Assembly: GCA_023052935.1 (NCBI GenBank)
Contig: JAJSOM010000051.1
Coordinates: forward strand, 144,232 to 208,231
Origin: Piezodorus guildinii
Lineage: Eukaryota > Arthropoda > Insecta > Hemiptera > Pentatomidae
Reading direction: 5' to 3'
DNA: 64,000 bases
Shown: one piece after another, positions 1 to 64,000 of the stretch
How positions within the stretch are numbered: the stretch's first letter is position 1
Layout of the letters: the number at the start of each line of letters is the position of its first letter
Notes under the pieces: generated by a model
The model's input: only the letters and a program-made list of their open reading frames with translations
What the model was told of the DNA's origin: nothing
Databases searched by the model: none
Program-made: the position numbers and the translations under genes

Positions 1-129
1 CTCAGGTCACTCATACTGACAGACTGCCTGCTCTCTATTCACAACTTTGCCTAACCTTCTGAAACCTTCAGTGGCCTACCCTTGAAAAAATAATTTATTT
101 TATTTTATTTTTTAATTTTTTTGGAAGTT

Positions 130-550
130 TTTCTTAATATAAACATTTAAAAGAGCACACATTGACTTCCATTTGTAACTTAATCACTTTATTTCATAAG
201 CTTTTCATATCTGTCGACGTTTCGGGGCTGTTTCCCCATTTTCAAGACTTATTTTTTTCATTATATAAATGCTTATATATCACCCATCATTTTATTTCAT
301 AGCACACTGCTATTTGTCCTTATGGGTGTTCATTGGCTCATAGAAACAGTGAGCAAATGAAAACCCATAAGGACAAATAGCAGTGTGCTATGAAATAATG
401 GTTGGTGATATATGAAAAAGCATTTATATAATGAAAAAAATAAGTCTTGAAAATGGGGAAAAAGCCCCGAAACGTCGACAAATATGAAAAGCTTATGAAA
501 ATAAAGTGATTAAGTGACAAATGGAAGTCAATGTGTGCTCTTTTAAGTGC
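130..550. repeat. Foldback hairpin with arms of about 180 bp
   Basis: Arms 145-325 and 362-545 are inverted copies (ATAAGGACAAATAGCAGTGTGC at 367 pairs with GCACACTGCTATTTGTCCTTAT). Each arm holds the motif AAATGGGG(A)n-CCCCGAAACGTCGAC. It lies inside a repeat also present at 24,260-24,845 (CAGTGGCC ... GACCCACTCTGGTTAGAATATGGTGG). Confidence 0.75.
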
Positions 551-559
551 AAATATTTT

Positions 560-1480
560 ATATATTATTTTATTATTGAGCTTTGGCAGACCCACTCTGG
601 TTAGAATATGGTGGTTACCTATAGAATGATTTTGGGCAATAATGGATTAGTAATGGATGGGAAATCAGATATATAGAATGAAGGAACAAAGCAAATTATT
701 TAAATTCAGGTATTGAGGAGAAGATATTTCAGTACGCAGTTATCATGATTCTTAATTAAGCAGAAACTTAGTTTAATGTGCCAACGTGATGGCCTAAATT
801 TAGGGCCATCTTCAGACAAATTGAAGAAGGGAGATCACAATTTAAATTGGTTGCTTAAGTTTATGCTTAACTAAGTGTTTTGATGACTGCAACCCGAATT
901 ATGGGTATCTTCTCCGCAATATCTACATACAGTTAGCTATTCTCACATAATCAAAATAGAGGAAGTAGGCTGATTGTGCAAGGAAGTAGTTAAGTTGAGA
1001 TCAAAATTTTTTTTAAATATATAAATGGCCTTCAAGATTTGACACCAAATCCTATATCTTCAATACATGTTTGCCATAATTTAATAAAAACTTGGGTTAC
1101 GGAAACAAAAATAATCAATAAGTTAAGTAAATAGAGAATAAAAACAAAATAATGTAAATGAGAGAGGATGGAGATTCAAAAGAGGGAGAACAAAATAAAA
1201 TAATCATGATATTAAAATTAAAATAAATTATGTGAAGTGAATTTTTTAGATTTTACACCGAGCATTAATGAACAGTTGCTTGGTCATCATAAACTTTTGT
1301 TTATCTAACTTTTGTAAAAAACATGGCTTCTGTTTCTAGCGGAACCGCTACTTTTCTTTGCTTTCCATATCTTCTGCATCGGAATAGAAGTGTTACTCCC
1401 AGTCATATTTCTCCTACCATTCCTGGACTTTTTCTTTCTGCAGGCATTTTAAAAGCTCCTGGAGAGGTTCTTGAGATCAC
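560..1480. other. AT-rich repeats, no gene seen
   Basis: A hairpin-like element with GCCAACGTGATGGCC and GGGCCATCTTCAG lies near 775-815. The rest shows no coding signal. Confidence 0.4.
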
Positions 1481-1489
1481 ACTTAGCCA

Positions 1490-1670
1490 CCAGGTTTTTT
1501 TTTTCTCAATTTTAGGTTACCCACTTTATATAGTCCTTGGAAGGTTTCCTCTAGCCTAGGGTTGTTGTGCCATGGCTCAGCCAGACTCTAAGCCAGGACC
1601 TCAGAACACTAGCCACTGCCTGACATACAGAACCAGACCACTCTCTGTGAGCTATGTCGATACACTGTGA
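1490..1670 (-). mobile_element. SINE family A copy
   Basis: Shares the SINE-A body (TTAGGTTACCCACTTTATA, GGAAGG) and tRNA-like head (ACACTAGCCACTGCCT and AAGCCAGGACCT on the plus strand), both decayed. Confidence 0.55.
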
Positions 1671-2076
1671 GGTGTGTATTGTGAGCTAAGAAGTTACCTA
1701 AAAACTTTGATATTACCTTAATTATTTTTCGACCACTCAAATTACTATGATTTAATTTCTCTATTTTATTTAATGTTCATTTCCTTAAATACTGATTTTT
1801 CATCAGTTTCAGATTCAGTCTTATGCATTTTTTGAGTCATGAATTTCGTGGAACTTGAAAATGGCAAGAGAACCTGGCCAGGCTCAGTAATAGAAAATAA
1901 CTTTTATTCTGGGATTAGTTCATTTAAGAATAACATATATGCACAATTATAATATCCCATTTGTGTGTCAATAAATCCAAAGGAACATGAAAAATTCTTA
2001 TTTATAATTGTGGGAAGATGGAAAAATGTATTATAATTATATCTATATTATTCTATATTAGGATAGAATAATATAG

Positions 2077-2358
2077 GATCTGCATGGTCTAGTGGATAGA
2101 GCACTAGTGTACTGTTATCCAGGTCCTGGGTTTGAATCCTTTGAATGTCTGAGGAAAAATATTATTTATTCTGTTATTTCAGCTTTTGAGTGACCCTATG
2201 ATATGGAGACCCTTCTGGGGCAGACCCTCTATAAAGTAGGTACCCAAAAATGGGGAAAAATTGGAGGCTGATTGTGCTCTAGTCAATCACCTCATTGCAT
2301 GACTGTTGGCCTAAATACTGTACGAATCTCTGTTAATACTGATCCCAAGACCCTTATT
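2077..2358 (+). mobile_element. SINE family A, full-length tRNA-derived copy
   Basis: The head reads GCATGGTCTAGTGGATAGAGC (pol III A box) and GGGTTTGAATCC (B box), followed by the shared body with ATTTATTCTGTTATTTCAGC and GAGACCCTTCTGGGG. It ends in GATCCCAAGACCCTT. Not a functional tRNA, because the acceptor stem cannot close. Confidence 0.75.
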
Positions 2359-2359
2359 T

Positions 2360-2640
2360 ATAAATATAGAATTGGAGGCTGTAATTATACTGAACCAGTT
2401 TTTATTAAAATGCACAATGGTCCAACTATTATGCCATCTTCGGTTGAAAAAACAATTTTTAAGCTTAAAATATGTGGGTAATTCCATCAAGAAGCATCAT
2501 GTCTGAAAATTTGGAACCACCTACACACCTTGAGGTGAACAATTGTTTTTGCACCCGAAGATGGCATAGTAGTCGAACCATTGTGCATTTTAATAAAAAG
2601 TGGTTCAGTATAATTACAGCCTCCAATCCTATTATTAAAT
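2360..2640. repeat. Foldback element (also at 27,945-28,180)
   Basis: ATTGGAGGCTGTAATTATAC at 2,370 pairs with GTATAATTACAGCCTCCAAT at 2,610. Both arms contain TGCACAATGG and a GAAGATGGCATAGTAGTCGAACCA-type motif. Confidence 0.72.
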
Positions 2641-2649
2641 CTTGACTTT

Positions 2650-3180
2650 CACCTTAAATCATCTGCACAAAACCTTCGGTAGATACATGTGTTGCGCAAT
2701 ACTAAAAATAAATGAATTGATTTACAAAGTTTATTTATATTTTTCTCTTAAAGTCTGATATTTGATTTGAAATATAGGATATGTTGAGTTTCTATTTAGG
2801 AAGACAAAGGCTATTGAAAAAGTTGGGATTTGAATGATAAATAATGAAGAAACATGGCAGATATGAGTAGATGGGGGAATTCTAGGGGATAGTAGAGGAG
2901 GGCAAAGAAGGAATGATCAAAAGCTTTAGTTCTATTGGAAGAAATTCTAAGGTAAGAATAGCACGATCTTGTTTCAAGTGAGTTCACTAAGGAATTATAT
3001 TGTAGGAGGCTGTAAATATAGGGTGGGTGCGGACAGTTAATGGTTTGATAAATGTACAATCCTTGGAAAAATTGTTTGCGAGGGGCGGGAGTCACTTTAA
3101 CTCATCATATAAGTGGGTAAAATGTGACCACTATGAAGTACCAAAGATAAATCTAAAAGAAGATTCATAATTCGCTTCAA
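2650..3180 (-). mobile_element. LINE C-terminus (CR1/jockey-like)
   Basis: The minus-strand frame over 2811-3095 has LVNSLETRSCYSYLRI, NRTKAFDHSFFALLYYP and LEFPHLLI, the pattern of CR1/L2/jockey RT tails (TRS ... R-T-x-x-F-x-x-SFF ... W-N-x-LP). The same block recurs at 28,250-28,680. Confidence 0.55.
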
Positions 3181-4770
3181 TCTGTCCTAAAACACAGTCA
3201 AGAGGACCTCATGCACCACATAGCAATAGTCAAAGTTGGGAAAATAAGTGAGGATGCCAGGAGATCACGGGTGGGTTGTGGAAGAAGGTGACTATAGCGA
3301 TGGAAGAATTTGGGGTTACTCAATGTTCTATTGGAGATTTGGGCAATATGGGGTTTCCAGGTAAGGGTTTAGTTGATGGTAATAGCTAGGTTTTCGACCA
3401 ATTGATTGAAATGAAGGGGATTGGGTGATCTTTTAGGAATCCAACATTGGACTATTACTCTAAAATACTTCCCCACTGTTCAGTCCTGACTTCAGTGAAA
3501 CGGGTCCTTACGTACAATTGGATGTCACAATTGTTCACAGACATGGTTGGTTCAAAGCTGAAACTCCACTGTTTTGGAGTTGATATTTACCAAAATGCCC
3601 CACATGTGGTGTTCTGCAGACTGCCGAGCATGTGGTTATGATCTCGACTGCTTTTGAGTCCATTAAAGCCAAGATGATGAGAGCAAAGGGAATATTTGTC
3701 CTCACTGAGAAGAAGTTTCCTTAGTTAGTGAGTGAGACAAACTTTCCTTGGTTTAAAGAGTTCATATATTTCTGTTAAAACGCCTTTAGGTCTAGCCCAC
3801 TTCAGCCTTGGAGCCCGAAGAAGAAGAAGAGGGCCAGGACCAAGAAGACCATCAGAGGAAGGAAGTTTCTAACGGAGCGCTAGAAGTTCAACTATCTTAA
3901 TGGGTATCAATTTGGTGCCGAATCCAATGAAGTGGTAAGGAAAGAAAGGGCTGATTCCTATTCTGAGCTGAATGATCATTTGGGATCAAGTTAGGAAAGG
4001 TGTCATAGGACCCGAGGAGGGAATTGGGACCTATAACAACGGCTAGAGTTTTCATAGCATTTAGTTTTAGTTTATTGAGTTTAGTCCAATCATTGATTCT
4101 ATCTAGGTCTTTCTGATTATTGGCTAATGCTACTAATGCCTCAGAATAAGTAGATCTGTAAGTTGTTATCATATAACTGATGGGAACAGTGATGGATAGC
4201 ATTGGTAAGATCATTGATATAGGAATTAAAAAGGAGAGGATATATGCTTGTGCTCTGGTTCACACCTGAAGAAAGAACAATGAAGGAAGATAGAGGATGG
4301 TTAGGAATAGTGACAACTTGAGTCCTATGAAAGAGGTCTTGGAAAAGGATATGGATTGTAGTTTGGAGAAAAGGATAGAGTGATCGAGAGGGTCAAAAGA
4401 TTTTTAAAAAGTCCAGAAGTATGTTTGTTTATTCATTTAACCTCACTTTATCCAACTAAGGCTAATCGGACAATGCTACAATGGGAGTTATAAATTTTGC
4501 CTATCCAGAAGTGTTATTACTGTCTGTTTCTTTTCATCCATGACGGTATGTATGTGACTAATGGTTTTGAGTAGAGGAGATTGTGTGGAAAAGCAAGATT
4601 GGAGAGGATCGAGAAAATTGGAATGTCAGATAGTTGTCATTGGACTATTCTTTCTAAAGGTTTAGGAAGGCTAGAAGAGGATGGAAATTGAGCAAAATTC
4701 TTTAGGGGATGAAGCATTATAGTTGTTATTGATAGGATGAACTATTGCTTTTTCCTAAATGGTAGGATAT
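3180..4770 (-). mobile_element. Decayed CR1/jockey-like LINE RT region
   Basis: Minus-strand frames include SSGVNQSTSIYPLLFNSYINDLTNAI (near 4,200-4,270, RT domain 4), LANNQKDLDRINDWTKLNKLKLN (3,990-4,130) and PNFDYC (near 3,230). Many stops and shifts. A plus-strand RT-tail piece with CPTCGVLQTAEHVVM is nested at about 3,440-3,770, and a SINE-B fragment at 4,423-4,513. Confidence 0.6.
4423..4513 (-). mobile_element. SINE family B fragment
   Basis: Reverse of the SINE-B tail: TTTATTCATTTAACCTCACT, GGCTAATCGGACAATGCTAC and AAATTTTGCCTATCCAG. Confidence 0.6.
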
Positions 4771-4911
4771 ATAGAATTTTGCTGAGAAAAATTATATATT
4801 AACAGAAGAAATGTTAGGGTTGTGGGAAGGTATAATTTTATAGGTTTAGTATTTTATAATAATAGATTATAATATATAGATTTAGTAATTTTATAAATTC
4901 CTTTAAATCCT

Positions 4912-5062
4912 GTAGAGTTGGGTACTCAAAAGTTAAGGAAAAACCTGTCAGCTGATCATGGTCTCAGCTTGATCACTTCCTTGCACATCTGTTGGCCTAG
5001 ACAAAGAATTAATCCCTTCCTCCTTGTACTGAACCCAAGACCCTTCAGGACGCAGGCTTTTT
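4912..5062 (+). mobile_element. SINE family A 3' half
   Basis: Body GGGTACTCAAAAG, GATCACTTCCTTGCACATCTGTTGGCC and end GAACCCAAGACCCTTCAGG, followed by a T12 run. Confidence 0.55.
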
Positions 5063-5099
5063 TTTTTTTATTTTTTTAAAATAAATTTACAATATTTAT

Positions 5100-5660
5100 G
5101 AAATTTTCTCTTACACCAGCACATAGCTTATGATTCTCTTAGGGGTACTATCACCTGCCAACCTTTGCAAGTGACCAGCCCAAAGTAGCCTGCTGATCTC
5201 TATGAATCTCACCGCTGGGACGTCCTTATACTTCCCATACAGTTCCCGATTATGCCTGATTCTGCTGTGGCCATTTTTCCATATTGGCCCAAAAATACTT
5301 CTTTTAAAGATAGCAATTTTTTGTTTCCCCTGCTTTCCTTAGCACCCAGAATTCAGTATGGGTCTGATCAGGGTTTTGAAAACAGTAGCCTTCCTGTCCT
5401 TATTAATTTCTTTGGTTTTAAAAAAGTTTAATTATACTATAATAACCCCTTGAAGCAGCTAAAATTATCTTTTCTATTTTTTTTTTTTTGGAGGAGTTAT
5501 TTTTATGCCAGATTCTGACCAACTGATTATATCAACATCGTCTGCACATCAACATCGTTAGCCAGAAGCTGTGCCTTTATTGAAGATATGTCTGCCTGTT
5601 TGAACATGAGAATCTCTCATCATTTTCAAATTTTTACTTATCATTAGGTAAATTTAGGAA
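5100..5660 (-). mobile_element. LINE reverse transcriptase C-terminal fragment (left arm)
   Basis: Minus-strand frames give ADDVD-like residues, then VFKTLIRPILNSGC, then RSIFGPIWKNGHSRIRHNR, then LLWAGHLQRLAGDSTPKRI, a typical non-LTR RT tail. Broken by stops and shifts. Confidence 0.65.
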
Positions 5661-6469
5661 CATAGTTGTCATAGCAATCCAGGAATACAGTTATTAGCCA
5701 TTAATAATTTAAGTTTTGCCTAACTTTTCATTTTTCAACTAGGTTGTTAATGCAAATTAATCATTCTTTTCTAATACTTTACAATCGCCTATTTGTACTG
5801 TGTAAACCTGAATCATTGAACTTATATTGGACTCGATGAACTATATTTTCACTGAAAACTCAGATACAATTTTTCACAATTGAATACTTAACCTTACCAC
5901 GTATTTGATATAGCTGTATGAGTGAAAGTGGATATTGTTTCGGACCAATACAGTTTGTACTTTGTTTGCTAATTTTTAAAAAGGTGCTATTTTTTGTTAC
6001 AAAAAAAAATGTTTTTTGACTTATTTGTTACCAAATAATCAAAGTTTTATCCAAATCACTCATCCAGCCCAATTCAAAAAGAGAAAACTCAAGTTCTTTC
6101 AAGGTGTATTTGAGAATTGCAGTTCTTTACAAAAGTATTTTAGTTCATAATTCATTCCAAAACATATTAAAAACATTTTTATTCCATAACATAAGTGTTA
6201 TTGATATAGAAATATAAATTATGTATTTTAATGCAAAAATAAATTGGTTTAATAACATAATAATGAGAGATTTTTGAATTTAATGTACGGTGTCCTAGAA
6301 GGAATATTGTACTGATCTTAAATCATTTTCTCATTATCAATAACTGCTATTTTATAGAACAAATTATTCTAAATTCTATTTATTTATGAATTATATAAAT
6401 TCATTACTGGAAATTCATTAATACATGTAATACTAGTTTATTTTAGTTAAACATTGCAATCAATTGATA
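5660..6469. other. Left-arm AT-rich DNA, no gene
   Basis: No coding signal. It is matched in reverse by 9,000-9,690. The part 6,240-6,480 resembles the 3' flanks of family copies at 12,290 and 48,610. Confidence 0.5.
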
Positions 6470-7345
6470 TACACTTACTCAAAAAAGTTTCGATACACCC
6501 ATAAATAAATTCTTAGTTTTGAAAGCTGAGGTTGATTTCCTCCAAAAGTTTCACCTTCCATCTGGCCTAAATTTAGATTCCTAAGAGAACATGAACCATT
6601 CCCAGAAATTTTTGGGTTTATTTACAAACACTCTAGCAAATTATAGCTGCTTCTTCTCGTTTAACTTACTGAAGAAGGGCTTTCTTCTTGTGACTCGAGC
6701 ACTGTATCCTTCTCTTCTTAAAATATGTTTGACTTTTTCTGGGTGGACTTGTATCCCATAGTATCTATTTATTTTGTTGGCAACTGAGGTGTCGGTAGTG
6801 TAAGGATTTGCATAGACTTCAGCAAGAACGACTCACCCATGGTGATTCTCCAGTCTCCTGTCTTCCAGCACGTGGTCTATTTTCAAAAGATTTTAACTAT
6901 CTAAGTTTTTGTAGTCCACACTGTACAGGAGCATGTGACTTATTCAACAGATATGCAATATTTCTTAGAGACAAGCCCTGTGAAACATGAGCTCTTAAAT
7001 CACGAGAAATGGGCATATTGGAAATAAATCAGTTTCCCACACCCAAGTAAAGTTAATACTGAACCAAGATTTATAAATAAGATTGATACAGATAACACTG
7101 GAAGGACGGTCATATTACAACAAATAGGTTAAATATTGAAAGTGAATGGAAACTTTTTTGACCTACCATTGACAAATGACATTCTGCCTCTTTTTATATT
7201 AATGATTAAATGAAAATAAATAAATATATTTTTTTTTAATCTAACATTAGTATTAATAATTTGTACATTTGGAAATTGTTAAGTTGAAAATAAACAGCTA
7301 TACAAAATAAAAGTATGCTGTATGGAAACTTTTTTGATTGAGTTT
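6470..7345 (-). mobile_element. Tc1-like DNA transposon relic
   Basis: Terminal inverted repeats of about 28 bp: ACTCAAAAAAGTTTCGATACA near 6,477 and, reversed, TCAAAAAAGTTTCCATACA near 7,330. Minus-strand frames give VANKINRYYGIQVHPEKVKH and RREGYSARVTRRKP (Tc1 helix-turn-helix region), then a stop where the FSDESKF catalytic motif should start (S-stop-ESKFRPDG), then VWRK-like sequence. Only the N-terminal half and first catalytic region remain. Confidence 0.65.
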
Positions 7346-7717
7346 ATCTCATATTTTCATCCCTGAATTATAAAAATTAACCTAGGGTTTGAGTGTATAG
7401 ATTCAATAAAAATGGAATTTTCAAAGAATATATTCTATTTGAGGGTTTGTAAAGAATAATAAAATAGAAAAAATATAACTTCTATGCCCTTTAATTTAAA
7501 TCTAAAAACTATTATATACAATTATTATTTAATACAATATTTACAATAATATAATTCAATATTTACAATTAAAATATTTACAATAACATAATTCCATATT
7601 TACAACTATAATATACAATATAAATATATCTGATGTAAATTTGACTATTTATTTCAGTTCTAATAATAATAACTATAGTGATTCACAGCCTTAGAAAGAT
7701 ATTTTTATTGGAATTCA

Positions 7718-7750
<33 letters not shown>

Positions 7751-7838
7751 AGTAATTATTACAGCAATTATTAGTTCTACAATAAATGAGAATGTATTTT
7801 ATATGTTATAATACATGTTTATAATTATATTGTTTCAG

Positions 7839-8020
7839 ATAATCTGAAAAGAGACTCCAAACCTTCTTGTAATGGTGATTTTGTTTACTCTGATAACAAC
7901 GATGATGAATAAGATGAGTGGATGAGGTTCTTGTCCGAAGAGGTACAGCCCTCTTCTCTGGATGATTTCTACAACTATCTGAACGATGAAACAGGCTAAG
8001 CATGATGGGTGATATATGAG
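7839..8020 (+). pseudogene. Microexon family copy F, decayed terminal exon
   Basis: The only plus-strand member. The acceptor TTGTTTCAG is followed by a phase-1 frame reading DNLKRDSKPSCNGDF, then an in-frame TAA where paralogues have an acidic codon. It continues DEWMRFLSEEVQPSSLDDFYNYLNDE and ends in a further TAA. As in copy E, the stretch after the DE codons is one nucleotide shorter than in D (11 instead of 12 before the ATGATG). The downstream ENKLVILRW segment is lost. It sits in the spacer of the 5.2-10.1 kb palindrome, next to its own 3' flank, which forms the right arm. Confidence 0.6.
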
Positions 8021-8589
8021 GCATAGAAAAACAAATTTAAATATTTATGTTAACACATTATTTTTATTCTTAATAGATTATATGATTGACTTATTTTTTA
8101 AAAATAATGTAATTTATATATATTTTTTCAGAAGATATTCTAATTTGAATTCAATATGTACCTGAAGGAATATGTTCTTGCTTTAAATAAGATTATCATC
8201 AACAATTAAGCTTTATTAATGCCAACATTTCTTGAATTTTCATCTCCATAACATTGTTTTATATTTTAATTATGATGTATATAAAATCGGTGAAATGTAG
8301 CACTAATATAGCACATTTAACTATTAATAATAAAGTAATAATTGCTTCAGATAGATATTGAATTCAAATAAAAATATGTTCCTAAGGCTGTGAATCACTA
8401 TAGTTATTATTATTAGAACTGAAATAAATAGTAATATTTACATAAGATATATTTATATTGTATTATATAGTTGTAAATATGTAATTATGTTATTGTAAAT
8501 ATTTTAATTGTAAATATTGAATTATATTATTGTAAATATTGTATTAAATAATAATTGTATATAATAGTTTTTAGATTTAAATTAAAAGC
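8021..8589. other. AT-rich 3' flank of copy F
   Basis: No gene. Contains the family 3' repeat with the inverted pair AATGCCAACATTTC/GAAATGTAGCAC and the inner end of the palindrome right arm. Confidence 0.45.
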
Positions 8590-8990
8590 TATAAAAGTGC
8601 TGGAAGACAGGAGACTGGAGAATCGCCATGGGTGAGTCGTTTTTGCGGAAGTGAATGCAAATCCTCTCACTACCGACACCTCAGTTGCCAACAAAATAAA
8701 TAGGTACTATGGGATAAAAGTCCCCAAGAAAAAGTCAAACATATTGCAAGAAGAGAAGGATACAGTGCTCGAGTCACAAGAAGAAAGCCCTTAGAAGAAG
8801 CAGCTTTAATTTGCTAGAGTGGTTGTAAATAAACCCAAAACTTTCTGGGAACGGGTCATATTCTCTTAGGAATCTAAATTTAGGCCAGATGGAAGGTCAA
8901 ACGTGTGGAGGAAATCAACCTCAGCTTTCAAAACTAAGAATTTATTTATGGGTGTATGGAAACTTTTTTGAGTAAGTGTATATCAATTGA
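8590..8990 (+). mobile_element. Tc1-like relic (right arm copy, one TIR)
   Basis: Mirror of the left-arm Tc1 element, lacking the far TIR and about 610 bp. The remaining TIR, GTATGGAAACTTTTTTGAGTAAGTG, lies near 8,955-8,980. Confidence 0.6.
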
Positions 8991-9699
8991 TTGCAATGTT
9001 TAACGAAAGTAAACTAGTATTATACGTATTAAAGAATTTCCAGTAGTGAAGTTATATAATTCATAAATAAATATAATTTAGAATAATTTGTTCTATAAAG
9101 TAGCAGTTATTGATAATTGAAAAAATGATTTAAGATCAGTACAATATTCATTTTAGGACATCGTACATTAAATTCAAAAATCTCTCATTATTATGTTATT
9201 GAACCAATTTATTTAAGCATTAAAATACATAATTTATTTTTCTATATCAATTACACTTATGTTATGGAAGAAAATGTTTTTATTATGTTTTGGAATGAAT
9301 TATGAACTAAAATACTTTTGTAATGAACTGAAATTTTCAAATACACCTTGAAAGAACTTGAGATTTTCTTTATAAATTGGGGTGGATGAGTGATTTGGAT
9401 AATATCCACTTTCACTCATACAGCTATATCAAATACAATGTAAGGTTAAGTATTCAATCGTGAAAAATTGTATCTGAGTTTTAAATGAAAATATAGTTCA
9501 TCGAGTCCAATATAAGTTCAATGATTCATGTTTACACAGTACAAATAGGCAATTGTAAAGTATTAGAAAAGAATGATTAATTTGCATCAACAAGCTAGTT
9601 GAAAAATGAAAAGTAAGGCAAAACTTAAATTATTAATGGCTAATAACTGTATTCCTGGATTGCTATGACAACTATGTTCCTAAATTTACATAATCATAA

Positions 9700-10058
9700 G
9701 TAAAAATTAGGAAATGATAAGAGATTCTCATGTTCAAACAGGCAGACATATCTTCAATAAAGGCACAGCTTCTGGCTAATGCAGACGATGTTGATATAAT
9801 CAGTTGGTCAGAATCTGGCATAAAAATAACTCCTCCAAAAAAATAGAAAAGATAATTAATATATAAGGCCAGGAAGGCTGTTGTCTTCAAAACCCTGATC
9901 AGACCCATACTGAATTCTGGGTGCTAAGGAAAGCAGGGAACAAAAAAATTGCTACCTTTAAAAGAAATATCTTTGGGCCAATATGGAAAAATGGCCTCTA
10001 CAGAATCAGGCATAGTCGGGAACTGTATTAGAAGTATAAGGATGTCCCAACAGCTATT
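9700..10058 (+). mobile_element. LINE fragment (right arm copy)
   Basis: Mirror copy of the left-arm LINE: NADDVDIISWS followed by VFKTLIRPILNSGC on the plus strand. It stops at the palindrome edge, before the LLWAGHL tail. Confidence 0.62.
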
Positions 10059-10063
10059 TTTCT

Positions 10064-10155
10064 CCCATTAAAAAATCCTAGGACCACCTGCGGGTTTGAA
10101 CCTGTGATTTTTGGCATAGGATGCTGTTATGCTAGCCACCCAGCTACAAGTGATC
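10064..10155 (-). mobile_element. SINE family B head fragment
   Basis: CCATTAAAAAATCCTAGGACCACCTG, B box complement GGGTTTGAACCTG and A box complement GCTAGCCACCCAGCTAC. Confidence 0.6.
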
Positions 10156-10194
10156 CTATGCATTTTGTGAGATTTGGAAATATCAGGCAACAAC

Positions 10195-10300
10195 GCTCAA
10201 CGGCTGAAATAACAGAATACAAAATATTGTGTCACATTTGAGATTCAAACCCAGAACCAGTAGAATAGTAGACTAATGCAGAAATAGGAATAGAAAAAAA
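10195..10300 (-). mobile_element. SINE family A head fragment
   Basis: GGCTGAAATAACAGAATA and GATTCAAACCCAGAACCAG, with GTAGACTAATGCAG matching the A-box side, then a poly-A stretch. Confidence 0.5.
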
Positions 10301-10601
10301 AAAAAAAAAAAAAACTTTACCCAATTAATTTAAATATCGATTGAAGTGATTATTTATTTATTTATTATCTTTACACTTTCAGAAAGCAATCAAAATAGGA
10401 AACACCCAGCAAATCCTCTTCAAATATTGCACATGTTGTTAGAACGCCTTAAGGCATGTATAGGCAAGCCTTCAAAACTGTTCAGTGTTTGCGGCATGGA
10501 AGCGGGGCGCCTGGTTTTTAAGTATTCCTGGCCTCTGATTGTTTATAACGTGACTGAATATTTTTCAGATATTTATAGTATTTATTAGACAAGCATGTGC
10601 A

Positions 10602-10921
10602 CCAAAAAAAAAAAAAAAAAAACCTGTACCACTAAACCCATTAAGAGTTTTGGGCTCAGTAGATGTAGAGATTCGTACTGTTTCTAGGCCAACGGCCGTG
10701 CAATGAGGTGATTCGGCCGGGATCACGCCCAGCCGCCAGGTTTTTCCCCCGTTTTTGGGTACCAACTTTATTGAGGCTGGGTGTGCCCCACGAGGGTCTC
10801 CATGCCCCGGGATCGCCCCCTTCCCTCTGGCTGAAATAACAGAATAAATAATATTCAGCCACGGCCGGGATGCGAACCCAAGACCCGGAGCACAGTAGAC
10901 TAGCGCTCCACCCACTAGACT
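10602..10921 (-). mobile_element. SINE family A, GC-richer full copy
   Basis: Minus-strand head GTCTAGTGGGTGGAGCGCTAG and B box GGGTTCGCATCCCGG, body with GGAGACCCTCG and AACAAACGG-type match to other copies. Its 3' end on the minus strand runs into poly-T (10,602-10,621). Retains CpGs lost in other copies, so it may be younger. Confidence 0.72.
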
Positions 10922-11500
10922 CAAGAGTAAAAATAGGAAGAAAATATACAGAACCATTCCTGGTCACTAAGGGTCTGAAGCAAGGACATTGCCTCTCTCC
11001 AACACTTTTTAATATTTACGTGGAACAAGCTCTAAGATTGTGGAAACAAAAGTGTCGAGGAATGGGTGTGGAGGTTGGTGATGATACACTTTTCAGCCTT
11101 CAGTTTGCAGACGATCAGGTTATCCTAGCATCAGAAAAAGGTGATCTTGAATATATGCTGAGGAAATTGAATGAAGCAAATTCTGAGTGCGTCCTAGAGT
11201 TCAGCAGAGAAAAAACAGAGTATATGCCATGCAACTCAACAGCCTCAGCCATCTGTGTGGAGGATTGGACGATCCCACAGAGCAACATCTTTAAATATCT
11301 TAGCGTGACCATAGGTCATTTCGGAACGATGACAAAAGATATTGAAAATAAGATTGGGAAATGGTAGAAGGATTATAGGTATCTTGAATGGTGTTCTCTG
11401 GAGCAAGCAGGCGTCGCTTCTTACGAAAAAAAGATTCACCCTCTTCCTCTTAGGGACCACTTTATATGGGGCAGAAACATGGACAGTGGGATACATTTTT
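10922..11500 (+). mobile_element. LINE reverse transcriptase fragment
   Basis: Plus-strand frame gives VTKGLKQGHCLSPTLFNIYV (RT domain 4), LQFADDQVILASEK (catalytic FADD), and FKYLSVTIGHFGTMTKDIENKIG. A shift follows, then IIGILNGVLWSKQASLLTKK and TTLYGAETWTVG. Related to RTE/L2-like elements with the YGAE-W motif. 5' truncated and directly joined to SINE-A. Confidence 0.75.
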
Positions 11501-11568
11501 AATAATTTTTGTAATAGTTTTGAATTAATTTTTAAAATTACCTACAAATTTGTAATCATTTATATTAT

Positions 11569-12095
11569 TTGGGTTGCAAAATAAGTTCATAGTGTTTTTC
11601 AATATTTCAGTCTAATCCTCCCTGTGTTTATAAAACCATGTTTACTTGGTCAACAATATTTACATATTCTAAAAAATCATTTGTTAAAGTGCTTTTATGC
11701 ATCAGTTTCAACAAAGATTTCTTGCCCAAAATGGAAGAGAAAAAAATTCATTTTCGTCATTTAATGATTTTTAATTTCCGAAGAGAAAAATCCGCTGAAC
11801 AGACAGTTAACAAAATTTGCAGTGTGTACGGCGCTGACGCCTTAGGAAAAAGCACTGTCCATAAGTGGTTTGATCGGTTGAGAACCGGAAATTTCGAAAT
11901 GGAAGATGCAAAGGGCTCGGGTTGTTCTTCAACTGTCAATGACCAAATTCCAAAAATTACCTGAAAGATGGCAAAATGAAATAGATCAAAATGGGTCATA
12001 TCTTATTGATTAAAAATATTTACAAGAATCTGAAGCTTTTATTCAAACTGCCAGAAAAAAAGGCTATAAAATTATTTTACCATCCAATAATTAGT
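11569..12095 (+). mobile_element. Mariner transposon with internal deletion
   Basis: Left TIR-like GGGTTGCAAAATAAGTTCATAGTGTTTTT (near 11,570-11,598). The frame from 11731 (MEEKKIHFRHLMIFNFRREK) gives the mariner N-terminal domain with INKICSVYG-like and STVHKWFDRLRTGNFEMED. After NDQIPKIT it jumps to the mariner C-terminus (LPERWQNEIDQNGSYLID, near 11,960-12,013). The right end has a degraded TIR complement. The catalytic DD34D region is deleted. Confidence 0.7.
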
Positions 12096-12099
12096 TGTT

Positions 12100-12954
12100 T
12101 TTAAGGAAAAATTAGTGATGTGCTGATATTGGTTGTAGGATTCTAAGGATGGATAAAATATTCCAAGACATTGAGTAATGTTTTTTCTTGTTAATAAAAC
12201 ATCTTTAGGAAGAAATATAAAAATAAGCACAATTATTTTCTTATTAAAAAAAAAAAAAAGTTTGCATTTCTCATTAAATTTCCTGAAATGGATATACTAA
12301 CTATTGGAAATCATTGTCTCACTTTTCAATAGCTGCCGTATTATAGAGGAAATTAATCTAAATCTTTTTATTTATAAATTCTATAAGTCAGTCATTGTAT
12401 ATTCTTTAATAATACTAGTTTTTTTTATTCAAACATCACAATCAATTGATGAAACTCATAATGATGTAGTTTTTGTTGACCGTTGAGAAATTAGATGAAG
12501 AAGAGAAAAGAGAAACACACATTAAAACTTTGTGATATTTTAATTATGTGCCGATGTTTTGGCCTAAATTGTGAGTCTTCATCAGGGTTGACTCTGAGAC
12601 AGTGTCTAAAGAAGTCCTAAAGACTTAAATACTTAAAATATCACCAAGTTTTGATGTGTGTTTCTCTTTAATGACCGCACTCCCAACTATCTTCCTCATC
12701 TCATAAAACTCATATATTTATGAGTGAATTACTGAATGCGGAATTTTTGAAGAAATATTCTATTTGTGGGTTTATAAAGAATAATAAAATAAAAACTAAA
12801 TACATTTTATAATATTTTCATTAAAATAGAAAAAATTATTACACATAATTTTTATTTAATACAATATTTATACAATGAAACACAAAATTTACAATAATAT
12901 AATTCAATATTCTCAATTATATAATACAATTACTTTATTATCAATAGGTAAGCT
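12100..12954. other. 3' flank of gene A: AT-rich, one hairpin, no gene
   Basis: No convincing coding sequence. Blocks at 12,290-12,440 and 12,740-12,950 recur beside the other family copies (6,300-6,480 and 7,400-7,600; 30,760-30,990; 48,600-49,100), so the duplicated unit reaches at least this far. A foldback hairpin lies at 12,508-12,690. Confidence 0.5.
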
Positions 12955-13850
12955 ATCTATTGATAATAAAGTTATTTGAAGGAAGAATATATTTATTCCC
13001 AGGTATCAATATATATATTCAATAATCAAATTAAAATATCTTCCAAAAAAATATATACATCAATTATTTACATAACATAATTTAAAAAATTTAAGTCAAT
13101 CGTATAAGCTAGTAAGATTAAAAAAGAATATATGAAAATTAATATTGTGTAATATTAATGCCAACATTTCACAGACTTAAACCATCTTCAGAACATTAAT
13201 GTTTATGTATAGGTATTTTTTATATATATATGTACATCATAAATAATATATAAAAATATCCTATTTATTTGGTAAATCCATGAAATATTGGCATTAATAA
13301 ATCTTAACTATTGATAATAAAGTTATTTAAAGCATCACCTCCATATCGATATAAAAATAAAAATATTTTCCAAAAAGTATATATATTGGTTAGATAAAAT
13401 ATAATTTTAAGATAAAAGTAATCCTATATTATAATAATAATATAAGAAGACTGTACAAACAGTAATATTAGTTTATATCCTATTAATATTACAAACTAAC
13501 AACAATAAAAGTATATTAATATATCAATATTAATATTTTCTAATATTAAGCTTTATTAATGCTAAAATTTCTCAGATTTCTACCTTTTTAAGGAGGTTTT
13601 TCTATAAATAGTTTTTATATACATATATACAATATATATATATATATATATACATTAAGATTAAAATATCCTAAATATTAAGTAAATCCAATAATTTTTG
13701 GCATTAATGTAGCTTAAGTTTATTGATGATAAAGTTATTTGAAGCAAAAACCTATTGTTTCAGGTACATTGTGTACAAATAAAAATATCTTCCGAAAAAA
13801 AAAAAATATTTGTTAGATACTAAGACATTTCAAAAAATAAAAGCAATCCT
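12955..13850. repeat. Tandem repeats (350-415 bp) downstream of gene A
   Basis: About two and a half copies, each starting near CTATTGATAATAAAGTTATTT (12,955; 13,309; about 13,717). Each has an inner inverted pair, AATGCCAACATTTC and its reverse complement-like GAAATATTGGCATT, about 120-130 bp apart, followed by AAAATATCTTCCAAAAAA. The same unit occurs beside copies B (31,150-31,390), E (49,170-49,800 and 56,700-56,930) and F (8,200-8,350). Confidence 0.6.
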
Positions 13851-13904
13851 ATAAGCTAACAATAATAAAAGAATAATTTATGGACATGAATATGTTCACA
13901 ATAA

Positions 13905-16900
13905 TTACACTCTCAACTGCTCGTACATGGCCCTTAATTGCATAATTTCCTCTTTGACCCTGGTTAAGGAAGTTAATGGTATCGCCTGCCCTCTCTGCTC
14001 GTGCAACCATACTATGATTAATAATTTGTTTTCTTTGATTCTGATCTGTTTCATGATTATTTTCCTGTTTTCTTCCAATGAAGAAACGTACCAGTCGTCG
14101 AGGGGAGACAACAGCTCCTCTTCCGTCATCGGCCTGTTTCTTACTCTTTTTTCTTGCCAAAACTCTTTGACCTTTCTTCTCCTGTTTTCCTCTTGCAGAC
14201 TCTCGTGCCACTCTTCCATAGAAGAGAGTTGTATCTCCTCAGAGAAGAACCTCTTCCTTGCTTGTTCTTCTTCCTTTTCTTCAATCTCAATTAGATAATC
14301 AAGGAAATTAAATTCACTGTCACTGGACAATTCGGAATCTCTTTTTCGTTTACCTGAAACAATAAAATTACAAACTTGTATTATTAATATACAATTAAAC
14401 AGTTAGAGAAAGTAATAAAATATGGAATTATTTTTGATGCAAGGTTTTCAACGGTAATACATGTTTTAACTTCCTCTGGGTCCAGTATACTACAGTCAAC
14501 TACATCTTAGAGCAAAAAAAACCTTTACCTCTACAACACATGAAGGGTCTCTAGTTCAGTACCAATTGTATATAACTTTTGTATATATAATTTTTATATG
14601 TTTGTCTAGTTTTTGAGTTATTCAAAAAAATTTGTTTAAAGGTTTTAGATTTTTTTTTTTTTACCTCTTAGTGTACAAATTTTCCTAAACCCAGCCTTGT
14701 TGTACATTATCCCCCTAGGGAACCTTCATAAACAATTTCAGCTCCCTAGGCATGTCATTTTTGAGATTCTACCACATAAGTAAGTGAATCGAAACTTGCT
14801 TTATAGCGTATTTAAACAAGATAATCACAATGGATAAACAGGGGATCACTTGTAGCTGGGTGGCTAGTATAACAGCCTCCTTTGCCAAAGGTCATGGGTT
14901 CAAACATGCAAGTGGTCCTAGGATTTTTTAACGGGAGTAAAAAATCCTTAGTTATGCAGTCCTTCGGAGGGGACGTTAAAAGGTGGTCCTGATCCAGTGC
15001 GATGTCAGGTACTCATTAAAGATCTCTATCCTTATAAAACCTGGATAGGCAAAATTTAGGACTCTCACTGCAGCATCGTCCAATTAGCCATAGTGACATA
15101 AAGTGACGTTAAATAAATAAACAATGAATATAGCAAGATGATTTAATAACAATAAGAGACAGTCTTTTATTAACTATGTATCTGTATTTTCAATCACATA
15201 TCCCTACTATCCCGGAATAATAAACCGTAAAATATAAAATCAATCTGACCCGCAACCCAGCCCTCTGGTGTAAATATATTATAACTAAATACACTACTAT
15301 TAAATATAATATAATTAATAAATGATCTTTACCTCTTGAAGTGCAGCCAGAAGATGTAGATCGAGCATTTCCTGCAGTTCCTACTTGTGCGTACTTCTCT
15401 CTTTCTCTTGCAGGATGTGCTATTAACAAAAAAGAGAACAATATTAGCTTTTTAAAAGTAATTTTAAATTATACAAAGTATATATTCATGCAGATCATAC
15501 CGAGGGGCTAATATGGACACCGAGCATTAACTGGTAGTGTCCAAAATGAGAGCCAGGATATCAAATTTTAGGAAATCCATGGAAAAGAAGAGAGAGAGAA
15601 TAGCTACAGCCAGACTGAGAACGCCGGATGTTAGTGAAAAGTACAGTCCTAAGCTTGATGAAACAATCGTGGAAAATGGTGTACCAGATGGGCCTGTGGA
15701 AGAACAATGGAATGGAATGACTGATTATTGGGAAAACAAAAATTTACTGTCAATATAGATTTTGACAGTTTGTGCATATTTCCAAGTAAAATTACAAGAA
15801 CATCAGTATCAGAAGCTTTTATTGGAATTCTGGTGTTACTTTATGAGCATGAAAAACCATTCTCGTGTCTGCCTCTTCATGGTAGCATGCATAATCAACT
15901 TCTTCGCCTTTTTTAATACAGTTTTCCTGGGCTTGGTACAAGTAACACAGATGTTCAACAGTTAAAAATATTTTTTTGTTTCATATTATGACAGTAAATT
16001 TTTGTTTTCCCCATAATCAGCCAAGAAGTGTACCAAAGCATCTTTGAAACGATAATTTTTATGGCTTTGTCCAAAATCTTTGGTTCTGATTTGTTGATGT
16101 CCTGTAATTTTATATGGGATATCAAACTTACTTATATTGAATGTCCGATAACGTGCTTTATTATTACACGCTATACTCAACTCGGATCTCACTGTCACCC
16201 ATTTCCACTCGCGTTAAAATTTAATCTTTAAAATTCAGCAACCCACATTAGGACCAATTTTTTTGCAGGTAACCCTATATCAATTTGTTTGCAATAAAAC
16301 AACGCTTATATTGGTATAATTTTTTTCTATTATCATGATGTTGCAACATTTAGTTAAAAATCATTTTTTTTTAAATAATTAAAAATAGTCTGTCCAGGAA
16401 TTTTTAGGCAACCCATTCTTAACATATTTCCTAATATACTAAATTTGTTATAAAATAGGTTTCATTCAATTATCAGCTTGGTGCAGATCGTTTCAAGTTG
16501 GGATCTTCTACTATACAATAAATTATAAAACTGATTCAAAACACCTAAGTTCTCACTATGCAGATGCAATAGAAAAGTTAAAGTTGTAGGGTTTGCATTG
16601 TTGACCTATTTAAATAATAATTCAGTGTACCTTTACAGTAAATAGGATGACACTAATCCATAAGGGGCCAAAGAATATGTGAGGTGGGATGATTGTGGTT
16701 CCCTGTTCGTTATAATTTTAATTTTAAAAGACAATTTTGACAACATTTTTAATTAAAAAACTGATTTTTAACTTTTAGACAGCTCAGGTAAATAAAAAAA
16801 TAATTTTGTATGTAACATTGTTATTTGATTGTTGTTAATGTTTTTAAGTTATTATATTGAATAGTGTATCTTGATGTTAATTATTAATTATTGATGTATT

Positions 16901-19900
16901 TTAGTGAGTCCTGATGAAGGGGAATGCCCCCGAAATGTTGACTCGTTAAAGTTTTACTGTGATAAATTTTTTTTTTTTTTTGAAGAAATAGAAACCTACT
17001 ATTTTATTTATAGAAAAAGATTATAAGACTGATTGAAGTTTATGGTTTACTCCTAATGCCAGGTAAATTAAAAAAAAAAAAACATTTCATCTTGCTTTAG
17101 ATAACTTATTTTTTAAATTATAGATATTGGAATAAGATGTATTATATTTGATAATTTATATTTACCTCTTGTTTTGTTGTCAAGTAACGAAGCTAATGAT
17201 TGGATAATATTTTTAACTTCTGGGTACTGTTCTGCTTCGGTTGTGTTATTTCCTGCTAACAAAAAAAAAACAATATTAGATTTGCTAAAGTAATTTTAAA
17301 TTATAATAAGTATTAATACAAAAAAATCTTGAATTAATAAATACAAATATTAAATAAAAATATTTGAAGTTTAGAATTTACTTGTGATAATAGAGAATAA
17401 AAAATTCAATTTCATCTCACTTCAGAAAATGTATTATGTAAATTATAGATATTGGAATAAAATATATTATAATTAATAATTGATCCTTACCTTTTGTGGT
17501 GTCAGAAGATAGAGGCAAAGAATTGACTGTAGTTTGAGGGTACTGTTCTCCTCCAGTTTTGTTAATATTTCCTATTAACAAAAAATAAACAATATTAGCT
17601 TTGAAAAAGAAATTGCACCCTACAATAATCTTAATTTTTTGAATAATATAGTAGCAATTGGTTTGTTTGTTTATTTATTTAACGTCACTTTATGCTACTA
17701 TGGCAAATCGGACGATGCTACAGTGGGAGTCCTAAATTTTGCCTAGTACCAATTGGTAATAATATAGTAGCATTGGTAATAATAAGTAGCGATTGGTAAT
17801 AATATAGTAGCAATTGACACCGTTTTTAGGTCAATAGTTGTGCAAGGATGTGATTAGGCAGAGATCATGCTTAGAAACAAGGTTTTATCCCTCCATCTTT
17901 GGGGACCCACTTTATAGAAGTTGGGTGCGTCCCAGGAAGGTCTCCATACCCCTATTGTTGTCCCACAGCCAAAATAATAGATCTTTTTTATTCTTTTAAT
18001 ACATTTATTCTTTTAATAGGGACAAGAGGAGTGTTGTTGATGATACTGTAGGGGAGGATGTCATAGGTTCATGACAAAGGATAAAGGTTATTTTTTTTGG
18101 ATTATTGAAATTGGTTTAAATTCTCCAACTTTGATAGCATGCCTCAAGGTATCTGATGTGGGATTTAAGAGTTTGAGTGGCAATATTGGGAAGATTTTCG
18201 ACTGATAACACCCAAATGTCATCAACATCTCATAACATTAACCATCCCGAGGTTATAATTTTTTTAGTCACCTCAGAATGTTTCAATAAAGGAAAAAAGT
18301 AAAGACACAATAAAGAGAAGGCGTAAGGATTGCCCTGATTTTAAAAAAAATAAATTACAAATGTAACTTTTCATTTAGATGTGGTAAAATAAGTATTAAA
18401 AAAACCCTGCTCCACTACAATACCTGAAAGGTCTAGGACTAAGTACATATAGGCCGAGGTCGTCCTCAAATTCCAGGTTTTCTCCTCATTTTTAGGGTAC
18501 CAACTTTATAAAGAAGGGATGTGCCCTTGGAAGGGCTCCATACCACGAGGTTACTCCCAGCTGAGATACCAGAATAACTAATATTCAGCCATAGACAGGA
18601 TTCAAACCCGGGACGTAGAAAACAGTAGGACTAGTGCTGTATCCATTATATCACACAGCTCCCGTCCGAGGAGAGCAGTTAAATATATCTAAGAAATATT
18701 ATATTGATGTATTTTAGTGGCATACATCTATGTCAATTGTTTTATAAATATAAAAGAATTCTGTATCTCGTTGGAAGGGAAAAACTGTTTTATAATAATA
18801 ATTTTATGCTTATTTTGGTGTCGATATCCTAAAATTAAAAATAAATAACTTGAACCACAACAACCTAAGGAGAGTCTTGGATTCAGTAGATACAGAGTGT
18901 ATTTGGGTTTTTAACAGCGGTCTGCAATGAGGATCTATTTCATCTCTTCAGTTTTCCCCATTCTTTGGGTATCCACTTCACAGAGGCTGGGTGCGCCTCT
19001 GGAAGGTCCTCCTACTCCATGTTTCTTCCATAGACAAAATAACAGAATAAATAATCATGCTGCCTCAACCAGGTTTGAACCTGGGACCAGGAAATCAGCA
19101 GAGTAGTGCTGTATCTACTAGACTACACATCTCCTTTGATTATCAGTTTATAATATAATAACAGATGATAGGGGTAGGAAAAAAGATCTGTGTGCCTGTG
19201 TGTGTGGTAAGTCTAGCGAACATCTGGAAATTTTATATTTAAAACAACTATACGCTTCGAGATTTACAGCAGCTTGTTCATCAAAATCGGCTAACCAAAG
19301 AGCCAGTTTAAAACATGCATTTTGCACCTTATTATGATTTTCTCAAAAATGTTCAAAGGATTTTGATTAAACTCGTATATGATGTAAAATTTAATGGGCT
19401 TTCAATATGGCGTAGGTTTCATTTGATTGAATAGTTTAAAAGAGCATTAATAACGATAGTTTTTAATTTTCTTCCTCTAAAGTATCTTAACTTTTGTAGA
19501 TTTCAAAAATTAGGCACATCACCTAATTAGTATTGATAAATAACAGCTAAATATTCAATTTGAGCGAATTTGATAAACAACTAAAAGAGAAAAGTGCAAA
19601 CATATTTTTTATGCAATTTTTGTGTTTTTGATAATAAAACAGTAATAAAGACGTATAATATACGGTTGAAGAGAGAGATTTTAGAAAAAATATTATATGA
19701 TACAATAAAGTTGTAAAAGGTAATATAAGTGACGAATGGGGAATCAACTTATTACTGATTAACAATTTAATACAGTTATATACGGGTTCAACCCACAGGT
19801 GGCCCTAGGATTTTTTAATGGGAGTAAAAAATCCTTAGTTATGCCGTTCTTCGGAGGGGACGTTAAAAGGTGGTCCGAGCCTGTGCGATGTCATAGTAGC

Positions 19901-22900
19901 ATAGAGTGGCGATTAAATAAATAAACAAACAAACAATATAGTTATATTATTTAATCTAAATCATATGTTTCCAACGAAAATAAATATATTTTATTGGAAA
20001 TCAACTTCAAATTGAAGTATATTTAATAGTTTTTAAATTGATTTTAACAGTCTAGGTGTGTGGCACCCAAGCCACCTTTTTTTTTCAATGTATAAATTCT
20101 TGGGTGCACAGAGGATTTTTTAAAATTCTTTATTTGCGTTATAAGTAGTTTTGAAACATATCACTCAAATTTCGAGGAGTTATTTTTTATTTTTTTTGAT
20201 CGACTACAAAGGTTCCATTATTTAAAACAATAACCAAAAGTATCTAAACTTACTTTTCACTATTTGTTTTTAATTTATTTGAAATTAAATTTAAATATTC
20301 TTGATTCCAAAACATTTTAATTTTTTCTCCACTTTAAAAAGAAACGAGAATGGGTAAATTTCCATCTTGTATAAGTTGTGACTTACATATATAAGAATTT
20401 TTTTTCTTTGTGTTAATCGCGGCGTCATGATCACGATAAACATAATTTTCTCCATCTTTAATGATAACTGAATTATGGGGAATATCTAGGTAAATTTTAT
20501 TTTTTTTTTGTCTTTTCATAATAATTAATCACAGTTACTGAATATTTATATTAGATTTAATTTAAATTTAAATCAAATGTTAATAAATTTCCCAAAATGG
20601 ATTTAATACCTGTAAGATGTTTTTATTACTTAAGGGATGTTTTATGACAGTAGGTAAAGTTATCTATCACAAAGGCTCTATCCCTCACAACACTTCCGAT
20701 AGCTAAACCCTTTTGTGGTTTATTACTTTGGGGAAATATTTTTGACTGTTGGATTTGATTTATGACTATGACTCATTTATGTTTATTTTTTACTAAAAAT
20801 TTAAATTTTTTTGGTTTCTTTTTACCATATCAATTTCTCTAATCACTCAATTAATAAAGGAGATGTTTTCAATATGCTTTAGGATAAATTAAACATGTAC
20901 TTTTTAACTTTAGGAAAGAAATGCGAATTTCCAAGGACGTATTAAATAAAAATGAAGAATGTTCTTTAGATAAAAACGGACGACGGAATTTGATTAAAAT
21001 AAAATATGTAAAAATATCAATTCCACGAAGAATGCCCTTATAGTCTTATAGCCTCAAGTTAAAAAACTAAGATGGCGAAGTTACATCAATTTTATAAACA
21101 CTCATTGTTTGATCTAGAACAAAACTTTAATAAATTAAATATTAATATAACATAACGTCAATATAAAGCAGAAGTCGATGAATCTAATAAGTAAATCTTT
21201 TAAGGCGACTATACATGGAATAATAAGTTTCTACATGTAGTACATGATATGAAGCATTGAAAAAATAAATTTAATGTCCTCTATGTATAAAAAAGAGTTT
21301 CCCAGACCAGATTTATCTAAATCCGTCATCTGAATTCAGTTGTAGAAAACACAAATCATACAAAAATGCATTTCGAAATTGCAAAAGTTTTAAGTACATG
21401 TTCAATTTCATTCGAACTTATATATAACTTTTTCTTCCTTAACCTAAGAATATAAAGTTAAATAATATAGTAATAAAATAATTCAGATTTTAATGCAAAA
21501 TAATCAATTAAATCGGTCTAATAACAAACCACTGATAGAGTTTCGCAAAATAACTTTGCCCTGGTGTCTTGTATGCTTTTGATTAAAAGCAGTAATTGCA
21601 TCAAAGTAAAAAGCATATTTGTTTAATGATTTCTAAGAGAAAAATCAATATATCATAATTAATGGGTATAGTTTACTATTAATGTAATCACATCAAGAAT
21701 TTTTGGGATTCAGACCAAAAAACTATAATTACGTTTTTGCAAACGTTTCAGCCCCAACTTGTGAGCCGTTATCAGGGCGTGGCTTTGGAGACCAGAAACC
21801 AAATTCTATCTTCTTTATAATATCAATTTGGACATAGTTTTGATTTCTACGTACCCTGATTTTGGCTCACAAGCTTGGAAGATACCTTAGAGTATAATAT
21901 TGAAAAATAAAGACAATAATCATTATATGAATCTACCATTACAAAAAATTATTTTAAAGATATGAAGTGAATATATAGCAACCAATCATTTTTTATAATT
22001 GCCACTAGACTAAATTTAAAACTACTCTTTTATAAATATGTTGAAAACAAAATATTATTAAATGTGATTTCGAAATAGAACTATACTAAATATTAAAATT
22101 TTCTTAAGAATATTGATCGAATACGGCATTATCTTTAAGACTGTAAGGTTTAGTGTCATATTTTGTAAATAACCATTTAGAGTATATTCAATACTTATGC
22201 ATAATTCTTTGCAATGGTAATATCATATAAATATACCTTATGTTTTTTGATATTCCGTTTTTCACCATTAGGAAATGAATGTGAGAACAATGAATTTTAG
22301 AAAATTCGGCAAAATATAGCTGGTAATTGAGACACTAATTACCAAAAGTCACTTTAGGGAATTTTTGATTTAACTGATAATTTGAAATATTTCTATTCTG
22401 ATCGTTAAGCTTTATCGAAATCCATCTTTAAATACCATCAAATAAGGAAAAAAAATCCTTAAAAACAGGTTAAAAAATAAGAGGCACTAAATACAAAGTT
22501 AATTTCATTCCAAACCATACGAAAAAAAAAATCATTTATAACTTAAGAATAAAGTAATTAACATAATTTTTTTTTTTCAGATTTCAAAGCTAAAAAAAAA
22601 TCAAATAAATTGTTTCAATAATAAGGTGATAAGAGATTTCGGACGTTTTCTATAAAATTTCTAGAAACGGATAATTTTGGAAAAGATGTACTCAATTATT
22701 GAACAAACCAGAAATCAATCACATTTTTAGGGACATTTAATTTTAATAAGAATGAAATATTGTCCAAAAATTTCTAAAACGGGTAGCACCTATTGCCTCA
22801 ATTATTGACCTCCTCAAGACCCTTTGACAACTTAATCATACACACACTTAAATATTATATACAAGAAGAAGACACTAACCAGTGATTGGAGAGAAATACT

Positions 22901-22949
22901 GCAGATAATCCTCCCCTAGGAAGCTGACAGGGGTAGCGAAGAGAGCCAT
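13905..22949 (-). CDS. Microexon family gene A (5 exons, 257 aa), unknown function
   Basis: I do not recognise the product. Exons on the minus strand: 22880-22949, 17491-17571, 17166-17252, 15333-15419 and 13905-14353. Lengths of 70, 81, 87, 87 and 449 nt sum to 774, a multiple of three, and every junction is phase 1 with GT/AG ends. Donors read GTTAGT, GTAAGG, GTAAAT and GTAAAG; acceptors read TTGTTAATAG, TTGTTAGCAG, TTGTTAATAG and TTGTTTCAG. Exon 1 starts MALFATPVSF. Three microexons carry the cores GGEQYP, EAEQYP and REKYAQ, two followed by Ser/Thr-rich stretches. The last exon opens with KRKRDSE (NLS-like), continues acidic and Glu-rich, then carries a basic helical tail containing IKENKLL and ending YEQLRV. 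That exon has an internal duplication: EE-x-x-LSS-x-EEW and EE-x-LLSPLDDW. No clear signal peptide or membrane span. Introns hold SINEs and LINE pieces. Further microexons in the 5.3-kb intron 1 are possible. The exon model is inferred; the open frames and splice signals are seen. Confidence 0.68.
14511..14570 (-). mobile_element. SINE family A tail fragment in gene A intron
   Basis: AAAAAAAACCTTTACCTCTACAAC and GAAGGGTCTCTAGTTCAGTACC match the 3' end of SINE-A copies at 10,622 and 26,210. Confidence 0.5.
14842..15122 (+). mobile_element. SINE family B, full copy
   Basis: tRNA-like head GGGATCACTTGTAGCTGGGTGGCTAG with A box and GGGTTCAAACATG as B box. Body contains GGTCCTAGGATTTTTTAACG, CCTTCGGAGGGGACGTTAAAAGGTGGTCC and GATCTCTATCC. 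The 3' end is GTGACGTTAAATAAATAAACAA. Lies in gene A between the last microexon and the terminal exon. Confidence 0.78.
15530..15721 (+). mobile_element. LINE endonuclease-RT linker fragment
   Basis: Frame MSKMRARISNFRKSMEKKRE followed by RIATARLRTPDVSEKYSPKL resembles the region between endonuclease and RT in RTE-like LINEs. Truncated on both sides. Confidence 0.5.
15722..16019. mobile_element. MITE-like element with about 30-bp TIRs
   Basis: GATTATTGGGAAAACAAAAATTTACTGTCA at the left faces TGACAGTAAATTTTTGTTTTCCCCATAATC at the right. The 298-bp body has no coding capacity. No target duplication recognised. Confidence 0.55.
16020..17100. other. Gene A intron: AT-rich, one hammerhead-like motif
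   Basis: No gene. CCTGATGAAGGGG-AATG-CCCCCGAAATG lies at 16,910-16,942, followed by AGTTTTACTGTGATAAA. Confidence 0.4.
17660..17745 (-). mobile_element. SINE family B tail fragment
   Basis: TTTATTTATTTAACGTCACTTTATGC and GACGATGCTACAGTGGGAGTCC, reverse of the SINE-B 3' end. Confidence 0.65.
17815..17985 (-). mobile_element. SINE family A body fragment
   Basis: GTGCAAGGATGTGATTAGGC, GGGACCCACTTTATAGAAG, GGTCTCCATACCCC and CACAGCCAAAATAATAG match SINE-A. The tRNA head is missing. Confidence 0.6.
18000..18360 (-). mobile_element. Jockey LINE fragment
   Basis: Matches the intact jockey ORF at 34,919-35,130: GGGACAAG ... GGATGTCATAGGTT and CTCAAGGTATCTGATGTGGG. Truncated and mutated. Confidence 0.65.
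18399..18661 (-). mobile_element. SINE family A copy
   Basis: Near full length: tail CCTGCTCCACTACAATACC, body GGTACCAACTTTATAAAGAAGG and GGGCTCCATACC, head TTCAAACCCGGGACGTAG with CCATTATATCACACAG. Confidence 0.65.
18842..19136 (-). mobile_element. SINE family A copy
   Basis: Tail AACTTGAACCACAACAACC, body GGTATCCACTTCACAGAGGC, head TTTGAACCTGGGACCAGG with CTACTAGACTACACATC. Confidence 0.65.
19170..20060. mobile_element. TIR element family T1, truncated copy
   Basis: Homologous to 32,240-33,010 over about 800 bp: GTGTGTGGTAAGTCTAGCG, AAATCGG(C/T)TAAC, CACATCA(C/T)CT and AACAGTCTAGGT at the end. Left end missing. Contains a SINE-B fragment at 19,787-19,935. Confidence 0.6.
19787..19935 (+). 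mobile_element. SINE family B partial copy
   Basis: GGGTTCAACCCACAGGTGG, TTCGGAGGGGACGTTAAAAGG and AAATAAATAAACAAAC, with the middle deleted. Confidence 0.65.
20065..22875. other. Gene A intron 1: AT-rich, no gene
   Basis: No coding signal beyond short chance ORFs. The block at 20,630-20,760 (GACAGTAGGTAAAGTTA ... GGTTTATTACTTTGG) recurs at 42,220-42,345 and 44,745-44,820. A GAAACG-type motif (TGATAACGGCTCAC on the minus strand) is at 21,745-21,780. Undetected microexons could lie here. Confidence 0.4.
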
Positions 22950-22989
22950 AGTGTTGCATCTGAGACAGTAGATCCAGAACTGAAGAGTC

Positions 22990-23120
22990 CTCAGGTAGTC
23001 TCCTTCCTCCTCTTGGTTCAGACGCTGCTGCCATCTATTCTTCTTCTATAGCAAGTGCCTTAGCTGCCTCATCCAGGTATACTCTAGTTAGTCCACATTC
23101 TAGCTACCTCTTTGGTTCTA
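22990..23120 (-). promoter_or_regulatory. Gene A promoter with TATA-like box
   Basis: TATAGAAG (23043-23050) stands 101 nt upstream of the MAL start codon, the same spacing as TATAAAAG in gene B. The flanking block through the CTAGCTACCTCTTTGGTT motif is shared with gene B. The 5' leader between TATA and ATG is conserved among A, B and C, including the string TTCAGTTCTGGATCTACTGT. Confidence 0.45.
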
Positions 23121-24240
23121 TAATTCTTACTAAAATGTAAATCTCTGAACAATATTTAAAGCAACCATTTCTAAATAGAATTTAAGGGTTGTTTGGTTAT
23201 TACCCTTCGGGTAATCTACATCCCAGTTCATTATATTTTATACCTATCTTAAAATAAGTAACTTCAGTTTGTAAAATAATTTATTTTTGATCTGAACGCA
23301 GTACTTATTAGATTTTGAATGATTTGGATATTTGAATGTTGGTGATTTTAACGCTGGGTTAAGATAGAGATGCTTGGATCGCTTAGATTCTGCTTTTTGT
23401 TTCTGTTTTATATAATTGACATTAGGTTTTCTTTTTTTAAATAATTTATGAACGAGAGCTAAAATCATTATTATTATTGTCTATATTGAGACAAATTGTA
23501 ATAATTTTTTTCCCCCTAGAAACTGTTATTTCAATATTTCTCGACATTTGAAAACAATAATTTTGTATGAAGCTTTTAAGGACGTTACTTGGTGTACCAC
23601 ATACACGCACACCTAGGCTTTTTTGCGGTACCTAAGGGACCCTAAATGTGTATATCCGTTGAAAACTCGAATCCTATTTTTTTTTTTTTATACGATCTCA
23701 ATACTTTCCTTGTATTTTTTAAATAACGAAGCAAAATTAGAGACTGGACAAGAATTGAGATCAAGATATACTTTTTGAACAGCTGTACTCGATGCCAAGC
23801 GATAAAGACAATATCATCAGTGGAGGTAGCATCTTGTTCTGCTAAGGGTGGAGTGCTTTTGGTTTTCAGGAATGGTGATATGTACTTAAACAATTCTAAA
23901 CATTCGAGTTTTCGACAAGGTACTGTCTTGAAAAAGCATTTTTTTCTTCACTTTTTCCTCAGTAACTTAGTTGAAAGCATTTTCTGTAAAACATTATCAT
24001 TTATAAATCCTGAAGAACTTAAAATTATCTACAAAGTTCTTATGGAACAAGTTAATTAATTTGGACAATTTTTAAAAAACAGTTTTAGAGAAATTGTAGT
24101 AAATATAAACTAACCACTGTTCGAACACCCTTCGAGATCACCTCTACGTGATCCTCCCACTTACTCCTTGGACACATATTGGGTGCCTCAGCACTTATTC
24201 ATTTTATTATGAATTCATTCACTAACATGATCAAATATTT
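23121..24240. other. Upstream flank of gene A
   Basis: No gene supported. Parts of 23,160-23,400 match 40,500-40,700 upstream of gene B (CTATCTTAAAATAAGTAA(C/T)TTCAG). A T1 element fragment lies at 23,570-23,760 (TGGTGTACC ... TTGCGG ... CGTTGAAAAC). Confidence 0.4.
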
Positions 24241-24349
24241 CCACCCTCACAATGCTCTCAGCTCACTCATATTGACAGACTGCCTGCTCTCCATTCACAA
24301 CTTGCCTAAACTCCTGAAATCTTCAGTGGCCTCCCTTTGGAGTGGATAT

Positions 24350-24356
<7 letters not shown>

Positions 24357-24384
<28 letters not shown>
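24357..24384. repeat. (AAT)n microsatellite
   Basis: About nine uninterrupted AAT units, at the 3' end of the neighbouring minus-strand LINE piece. Confidence 0.85.
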
Positions 24385-24387
24385 GGC

Positions 24388-24700
24388 TTAGCGAACCCGA
24401 AGGTTCGATGCCGATACCACCAAATTCTGCCTACACAGACTCGTCCAATGTTCACCATTCAAGCCCAAGCCCACGAGATCAGCCTTAACGCAATCCTCCC
24501 ATCTCCGCTTCGGCCTACCTTTCGGACGCCTACCAGTCGGATCAGCAAATACCAACTTTCTCGGAATCCGCTCGTCATCGAGCCCAACAACTTTACTCGC
24601 CCATTTGAGTCTCCGCGATGCAATCAGCTCAATTATATTCACAGGATGCAAGTTCCGCAATTCCGCGTTATGCAACCTTCTAAACTCCCCAGTGGCCTCA
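24388..24700 (-). mobile_element. LINE 3' end (RTE/L2-like tail)
   Basis: Minus-strand frame RRLKWASKVVGLDDERIPRK followed by FADPTGRRPKGRPKRRWEDC, the classic C-terminal tail of R-W-x-GH-V-x-R LINEs. Open for 95 codons but truncated at the N-terminal side. It is inserted in the repeat shared with 1-70 and 580-660. Confidence 0.7.
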
Positions 24701-24844
24701 TCTCTCTTTGGACCAAATATTTTACGGATATTATATATAATATCTTATAATCAAGTTTTGATGGACCCACTCTGGTTAGAATATGGTGGCTACCTTTAGG
24801 ATGATTCATAGGTTGGCCAAAACTGGATAGTAAGGGATGGGAAG

Positions 24845-25027
24845 GGATCACTTATAACTGGGTGGCTAGCATAACAGGGGATGTTAAAAAGAGCCTGTGC
24901 AATGTCAGGAACTCGTTAAAGATCCCTATCCTAATAAAACCTGGATAGGCAAAATTTAGGTCTCCCACTGTAGCATCGTCCTATTAGCCATAGTTACATA
25001 AAGTGACGTTAAATAAATAAATAAACA
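24845..25027 (+). mobile_element. SINE family B, internally deleted
   Basis: Head GGGATCACTTATAACTGGGTGGCTAGC joins directly to GGGGATGTTAAAAAG, so about 90 bp including the B box is missing. Tail AAATAAATAAATAAACAA. Confidence 0.7.
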
Positions 25028-25083
25028 AGGGATGGCAAATCAGATATATAAAATGAAGGAAAAAAGAGTACTAAAATAGAAGT

Positions 25084-25330
25084 TGTACCATTACTTGTCC
25101 AACGACTGAGCAAGGAGGTGGTTAGGCCGAGATCACACACAGATGCCCGGATTTTATCCCAATTTTAGGTTATCCACTTTATAGACACTGGGTGTGCCTC
25201 AGGAGGGTCTCCCTAACCCAGGGCCGCCCCACAGCTGAAATAACATAATGAATAATTATCCCGCCTCAGCCAGACTCTAACCCAGGACCATGAGAACACT
25301 AGCTCACTGCCTTACCTGCAGAACCAGAAT
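25084..25330 (-). mobile_element. SINE family A copy
   Basis: GCAAGGAGGTGGTTAGGCC, TTATCCACTTTATAGACACTGG, GGTCTCCCTAACCC and CCAGGACCATGAGAACAC. Confidence 0.62.
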
Positions 25331-25369
25331 CTCTTTATAAGCTATATAAGGGGTTATTAACATGTTCCA

Positions 25370-27275
25370 ATAAACCAATGTTATCAATTATAGGCCAATA
25401 TCTACTTAATGTACACTTAGTAAGGTCCTTGAATCACTAGTCTTAGAGGAACTATTCCCACTTGTGTCTTCTTATTTATCTATTCATCAGGATGGTTTTG
25501 TCAGTAAAAGATCTTCACTAACTAATTTATTATCATTGCAACATTATGTTCTAGATGCTTTTCGCAATAAACACCAGGTTGATGCTTTATACACTGATTT
25601 TTCTAAATCCTTCGATAAGGTACCTCATTCTATCCTAATCGAAAAATTAAAACTAATTGGTTTTTCTGATGTGTTGCTGTCATGCTTTAGCAGCTATCTC
25701 ATTGGTCCCACTCAGCAAGCCAAACTTAAAATGTTTTATCGCAGTCTTATTAAGTTAAATCTGGTGTACCTCAAGGGTCACACCTGGGTCCGATCCTTCT
25801 CCTAATCTTTATTAATGACCTGTGCTCTACTCTTTCATCAGTTCAAGTTTTACTTTTTGCTGATGACTTAAAAATTGTTCTTACAATATAAAGTATAGAT
25901 GATTGTTTGACCCTCCAAAATCCTCTTTTCCAATTCGACAACTGGTGTTCAATAAATAAAATGTCTCTTAACTAAAATAAGTGCTCTTTTATTTCTTTCC
26001 ATTGATCTACATCTCCTATTTTCATTTTACACTAAGTGGAATTGTATTGAATGAAGTTGATGTTGTTAAGACCTAGAGGTACTCCTAAACCCAACATTTA
26101 CTTTCTCTAACCACATTGATGTTCTCTGGAAAAATGTAATAGGCTACTTGGTTTTATTCTTAGGTGCTCAAAAGATTTTACTGATACTAAGAAAAAAAAA
26201 AAAAAAATAACCTGTACCTCTACAAACCATAAAGGGTCTTGGGCTCAGTACATATAGAGATTCGTACTGTTTCTAGGCCAACGGCAGTGCAATGAGATGA
26301 TTAGGCCTTGATCACGCTCAGCCGCTAGATTATTTCACAATGTACCCAATGTGGGTACCAACTTTGTAGAGGCTAGGTCTGCCCCAGGAGCGTCTCCATA
26401 CCCTAGGGTCCCCTCCCGACTGAATTAACAGAATAAATAATATTCTGCCACTTATTGATATGAACAGTGTAAAATATTTATACTGTTCTTTAATGAGGCC
26501 CTTAATTGTATATGTTTCTTTTATGTGGCTTCCCCACTATGGTACCTACATTGATAGATTGGAAATAATACAATACATATTTCTCAGATTTGTCTCGTAT
26601 CGCCTTAATATACCCTTAGATAATCATAGAATTTTATTGAATAGAATCTGCCAATCCTAGCTAATCGTAGAAAATATCAGAACTTGATTTTCCTTTCTAA
26701 CCTTATTATTTCCAATATTGGTTGTCCATTCCTTCAAGAGCAAATCAAATTCAATGATACATCGGTTTTCACTCACTCAAATAAACTTTTCTTTAAGGAA
26801 CACCCCACTAATAATTATTTATATTATGCACCTGCCCCAGGTATGATGAGAACCACTAATGAGTTGCCTAATCACATTGACATCTTGTGCAACAGTGCTG
26901 ATGTTTCCAAAATCTTTCACTAGTCACATCCGATTTAAACAAGTATCTTTTAATTTATTTTATTGTAATATAATAGTTTGTTGGTATCTTATACTATTAT
27001 AGAAAATTATTTTGTTATTTTTATTACCTTTTTTTAATGTAAAAAAGTTTGAATGTTTTATGTTATTATATGATATTATATTATGTTAATGTTTAAATTT
27101 CATTGTTTATTATTCTATTTTTTCTTTAAAAATTCTATCAATGTTTACCCTAACTGTTACCTTTATTATTGTAATTTATTTCTTAATGTTCTGAAGGTTA
27201 TTATTATGCCTAATTATCTATATTATAGACATTGTAATGGCCATGTATATAAATGAAAAATAAAAAAATAAAAAA
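25370..27275 (+). mobile_element. Jockey/CR1-like LINE with nested SINE
   Basis: Plus-strand RT frames: HQDGFVSKRSSLTNLLSLQH, ALYTDFSKSFDKVPHSILIE, then in other frames [27 protein letters not shown] and FDNWCSINKMSLN. After a SINE-A insertion at 26,188-26,455 the tail resumes with YLYCSLMRPLIVYVSFMWLP, RLEIIQYIFLRFVSYRLNIP and ILCNSADVSKIFH. The 3' end is AATGAAAAATAAAAAAATAAAAAAGG. Several shifts and stops. Confidence 0.72.
26188..26455 (-). mobile_element. SINE family A nested in LINE
   Basis: Tail CCTGTACCTCTACAAACC beside an A-run, body GGGTACCAACTTTGTAGAGGC and CGTCTCCATACCC. The tRNA head is truncated after CTGAATTAACAGAATAAATAATATTC. Confidence 0.7.
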
Positions 27276-27479
27276 GGTGTGTATTTTGAGCAAAGTATTT
27301 ACCTAAAAGGTTTGTTATTATCCCGAAGTAACTGTGTTTCGAATATTCAAATTTGCAGGATACCTCGTCTAATGTTCATTTCTTTACATACTGATGTTTC
27401 ATCAGTAATATGGTTCAATCTTGTGCATTTTTTAATGTCATGCATTTTGTGAGACTTAGAAATATCATGCAAGAGCACA

Positions 27480-27725
27480 ACCCATGAAGAGGGATTTTTA
27501 CTGTTTATAGGCTAACAGTAGTGAGCAAAGAGTTGATTAGGTCGAGTTCACACTCAGCCATTAGGTTTATCCCCTATTGTTGGGTACCCACATTAAAGAG
27601 GCTAAGTCTGACCCAGGAGGGCCTCCATTACCTAGGGTCGCTCCACAGCTGAAATGACAGAATATACAATATTCTGCCACAGTCGGTATTCAAACCCAAG
27701 ACCCGGGGAATAGTAGACTAGTGTA
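27480..27725 (-). mobile_element. SINE family A copy
   Basis: GGCTAACAGTAGTGAGC, GGGTACCCACATTAAAGAGGC, GGCCTCCATTACC and TTCAAACCCAAGACCCGGG. Confidence 0.6.
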
Positions 27726-27944
27726 GAAATAGGAATAGAAATAAAAATTAACTTTACTCATTTAATTTAACTGAAATAGAAAAAGGAAAAGAAATAAAAA
27801 GAACTTTTATTCTAGGATTGGAGTCCCTCAAATTACCCAATGAAGGCCAAAGGAACATGAATACTTCTTATATAGGATTGTGAGAAGAGGAATAAAAAGG
27901 TATGCAAAAAAACAAAATGTAAAACAGCTCTAATGTAGAATTGA

Positions 27945-28180
27945 AGCCTGTGATTATACTCGACCAATTTTTATTAAAATACACAATGGTTCGACTAATA
28001 TGCCATCTTCAGGTGCAAAAACAATTTTTCCATCAAAAAGCCTAATTTCTGAAAATTTGGTGAAATTACCTACGTACCTTAAGATTAAAAATTGTTTTTG
28101 CATCTGAAGATAGCATAATATTCGAAACATTGTGCATTTTAATAAAAAGTGGTGCAGTATAATTACAGCTTCCTATCCAA
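27945..28180. repeat. Foldback element, paralogue of 2,360-2,640
   Basis: GTGATTATACTCGACCAATTTTTATTAAAAT and its inverted partner near 28,140-28,165. Arms carry TGCCATCTTCAGGTGC and GCATCTGAAGATAGCATAATATTCGAAAC. Confidence 0.65.
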
Positions 28181-28249
28181 TATTTGATTTTGACCTCCAC
28201 CATAAATTATCAAAACAAAACCTCTGGTAGATAATTGTGTTGAGTAATA

Positions 28250-28960
28250 CTAAAAATAGACGAATTGATTTACAAAGTTTATATTTTTTTTCTCTATTTG
28301 ATTATTTCTGATATTTGATTTGAAATATCAGAATTGTTGAGTGTCTGTTTAGGAAGATAAAAGGTATTGAAGAGGTTGGGGTTTGAATGATGATGATGTT
28401 GATATTTGAGAAGAATCATGGTAGATATAAGTATATAGGGAATTTCAGAGGGCAGTAGAGCTAAGTAAGGAAGGATTGATCAAAAGTTTTAGTTCTCTGG
28501 AAAGGAAAAGTTCAGAATGGCACAACCTTATTTGATTAAGTGAATTGATGATTTAAATTACAAAAGACTTTTGATGTAGAGTGGATTCTGGTAGTTAATG
28601 GTTTGATCCTTGGAAATATTATCTGCCAGTTGAGGGAAGGAACTATTAACTCATCACATAAGTGAGTAACACGAAGCCTCAATAAATTCTAAAAATAATG
28701 TTCATGGTTTGCTTCAGTCTGTCCTGAAGCGCAGTTGAAAGAGCACCATATGCCACACAGCAGTAGTCAAATTGCTGATTACATCAATATCATCTCCATA
28801 AGCCAGGAGCAGTACTCTCTTATTAAAGGTATGTCTGCCCGTCTGAATTTGAGAATCTCTTATCACTTTAAAATGTTTACTTCTGATTTCGTAAATTTGG
28901 GAACAAAGTTGGTTGTCATAGCAATCCAGGGATATAGTTATCACTCATACATAGTTTCAG
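28250..28960 (-). mobile_element. Decayed LINE RT/C-terminus
   Basis: Minus-strand frames include LLAYGDDIDVIS (RT catalytic region, near 28,790), then FDYCCVAYGALSTALQDRLK and MNIIFRIY (near 28,690-28,780). The rest matches 2,700-3,180. Frameshifted. Confidence 0.6.
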
Positions 28961-29064
28961 TTTTGTCTGACTTTTCATTTTTATTTGAGCTAGGATCTAC
29001 ACACATATCGATCATTTGTTTTTAACACTTTTCAATTGGCTATTCATAATCAGTAAACCTGAAT

Positions 29065-29210
29065 ACAGTGGGAGTTCTAAATTTTGCCTATCCATTTTTA
29101 ATTAGGATAGGGATCTTTAACGAGTAACTGACATCACACAGTGTGAGAGCCACCTTTTTACATCCTCTATGAAGGACATCAAAACTAAGGATTTTTTACT
29201 TCTATTACAA
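29065..29210 (-). mobile_element. SINE family B fragment
   Basis: ACAGTGGGAGTTCTAAATTTTGCC, AGGATAGGGATCTTTAACGAG and ACTAAGGATTTTTTACTTC. Confidence 0.62.
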
Positions 29211-29269
29211 TACAATTTGGAAATAATATATTTTGTTTATTTTCTTTATAAAGTTATAATTTTTAAAGC

Positions 29270-30570
29270 CCACATGGGGAGAGAAAGAGAAGAATGATAG
29301 CGGCCAACAACTGATTGAGTTCTGTTTAGAGAATAATATGATTATTGGGAATACTTATATTCCTCACTAGCCAGTACACCAAATCACCTCAGCAGCGGAA
29401 CGTAATGGAAATAGCGTTATTGACTATTTTATATACGACCGGGACATCAGTTGATTTTCACAGATGTGAAGGTTATCAAAGGAGCAGAAATTGGTTGTGA
29501 TCATATGCTACTGGTTGCCGATAGGAGGATGCTTAAGGAGGACAAGACAAAACCAAAAGCATATGCTAGGATTGAGGTAAAAAAGCTTCAGGACCCTCAG
29601 ATAAGACAGAGGTATGAAGATGAATTGAAAAGAAAACTTCAGGAATTGGATGCGGATGCTAGCTTGGACAATGTATGGAAATATATAAAGGATAGTATTC
29701 TGGAATCGGCTACATTGGTCTGCAGAGTCAGAAGAATAAATATAAAAAGGTAAAAGAACTGCATGGTGGAGCGACGAATTAAGCACTGGTTTAGGAAAAG
29801 AAAGTGGTCTGGAAAAACTACTGCACTCACAAAACCGCAGAAAAATGGCAGTCATATGTATTGGCCAGGAATAATACCAAGGAGGCCTTCAAAAAGGCAA
29901 AAAAGAGGTCTTGGGAAGAATTTGGAGAGAGATTGAACCAAGATCAAGGCGAAAACATAAAATTATTCTGGGAAAAAATCAAAGCATCGATCTGGGAATA
30001 TAGGTTCAGAAATAGTGAACAGGATAAGCTGGGCCAACACTGTATACTACCAGATCTACAATACTGTGGTCGGGAGATGAAGAGTAAGCAGAAGTGTGAA
30101 ACTGCAAGGCGGTGTACATTCCTGTACTCCTATATGGTGCAGAAAGCTGGGTGATGACTGATAGAATGGAGAGCAAAGTCACTGCTGCGGAGATGAGGTT
30201 CTTCGGAAGATCGCAGGGAGAACCAGACATGACTGCATTCACAATGAAAGGATCAGAGAGGAGTTAGATTCCCAATAAAGTAATTAGTAATAAAGTAATT
30301 CTACCCCGATAAAAGATATCCTAAACATGTTGTCGGGATTGAGGGACATAGAGATCCATTGAAAACCATGGTCAATACCTCCAATGTTAAAAGACCCCGT
30401 GGCCGACCGAGAATGTTGTACCTGAAATGCATCGATTGTTTATGCCAAAAACGAAATATAAATATTCGACCAAGCCCAGAAATCTTGCATGCAACAGGGA
30501 ACATTTGCAATCCTGGCTAAACGCTCTCCTATGCTGAAAGGCACTACAGAGTGATGGAAAAGAAGAAGTT
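29270..30570 (+). mobile_element. RTE-like LINE with internal RT deletion
   Basis: Frames give LIEFCLENNMIIGNTYIPH, then FTDVKVIKGAEIGCDHMLLV (AP-endonuclease end with the conserved SDH-like C-DH), then YEDELKRKLQELDAD and KEAFKKAKKRSWEEFGERLN. RT core is absent. After a junction near 30,000-30,100 the tail begins: a YGAES-W equivalent, MRFFRKIAGRTRH-like residues, and GRPRM-like RNA-binding tail (30,390-30,420). Deleted and frameshifted. Confidence 0.68.
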
Positions 30571-30599
30571 ATTTTTCCCTATAAAGTAATAAGTTTTGA

Positions 30600-31392
30600 C
30601 TAAAAGTAAAAAAAAAAAAAAAAAAAACTTATTCACTTTCTTCTTTGTTGACCACAAGAGTGAAGTAATATACAAGTCCAATGAAGGGATAATTGAGATG
30701 CTATTCCTGGAAGATACTATTGAATGTTTTTTTAAATGATATTTTGATTAAATAACCAAGTGTTTGAGTATGTAGATTTAAGAGAAGTTGAATGTTTGAG
30801 GAATATATTCTGTTTGTGGTTTTATAAATAATAATAAAATAACAACAATATAACTTCTATAGTTTATAATTTAAATCTAAAAACTATCATATAATTATTT
30901 GATACGATACAAAACAATGTGTACAAATATATAATCAATATTTACAATTATATAATACAATATAAATATTTCTATATGTTAATATTACTATTTATTTCAG
31001 TTCTTATATTAATAACTATGGCTATTTCTTTAATATCAATCCCAACAGATCAGAGATTTAAACCATTTTCAGTTAATCTTTTGTCAATAGTTTTTATTTA
31101 CATATATACATCATAATTAAAATATAAAATAATATTCTGAAAATCTGATAAAATGTGTGAAATGTTGGCATTAATATAACTCAACAATTGATAATACAAT
31201 TATTTTTAGGAAGAAATTTTTACGTATATATAGATCACAAACTAAAGTATCTTCCAAAAAAATAAAATAAAATAAAATTATGAATATATACAAATTGGTT
31301 AGACAATAAAATAAAAAAATTAAATAGAAGAAATCCTATTAGCTAATAGGAATAAAAGAAGACTATACGAAGGTTAACATTGTTCTCAATTA
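30600..31392. other. 3' flank of gene B, no gene
   Basis: Poly-A run at 30,610-30,627, then blocks shared with the 3' flanks of A, E and F (GTTTATAAATAATAATAAAATAAC; ATTTATTTCAGTTCTTATATTAATAACTATGG). Confidence 0.5.
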
Positions 31393-34281
31393 TTACATGA
31401 CCAACTGCTCGTACACGACCCTCAAGAGCTCTAGTTCCTCTTTTAGTCTGGTTATGGTAGTCGATGTTATCGTCGGCTCTTTTCTCTTCTCCGACCATCT
31501 CAGGATCACTAACTTGTTTTCCTTGTCTTTTATATCTTTTAGGATACTCCGTATGGTTTCCTCATGTATATACTTGTACCAATCATCCACAGAAGAGGGT
31601 TGTTCCTCCTCGGACAAGAACCTCTTCCCTGCTCTTTCCTCTTCTTCATCTGTGCTGCTATCAGAGTGATTTAAGTTATCATCACTGGAGGAATCGGAAT
31701 CCTTTTTCTCTTTATCTGAAACAATAAAACTTTTATTATAATATGTTTAAAACATTCTCATTTATCCTAACACTAGGATTATAAATATGAGATAGAAACC
31801 CTTGGTAAAAATATAGCAAAGGAAATTTCTTAAAGAAAAAAATATGAGTAAGATCCTAAACTCAATAAGATGGAATAAAAATATTAAATTGTAAACAAAA
31901 AAACTCGACTTCTGGTAGGAATTCTCTTAGCATTGTCAGTCTCAAGCTCTGGTAAATGAGGAGGGTTGAATTTAAGTATGGGACAACACTCCCATTGTTG
32001 TTTTGGAAATCTTAACAATATAGCCCCGAATTATGTACTAATAAATAGTAGTATGCTAATCTACCAAGTCAAAGGTTGAGAATTTAAATCCCAGTTCTGG
32101 AAGGACTTTTTACTTTCACTTACCTATACAAGAAATATATAGTAAGGGAAAGTATTGCGATTGTGAACATTTTTTAATTCCATTTTTCAATGGAAAGACA
32201 CGTTTTAGGGTCTCCCGAGTCCAAATGACTAAGTTCCAAAAAAAGGTCTGTGTGTATGTCCATGTGGGTGGGTGTGGTAAGTCTAGCGCAAAAACCATAA
32301 GTCCTACAAAACTGAAATTTCATATTTTAGACAACTATACAAGATGTTAAAGCAATGTTTTCATTAAAATCGGTTAACTAGAAGGGCCACTTTATACCAT
32401 GCATTTTACACCTTTTTATCATTTTCTCAAAAACGGCTCTAACGATTTTGATTAAACTCACTATATTGATGTATAATTTCATGGGCTTTAATATGGCTTA
32501 GGTTTCATTCTGATTGAAATAGTCTGATAGGACTTAAATGCTGATATATTAAATTTTCTTCCTTTAAAGTAGCTTTAATTTTGTAGATTTCAAAAAATTA
32601 GGCACATCATCTTGTTAGCATTGATAATTAACAGCTAAATATTCAAGTTGAGCGAATTTGATGAACAACTAAAGGAGAAAGGTGCAAACATATTTTTTAA
32701 TGCAATTTTTGTATTTTTGATAATAATAACAGTAATATATACATATAATATACCGTGGGAAGGAGATAGATTTTAGAAAACATATCTGATACACAAAGTT
32801 GTAAAAGGTAATATAAAATGAGGAATGAAGAATAAACTTGTTACTGATTAACAATTTAGTATAGTTATATTATTTAATCTAAATCATATGTTTCCAAGGA
32901 AAATGAATACACATTTTATTAAAATCAACTTCAAATATTTTTCAAATTGAAGTATATTTTTTATATTATAGTTGTAATAGTTTTTAAATTGATTTAAACA
33001 GTTTAGGTAAGTGAAAGTTATGTGTTGCCCGAACCAGATTTTTTAAGCATGTTATTCAATGGGGATGCACCCACAACCTCCCCCAGGTATGTGAGACCCA
33101 TCAGCCAACTGGTGGCGACTCGCAAAAATAGGCATGGGGAATGATGGTGGGGAACTATAACACATCATCATGGAAACCACTATGAAAGGGCCTCCATGAC
33201 CTGTCACGCCAACCAATATATAAATGGAAATGGTGCAATATATCTCTAAGGGACAATTCTTCTGCGTACAAATTGGTTATGTGGAATATGAGAACACTCT
33301 TCAGATTAAGGGTCTTTAATGAAGTTAGGCTAGGAGTATCAAATATGATTCTGATATAGCTGTTCTTCGGAAGTAAGTTGGTTAGCAATGGGAAAGCTTA
33401 AGAAAAAAGACTACACCTTAAACAAGTAAAGTAAGAAAGTAAAGATCGACTTAAATTTGGTCGTTCATTCCTGATAAAAACTAAATACCAGGTTACATGA
33501 CTTACAGGAATGTACAAAATAAGACTGCAGGGAGCTGGTTTAATATTAGCATTATCAATTCTATGTCTTCAGAAGACAAAGATGAAATCATCAAAGAAGA
33601 AATTTCCTTAAAGCTAGAGAAGTTTCAAGCTTCAACGCTGACCAGTAGTTTCGAGTTCAAACAAAGAATAAGGACAGCCAAGGTATCTCACAAGAATAAG
33701 GACAGCCAAGGTATCTCACAAGTGTACCCAAGAAAAAAATTAAACCTTTAACAGGTGAGGTGGGGTCTACAGTAGGGGTGGGCATAATCGGATGATCGCC
33801 ATAATCGAATGATCGGACTTCAATGATTTAAATAATCAAATGATTCCACAATATGCAATCTGAAAAATAATTGGCACAATTCCCCTGTCTACGATTGCTG
33901 AGCTGGGGCTATAATGTATGTGATGAGAAAAAAAAAGTCATTTATCATTATAAAATTCAGTTCGAATGATCATCCAAACCAATTAATCCCATAATAGATT
34001 AATTCAAAAGATTGAAATAATCGAATGATCTGATAATCGACATTTGATTATGCCCACCCCTAGTCTACAGGACCTCAGGGCCTCTTTAAAGTTTTGTGAA
34101 TCCCATTGTCCGGATCTGTACGGATTGTGAAAACCTGATATTTTCTGTCTCGACATGATCGTAATATAGCATCCTTTTTAGGTCAGTTTTTATGGGTGTT
34201 ATTGAGGTCTTGTAGGGGTCCACCTCACCATTACTGTCAATCACTACTATACATACAATAAATTATTTCTTTATATTTGGT

Positions 34282-34318
<37 letters not shown>

Positions 34319-37300
34319 CATTTATTGAAATTTACAACTGTATGTACATACATCAAGTAAATAGGCTAAAATGATAATACACATGAAAAAAAACATGAAG
34401 AGAAACTGCCCATTGGCAGCACTCTAGTAGTAATCTACACAAGAAGGTCTCGAGGCCATCTTCTTTTCAGACGCCTCGGCGGATTTTCAGGAATTGAAGT
34501 GGAAGCAAGGATTGAAACTTGTGGATTAGAGTGGGAGTGGAGTTTTTCATGGAAGGAGTGATACCTGGTACAGGCCAAATCAGCAACATATGGAACATTA
34601 AGGTCTTTGTGGATGATTTTGTTGGTGACAAAGTAAGGAGCGTTAAGGATTTTGCGAAGGATTTTGGATTGTAAGGATTGGATACGGGAAGAGTTTGATG
34701 GTTTAGTAGAGCCCCAAAGCTCAACTCCGTAAGTCCAGATAGGCCTTATGATTGTCATGTAAATTAGTCTTTTGTAGTAAAGAGAAAGGTTAGAGCGTCT
34801 GTCAAGTAAATGTTGAAGTAACCGAAATCGGCGAGCAGTCTCTTGTCTTTTCAGTCTTGTATGCGGATTCCATGTAAGACGTTTGTCAAGCAGGAGGCCT
34901 AAATAACGGATCTGTTCAACAGGGACAAGCGGAATATCATTAAAGGACACTGTAGGGCAGGATGTCATAGGTTTACGACGAAGGGTAAAGGTAATCTGGT
35001 GGGATTTATTGGAGTTGATTTTAATTCTCCAATTCTGACACCATACCTCAAGGTCTCTGATGTGGGATTGGAGGTTTTGAGAGGCAATACTAGGATCGTT
35101 ATTAACTGATAGCACGCAAGTGTCATCGGCATAGGTAGAAAGGAATGTGTTAGGATGGGTTGGGATATCAGCTGTATAGACTGTGTAGAGAATGGGTCCT
35201 AGGATACTGCCTTGAGGAACACCAGCAGACTGAGTAAAAGTGGATGAATAGGAACTATTGTGGTTGATTTTAAAGGTTCTATCAGAGAGGTAGGACTGAA
35301 GGATGAGGAAGTATGTTGGATGGAGGAATTTACGGAGTTTGTACAGCAGTCCCGGGTGCCAGACTCGGTCAAAGGCCTGTCCCACGTCGAGAAAGACTCC
35401 TGTGCAGTACAATCCGCGCTCCAATGCAGAAGAGACTACATCCACCACGCGATGACACTGCTGGACTTTGGTCATTTAAAATATTTTAATGTGTCAACTA
35501 TTACATTACTATAGATTTCAATAGTCTGTCTAGTGTTGCAGTATAATTCAATTGTTTGGTCTCCTTATTATAAAACTCATTAAATTACTTGAGAGGTTAC
35601 AAAATAATTTTTTAAGGCTGGTAGGATGTAAGATTGGAATTCCCTATTGTGATGTATCATCAGATGATTTAATGCTTGGATCCAATCTGACATTAGAAAC
35701 CAGGTGACATAAATTTGACCTAATATTATTATATAAAATTAACTGCGCTGATTCATTAGAACAGATTAATTTCTACATACTAAAAATGACTACCCGATCA
35801 AGTCTACTTTTTTTTACTGCTGTAAATACCACTAAATATCTTTATCATAGTTCTGTTAAAAATGTTTACCAACAGAGAAATAAAATATGTCATCTTATTT
35901 TTTTATTTAATGTTAATTTACCAAATTAAAAAAAATAGTTGTCAATTATTATTGCTAACAATTCTCAACTATAGTCAAGAATTAATTTTATCTATGTTAA
36001 ATGTTAAAAATTTATTATTCTATATTTATTTTACTATTCTATATGTTATATTATTCTATATATTTTTTTTATTAGTGCTCATTGAATTCTTATTTTATTC
36101 CTCTTTTTTATTATTTATTTTCTTGTAAAATGTTTTTAGCTGCCCATCGATAAATAAACCACAGAAGAATGATGGATTTTGTTCATAGTAAGGCTTTGTT
36201 CTGTTTCTAGACTAACAGCTGGGCAAAGGAGATGACTGGTGAAGATGAGGCTCAACCGTTAGGTTTTCCTCTCAAATTTTGGCTACCCACTCTATAGAGG
36301 CTGGATGAACTCTGGAATCGTATAGCAACCCAAGAGTTAATCGATGGAGGATGCAATAGAATAAATAATTATTCTATCACACAGGACTCAAATCAAGGGC
36401 ACAATAAATAATCTTTTAGAATCCATGTAGCAATGAAATTATTCTGGAATTATAAATATTGGAAAAAAAAAATATTATCATAGATAATTGATTCTTACCT
36501 ATTTTAGTGTTGTCTGATGATGATTTGATATCACCCTCCACTCGTGCGTACTGCTCTTCTTCTGAAGTGCTGTTTTCTATAAACAAAATACAAAATAATA
36601 TCAGCATTGTGAAAGAAATTTTACAATCTCATTTATAATTCTATTGAACCTGGATATTCATTAAATGATTTAATATGCGGGATTTGAAGGTAGAAAGAGA
36701 GTTGGAGGGACGGATGGAAGGAGGGATAGAATTCCATAGGATTGAAGATCGAATGAGAAAGGATCTGTCGAAATGTGCAGTTTAGTGGGCCATACTGTAT
36801 AAATGCGAAGGCCTGGAGGGTGTATGGGGATGGACAGAAGATTTGAATGGTAAGAGGTCAAAAATGTATGATGGACGGCGGGATAGGATATCTTGGTAAA
36901 CGAATGATAGAAAGAAATACTTGCGACGATTGGAAAGGTAAAGCCACTTCAACTAGCTATAAAATTGGGATACGGAGGTGTATCTAGGGACACCGAAGAT
37001 GAATCGGACAAAGCAATTAATTATGCGTTTTATTTTTACCTTGAGATCCACTGAGATCATATACTGTACAGCAATAGTCGAAATGGGGAAATATTAAAGA
37101 GGTACGAGGAGTTTTCGGGTTTCATCCGGGAATAGGTGACGGAGGGAATACAGTCACTTTACGGTTAAAAAGGTACGATGAGAGAGTTTGGAAATATGAT
37201 TTTACTTCCAGGTTCCTGACAGTCGGGTGGAACTTTATAAGATTACAATTCAGGTACATTTTTGGGATATGTGGAACAGTTTTCATGAAGGGATGAAATC

Positions 37301-39074
37301 CTATTAATATTGCTTTTATTTATATACTAAGTAGATAAACATGAAAATATTTTTAAAAAAGAAGATTTATAAGTCTTTAACAGAAGTTTTTAGTTTACAC
37401 AAGATACCAGGTCATTATCATGATCATCATCAGGCAAAAAAAGTTGAAAAAAGAAAATTTATCCAACTTTAGTGCTTCTTAAATAATTTTGATAATCGCA
37501 AATAAACTTGGCCTTTCCTATTTATGTTACAGTTGGAATGAAATGTGAAGTTTTGAACATGTATAATGTGAATTCTTATCAGTACCCTTATCTTTGTTTA
37601 TTTCACATGAGGAATACTAGTGCAACATTCAATATATGGAAATATTGATATTCCTAGAACTTATAAATATGATAATAATAAAATAAATTAAAACCCACAA
37701 AGATTCTTGAGTTCAGTAAATATAAATATTTGTAGTGTACCTATCCCAAGTCTTGATCACAGAAAATATAATTTTCCCTTCTAAAGAAAATTTTAATTGG
37801 AATTCATGTTACTTAAGATCCTTCAGGAAAGAATGCCTCAAGTTATAGTGAAAACCGTATCAAAATCCGTCCCATGATTTAGAAGGAGTTGAAGGAAACA
37901 AAGAATGGGGATATCATTTTATACATAGAGGCCCTCTAATGGAGTGATGACTAAATAAATTGAACATAATTTTAAAAACGATGCCAGTTATTATATAGCA
38001 GTGTATTATATCTGTACATATAAAATGATTCATGGTTACTGCTAACTCTTTCTAAACTATTTGACGGACTTCGATAAGGATTTCTCTTTAGTCATCCGCA
38101 CACCCTGGGTTTTCATCCCCGATGGGTCATTGGGAAATAATTTTAATTTAACTTAATGGAAAATATTTTTGAAGCCTTGGCTTTTTATAAAAATCAAAAG
38201 CTATTATACCTATATAATTTAACATACTTAGTGATCCCATCGCTTGTGATCATTTAATTAATTAATATATATTTTTAATTTTATCAAACAAATGTAATTA
38301 ATTTTGTTATGTTGTAAGTATATGCTGTAAGTCCAGCTAAAAAAACGAAAGTTGACTAAAACAAAAATTCCATATTTTAAAAGCGTATATGTCTGAGATA
38401 ACAACGTTTTCAAAAAAATCAATAAAATATTATACATCTATATTACTTCTCTATATTATATATTAAAAAAAATGATCTGTAATAATATTTATTTATTTTT
38501 TGCTTCAGTTGGTTATTCAATTCTTTCATATTTTATAATAGTCCATTTTGTCTCGATCATTCTATTTTTTTTCCTTTAGCTTAAGATCATGTGAAGTAAG
38601 TAATTATATTTTTACCTATATAATTAAATTGACTAACTCAGAAAATTATATTCAAAAACAGATGAAAACATGATTAATCCATTTTTGTTGGAAGTAATCA
38701 TTTAGTAACAATGTTCTGATCTCAACTTAATCGTGTTACGTGTTAATTTGCATTATATTTTTGTAACAATAACGACTAAAAATTAATTACTTCATTTAAA
38801 AAAAAGAACTTAATCACTGTAAAGACATGAAAGGTAACTAAACTCTTACAGTAACAATTAATTTATTTTTTAAAATATAGTAATTAATTTTTTGCTGTTA
38901 CCTTTGCAAAAATATAATACAAATCAACATCTAACACAATTGAATAGAGATAAGTAACATGTTACTTAAAAATGTCTTAAAGATTAAAACAAACAAGAAC
39001 TCCGTAAACATAGATAAAACCATTTTTTACATATATTTGGGAGTTAGTCAATTTCAAATTAATTTAATTACATT

Positions 39075-39138
<64 letters not shown>

Positions 39139-40306
39139 TTGCTCACTTCACATGATCTTAAACAAACAAACACAAATGATCGAGATAAGATGGGTGAATA
39201 TAAAACATGTAAGTATTCGATAACTAACTAAACCAGAAAAATTACAACAGGTCAATTTTTCTTCATCTAGAATATTTATGTATAACTTACCGTTAGAAAG
39301 CTTAGAATTTTATAAAAAATATAATGAAACATTCAAATTCCTAAAAGATAATACTAATTGACAAATAGGGTATAATGTTTAGTAATTGCTGTTGATAAAT
39401 ATTTCTATTTTTATATCAATTAATCTAAAAGAGAATGTTTCCATTGAAACAATATAAATCTTATTTTAATTTCAGGCATAACTAAATGCTATCTGCTACA
39501 CCCACCAGAATTTTTTATAAGCTTAAAATAGTTTTAAATTCATTATAATAGCTTGAATCACTTAGAAGATAAATAAACACGATTTTACTGAAGGCTAAAT
39601 TGCAAAATAAAAATAGGTTTTGTAGGGACGTTACAACTTAGAACCAAGGATTAATCATTTCAATGAAACTTCATTAGTCTTTCAGAGGAAGAAACATTTT
39701 AACAAACGTGAACCGAATTATATAATAATCCACTATCATGAACAATAAAAAAAATTTAGTAGCACTAAGTTTCAATAAGATTTAGTAAAAAAAAAAAAAA
39801 AAGAATAATCATTTTACATGGAAAATTTATAAAAAAATTAGTTTGCAACAAAACTTAAGAAAAAAATATTCTTTTATAATCAGAGTATAATTAGTAATCT
39901 AGTCCATTCAAATCTAATCTCATTATTACATGAAAATTTTATAATTTACTTCACACGATGTTAAACTAAAAAAAAACATGTATTCTCTGGAAAGAAAAAA
40001 TAAAATTAATATAGCCAGAGTTCTCCAAAAAAAGTTTATGAAATGTTAAGTGTATATATAACGGAACCTCTAAGACCCTTCTACCTAATATAAGTTCTTA
40101 ACTAGTTAAAGATAAGTAATAATACTGAAATAATCAAAGAAAATATTAAAAATTAAATTCCGAAAATGTATAAAGTGTCGATCGCCTTATACATATACAC
40201 AATAACTTATTATATATAAAATATAATTATTATGTAGACACTAACCTGTGATGGAGGAATCTTCAGCACCATGAAAAAAGCTGAATAGGGTAGCGACTAG
40301 AGCCAT
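31393..40306 (-). CDS. Microexon family gene B (3 exons, 153 aa), unknown function
   Basis: Paralogue of gene A with exons 40246-40306, 36499-36576 and 31393-31715. Lengths of 61, 78 and 323 nt sum to 462, an exact reading frame, and both junctions are phase 1. Exon 1 reads MALVATLFSFFHGAED. The microexon starts with an N-x-S/T site (NST), has the core SEEEQYARV and a Ser-rich tail. The terminal exon opens with KEKKDSDSSSDD, passes through an acidic run, then KRFLSEEEQPSSVDDWYKYI, then KDKENKLVILRW, and ends in a predicted helix finishing YEQLVM. A TATA box lies 103 nt upstream of the ATG. The introns (3.7 and 4.8 kb) contain LINE, SINE and TIR elements. More microexons may be hidden in them. 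Acidic-then-basic composition without a clear signal peptide leaves cellular location open. Confidence 0.65.
32112..33019. mobile_element. TIR element family T1, complete copy (about 908 bp)
   Basis: Ends ACTTTCACTTACCTA and TAGGTAAGTGAAAGT, with a possible TTA flank on both sides. No transposase. Lies in gene B intron 2. Other copies: 19,170-20,060; 43,290-44,480 (inverted, with a nested SINE); 48,240-48,575 and 23,570-23,760 (fragments). Confidence 0.65.
33060..33764 (+). mobile_element. LINE endonuclease-domain fragment
   Basis: Broken frames give LVMWNMRTLFRLRVFNEVRL-type sequence at 33,265-33,330 (endonuclease start) and GSWFNISIINSMSSEDKDEI plus SLKLEKF (33,527-33,630), matching the FNIxIINxxxPTEDKDEE block of RTE-like elements. 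A 28-bp unit (AATAAGGACAGCCAAGG ...) is duplicated in tandem at 33,667-33,722. A hAT MITE interrupts it. Confidence 0.6.
33773..34062. mobile_element. hAT-type MITE (290 bp) with perfect 8-bp TSD
   Basis: TIRs TAGGGGTGGGCATAATC and GATTATGCCCACCCCTA. Both sides are flanked by GTCTACAG (33765-33772 and 34063-34070). The 8-bp duplication and GGGGTGGGC ends are typical of hAT elements. AT-rich body with repeated AATCGAATGATC; no ORF. Confidence 0.85.
34284..35475 (-). mobile_element. Jockey LINE, 5' truncated, RT frame intact
   Basis: One open frame of 346 codons (34435-35475) covers most of RT: CTGVFLDVGQAFDRVWHPGL, FTQSAGVPQGSILGPILYTV, FLSTYADDTCVLSV (catalytic YADD), IRYLGLLLDKRLTWNPH, then IYMTIIRPIWTYGVELWGS and the jockey tail to RRLKRRWPRDLLV. 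A 31-nt T-run at 34,284-34,314 is its poly(A) tail on the minus strand. No stop or shift, so a fairly recent insertion that landed truncated, in gene B intron 2. Confidence 0.88.
35560..36170 (+). mobile_element. LINE 3' fragment
   Basis: Plus-strand frame RLQNNFLRLVGCKIGIPY, VSSDDLMLGSNLTLETR and, after a shift, KFDLILLYKINCADSLEQIN, the RT tail pattern of jockey/CR1 LINEs. Ends in AT-rich sequence. Confidence 0.6.
36190..36410 (-). mobile_element. SINE family A copy
   Basis: GGCAAAGGAGATGACTGGTG, TTGGCTACCCACTCTATAGAGGC and ATAGAATAAATAATTATTC. Sits beside the gene B microexon. Confidence 0.55.
36650..37230 (-). mobile_element. LINE C-terminal fragment
   Basis: Minus-strand frames give YCCTVYDLSGSQG, LRCP-x-IHLRIPIL, FQSSQVFLSII and the tail SFDLQSYGILSLLPSVPP, an RT C-terminus of the RS-x-x-F-x-x-A-x-x-WN-x-LP type. 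Partial and broken. Confidence 0.5.
37240..38500. other. Gene B intron 1 sequence, no gene
   Basis: AT-rich with no supported ORF. A short T1-like piece lies at 38,330-38,460 (TGTAAGTCCAGCTAAA, ATTCCATATTTTAAAAGCG). Confidence 0.4.
38505..39245. repeat. Inverted-repeat element, arms of about 100 bp
   Basis: CTTAAGATCATGTGAAGTAAG at 38,580 pairs with CTCACTTCACATGATCTTAA at 39,145. Flanking TGTCTCGATCATT and AATGATCGAGATAAG also pair. The interior holds an (AT)n run at 39,080-39,117 and no transposase. Confidence 0.55.
39246..40245. other. Gene B intron 1 near exon 1
   Basis: No gene. The segment 39,690-40,245 is duplicated at 47,670-48,095 beside exon copy C (GAACCGAATTATAT, GAATAATCA, TTACTTCACAC). 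Confidence 0.55.
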
Positions 40307-40369
40307 AGTGTTGCACCTGAGACAGTAGATCCAGAACTGAAGAGTCCTCAGGGTGTCTCCTCCCCCCTC

Positions 40370-40480
40370 TCTGCATTCAGACGCTGCTGCCATCTGGTCT
40401 TCTTTTATAGCAACTACCATAGCTGCCTTATCCAGGTCTTCTTTAATCTGTCCATAGTCTAGTTACCTCTTTGGTTATCT
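40370..40480 (-). promoter_or_regulatory. Gene B promoter with TATA box
   Basis: TATAAAAG lies at 40402-40409 on the minus strand, 103 nt upstream of the exon-1 ATG, implying transcription start near 40,375-40,382 and a 5' UTR of about 70 nt. Gene A has TATAGAAG at the equivalent site. Sequence on both sides is conserved between A and B (40,411-40,480 against 23,051-23,120). An ATGGCAGCAGCG lies just downstream of the TATA box, probably at or above the start site. It is in frame with MAL in B but not in A. Confidence 0.5.
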
Positions 40481-40879
40481 ATTTCTTATTTCAATTAAAA
40501 GTCCTTGAACAATAACTATACCTTCTCAAAGGACTGAGGGTTCGTTAGTTCAAAAGATATTATCCTTCAGGAAATCGCTTCATCATATTCAATACCTATC
40601 TTAAAATAAGTAATTTCAGCTTTTATTTTACACAATTTATTTTTGAGCTGAACGAATAAATTATAAGATTTGGATATTTGAACTTGGTGATTTTGACGGG
40701 CGGCTAAGACAGACGCGCTAGGATCTTAGGTTACTGGAATCGAAATTCCCCAACAATATTTATAGATTGAACTATTTTAAATTATTTATTTGAAATGAAA
40801 TATATTGATGCACGGATAAGAAAAGATAATGTCTCATTTTAATACTCTCACTACATATTCAAAAAAGGGAAGGCGTGAA

Positions 40880-41073
40880 ATTATTTATTTAATTTCACTT
40901 TATGCTACTGCGGCTAATCAGATGATGCTGCAGCGGTAGTCACAAATTTTGCCCATTCAGCTTTAATTGAGAAAGGGCTCTTTCAGGAGTACCTTACATC
41001 GCACAGTCTCAGGACCACCTTTTTATTGTCCCCTCCGAACGACGATATAACTATGGATTTTTTAATGGGAGTA
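40880..41073 (-). mobile_element. SINE family B, 3' part
   Basis: AATTTCACTTTATGCTACTGCGG, GATGATGCTGCAGCGG and GGACCACCTTTTTATTGTCC. Abuts a second copy at 41,071, so the two are nested. Confidence 0.62.
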
Positions 41074-41315
41074 ACGATGCTACAGTGGGAGTCCTAAATT
41101 TTGCCTATCCAGGTTTTATTAGGATAGGGATCTTTAACGAGTACCTGACATCGCACAGGCTCGGGACCACCTTTTAACGCCCCATCCGAAGGACGGCATA
41201 ACTAAGGATTTTGTACTCCCATTAAAAAATCCTAGGACCACCTGTGGGTTTGAACCCAAGAAATTTAGTATAGAAGGCTGTAATGCTAGCCACTATGCTA
41301 CAGATGAAGAACCCC
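41071..41315 (-). mobile_element. SINE family B, well-preserved head
   Basis: On the minus strand the head gives TAGCATAGTGGCTAGC (A box) and GGGTTCAAACCCAC (B box), the best B box in the window, then GGTCCTAGGATTTTTTAATGGG and GTTAAAAGGTGGTCCCGAGCC. Confidence 0.75.
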
Positions 41316-41319
41316 CTGA

Positions 41320-43030
41320 GTACTTTTTTCTTTCATATATTGGTCTTCAATTCAGGGATATACTTATCGCCTATACATAATTTCAATTTTGTATAACTTA
41401 TCGTTTTTAACGATAAGCGGGAAGGCTGTTGTGCTAGCCACTATGCTAAGACAGTATAAACAGATATTATGTAAGTAATGAGAGAGATATAGGCATAGAT
41501 TATATGTAATAAAAATCTGGTGAGCGCAACACACGACTTCCACTTACATCCATTATTTATATCAATTCAAGAATTTTTAAACAAATTTATAAACGAAAAT
41601 AAATTGTTAAAGAATTATTTAAATTGGATTTAGATAGAAACATGTGTTTTATTAAATAATCTATTTATTATATTATTATCTACGATAATCAGTTTGTTTT
41701 ATCGGCTTTTCATCACTCTCCGTTAAGTTTTACAATAGTATGAATATCATTATATTTTTTTAAAGATCTTTAGCATTCCAACGGTATTTTATACATCTAT
41801 ATTACTGTTCTCAAGTTCAAAAACAAAAAATTGCATTAAAAAAATATATTTGCAGTTATGATAATTCCATATCATACAGCAGGTAAACAGATATTTTTTA
41901 TTCGTTATTCTGGTTCTACGTATTTAAAAACGTAAGTCCTCAAATTTTGAGGGGATGTATTTTTTATTTTCGGTCGATTACAAAGGTTCAATATTAAAAA
42001 TAATAAATCAAAAACAATTCGAGGTTTTAATACAAAACAAAAAATAAGTAAATTGGTTTTATTACAAATTTATTAGAGAGATTTGTACTTCCTGAAAGTG
42101 GATGTAGTAACTTTTACAAACCATCTTTGCAATTATTGATGAAAAATTAAACAAATAACTGAAAACTTATTTGTAAAATATAAGATAAAGTTTAAATACT
42201 TTTCTGCTTTGCGAGCTTTAAGTAGTTTTATGACGGTCGGTAAAGTTACCTTGCACAAAGGCCTTATCCCTTGCAAAATTTACCGACAGCTGAACCTTAT
42301 TGATTTATTGCTTTGAGGAAATATTTTGAACTTTTGGACTTGATCCGTTTCGGGTTTACCTGGCTGGGTTTATCTTGACCATTTCACAGGTCACTTTTAG
42401 TCAAAATTAAACTTAAGTAAATTAAATAAATGATTTGAAACTTTCTCCTATTTTTATATTTATTTATTGTTTATTAATAAATCATTTATTACTCCTTAAC
42501 CATTATAAATATTGTATATAGATATTGCATTTATTATAGAGAATTAAAACGTTTCTGGGATAGCACCCGACCAAAATTTAAGTTTCTTTGATACAAATTT
42601 TCTTTATTAATAACATTTTTGGAACTTTCCCTTCCTTTATTAGTTTTTTTTTATTTATTTTTACACAAATAAATTTTTTATATAACGTTTCGAGATATTT
42701 TTTACCTCATCTTCAGATTTACAATAAAATCAAAAACAATTAAAAAGAGTCACATCAAAAAAACAAAACAAATAATATTTAAAATTAGCAATTCAATAAT
42801 TATGAATACCAAATTTTCTTTAGTTTCAATTTCTAATATTGAAGAGTATAATCATACTAAATAAATGATTTAGAGCTTTCGCTTCTTTGTATGTATTTAT
42901 TTATTATTACATTAATAAATCAATCTTTTATTATTTTCCAACGTTTCGATGTCCAAAATGCTTCATCTTTTGAATTATAATTTTCCATATTATATAACAT
43001 TGGTCATATTTCATCACATACATTTTTTCA
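41320..43030. other. AT-rich repeats, no gene
   Basis: A T1-related end (CTGGTGAGCGCAACACACGACTTCC) lies at 41,518. Related foldback-type blocks with AATAAATGATTT and GTTTCGA motifs occur at 42,425-42,740, 42,855-43,020 and again at 44,560-45,060. Confidence 0.4.
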
Positions 43031-43034
43031 TATA

Positions 43035-43270
43035 TAATCATCATAATGATTTGGTCACTATTTAGTCAAATTTAAATTTATTATCACACATATCGACTTG
43101 TTTAAATATTTGCCACTGCTTGGACTAGCAAGTATGAAGAAGATTAAAAAAGAATAAATGAAGTATACGTCTAGGCTTCTTCACACTTGCGAGTCCAAGG
43201 AGTTGTAAATATTTAAACAAGTCGATATTTGTGATAATGAAATTAAATAGTCACCAAATTGTTATGATGG
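43035..43270. repeat. Hairpin with arms of about 95 bp
   Basis: ATATCGACTTGTTTAAATATTT at 43,097 pairs with AAATATTTAAACAAGTCGATAT at 43,207. The GACTAGCAAGT and ACTTGCGAGTC blocks also pair across a short loop. Confidence 0.7.
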
Positions 43271-43289
43271 CCATATTTGAAGTATAGAA

Positions 43290-44480
43290 AAAAATCTGGT
43301 GCGGGCAACACACGACTTTCATTTACCTCGACTGTTAAAATTGATTTAAAAACTATAAAATATACTTCGATTTGAAAAATAATTGAAGTTGGTTTTAACA
43401 AAACAAGTAGGGATCACCTGCAGCTCGGTGGCTAGCGTAACAGCCTCCCATGCCAAAGGTCCTAGGATTTTTTAGTGGGAGTAAAAAATCCTTAGTTACG
43501 CCGTCCTTCGGAGGGGACGTTAAAAGATGGTCCCGAGCCTGTGCGATGTCAGGTACTCGTTAAAGATCCCTATCCTAATAAAACCTGGATAGGAAAAAAT
43601 TAGGACTCCCACTGTAGTATCGTCCGATTAGCCATAGTAGCATAAAGTGACGTTAAATAAATAAAAATAATAAAACATACATTCATTTTCGTTGGAAACA
43701 TACGATTTAGATGAAATAATATAACTATATTAAATTGTTAATCAGTAATAAGTTTATTCCCCATTCGTCACTTTATATTGTGTTTTACGACTTTGTGTAT
43801 CGGATAATATTTTTCTAAAATCTTTTTCTTCCCTACGGTATATATTATACGTCTATATTACTGTTCTTATTACCAGTAAACCAAAAATTACGTTTAAAAA
43901 AGTTTTGTTCTTTTATCCTTTAATTTGTCATCCAATTCGCCCAACTTGTATATTTAGCCGTCCTTCATCCATGCCATTAAGATGATATGGTTAGTCTTTT
44001 TGAATATACAAAATTAAAGGTAGTTTAAAGGAATAAAATTTTAAAATATCGGCATTTGAGCCCTGTCAGACCAATTCAATCAGAATGAAATCCACATGAT
44101 ATTAAAGCCCATCCAAGTTTGCATCGATATGGCGAGTTTAATCAAAATCGTTAGAGCCGTTTTTTGGAAAACCATAAAAGGTGCAAAATGCATAGTATTA
44201 AGTGGCTCTTTTGGTCAGCTGATTTTGATGAAAAAGACTTTGTAACTTCTCGGGCGTATAGTTGTCTTAAATATGATGTTTCAGTTTCATAAAACTATTC
44301 GTTTACGGGCAGGAGTTACCACACACAGACACACTGACCTTTTTGCGGGACTTGGTCATTTGGATCCAGGAGACGCTAAAACGTGTATTTCCGTTGAAAA
44401 CTGGAATTCTAAAATTTTCACGATCGCAATACTTTCCTTTACTATATATTCCATACATACGTAAATCGAAAGTAAAAGAT
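43290..44480. mobile_element. TIR element family T1, inverted copy with nested SINE
   Basis: Starts near GACTTTCATTTACCTCG and ends CGTAAATCGAAAGTAAA. The body is the reverse of 32,112-33,019 (ATTGTTAATCAGTAATAAG; TTGATTAAACTC-type block). SINE-B occupies 43,410-43,675. Confidence 0.6.
43410..43675 (+). mobile_element. SINE family B nested in T1
   Basis: Head GGGATCACCTGCAGCTCGGTGGCTAGC, body TCCTTCGGAGGGGACGTTAAAAG and GTAGTATCGTCCGATTAGCC, tail AAATAAATAAAAATAATAAAA. Part of the B-box side is deleted. Confidence 0.75.
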
Positions 44481-45200
44481 ATGAGTTGAAATATGACTTA
44501 TATTAATTCAATATGGAAAATATTAATTCTGAAGATGAGGCATTTTAGACCTCAAAACGTTAGAAATAATAAATGATTTATTTATGTAATAATAATTAAA
44601 TATAAAAATAAGAGAATGTTCTATCGAGTCCTCTCCCAGGAACGTTTTGATTCACTATAAAAAATACATATATGTATATACATTATATATTCTTTGTTTT
44701 TTGTAAAATTTGGAAAGTAATAGAATTTTAAACAACCTGAAGCTCCTTACACAAAATTTACTGACAGCTAAACTTTATTGATTTATTGCTTTGGAAAAAT
44801 ATTTCGAACTTTTGAACCTAATCCGTGTCTAGTTTACCTGGCCATGTTATCTTGACCATTTCACAGGACACTTTTAGTCAAAATAAAAAAAAAAAAGGTT
44901 AATAAATAAATGATTTGGATCTTTCTCTTCTGTTTATGTATATATATTTTTTTACTACATTAATAAATCACTTATTATTCCTTAACATTTCGATATTCGA
45001 AATGCCCCATCTTTAGAATAAAAATTTTCCATATTATATCCCATCACATATTTGAAATAATCTATTTCAGTGATATGAACTGCATAAGTAAAACTAATAG
45101 TTTGCGGAACAGCAAGTTTTGAAATAACGGCCTTAGTTCTCAGCCTCACACTCCAGTCAACCTATTTGCCTCTTATTTTAAATCAGTTTATGAAATTTTT
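44481..45200. other. AT-rich repeats, no gene
   Basis: Contains CTGAAGATGAGGCATTTTAGACCTCAAAACGTTAG at 44,528-44,562 and a related reverse motif near 44,990. Confidence 0.4.
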
Positions 45201-45559
45201 TTCTTAGGTGTAGAGGTGTGGAGGTCCATTCGCCCAGTCTAAAGACTGCAATCAGCCTCTGGGCCTGGCTGGTGGAACACCATCACTGACACACACACAT
45301 ACAATACACAAGCACAGCACACTACAACACCCTTGGGTCACCTCTCCTTGGAGCCAACTCCTCCACCAGGCTCAAGAAGCAAGGCTTGACTACCCTTCTC
45401 TCTTAAATACTAACTATGTCGCGAAACCTCCAAATATAGTTAAAACCGGATTGTCTAACTGGAAAAGACCCATTGACTGTCTTAAGGACTGGAACATTTT
45501 AACTTGCCTACTGAAACATTTTATTTCTCAATAGACTAGGGGTCCTACAAGCACTCCTC

Positions 45560-47490
45560 ACACAACTTGACTGGTGAGGATCAATATGATGGAAATATTG
45601 ATGAGCAGTAGAATACTATCAAAAATGCCATAAGGTTGACTGCAGAAGATACTATAGGATTAAAACCAAAATCAGTTAGATCACAATGGTTTGACAATGA
45701 GTGTCAACTGATGACAAATAACAAAAATATGACCTACAAAAAAAATTATACAAAGATGCAATAGACTCACTAATGCTGCCCACAAGAAGGCAAGAAAAGG
45801 GGAGAAAAAGGTTAATGAAAGGAAGAAAAGGGTGTGGCAGGAAAACCAGATGAGAGATATTGAGATCCTCAAGAACATTAATGAAATCTGAATGTTCTTC
45901 TGTAAAGGAAATGGAGAAAAATAAAAAATGAAGACTGAACCCTAATAACCCAAAGAGAAGAGATTCTTAAGAGATAGGTAAGGCATTTGAAAAATGCATT
46001 GAGCACAACAGAGTCTATATCTGAACATGCCGAGATGGATCCTGTTGGAGATGCAGAATCACCCGATGAAGATGAGCTTATGACAATTGAAGATGTTATT
46101 AACAAGCTGAAGAATAATAAATCATCTGGAATGGACAATCTCCAGGCTGAGATTTTTAGATATAGTGGAGAAGGATTCAGAAAAGTGCTGCATGTCCTTA
46201 TCCTTGATGTTTGGAAGGAGGAGCAGATGCCTCTGGAATGGAGTAATGCAGTCATCTGTCCAATCCATAAAAAGGGAGACAGGACTGAGAGTGAGAACTA
46301 CCGAGGAATTACGCTGCTCTCTAGCGTTTATAAAGTCCTATCGAACATTATCTACGCCAGACTTATCACACATGCAGAGAGAGAACTAGGTATGTACTAA
46401 GCAGGCTTCAGGAAGGGTGGTTCTACATTGGACCAGATTTTTTTCATTAAGGCATATTCTGGAGAAGTGCAAAGAGCATAAATTCATCACTAATCACCTC
46501 TTTGTAGACTTCAAAGCAGCCTATGATAATGAGGACCATAATGAACTGTATCAAGCCATGAGAGAAATTATGCGTACCTATGAAGCTCATGCGTCTTGTA
46601 CAAATTACTATGAAAGGATCCATGTGTGCTGTGAAAATTGAATCTGACCTCTCAGAAGAGTTCAGCATAGACAAAGGAGTAAGGCAAGGTGATGCCCATG
46701 CCTGCCTACTCTTCAAACTTGCAGAAGAAAAATCAGTAAGAAACTCCAGAATCCAGGTTGGTGGAACAATATTTAACAAATTGGTCCAAATCCTCGGCTA
46801 TGCAGATGACCTTGACATCATAGCAAGATTGGAATAAGAACTCAAGAAAGCATTCCTTGCATTAGAGGCTGCAGCCAAGAAACTTGGGCTTAGGGTCAAT
46901 GCAGGAAAAGTACATGCGGATAGGAGGGAAAGAAGAAAGAAAAGAATACCTCAAAGTTAGCCAGTGCTAGTTCAAATGCGTTGACAGCTTCGTCTATTTG
47001 GACAAAATGGTGTTTTGCAGAAAATCCGAAAGAAAACTAATGCTGCTAATAGGTGCTACTTCAGTCTAAGGAAGCAGTTTGGCACCAAATTCATCTCAAA
47101 GAAAACAAAAATAATTCTTTATAAATCTTTAAAAGCTGATGAGAAAAGGCTTCAGATATTCGAGAGGACGATCCTAATAAAGATCTATGGGCCCATAAAA
47201 GTAAATTTATCATGGAGAAGACGTAGTAACCAAGAAATTTACAAGTTTGGTTGCCAAGGTTGGTAGACTGAGATGGGAAGGCCATGTAGCAAGAATGGAG
47301 GATATGTCGATCCCCAAGAAGAACCTCTCCGAAGACATTAATGGCGGAAGAAGAGTGGGGAGGCCTAATCTGAGGTGGATGGGTGCTGTCACAGAAGATG
47401 TTAGGACCTTACTCGGCGTTAGGGACTGGAGAAATGCTGCACGAGATAGAGCCAAATGGCAGAGGCCACAGGAGTTCAACACCCCTTCTC
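45560..47490 (+). mobile_element. RTE-like LINE, nearly full RT but broken
   Basis: Frames in order: LTNAAHKKARKGEKKVNERK (45,760), IEDVINKLKNNKSSGMDNLQ, AVICPIHKKGDRTESENYRG and ITLLSSVYKVLSNIIYARL (46,100-46,370), LFVDFKAAYDNEDHNELYQA, FSIDKGVRQGDAHACLLFK, QILGYADDLDIIARL (46,790), GRLRWEGHVARMEDMSIPKK and RVGRPNLRWMGAVTEDV (47,260-47,400). At least four shifts or stops separate them. The endonuclease is missing. Confidence 0.8.
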
Positions 47491-47665
47491 AAAAATTTTC
47501 CTTTAATTCCTCAGTATCACTTTCTAATCTAGTTGTTACTTTTGTTGAAATTCTCAATAAACTTAAATATTTAAATATAAATAAAGGTCCTAGAGCAGAG
47601 CTTATACCTCACTTTCTGTTACGATATTGCTGCAATGAAACTTCTTTAGATAAATCTTTTGGAAA
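47491..47665 (+). mobile_element. Second LINE fragment (RT start)
   Basis: Continues in frame: VEILNKLKYLNINKGPRAEL followed by IPHFLLRYCCNETSLDKSF, the KGPGPDxIPxxLL-type RT start of a jockey/CR1-like LINE. It joins the copy C duplication directly. Confidence 0.55.
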
Positions 47666-48095
47666 AAGGAATATTTTAACGAACGGGAACCGAATTATAT
47701 CATAATCCCGTATCATGCACAATAAAATTTTGTATTGGCACAAAATTTTAATAAGATTGAAAAAAAGAAAGAATAATCACATTATATAAAATAATTCATG
47801 AAAAATTAGTTAGCAACAAAAAATTAATTGAGCTTGTCCATTTCAATATAATGTAATTAGTATATGTCAATTTTATAATTTACTTCACACAATCTCTAAC
47901 TAAAAAACCATGTATTCTTTGCTAAGAAAAAATAAAATTAATATTGAGACTTGCCCAAACATAGTTTATGAAATGTTTAGTGTATATATGACGGAACCTC
48001 TTAGAGCCTTCAACCTAATATATGTTTTGATATATCTCATACATATACACACAGAGTTATTATGTATAGAATATATTTATTATGTAGCCACTAAC

Positions 48096-48156
48096 CTGTG
48101 ATATAGAAATCTTCACCAACATGAAAAAAACCTACAGGGGTAGCGACAAGAGCCAT
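48096..48156 (-). pseudogene. Microexon family copy C, orphan first exon
   Basis: Sixty-one nucleotides encode MALVATPVGFFHVGED and six more residues, with the same phase-1 donor (GTTAGTGG) as exon 1 of A and B. The duplicated block extends left into about 430 bp of intron 1, matching 39,690-40,245 of gene B. It stops near 47,665, where LINE sequence begins. I find no microexon or terminal exon belonging to it before gene B. Upstream, the conserved 5'-UTR block is present to about 48,210, but the TATA region is replaced by a TIR-element fragment. Probably a truncated duplicate. Confidence 0.6.
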
Positions 48157-48239
48157 AGTGATAGAGCTGACACAGTAGATCCAGAACTGAAGGGTCCTCA
48201 GGGTGTCTGGAGGAAAGGAGACCTGTCAAACTATTTAAT

Positions 48240-48580
48240 CAGAATTAAACCTACATCATATCAAAGCCCCTTAAAAAAATTGTTATAGTCATTTTTGAGT
48301 CTATCGTGAAAAGCATGGTATAAAGTTATAAAATTGGTAAGCCGATTTTGATGAAAATGTAATGTCTAGGGGAGTATAGTTGTCTCAAATATGGATTTTC
48401 AGTACCTGAATTTCCGTACACCTTTTTGTTTTCGTGTGGGACTCACCAGACAGATCTTTTTGCGGAACTTGGTTATTTAGACTCAGGGGTCCTAAAACGT
48501 GTATTTCAGAAGAACACTGGAATTCAAAAATGTTCACGATTGAAATACTTTCCTTTACTATATAGGTAAGTGAAAGTAAA
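48240..48580. mobile_element. TIR element family T1, fragment
   Basis: AACCTACATCATATCAAAGCCC, AAATGTAATGTCTAGGGGAG and GATTGAAATACTTTCCTTTACTATATAGG, same orientation as 43,290-44,480. Confidence 0.5.
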
Positions 48581-49841
48581 AATGGGAGCATTGCATTTTA
48601 TGTCAAATTTTCTAAAATGGATATGGTAACTATTGGAAATCATTTTCAAAAAATGCTTTTGAGCATAAATGATGTTAATAAAATTATAATAATTATATTT
48701 ATTTATAAATTTAAACTAAGTTATTGTCTATTCTTTAATAATACCAGCTTATTTTATTCAAACATTGCTATTAAATAATATAATTCATATATTTATCAGT
48801 GAATTATAAAATTAATCCTGTTAATTTTAACTAATTAATTTGACTATGTAGAGTCAGTAAAAGTGAAATTTTTGAGGAAATATTGTATTTGTGGGTTTAT
48901 GAAGAATAATATAATGAAAACGATATATCTTTTATGCTCTTATATTTAAACCTAAAACTACTACATACAATTATGATACAATATTTACAATTACAATAAT
49001 ATAATACATATATACAATAATATAATTACATATTTACAATTACAATTATATAATTTAATATCCACAATTACAAAATTTATGATTATATAATTACATATTT
49101 ACAATAATATATTACAATAAAACTATTCGATACAGTTTTAATAATATTTAATTTGTTATACACAGCCTTATGAAGCCTACTTTATTATCAACAGCTACAT
49201 GTGCTACATCAATGCCACCATTTCATGAATTAAATAAGGTTCCGGACATTTGTTTTGTCAATAGTTTTTTATATATATATATATATATATACATCATAAT
49301 TAAAATATAAAACAATATCCTGGAGATGAGAATCCAAGAAATGTTGGCATAGATATTGATAATAAAGTTACTTAAAGCAATAAATAACATATTGAATACA
49401 AAATGAAACATATTCCGAAAAAATATATACATTATTTACATAACATAATTTTTAAAAATTAAGACAATCTTATAAACTAGTAAGAATAAAAAATATATGA
49501 ACAAAAATATTATGTAATCTTAAGCTATATTGTCAAAGGTATTTATGTACATATATACATCGTAAATTAGCTATATATATAATTTAAAAATAAAAGAGGA
49601 TCCTATATTCTAATAAAAATAGAAGAAGACTAGAAGAAAATAATTATCAAGCTATATTCTATTAATACCATATGGCAACAACAATAAAACTATAATACAC
49701 GAACATTAATAATGCCAAACATGTTAATGTCAATATTTAAAGCACTTAAACCACTTGAAAGAAATATTTTCTATGGATAGTTTGTATATACATATTTACA
49801 CCACAATTAAAATATTTTGCAAAAAAAAAAAAATTATATAT
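48581..49841. other. 3' flank of copy E, left of the Ty3/gypsy insertion
   Basis: No gene. Shares blocks with 12,290-13,850 and 7,400-7,620: AAAATGGATATGGTAACTATTGG, GTGGGTTTATGAAGAATAA, repeated ATTTACAATTACAATTATATAA and GAAATGTTGGCAT. Confidence 0.5.
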
Positions 49842-50525
49842 TATAATATGCTTATTTTTAAAAAACAAATATTTCTTAAGGAAACAATTAATTTACACAA
49901 TATTTAATAATCTAAACTTTATTTTCTCAGGTCTGGGTTCATAACAATCAGGCACAATTTTTATAATTAACTTATAATTATAACTTACAAAATAAATAAG
50001 TAATGAACAGGCTAACAATGTTGATATTAAATTCTATTCTTCTGACAGCAGCTCTAACTCCTGGAGGTTCTCACACTTTAACAGTCAAAACAGATATCCT
50101 TTTCTCTCTACCTGGTTCCTCTGGGGTTTCTCCGGGGTTTTCCTTTTCCCTCTTCACCTCTAGCCAACAAAATTAAGTTTCTTCTTTAACAAATGTTTTA
50201 TTTTTGATTCTGGATCTTCTTTTTAAATAATTGATTCTTCTATTATAGTGGATATTAAAAACTGGCTTGTGGAATATGTGAATTTCATTAATTAAGACTA
50301 GAAGATAGATCTGGCAGTGGTTTTGGTTAGTATCCAAAATGGAGTCTACATATTTGTAATAAGCTTCCAAAATAGTGACCATAAACATACAATTAAAGCT
50401 GTCAATACCTAAACATGATTGTTAGCCTGCATAACACAATATTAATTATAAGATTGTTAGCCTGTCAAAATAAAATAAAAATAATTCTAACAATAAAAAA
50501 TTCCTTCTATAGTGGGTATATTACA
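49842..50525 (-). repeat. 3' LTR of Ty3/gypsy element (684 bp)
   Basis: Same length as the 5' LTR. Its minus-strand start TGTAATATACCC directly follows a polypurine tract. Its other end abuts an A/T run of the host repeat. Confidence 0.95.
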
Positions 50526-50540
50526 TTTCTCCCCACTCCT
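50526..50540 (-). promoter_or_regulatory. Polypurine tract
   Basis: AGGAGTGGGGAGAAA on the minus strand immediately precedes the 3' LTR, the normal plus-strand priming site. Confidence 0.8.
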
Positions 50541-50552
50541 AAGTAAAAAAAA

Positions 50553-50583
<31 letters not shown>

Positions 50584-51040
50584 TTTTTTTTGTTTTCAAT
50601 TTCATTCAAACTTAAGGAGTCACAATTCTAAAATACTTTTTAACACATTTAACATAAATAATTAATATACAATATTTGTACATTTATTTTATATCTAAAA
50701 TTAAATTCATATTACATATATTATAAAAATATAAATCCTAAAGCTATTTACATAGAAACAATTACTCCAACACTATATACAATTAACAGCATTTTACTAG
50801 TTAAACCTAAAACATAAACTATATACATAAATGTATAACATTGTTGTATTTAAATTCTTAACAATTACATCAAGGTCCATAAAAATATTAATCTAGAAGG
50901 AAATTATCAACAATCTATAAACTAACTTTTGTGTAGACCCCAATGATATATGGTTATGTAATGTTTTAGAAAGAATAGAGAGCAAAATTTAAAAAAAACA
51001 AAACATGGAATATTAATATAAACAATCAATCCACACGAAT

Positions 51041-54000
51041 TTATTCATGGTAAGGCTTAAGAAGGCTGGTGTGAAAAAGACCCCTTTTATTTCCATTTGG
51101 ACCAGCTATTAAAAACGAGTGTTTACCTAATTTATTTACAACTTCATAGGGCCCTTCAAAAAGGGGTAGGAGCTTGGCATTTACAACTCCTGGTATGGGT
51201 ACCCTCAATGCCTTTAGCAGTACCTTATCTCCAACTTTAAAATAGGTAAATTTTTTGTTTTGATTGTATTTCAACTTATTTTTCTCCCCAAACTTTTGGA
51301 TTTTATTTTTGATCAATTCCTGTATCTGGTCAGCGTTTAAATTTAAAACCCCTGGTTCATCCCCGATGTATGAATTCCAAAAACGTAGTGGCTTTATCCC
51401 AAACATACCCTGTATAGGTGTTACACCAGTGGTGGTATGGTATGTAGTGTTCATAGTTTGCTCTATCTGGAATAATTTATTACTCCATTTGTTTTGTTTT
51501 CCGTCAAGCAGGAGTCGTAAATATTGCAACACATCCCTATTAGTTCTTTCTGAGATATTACCGATGGGATGTCTAATGGAACTTAAAATGCGGGTAATAT
51601 TCAAACTAAACAGGAAATACTTCCACCTCTCAGTGGTAAAGCAGGTAGCATTATCACTTAAACATTTTGTGGGAGTACCAACTTCTTCAATATATTCAAT
51701 CATAGATTTCCTAGCACCGAAAAAATTAGCTTTTCTGGTAGGATATAATTTAACAAATTTGGTGAAGTTATCAATAACCACAAAAATATATTTATTACCA
51801 TTTGAGCTAACGAATGGACCCAAATAATCTATTGATACTAAATCTAATTTTCCCCCCACTTGAATGCTTTGGTATGGAGCAACAGAGTAGGGACCAATTT
51901 TATTGAACTGGCAAACTTTGCATGATTTTAGAACATTTGCAATTAATTTTCTCACTTTGTGACTATTAAACCTTTCTCTAATTATTGATAAACATTTATT
52001 AACTCCCGAATGAGAAAATTTCTCATGTACTAATCTAATCAATTCATTCATCCATTTTTTATTTAAATAAATTAAGAATCTATCCCCTAGATGTTTGCAA
52101 ATAAAACCATCTAAAATTCTAAAATTGTTTGGTTCATTTTCCATTTTATTAATCAGCTCAGGATCGTTCTTTTGATTTTTAATTAAATCTTGAAAAAATG
52201 TTGTCTCATTTAGAGCGTTGACTTGAAAATCAGTACCTTTCTGTTCTGGTTCATCAACTGGGTGTCTACTTAGAAAATCAGCTATTTTATTTTGAACTCC
52301 CGGTATATGTTCATAAGTAATGTTTAAAGGACCCAAATAGTTAATCCAACGGATTAAACGACCAGGTGGATTCTTACAAGTATGCAAAAAAGTGATGGCT
52401 TTGTTATCAGTTCTAACTGTAATTTGATATCCAGCGATGATGTTATAAAATTTTTGAATGCAATGAATAACTCCTAATAGTTCTTTTTCAGTAGAATGGT
52501 AGTTTAACTCGGCCCCTTTAAAGGTTCTGCTACAAAAAGATATAATTTTCCTATAACCCTGTTCATCTAATTGGTACAAAACACCCCCAGAAGCAAAATC
52601 TGAACTGTCTGTATCCACATAAAACATTTTTCTGAAATCAGGGTATTGTAAAGTGATATCATGTATCATAGTGTCTTTTATGTTTTCAAAAGCCTGTTGG
52701 TGTTCATCTTTCCATTTGAAATTGGATTTAATTGAAGTTAATTTATACAAGGATTTTGTGATATCTGCATACCCTGGGCAGAATTTGTTATAAAAATTTA
52801 TTAATCCTAAAAAACTTTGTAATTCTTTAACATTGCTAGGGACCTTAAAAGATTTAATGTCTTCAACCTTGCTAGGATCCTTCTCTATACCATTATCCGT
52901 CAAAACATAACCCAAAAACTTAACAGATTTTCTAAAAAAATTGCATTTATCCAAATTTAATGTCAACCCATTTTCCTGAAAAACACCAAATAAATCCTTT
53001 AAAGTGTTTAAAAATTCATCTATTGTTTCTCCGTGAATTAAGATATCATCTACATAAACTTTTATGTTATTAAATAAATAATTTGGTATAACCTTTTTTA
53101 AGGCTTTAATCATTGCACCTAGACTAACTGATAATCCAAAAGGAACGCGCTTATAATGGAAAGTCTCATTTAGAAACTGGAAACCTGTGTATGGCCGGCT
53201 AGATTCCTCTAGGCCCACTTGCCAAAAACTACTTTTAAGATCTAAAGTTGCAAGATATTTAGCATTGGCACACTGAAAAAGAATGTTATTGATACAAGGG
53301 GGAGAATCATAAAGAGGGACAAGGCGCTTATTTAAAAACCGTCCATCGAGGCAAACGCGGACCTTTGAATCTATCACATCGTCTGAATTAGGATCTGTGT
53401 TCTTCTTTTCAACCAAAATTATGGGATTAATATAAGGAGAATGAGATACTTCAATAATGTCATCTTTTATCATTTTTTCAATTTCTATTTTAGCCAATTC
53501 AATTAATTTAGGGTTTAATTTGTACTGAAATTGTTTGTATGGTCTACTATCAGTGACTTCTAGAATGTGTTGATAATTTTTAATAAGACCTGGTTTATCT
53601 TGAAAAATAACTTTGTTATCCCATAAAATATTCTTAAAATCAGTTAATTGTTCGTATGTTAATAAATGTTTTGATTCCTCACATATTTTACAAATGTTAT
53701 TCTTTATTTTTTCATCATCATTAACATTGAAATCCCTTGTTACAGAATTAATGTTAACATTATTATTAGAACTGAAATATTGGGGATGTTTTATATAGCC
53801 TTTCATTGGGTTATTATCTTTACTTTCCAAAATGGAATATTTTAATGGTTTATCCACAAAATTGATAAAGTTAATAACTGATATGTGACCATCCGCATTT
53901 TTTAAACTGATAAAATTACTTTCAAAATTCAGTACAGCTGAGTAGCTAATAAGAAAATCTACACCTATAATACATTCCTGGGCAATATCATGAGCTATGA

Positions 54001-54346
54001 GGAAATTTGCATCATAATAATATTCCCCAATTTTAATTGGTACAAAAATTTGTTTATTTATGCAAGCACTCTTTTTACCTGTTACGGAGATAATATTAGT
54101 CTTACTAATGGGTAAGGTTTTGAATTTAACACAAGCTTTAAATTTATCAAAAAATGATTTTTTTAAAATTGAAACTTCAGCTCCACAATCAATGAGTAAA
54201 CTAACACTTAAATTTCCAAAATTAGCTGTTATTTGTGGAGATGGAAACCGAATTTTTCTAAAGGGTTGGTTTTCTTCAAGGAATATATTTTCTTCGAATA
54301 GGTTGTTTAACAAATAATTCTCACAAGTAAAAAGAGCATTTTCATT
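51041..54346 (-). CDS. pol: Ty3/gypsy Pol polyprotein (PR-RT-RNaseH-IN)
   Basis: Open from directly after the gag TGA, in the same frame, to TAA-type stop at 51041, about 1,100 codons. Domains in order: aspartic protease with LLIDCGAEVSIL and the IIGVDFL flap partner; reverse transcriptase with TLDLKSSFWQVGL and VYVDDILIHG; RNase H with FYVDTDSSDFASGG, STEKELLGV and VRTDNKAITF; integrase with an HHCC finger (HEKFSHSG ... CKVCQFNK), catalytic D (SIDYLGPF), D (SDNATCF) and E (SERTNRD); a GPY/F-type C-terminus (FEGPYEVVNKLG). No chromodomain seen. The protease motif is DCG rather than DTG/DSG. No ATG precedes the protease, so Pol would need stop readthrough. Confidence 0.92.
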   Translation of the reverse strand, partial: NENALFTCENYLLNNLFEENIFLEENQPFRKIRFPSPQITANFGNLSVSLLIDCGAEVSILKKSFFDKFKACVKFKTLPISKTNIISVTGKKSACINKQIFVPIKIGEYYYDANFLIAHDIAQECIIGVDFLISYSAVLNFESNFISLKNADGHISVINFINFVDKPLKYSILESKDNNPMKGYIKHPQYFSSNNNVNINSVTRDFNVNDDEKIKNNICKICEESKHLLTYEQLTDFKNILWDNKVIFQDKPGLIKNYQHILEVTDSRPYKQFQYKLNPKLIELAKIEIEKMIKDDIIEVSHSPYINPIILVEKKNTDPNSDDVIDSKVRVCLDGRFLNKRLVPLYDSPPCINNILFQCANAKYLATLDLKSSFWQVGLEESSRPYTGFQFLNETFHYKRVPFGLSVSLGAMIKALKKVIPNYLFNNIKVYVDDILIHGETIDEFLNTLKDLFGVFQENGLTLNLDKCNFFRKSVKFLGYVLTDNGIEKDPSKVEDIKSFKVPSNVKELQSFLGLINFYNKFCPGYADITKSLYKLTSIKSNFKWKDEHQQAFENIKDTMIHDITLQYPDFRKMFYVDTDSSDFASGGVLYQLDEQGYRKIISFCSRTFKGAELNYHSTEKELLGVIHCIQKFYNIIAGYQITVRTDNKAITFLHTCKNPPGRLIRWINYLGPLNITYEHIPGVQNKIADFLSRHPVDEPEQKGTDFQVNALNETTFFQDLIKNQKNDPELINKMENEPNNFRILDGFICKHLGDRFLIYLNKKWMNELIRLVHEKFSHSGVNKCLSIIRERFNSHKVRKLIANVLKSCKVCQFNKIGPYSVAPYQSIQVGGKLDLVSIDYLGPFVSSNGNKYIFVVIDNFTKFVKLYPTRKANFFGARKSMIEYIEEVGTPTKCLSDNATCFTTERWKYFLFSLNITRILSSIRHPIGNISERTNRDVLQYLRLLLDGKQNKWSNKLFQIEQTMNTTYHTTTGVTPIQGMFGIKPLRFWNSYIGDEPGVLNLNADQIQELIKNKIQKFGEKNKLKYNQNKKFTYFKVGDKVLLKALRVPIPGVVNAKLLPLFEGPYEVVNKLGKHSFLIAGPNGNKRGLFHTSLLKPYHE

Positions 54347-55759
54347 TCATGATTGGTTGTTGTTAGAATTTTGTGGTGGTGACCTTATGTCATTTGGAAC
54401 AAGGAGTGGTTCACCAAAAGTGGGCCCATTATTCAAGGACTGAATACATTCACTTCTAGGACTTTCTTGTACCATAGTGTTCCTTACAGCATATTCATTA
54501 CTTCTATTTATTTGACTATTCGAATTATTGTGGAACCTAGGGTTCCAACCTCGTCTTGAATCATAAGTCTGTCCACGAAAATTAGTATTGTAATTCCGTC
54601 CTCTATAGTAATTCCTATATTCTGTTCTACGAAAAATTTTTGGGGAATCACTACCTACAGGATTTTGATGTTTATCATTTCGTCCTATACTAGTTTGATC
54701 TTGATGATAAAAAAATTTTTCTTTTTTAGAATTTCTCAGATCATCAATAATATTTTGTTCTGGAACCATGTTCAAAACATTAAATAATTCTGAAATTGTA
54801 TCCACCCTTCTATTTATACAAATGTCATATATTTTCTCCCCAAAATGTCTTATAAATAGGCTACATAAGGTATTTTCATCTATTACATTGGCCGTAACCA
54901 TTCTTGTGGAATAGTGTGTAAGGTATTCGGCTGGGCTCATTTTAAAATCATTATTATATTTTCCATTTAAAATTCCTAATAAATATGCCTTATACGAATT
55001 TGATCCAAAATTTAAAATGAATTCTGTCTCATATTCCTCAAAGTTTTTAAATTTATTTTCATTTAATAAGTGCCAACAATATGCTGCTTCTGAGCAACAT
55101 GATTTTATTAAATTGTTTACTTCTTCCCAAGACATAAATGATTTAATTAGGGATTTTAATTTTGTGATAAATTGGTATGGGTCATCTTGAATATTGTCTC
55201 TAAATTTTAATTTATCAAGAAGTCGAGTATTTATTATTGCTCCATCAATGTTATGTTCATAAAGCCTAGTATTACGGGTCTCTACCAATTTTTCCTTCAA
55301 TTCCCTTACTACTTGATAGTGTTTAGATTCTAACAATTCTAATCGCTCTTTTGTTTTGTTATATTCAGAGCAAAAATTTTCAATTTTATTTGATAATTCA
55401 ATACTTTTATTGTCACATTGTTTAATTTTTTCAGACATCACCGAATTTTGTTCAACTGATTTTAAATTTATATTTTTTTCTACTGATTCTATTTTTGATT
55501 CGAGTTCTATTTTTAAATCAAAGAAAGCTCTTGAAAACTTTTCATTATAGTCCTCCAATTTTTTGTCCATTTTTGTGAACATAGTCATCATTTGTTTTAA
55601 TATTTCTGCATTAGATACATAATCCGAACTACTTTCTACTTGTAAACGACGGACAACCGTCTCTTCTTGATTGTCTTTTAAAACTACGTCCCTATCACAT
55701 TTCCCCAGAATGACATCCTTGGGGTCTACACTGTCAGACAGATTTATCTGGTTATCCAT
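54347..55759 (-). CDS. gag: Ty3/gypsy Gag (470 aa from first ATG)
   Basis: Structural capsid protein of the retroelement. The first ATG in frame is at 55759 (MDNQINLSD); the frame is open upstream to 55843 but without ATG. The N-terminal third is Lys/Glu-rich and likely coiled coil (around residues 60-165). A retrotransposon-gag-like capsid region follows, from DDPYQFITKLKSL through the FGEKIYDIC area. The C-terminus is basic, rich in R, N, Y and G (NYYRGRNYNTNFRG), and has no CCHC zinc knuckle. The frame ends NNNQS then TGA at 54347-54349. The frame is otherwise undamaged. Confidence 0.88.
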   Translation of the reverse strand: MDNQINLSDSVDPKDVILGKCDRDVVLKDNQEETVVRRLQVESSSDYVSNAEILKQMMTMFTKMDKKLEDYNEKFSRAFFDLKIELESKIESVEKNINLKSVEQNSVMSEKIKQCDNKSIELSNKIENFCSEYNKTKERLELLESKHYQVVRELKEKLVETRNTRLYEHNIDGAIINTRLLDKLKFRDNIQDDPYQFITKLKSLIKSFMSWEEVNNLIKSCCSEAAYCWHLLNENKFKNFEEYETEFILNFGSNSYKAYLLGILNGKYNNDFKMSPAEYLTHYSTRMVTANVIDENTLCSLFIRHFGEKIYDICINRRVDTISELFNVLNMVPEQNIIDDLRNSKKEKFFYHQDQTSIGRNDKHQNPVGSDSPKIFRRTEYRNYYRGRNYNTNFRGQTYDSRRGWNPRFHNNSNSQINRSNEYAVRNTMVQESPRSECIQSLNNGPTFGEPLLVPNDIRSPPQNSNNNQS

Positions 55760-55840
55760 ATTATTGTCTAAATAATAAAAACTTTTAAGTAAAGATTTGT
55801 GCTCTGATTGCTGTGTCTTAATTTTTAACAAATTAAGCCA

Positions 55841-55858
55841 CACCTAGTTGGGTGCCAA
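55841..55858 (-). promoter_or_regulatory. Primer-binding site of the Ty3/gypsy element
   Basis: Four nucleotides past the 5' LTR the minus strand reads TGGCACCCAACTAGG. This resembles the Lys-type retroelement PBS TGGCGCCCAAC with one mismatch in that core. The tRNA assignment is inferred. Confidence 0.6.
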
Positions 55859-55862
55859 ATTA

Positions 55863-56546
55863 TATAATATGCTTATTTTTAAAAAACAAATATTTCTTAA
55901 GGAAACAATTAATTTACACAATATTTAATAATCTAAACTTTATTTTCTCAGGTCTGGGTTCATAACAATCAGGCACAATTTTTATAATTAACTTATAATT
56001 ATAACTTACAAAATAAATAAGTAATGAACAGGCTAACAATGTTGATATTAAATTCTATTCTTCTGACAGCAGCTCTAACTCCTGGAGGTCCTCACACTTT
56101 AACAGTCAAAACAGATATCCTTTTCTCTCTACCTGGTTCCTCTGGGGTTTCTCCGGGGTTTTCCTTTTCCCTCTTCACCTCTAGCCAACAAAATTAAGTT
56201 TCTTCTTTAACAAATGTTTTATTTTTGATTCTGGATCTTCTTTTTAAATAATTGATTCTTCTATTATAGTGGATATTAAAAACTGGCTTGTGGAATATGT
56301 GAATTTCATTAATTAAGACTAGAAGATAGATCTGGCAGTGGTTTTGGTTAGTATCCAAAATGGAGTCTACATATTTGTAATAAGCTTCCAAAATAGTGAC
56401 CATAAACATACAATTAAAGCTGTCAATACCTAAACATGATTGTTAGCCTGCATAACACAATATTAATTATAAGATTGTTAGCCTGTCAAAATAAAATAAA
56501 AATAATTCTAACAATAAAAAATTCCTTCTATAGTGGGTATATTACA
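55863..56546 (-). repeat. 5' LTR of Ty3/gypsy element (684 bp)
   Basis: Matches the left copy along its full length with one difference (C here, T in the other, in CTGGAGGTCC). A GATTGTTAGCCTG string occurs twice inside. Short ORFs within it are not genes. Confidence 0.95.
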
Positions 56547-57007
56547 ATATGTACATAAATTGGTTGCATATAACATAGTTTGAAAATAAAAGAAATCATA
56601 TTTTCTAATAAAAATAGAAGAAGACTAGAAGAACATTAATACAAAGCTATATCCTAATATTACTATATAGTAACAACTAAAAATAATTATATATATATAT
56701 ACATTAATATTGCCAATATTTCACAGATTTATGTCAATAGTTTTTATATACATATATACATCATAATTAAAATGTAAGAAATATCCTGAAGATTCTAATA
56801 AATCCTTGAGATGCTGGTATTCATTAGTAAAGCTTAACAATTGAGAATAAAGCTATTTAAAGCAAGAACATATTGCTTCAGGTACATATTGAATACCAAT
56901 AGAAATATATTCCAAAAATATATATATTGGTTAGATAAAAAAAATTAGAGCAATCCTATAACCTGACAACAATATGGCTATGTACAGATTAATATTGTCT
57001 ATAATAA
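56547..57007. other. 3' flank of copy E, right of the insertion
   Basis: Resumes the family repeat cut by the element: AAATAAAAGAAATCATATTTTC, TTGCCAATATTTCACAG, GAGATGCTGGTATTCATT and ATATTCCAAAAATATATATATTGG. Confidence 0.5.
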
Positions 57008-57323
57008 TTACATGCCCACTTGCTCGTACTTGTACCAGAAGTCTGCCAGTTCCTCTATGATCCTGGATAAGGTAGTTGATGTTATCGTCTGTTCTCTCCT
57101 CTTGTGCGGCCATCTCAGGATCATCAATTTGTTTTCTTTGTCTCCTATCTCAGCCATCATGCTGTGCTTGGTTCATCGTTCAGATACTTAAAGAAATCTT
57201 CCAGAGAAGAGGGCGGTAGCTCCTCAAACAAAATCATCTTCCACTGATCTTCTCCATTAATATTGTTTACTAAGTAATCAAAATCACCATCACTAGAAGA
57301 TTCCGACTCTATTCCCAGTTCAT
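57008..57323 (-). pseudogene. Microexon family copy E, frameshifted terminal exon
   Basis: Homologous to the terminal exons of B and D, with an intact acceptor (ATGTTCCAG) and phase-1 entry. The frame opens DELGIESESSSDGDFDY and continues to LEDFFKYLNDE, then reads PSTA and a TGA at 57157-57159. One nucleotide is missing relative to D just after the DE codons. In the other frame the family tail resumes at ENKLMILRWPHKRREQTI and ends YKYEQVGM before TAA at 57008-57010. This looks like a pseudogene, but a shortened protein ending at the early stop cannot be excluded. No microexon or first exon was found to its right. Its 3' flank is split by the Ty3/gypsy insertion. Confidence 0.65.
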
Positions 57324-57588
57324 CTGGAACATTAAAATTACAAACTTGTATTATACAATAATATATAAAAAACATTCTCATTTATTATAGAGCTAGGATT
57401 GTAAATATGAGATAGAAGCCCTTGGTAAAGATATAGAAATGGAAATCTCTAGAGGAAAAATAATGATTGACATCCTAAACTTCATATCATGGAATAAAAA
57501 TATTAAATCATTAACAATAATAATTGATCACTCCTTTATCCTTGGCACTCTGCCTAAATTTGGACCTTAAAACAAACAGATTTGTTTA

Positions 57589-57738
57589 TTTATTTAACGT
57601 CCCTTTATGCTGCTGTGACACAGGCTCGAGACCACCTTTTAACGCCCCTTCCGAAGGGTGGCATAACTAAGGATTTTTTACTCCCATTAAAAAAACCTAG
57701 GGCATAGGAGGCTGTTATGCTAACCACCATGCTACAGG
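57589..57738 (-). mobile_element. SINE family B, internally deleted
   Basis: TTTATTTAACGTCCCTTTATGC joins directly to ACAGGCTCGAGACCACC, and the B box is missing. Ends GCTAACCACCATGCTACAGG. Confidence 0.65.
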
Positions 57739-57837
57739 TAACCACATAATACAAACAGAGGTCGAGAAATTCCTGGCACAGGAGATGGACTTCCTAAGAA
57801 GAAGCCATGGTAGACAAGGAGCAAAATATATTATATG

Positions 57838-59356
57838 CACTCCCCCCCCTTATAAGTATTGAAACACCCATGATTCTCAGTATTTTCTTGGTTTTGACCT
57901 TAATCCAGACTTTGTTTATGTTTATAGTAATTTTATTTATTATATGAAAGATATTAGTTATTACACATACCATTTATATTCACTTTTTACCAACAAATGA
58001 TGGAATTTTGTTTCATTTATTTTAAATTGCTTTTCAGTCAATGTTTATCTTTCATTTGCCTTAAGTCTGTTCTATCTTCTCTCTTAAGTCTAGATAAAAT
58101 AATTAATTTAATCACAATGAATCATTCAAGTCACGATGCTTCGGTCAGAACTCTCTTTGGAAAAGGCAAATCATTGCATTGCATTGCGAATCGTCTTGGG
58201 ATTCAATATTCTACCGCTTTAAGGACCATAAAAAGGTACAGAAAGACTGGTAGTCAGTCGAGATGACCATCATCAGGGCATCCCAGGGTTACTAACCCCA
58301 TAGATGACCGCTTCATTAAAATACAAGCACTTTGGAAGCATAATTCTACTGCATCTTCCACTAAAAACCTGATCGATGGTGTCGAGGGTTATTTATCTCA
58401 GGGTCAACGGTCATTAGGAGACTGAGAGAGTCAAACCTCACGTAAAGAGGACCTGTGAAAGGTCCTCTTCTCATTGCAGAACACCATGTAAAAAGATTAA
58501 GATATGCAAGGTAACACCAATCTTGGACGGTAGAGGAATGGAAAGTAGTTTTATTCACTAATGAAACGAGAGTGGCCCTTAAACAGGCCAGGTGGCCATG
58601 AAAGAGTTTGGAGAAGGCCTAGAGAATGGTATAGTCAGTGCTGCATGTTAGAAACTGAGCCATTTGAAGGGGGTTCTATCATGGTTTGGGATGGCATATC
58701 TTCTTTAGAGGCACGCACCGAGTTAGTGCCAATCCAAGGAGGGGCTTTGAATGCTTTGAGGTATATAGAAATGATTCGTCAGGATCATGTACTGCCTTTT
58801 ATGCCATTCATAGGCTCTGAATCATTGCTCATGCATGATAATGCTCGTCCTCACAAGGCAAGATGGGTTTCCGAATACCTGAGCACCACAGATATTCACA
58901 CCATTGATTGGTCAGCTAGAAGTCCTGACCTTAACCCATTCGAGGACGTTTGGGATTATCTCGAAAGAAATGTTCAGTCACAAGATTCACCTCCTACTAC
59001 CCTTGAAATGCTAAAGACAGCTGTATTGAAGGAGTGGGACAATATACCCCAAGATTTTCTTCAAAATCTTTTTACAAGTATGCCAAGACGGATGGAAGCA
59101 GTCATTCAAGCCAGAGGGAGCAAAGCATCTTATTTAATGTAAATTTAAAGTTTAAAATGTAAAATAGGAAAATTTTAAAAAGTAAGTTTTCTAAATTTTT
59201 TGTTTATTGGAAGAAATATTGTAATTTATTTTAATAAAACCTGTTTAATTTCCAGTTTAAAAATGTTAATTATTAAATTCAGAACCTTTCTTTAATATAA
59301 AATAAAGAATGTTTTTGAAAAATTTTTAAGTGTTGCAATACTTTTGACAGGGAGTT
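57838..59356 (+). mobile_element. Tc1-like DNA transposon, degraded (DD34E)
   Basis: TIRs: ACTCCC...AAGTATTGAAACAC (57,839-57,867) and GTGTTGCAATACTTTTGACAGGGAG (59,330-59,354). The transposase N-terminus starts near 58117 (MNHSSHDASVRTLFGKGKSL) with helix-turn-helix RTIKRYRKTGSQS, then a TGA. The catalytic half is open over 58561-59142: VWDGISS, FIGSESLLMHDNARPHKARW, TIDWSARSPDLNPFEDVWDY, QDFLQNLFTSMPRR. The first catalytic motif reads LFTNETR, with Asn for the usual Asp. Several stops: inactive. Confidence 0.85.
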
Positions 59357-59394
59357 TAACATTGAAAATTGGCAGCTTCACTTGTTTGGCTGCT

Positions 59395-59605
59395 TAATGA
59401 GGATGGGAGAAGAGAGATTGAGATGGGAGAAGGAGGCTTTCTATCAACTTTTAGGTCTCCACACCCCTACAATTTATTGGTACCCACTTTATAGAGACGA
59501 ACACCAGAAGGACATTCCAACCCAAAAGTTGATCCACTGCTGTTACAACTGAATAACAACTACCTAGCCACTGCTGGACTCAAATCCAGGACACAATAAA
59601 TAATA
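59395..59605 (-). mobile_element. SINE family A copy
   Basis: TTGGTACCCACTTTATAGAG, GGACATTCCAACCC, TAACAACTACCTAGCC and TCAAATCCAGGACACAATAAATAATATTT, like 36,300-36,410. Confidence 0.55.
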
Positions 59606-59919
59606 TTTTATAATCCATATGGCAGTGAATTTGGAAAAAAGATCCAAGGTAACTTCGAAAAAAAAACATAGAAAAGTCTAAAGTATTGTGAATAGATAAA
59701 GAGGGAAGAAAGGATAACAGGTACAACAATTGTAATTTGGTGTCAAATGAAAATGCAATTCTTTTAGTATGGCAAAAACACTACTAGCGTACCTTTTCAC
59801 TCTAGGAATACAGGTAACATCCACAACATGATGGTCTTAAAAGACCTTGGATCTGCGAAAACCAGGTAGAAAATAATGAGAATAGTGTTATAGAGGAACA
59901 TGAGATTATATTATTGTCA

Positions 59920-61255
59920 AGAAATGGTCAAGTGCCTCCAGAACCTCATCCAAAAAGATCCGGTCGCAAAAGAAACCTCAGGACTCGGAAAATAATATTA
60001 TAATTCCAATTTTTAAGAAAGGCAACAAAACAAAATGTGAGAAATATAGACCAATATGCCTATCATCAGTGGTTTTTGAATTATATAGAAGAATATTGGA
60101 ACACAGACTTAGGAGATTGGTGGAGCATGATCTGGAAGAGGAGCAGGCTGGGTTTAGAACAGAGAGGCAAACCAAGGATCATATTTTCTAGCTAAGAATG
60201 GTTTTCAAGAAAGCATGGGATAGAGGAAAAAGGCTATTTTTGACATTCCTAGACTTAATGGCTGCATTACATTTGATTCCTAACCAAGAGATTTAGAATG
60301 CTCTACAGAAAAAGAGTGTCATCTGAGCTAATAAGTGCTATTAAATCAGGATATCAGAATTCCAAAGAAATAGTGTGGCTGAATAGATCTGAATCAGAGC
60401 CTTTTAGGTTTCATAAAGGCGTCAAGCAAGGTGATAGCCTAAGCTCTATTATTTATCATATGCATGGATGAAGTATGAAGGTCTGCAAACAAAGGACACC
60501 CAGAGCAACAGTAGGGTACTGGAATTTAATGCCTGTGTAGGCACAAGACCTCTTGTATGCAGATGACGTGGTCCTAATTGCCGACACCCAAGAATGACTT
60601 GGAAATAAATCATACAAAAGCAAAGTGATGCTCGTCGGTCGAGAGGTAGAAAACCCAGTTCTCATGAGATGTAATAATGAGCCTTTGGAAAAGGTTGATA
60701 ACTACCTGTACTTGGGAACAATCTTGAGCAGAGATGGAAGGATCAACCATGAGGTTTTAAATAGAATCAAGGTGGCTAATGGTGTGTTATACTCTATCTG
60801 CACAACAGGAAATCAAGAAGGAAACAAAAATTGCATTTTTAAACAGTATTTTTGCCTCTCATTTATATGGTGCAGAGAGTTGGAATATCCTTGACTAGCA
60901 AGCAAGTGAAGTAAGGATTGCCGAAATGAAAAACCTCAGGAGAGTTCTAGGTAAAACGGGCAGAGACCAATGGAGAAATGGCAGATTAAGAGAGGAATTT
61001 AGGGTAAGGCCTGTAAAGCAAGTTATAGAGGAACACCAACTAAAGTGGTTAGGTCATGTGTATCAGATGGGCGATGACTGAAAAGCTAAATGGTTTCTGG
61101 AAGCTAAACCAGAGGGTAGGCGACTTAAAGACAGGCCCAGGCTAATGTATCTTGACTAGACGGAGAGGCTATAATATTCTGGGTATGAGATGGAGGGTCA
61201 GTGACAGGGATCGCTGGGAGAGGTGGAACCAAGGGAGTGGCGAAAGAAGAAGAAG
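59920..61255 (+). mobile_element. Decayed RTE-like LINE
   Basis: Frames: IIPIFKKGNKTKCEKYRPIC then LSSVVFELYRRILEHRLRRL (60,000-60,120), a YADDVVLIAD equivalent at 60,560, VDNYLYLGTILSRDGRINHE (60,690-60,755), MKNLRRVLGKTGRDQWRN, VIEEHQLKWLGHVYQMGDD and EGRRLKDRPRL (to 61,140). Many stops and shifts. Confidence 0.72.
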
Positions 61256-61400
61256 TGGCAGTGAAATTGTTTTGTAAATTACAGATATTGGAATAAAGTA
61301 TATTCTGATTAATAATTAAAAAGGTTGTTTTAGAAAGGAATATATTAATACGTATCCTAATTATATAAAAATTAAAATATCTTCCAAAAAAAATAAATAA

Positions 61401-61467
<67 letters not shown>

Positions 61468-61543
61468 GTTACATAATAGTACAAATTAAAAGCAATCCTA
61501 TAGGCTAATAACAATTAAAGAAGATTAACATTGTTTATAATAC
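61256..61543. other. 3' flank of gene D with (AT)n
   Basis: TTGTAAATTACAGATATTGGAATAAAGTATATTC at 61,272-61,305 is the block normally found just 3' of a microexon (17,110; 17,440; 36,445), here without one. (AT)n lies at 61,403-61,460. Confidence 0.5.
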
Positions 61544-62131
61544 TTACATTCCCAACTGCTGGTACTTGTACCACAAGTCTGCCAGTTCCTCTTTGACCCT
61601 GCTCAGGGTAGTTGATGTTATCGTCTGCTCCCTTCTCTTGTGGGACCATCTCAGGATCACTAATTTGTTTTGTTTCTCCCTTATCTCTTTCATCATGCTT
61701 TGCTTATCTTCATCAGTCATAGACTTGTAGAAATTGTCCAAAAAACAAGGTTCAAGCTCATCGGCCAAAAACCTCTTCCATTCTCTTTCATCTTCATCAC
61801 TGTCGTAACCAGAACAATCGAAATCATCAAAACTAGCAGGTTCAGGATCTCTTTTCCGTTTACCTGAAACAATAAAATTACAAACTTGTATGATAATATT
61901 TCAAACAGAAATAGAAATATGATTACAAATATGAGAACTTAGGATTTCTATCTTATTTATAGTTGCTGTATTTTTTAATTAACAAAAAAAAAATATAATA
62001 AAAGCTTAAATTTGTAATGTAATTATGATTGATAAGATCTTTACCTCTTGTGTTGTAATCGGAAAATGAAGTCCCATTGTCGATTTCCATGTCCGTTTGC
62101 AGGAACTGCTCTCCTTCTGCTGCAGTACTTT
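61544..62131 (-). CDS. Microexon family gene D, 3' part (last two exons)
   Basis: Partial member whose 5' exons lie beyond the right edge. The microexon 62045-62131 is 87 nt, phase 1 at both ends, acceptor TTGTTAATAG, donor GTAAAGATC, core EGEQFL. After a 181-bp intron comes terminal exon 61544-61863 (acceptor TTGTTTCAG). It opens KRKRDPEPASFDDFD, has an acidic DSDEDE run, KRFLADELEPCFLDNFYKSM, the basic-aromatic core QNKLVILRWSHKRREQTI, and an amphipathic helix ending YKYQQLGM then TAA. Frame is open across both exons. It is the cleanest copy of the terminal domain and aligns along its length with those of B and E. Function unknown. Confidence 0.66.
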
Positions 62132-62139
62132 CTATTAAC

Positions 62140-63089
62140 AAAAAAAAACAAAACAAATATTAGCTTTGTAGAAGAAGTTTTGATTTACGCCAAAATTAGA
62201 AATATTCAAATATTAAAAATTATCAAGGGTCTTTGATTTATTTAACTTCTACTCTAAGCCACAAGCTGTTCTCTCCAATCTTTGGGTACCCACTTTATAG
62301 AGGTGGTTGAGATGAGGACGATCTCTCTATCTCCAGGTATATACAGTATATGATATCAGATGATGTCATGATTTGGTTTATGTTTTTTTTTTAATATTTA
62401 GTTCCCTTAAAGACATATTTTATTAAATTTTTTTATAATCTGTAATCCTTGGCTTCCCCTTTATATCGTTCCAAAATTTATATTTTCATTTTGTAATTAT
62501 TAATTACCCCTGCTACTTACAAATGCTTTTCTTTGATGATGAATATAATTTATTAACCAGTGAGAGATTCAGGAAGAAAATAGTAAGAAAAAGAAAACAC
62601 TAAAATAGTTGTAACTGTTGCTTGCTATTGCTTTACCAACATTTGTAGCTCCAAATTGTAGGTCATAGACTTGAGTAATTACTTGTTTATTTATTTATTT
62701 ATCATTACTTTATAGTGATGTGGCTAATCGGATGATGCTACAGTAGGAGCCTTAAATTTAGTCTATCCTGGTTAAGATAGAGATCTTTTATGATACTTGA
62801 CATCGCACAGGCTCGAGACAACCTTTTTACATCCATTCCAAATGGATTCATAACTTAGGATTTTGTACTTCAATGTCCAGATAATACCTCACAAGTTTGG
62901 ACAAAAATATTATAAAACTCCTTGACTGATCCATGACTATCCTGTTTGGTTCGATCAACATTTAACATCAAGATTTTTCCATAAACTGTATTTACTATAG
63001 AAACTGAACACAGAAAAAAAAACACTGAATTATAACTCTAGGATTTATTATTCAAAATAATTATATCAAGATTGCTATATTAAGATAAT
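62140..63089. other. Gene D upstream region, no gene apart from SINE debris
   Basis: A SINE-A scrap at 62,280-62,340 (TTTGGGTACCCACTTTATAGAGG). The rest is AT-rich without coding signal. Could hold further microexons or an intron of gene D. Confidence 0.4.
62684..62885 (-). mobile_element. SINE family B, truncated
   Basis: TTTATTTATTTATCATTACTT, GGCTAATCGGATGATGCTACAG, GACATCGCACAGGCTCGAGAC; the head is missing. Confidence 0.6.
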
Positions 63090-63590
63090 GTAATGCCTTT
63101 TATGCCATTCATAGGCTGCCCTAAAAGACAAGATATGTTTTTGAACATCACAAATACTCACACCATTGATTGGTCAGCAAGAAGTCCTGACCTTAACCCG
63201 ATTGAGCACGTTTGGGATTATCTCAAAAGAAAGGTTCGGTCACGAGATTCACCTCCTACTACCCTTGAAATGCTAAAGACAGCTGTATTGGAGGAGTGGG
63301 ACAATATACCCCAAGATTTTATTCAAAATCTTTTCACAAGTACGCCAAGACAGGTGGAAACAATCGTTCAAGCCAGAGGAGGGCATTTCGTCTTATTAAA
63401 TGTAAATTAAAAATTGAAATTGTAAAAAAGGAAAATTTTTAAAAGTTAGTTTTCTAATTTTTTTGTTTATTTACACTTTTAAAATGTTCATTATTGACTT
63501 CGGAACCTTTCTTTATTATACAAAAAAAAAAAACTTGTTTGTAAAATTAAAATATTTTTAACTGTTGCAATACTTTTGAAAGGGGGTTTA
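63090..63590 (+). mobile_element. Tc1-like transposon, C-terminal fragment
   Basis: Frame 63093-63410 reads MPFMPFIGC, then skips the second-Asp region, then TIDWSARSPDLNPIEHVWDY, QDFIQNLFTSTPRQVE. The right TIR-like TGTTGCAATACTTTTGAAAGGGGG is at 63,561-63,584. Closely related to the 57.8-kb copy, but keeps NPIE where that has NPFE. 5' truncated and internally deleted. Confidence 0.75.
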
Positions 63591-64000
63591 GAATGTTGAA
63601 TTGGTTTCTGGTCTTAATCTCTACCAACTCTATCATTGATGATGGTTCACAAGTTTGCCTGAAGGGTTGGCAAAAATATAATAAAAGTCTACAAATGAAT
63701 CATGAGTATTCTTTGTTTGATTGTATCAAGATTCAACATTAAGATTTTTCCATATAATGTAATTAAAATAGAAATTAAACACAGTCCTAAAAATGCTGAG
63801 TTGTTACACAATAATAAAACTAGTGAAATTTTGCCTGCTGAATAATTAAAAAAAAAAATTTTTATCTTATTGGTAAATGTAACAAAAAATATGATGTTCC
63901 ATTGAAAAAAATATAATATGCTAAAACATGATTTAAGCAAAACTATTTTTTTTTTTTTTTTTGAGAAACTATGTATAATATATATCATATAATAATAAAA
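63591..64000. other. AT-rich right end, no gene
   Basis: Only chance ORFs. GGCAAAAATATAATAAAAGTC and ATCAAGATT..ACATTAAGATTTTTCCAT resemble 62,900-62,980, suggesting a repeated unit around the Tc1 fragment. Confidence 0.35.

Follow-up and report, generated by a model that had tools for sequence, protein, structure and literature searches.

The window analyzed here, the final 64 kb of a 208,231-bp contig (C10:144232-208231) in an assembly of 1,203 Mb (~1.2 Gb) and 434 contigs, holds members of a gene family in a stink bug as two complete gene models, A (257 codons) and B (153 codons), together with several part-copies. Between positions 13905 and 62131, three first exons of the form MAL[VF]AT, with ATGs at 22949, 40306, and 48156 on the minus strand, are accompanied by five cassette exons of 78-87 nt, three open terminal exons, and one frameshifted terminal copy. 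The features are given below in window coordinates.

22950..23010, minus strand: conserved block 5′ of gene A exon 1; its TCAGTT motif is presumed to be initiator-like in sequence and function (exon-1 alignment)
22880..22949, minus strand: gene A first coding exon, 70 nt (exon-1 model, gene model)
17491..17571, minus strand: gene A cassette exon 1, 81 nt, phase 1-1 (cassette scan)
17166..17252, minus strand: gene A cassette exon 2, 87 nt, phase 1-1 (cassette scan)
15333..15419, minus strand: gene A cassette exon 3, 87 nt, phase 1-1 (cassette scan)
13905..14353, minus strand: gene A terminal exon with stop, 449 nt (gene model)
40307..40366, minus strand: conserved block 5′ of gene B exon 1 (exon-1 alignment)
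40246..40306, minus strand: gene B first coding exon, 61 nt (gene model)
36499..36576, minus strand: gene B cassette exon, 78 nt, phase 1-1 (cassette scan)
31393..31715, minus strand: gene B terminal exon with stop, 323 nt (gene model)
48096..48156, minus strand: orphan first exon of FFHVGE type, ~7.9 kb upstream of gene B exon 1
57011..57306, minus strand: broken terminal-exon copy with a frameshift
62045..62131, minus strand: gene F cassette exon, 87 nt (cassette scan)
61544..61863, minus strand: gene F terminal exon with stop
61267..61317, minus strand: fragment resembling intron sequence 3′ of a cassette exon
7835..7993, plus strand: terminal-exon part-copy with in-frame stop, on the opposite strand and outside the span of the other features

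Gene A is assembled from exons of 70 + 81 + 87 + 87 + 449 nt and gene B from exons of 61 + 78 + 323 nt, with GT-AG introns that are all phase 1; both models sum to exact reading frames, as an earlier note on this DNA had claimed. For gene F, no first exon was found upstream of the cassette, and the contig ends at window base 64000. Three further complete models lie elsewhere in the genome, namely a counterpart of gene A on contig C6 and the models F1 (154 codons) and F2 (155 codons). In all five, which were selected for having intact exons, every intron is phase 1 and the frame is exact.

The phase of single cassettes in the window is partly due to selection, as the scan that found them demanded phase 1-1, but the joining of exon 1, cassettes, and terminal exon into one frame is independent of that demand. 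A chance control applied a strict rule (open, phase 1-1, a pyrimidine tract, and the motif E[KQ][YF]). On the minus strand this rule returned six pairings, the five cassette exons and one alternative boundary; it returned none on the plus strand (one if the motif was dropped) and none in 20 first-order Markov sequences. The mapped exons and the empty control bear out the description of tandem copies that share a MAL-x-AT first exon, cassettes with an E-(K/Q)-(Y/F) core, and a terminal exon.

Sampling beyond the window consisted of 200 kb of C6 taken whole (C6:151450001-151650000) and 20 short stretches elsewhere, these last chosen mostly for open frames in the terminal-exon search, so that the share of intact copies is not estimable from them. 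A cassette model trained on 12 cassettes and run on the 200 kb of C6 and the window gave 44 matches, all on the minus strand. Twenty-seven of these (five in the window, and the 12 training cassettes included) are intact, that is, open, phase 1-1, and 72-87 nt long; the other 17 comprise seven asymmetric exons, five with frame errors, one with a stop, and four without a usable acceptor/donor pair. The motif CTAAY, taken here to be branch-point-like, occurs 15-50 nt upstream of 18 of the 27 intact cassettes, compared with 186 of 2415 T-rich AG sites. The seven asymmetric exons, all on C6 and outside the window, are 79-80 nt long, a length at which phase 1 on both sides is impossible; five give a cassette-like peptide only with a phase-2 entry and a phase-1 exit, and two carry indels. 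The claim that all junctions are phase 1 therefore stands for the window models and fails for the family. Likewise, the exons are small and symmetric as described, but at 72-87 nt the intact ones are not microexons in the strict sense.

A single run of cassettes at C6:151.493-151.514 Mb accounts for 21 of the 44 matches, 13 of them intact. According to the exon-1 model, no first exon immediately precedes this run, and the nearest one upstream (C6:151.532 Mb) contains an in-frame stop, so that the run may be no working gene. The most direct support for a frame-neutral cassette number comes from gene A, which has three cassettes and 257 codons in the window and four cassettes and 285 codons in its C6 counterpart, both in-frame; that cassettes can be gained or lost without damage to the frame had been predicted. 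At the level of sequence, the observation of tandemly arranged family members whose cassette exons are frame-neutral is confirmed and its interpretation supported.

The block preceding the first exon is strongly alike across nine aligned exon-1 copies and is probably the promoter of each gene. In both places read, a first exon of FFHVGE type is followed ~7-8 kb downstream by one of FFHGAE type, once in the window and once on C6 (at 104242 and 97249 of the 200-kb string); a third such arrangement on C6 is recognizable by position, its start no longer fitting the MAL pattern. The exon at 48096-48156 and its counterparts are possibly alternative first exons, or else products of one duplicated arrangement.

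Searched against the same genome, terminal exon F gives 75 matches at E ≤ 0.001. Small contigs hold 51 of these and C6 another 21, at 151.46-151.82 Mb, two of which overlap; C1, C2, and C3 have a single match apiece. The search with exon 1 plus its 5′ block gives 28 matches, of which 11 lie on C6 and the remaining 17 on small contigs. As window pieces longer than 1 kb (13-57.6 kb) are collinear with C6:151.589-151.634 Mb at 86-98% identity, the small contigs may be alternative haplotypes and these counts inflated. Contig C10 itself also contains matching copy pairs ~138-140 kb apart (e.g., 67386 with 205778, and 18187 with 158145), which reflect either a large duplication or an effect of assembly.

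The terminal exon is predicted to consist of a disordered acidic stretch followed by a helical hairpin. Acidic residues number 13-17 in the first 45 of the terminal part in A, B, and F. An AlphaFold model of the B terminal exon from four sequences places helices at residues 44-78 and 86-107, with 56 residues at pLDDT ≥ 90, hairpin blocks at 86-98, and the first 40 residues at low confidence; a model from three sequences with F first is weaker (mean 70.6). The motif KRKR, which we take to be a putative nuclear localization signal, had been assigned to the terminal exon in general. It is present in 12 of 20 aligned terminal exons but absent from gene B, and absent as well from the one relative found in another species.

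Attempts to place this domain in a known family were without result; the earlier note likewise recognized no known family. No Pfam family reaches its threshold in any of the three terminal exons of the window, and across the set of 20 the best E value is 0.012, with no transposon family listed; the weak matches (DUF3574, MGS, and others) differ between members and were set aside. Sequence and profile searches of the PDB return nothing better than E 0.65 (Mediator subunit 30), and Rfam has no match at its gathering score. Foldseek finds no match at E ≤ 0.001, its best PDB values being 1.2 for the first model and 1.0 for the second, and its best viral value 0.59 for the second; these matches are generic helical hairpins, uninformative as to a known fold.

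A homologue search using a single terminal exon gave no match. A profile of 20 terminal exons identified an unnamed 154-residue protein of Nezara viridula (P0121; E 2.8e-20), the only match at E ≤ 1 among 1965 candidates. Its terminal domain is homologous (identity 41%, coverage 70% of the first query row), and its length is close to that of B, F1, and F2. A profile of 14 cassettes, each of 29 residues, fits best at residues 23-51, precisely on the ...TR/D-K-R-K junction (shuffle P = 0.0008, n = 20000). Its N-terminus has diverged, and the comparison covered its protein sequence. The family is so far known from this genome and this one N. viridula protein; no such family in true bugs is described in the titles and abstract openings surveyed, which is no proof of its absence in print.

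Selection was gauged from minimum numbers of changes relative to the majority sequence, counted as nonsynonymous (N) and synonymous (S) for each group of exons; the counts took in copy L003, whose protein is that of L002, and left out L005, which is one codon shorter. In the terminal exons of F (five copies), 7 N and 14 S changes give a ratio of 0.12 (p = 2e-6), and in those of A (five copies), 27 N and 14 S give 0.46 (p = 0.03). By these counts, the F and A terminal exons are under purifying selection at the codon level. No constraint is detectable in the terminal exons of B (two copies; N 10, S 3, ratio 0.86, p = 0.74), in the 75-nt cassettes (seven copies; N 26, S 5, ratio 1.73, p = 0.31), or in the F cassettes (four copies; N 12, S 3, ratio 1.08, p = 1). 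The 75-nt cassettes differ from the F terminal exons (Fisher p = 3e-4) and from the F and A terminal exons together (p = 0.006). Pairwise comparison of 24 terminal exons gives a median ratio of 0.55, with values below 1 in 234 of 254 pairs, these being the pairs of 276 that passed a dS filter of 0.1 and not being independent of one another; a pairwise count for cassettes gives ratios of 1.80 (75 nt) and 1.14 (87 nt). The cassette ratios fall short of demonstrating positive selection, and the lack of constraint may reflect decaying arrays.

Taken as a whole, the family is most likely taxon-restricted and intracellular, and perhaps nuclear. The fuller account preferred here, to which somewhat less than an even chance is given, is of a stink-bug family that combines a constant hairpin with variable cassettes in an intracellular, probably nuclear protein. 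The family would be protein-coding and would spread by tandem duplication of whole segments. Its gene structure is evident from the sequence: each gene comprises a conserved 5′ block and first exon, at least one frame-neutral cassette, and a terminal exon predicted to encode an acidic disordered stretch, often headed by KRKR, before the hairpin. The hairpin might serve as a fixed docking or oligomerizing part and the cassettes as a variable linker or contact surface, their number tuning the binding to a fast-changing partner. The protein would stay inside the cell, probably in the nucleus, a location that draws on the KRKR motif, which is missing from gene B and from the N. viridula protein.

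A nuclear, multicopy family near chromosome ends might instead be a germline family engaged in genetic conflict, through meiotic drive or its suppression, an explanation that seems unlikely. The terminal matches on the four large contigs do lie towards an end, at 43 kb on C1, 362 kb on C2, 136 kb on C3, and 2.3-2.7 Mb on C6, and many copies are broken. However, the matches on C2 and C3 are short, at 41 residues, with weaker E values (2.8e-10 and 1.1e-6), and C1, C2, and C3 contain not one of the 28 matches to exon 1. Duplication near chromosome ends is, moreover, common to many kinds of gene family, which also counts against this explanation.

Lower still in probability is a family of secreted salivary proteins, active in the food plant or prey, that has reached a plan like that of the aphid bicycle genes independently. 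In the available text on Hormaphis cornu, bicycle genes are a multigene family whose small internal exons begin, with few exceptions, at codon position 2 (PMC9168663). The phase-1 introns of all five stink-bug models agree with this, whereas the seven asymmetric exons elsewhere do not, and the absence of detectable constraint in the cassettes would also suit such a role. Membership of the bicycle family itself is rejected as far as it can be tested. A gene-structure classifier using the published coefficients gives p = 0.00016 to 0.0083 in the five models, against a cut-off of 0.72; as the paper, in the part available, describes a search of genes with at least four exons (PMC9168663), the three-exon models B, F1, and F2 do not qualify for it, which leaves the two A models as the only ones with a firm result. 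The CYC motif occurs in none of the 27 intact cassettes, although bicycle homologs without a clear CYC motif are also counted as bicycle in the same available text, which gives a mean of ~17 exons for bicycle genes compared with 3-6 in the stink-bug models (PMC9168663).

The stink-bug proteins show no clear signal peptide, as judged from hydropathy. In four N-termini of this genome, the best 8-residue mean is 1.75-2.43 (the highest value, that of gene B, favoring secretion), which is compatible with a weak signal peptide, but the N. viridula N-terminus, at 0.96, is not hydrophobic. Also against secretion, none of the five N-termini scored, four from this genome and one from N. viridula, has K or R in its first eight residues, and the cassettes contain only five Cys in 736 residues. 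The micro-exon genes of schistosomes, in which, from the accessible part of one account, most of the coding region lies in very small symmetric exons and all products carry a signal peptide (PMC4350168), share small symmetric exons with the family; however, cassettes make up only 17-40% of the coding sequence in the five stink-bug models. The resemblance to both systems is, as first proposed, one of architecture only.

The family might also represent, for the most part, dead or selfish amplification of a segment in which few genes work, and 17 of the 44 cassette matches are indeed broken, partial, or asymmetric. Many terminal copies carry stops, the C6 counterpart of gene B has two in-frame TGA codons, and the cassettes are close to neutrality. 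The purifying selection on F and A terminal exons, the five exact models, and the N. viridula relative make this explanation quite improbable.

That the terminal exon is a transposon protein, or a gene carried by one, is very improbable and was rejected, for although the window is rich in transposon pieces, the matches are clustered (21 of 75 on C6 within 0.36 Mb), the genes have introns, and no transposon family appears among the Pfam matches of the three window terminal exons or of the set of 20.

The transposon content of the window includes an LTR element at 49842-56546, judged by eye to be gypsy-like, with two 684-bp LTRs that differ by one mismatch and, between them, two long open frames likewise read by eye as Gag and Pol; the element appears young, and the C6 counterpart of this interval has no insert. 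Debris at 11593-11964, 58549-59142, 34435-35475, and 10852-11367 includes Mos1-type HTH, DDE_3, and RT pieces, the RT label of 34435-35475 having been assigned by eye.

A broader extension of the preferred reading, of a constant hairpin with variable cassettes inside the cell, is that true bugs independently evolved an expandable system of symmetric exons, resembling bicycle genes or schistosome micro-exon genes in plan but serving intracellular nuclear proteins, in which a constant helical hairpin is joined to a fast-changing region. This is a speculative claim, less probable than the account on which it builds. The length of that region would vary by cassette copy number, possibly with a contribution from alternative first exons and splicing. 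The family offers a case outside aphids and flatworms in which small exons of the same phase vary in number beside a constrained flanking exon, and this contrast makes the cause of such architectures testable where secretion seems to be no driver. Most of the family also appears to lack annotation, in an insect group that includes numerous crop pests.

Further observations concern the assembly as a whole. The 29 COX1 matches in the genome all lie on C1-C7, and 27 contain in-frame TGA codons; they are nuclear copies of mitochondrial DNA, with no mitochondrial contig among them. Among the 120 matches listed for one nuclear COI fragment, few of them named and full-length COI barred by a length rule, the best named one is an insect, Meru phyllisae, at 85%; two other insects and an entry labelled as a hare are also named, which places the source no more narrowly than insect. 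The start of C1 carries a repeat, (TTAGGGATGG)n, which together with the N. viridula relative makes a pentatomid the likely source. Its 20-mer occurs 510 times forward and 65 times reverse (0 and 0 for the reversed control), and the accessible text of a published account records the motif from Cimicidae, Coreidae, and Pentatomidae, the pentatomid being Aelia (PMC11354137).
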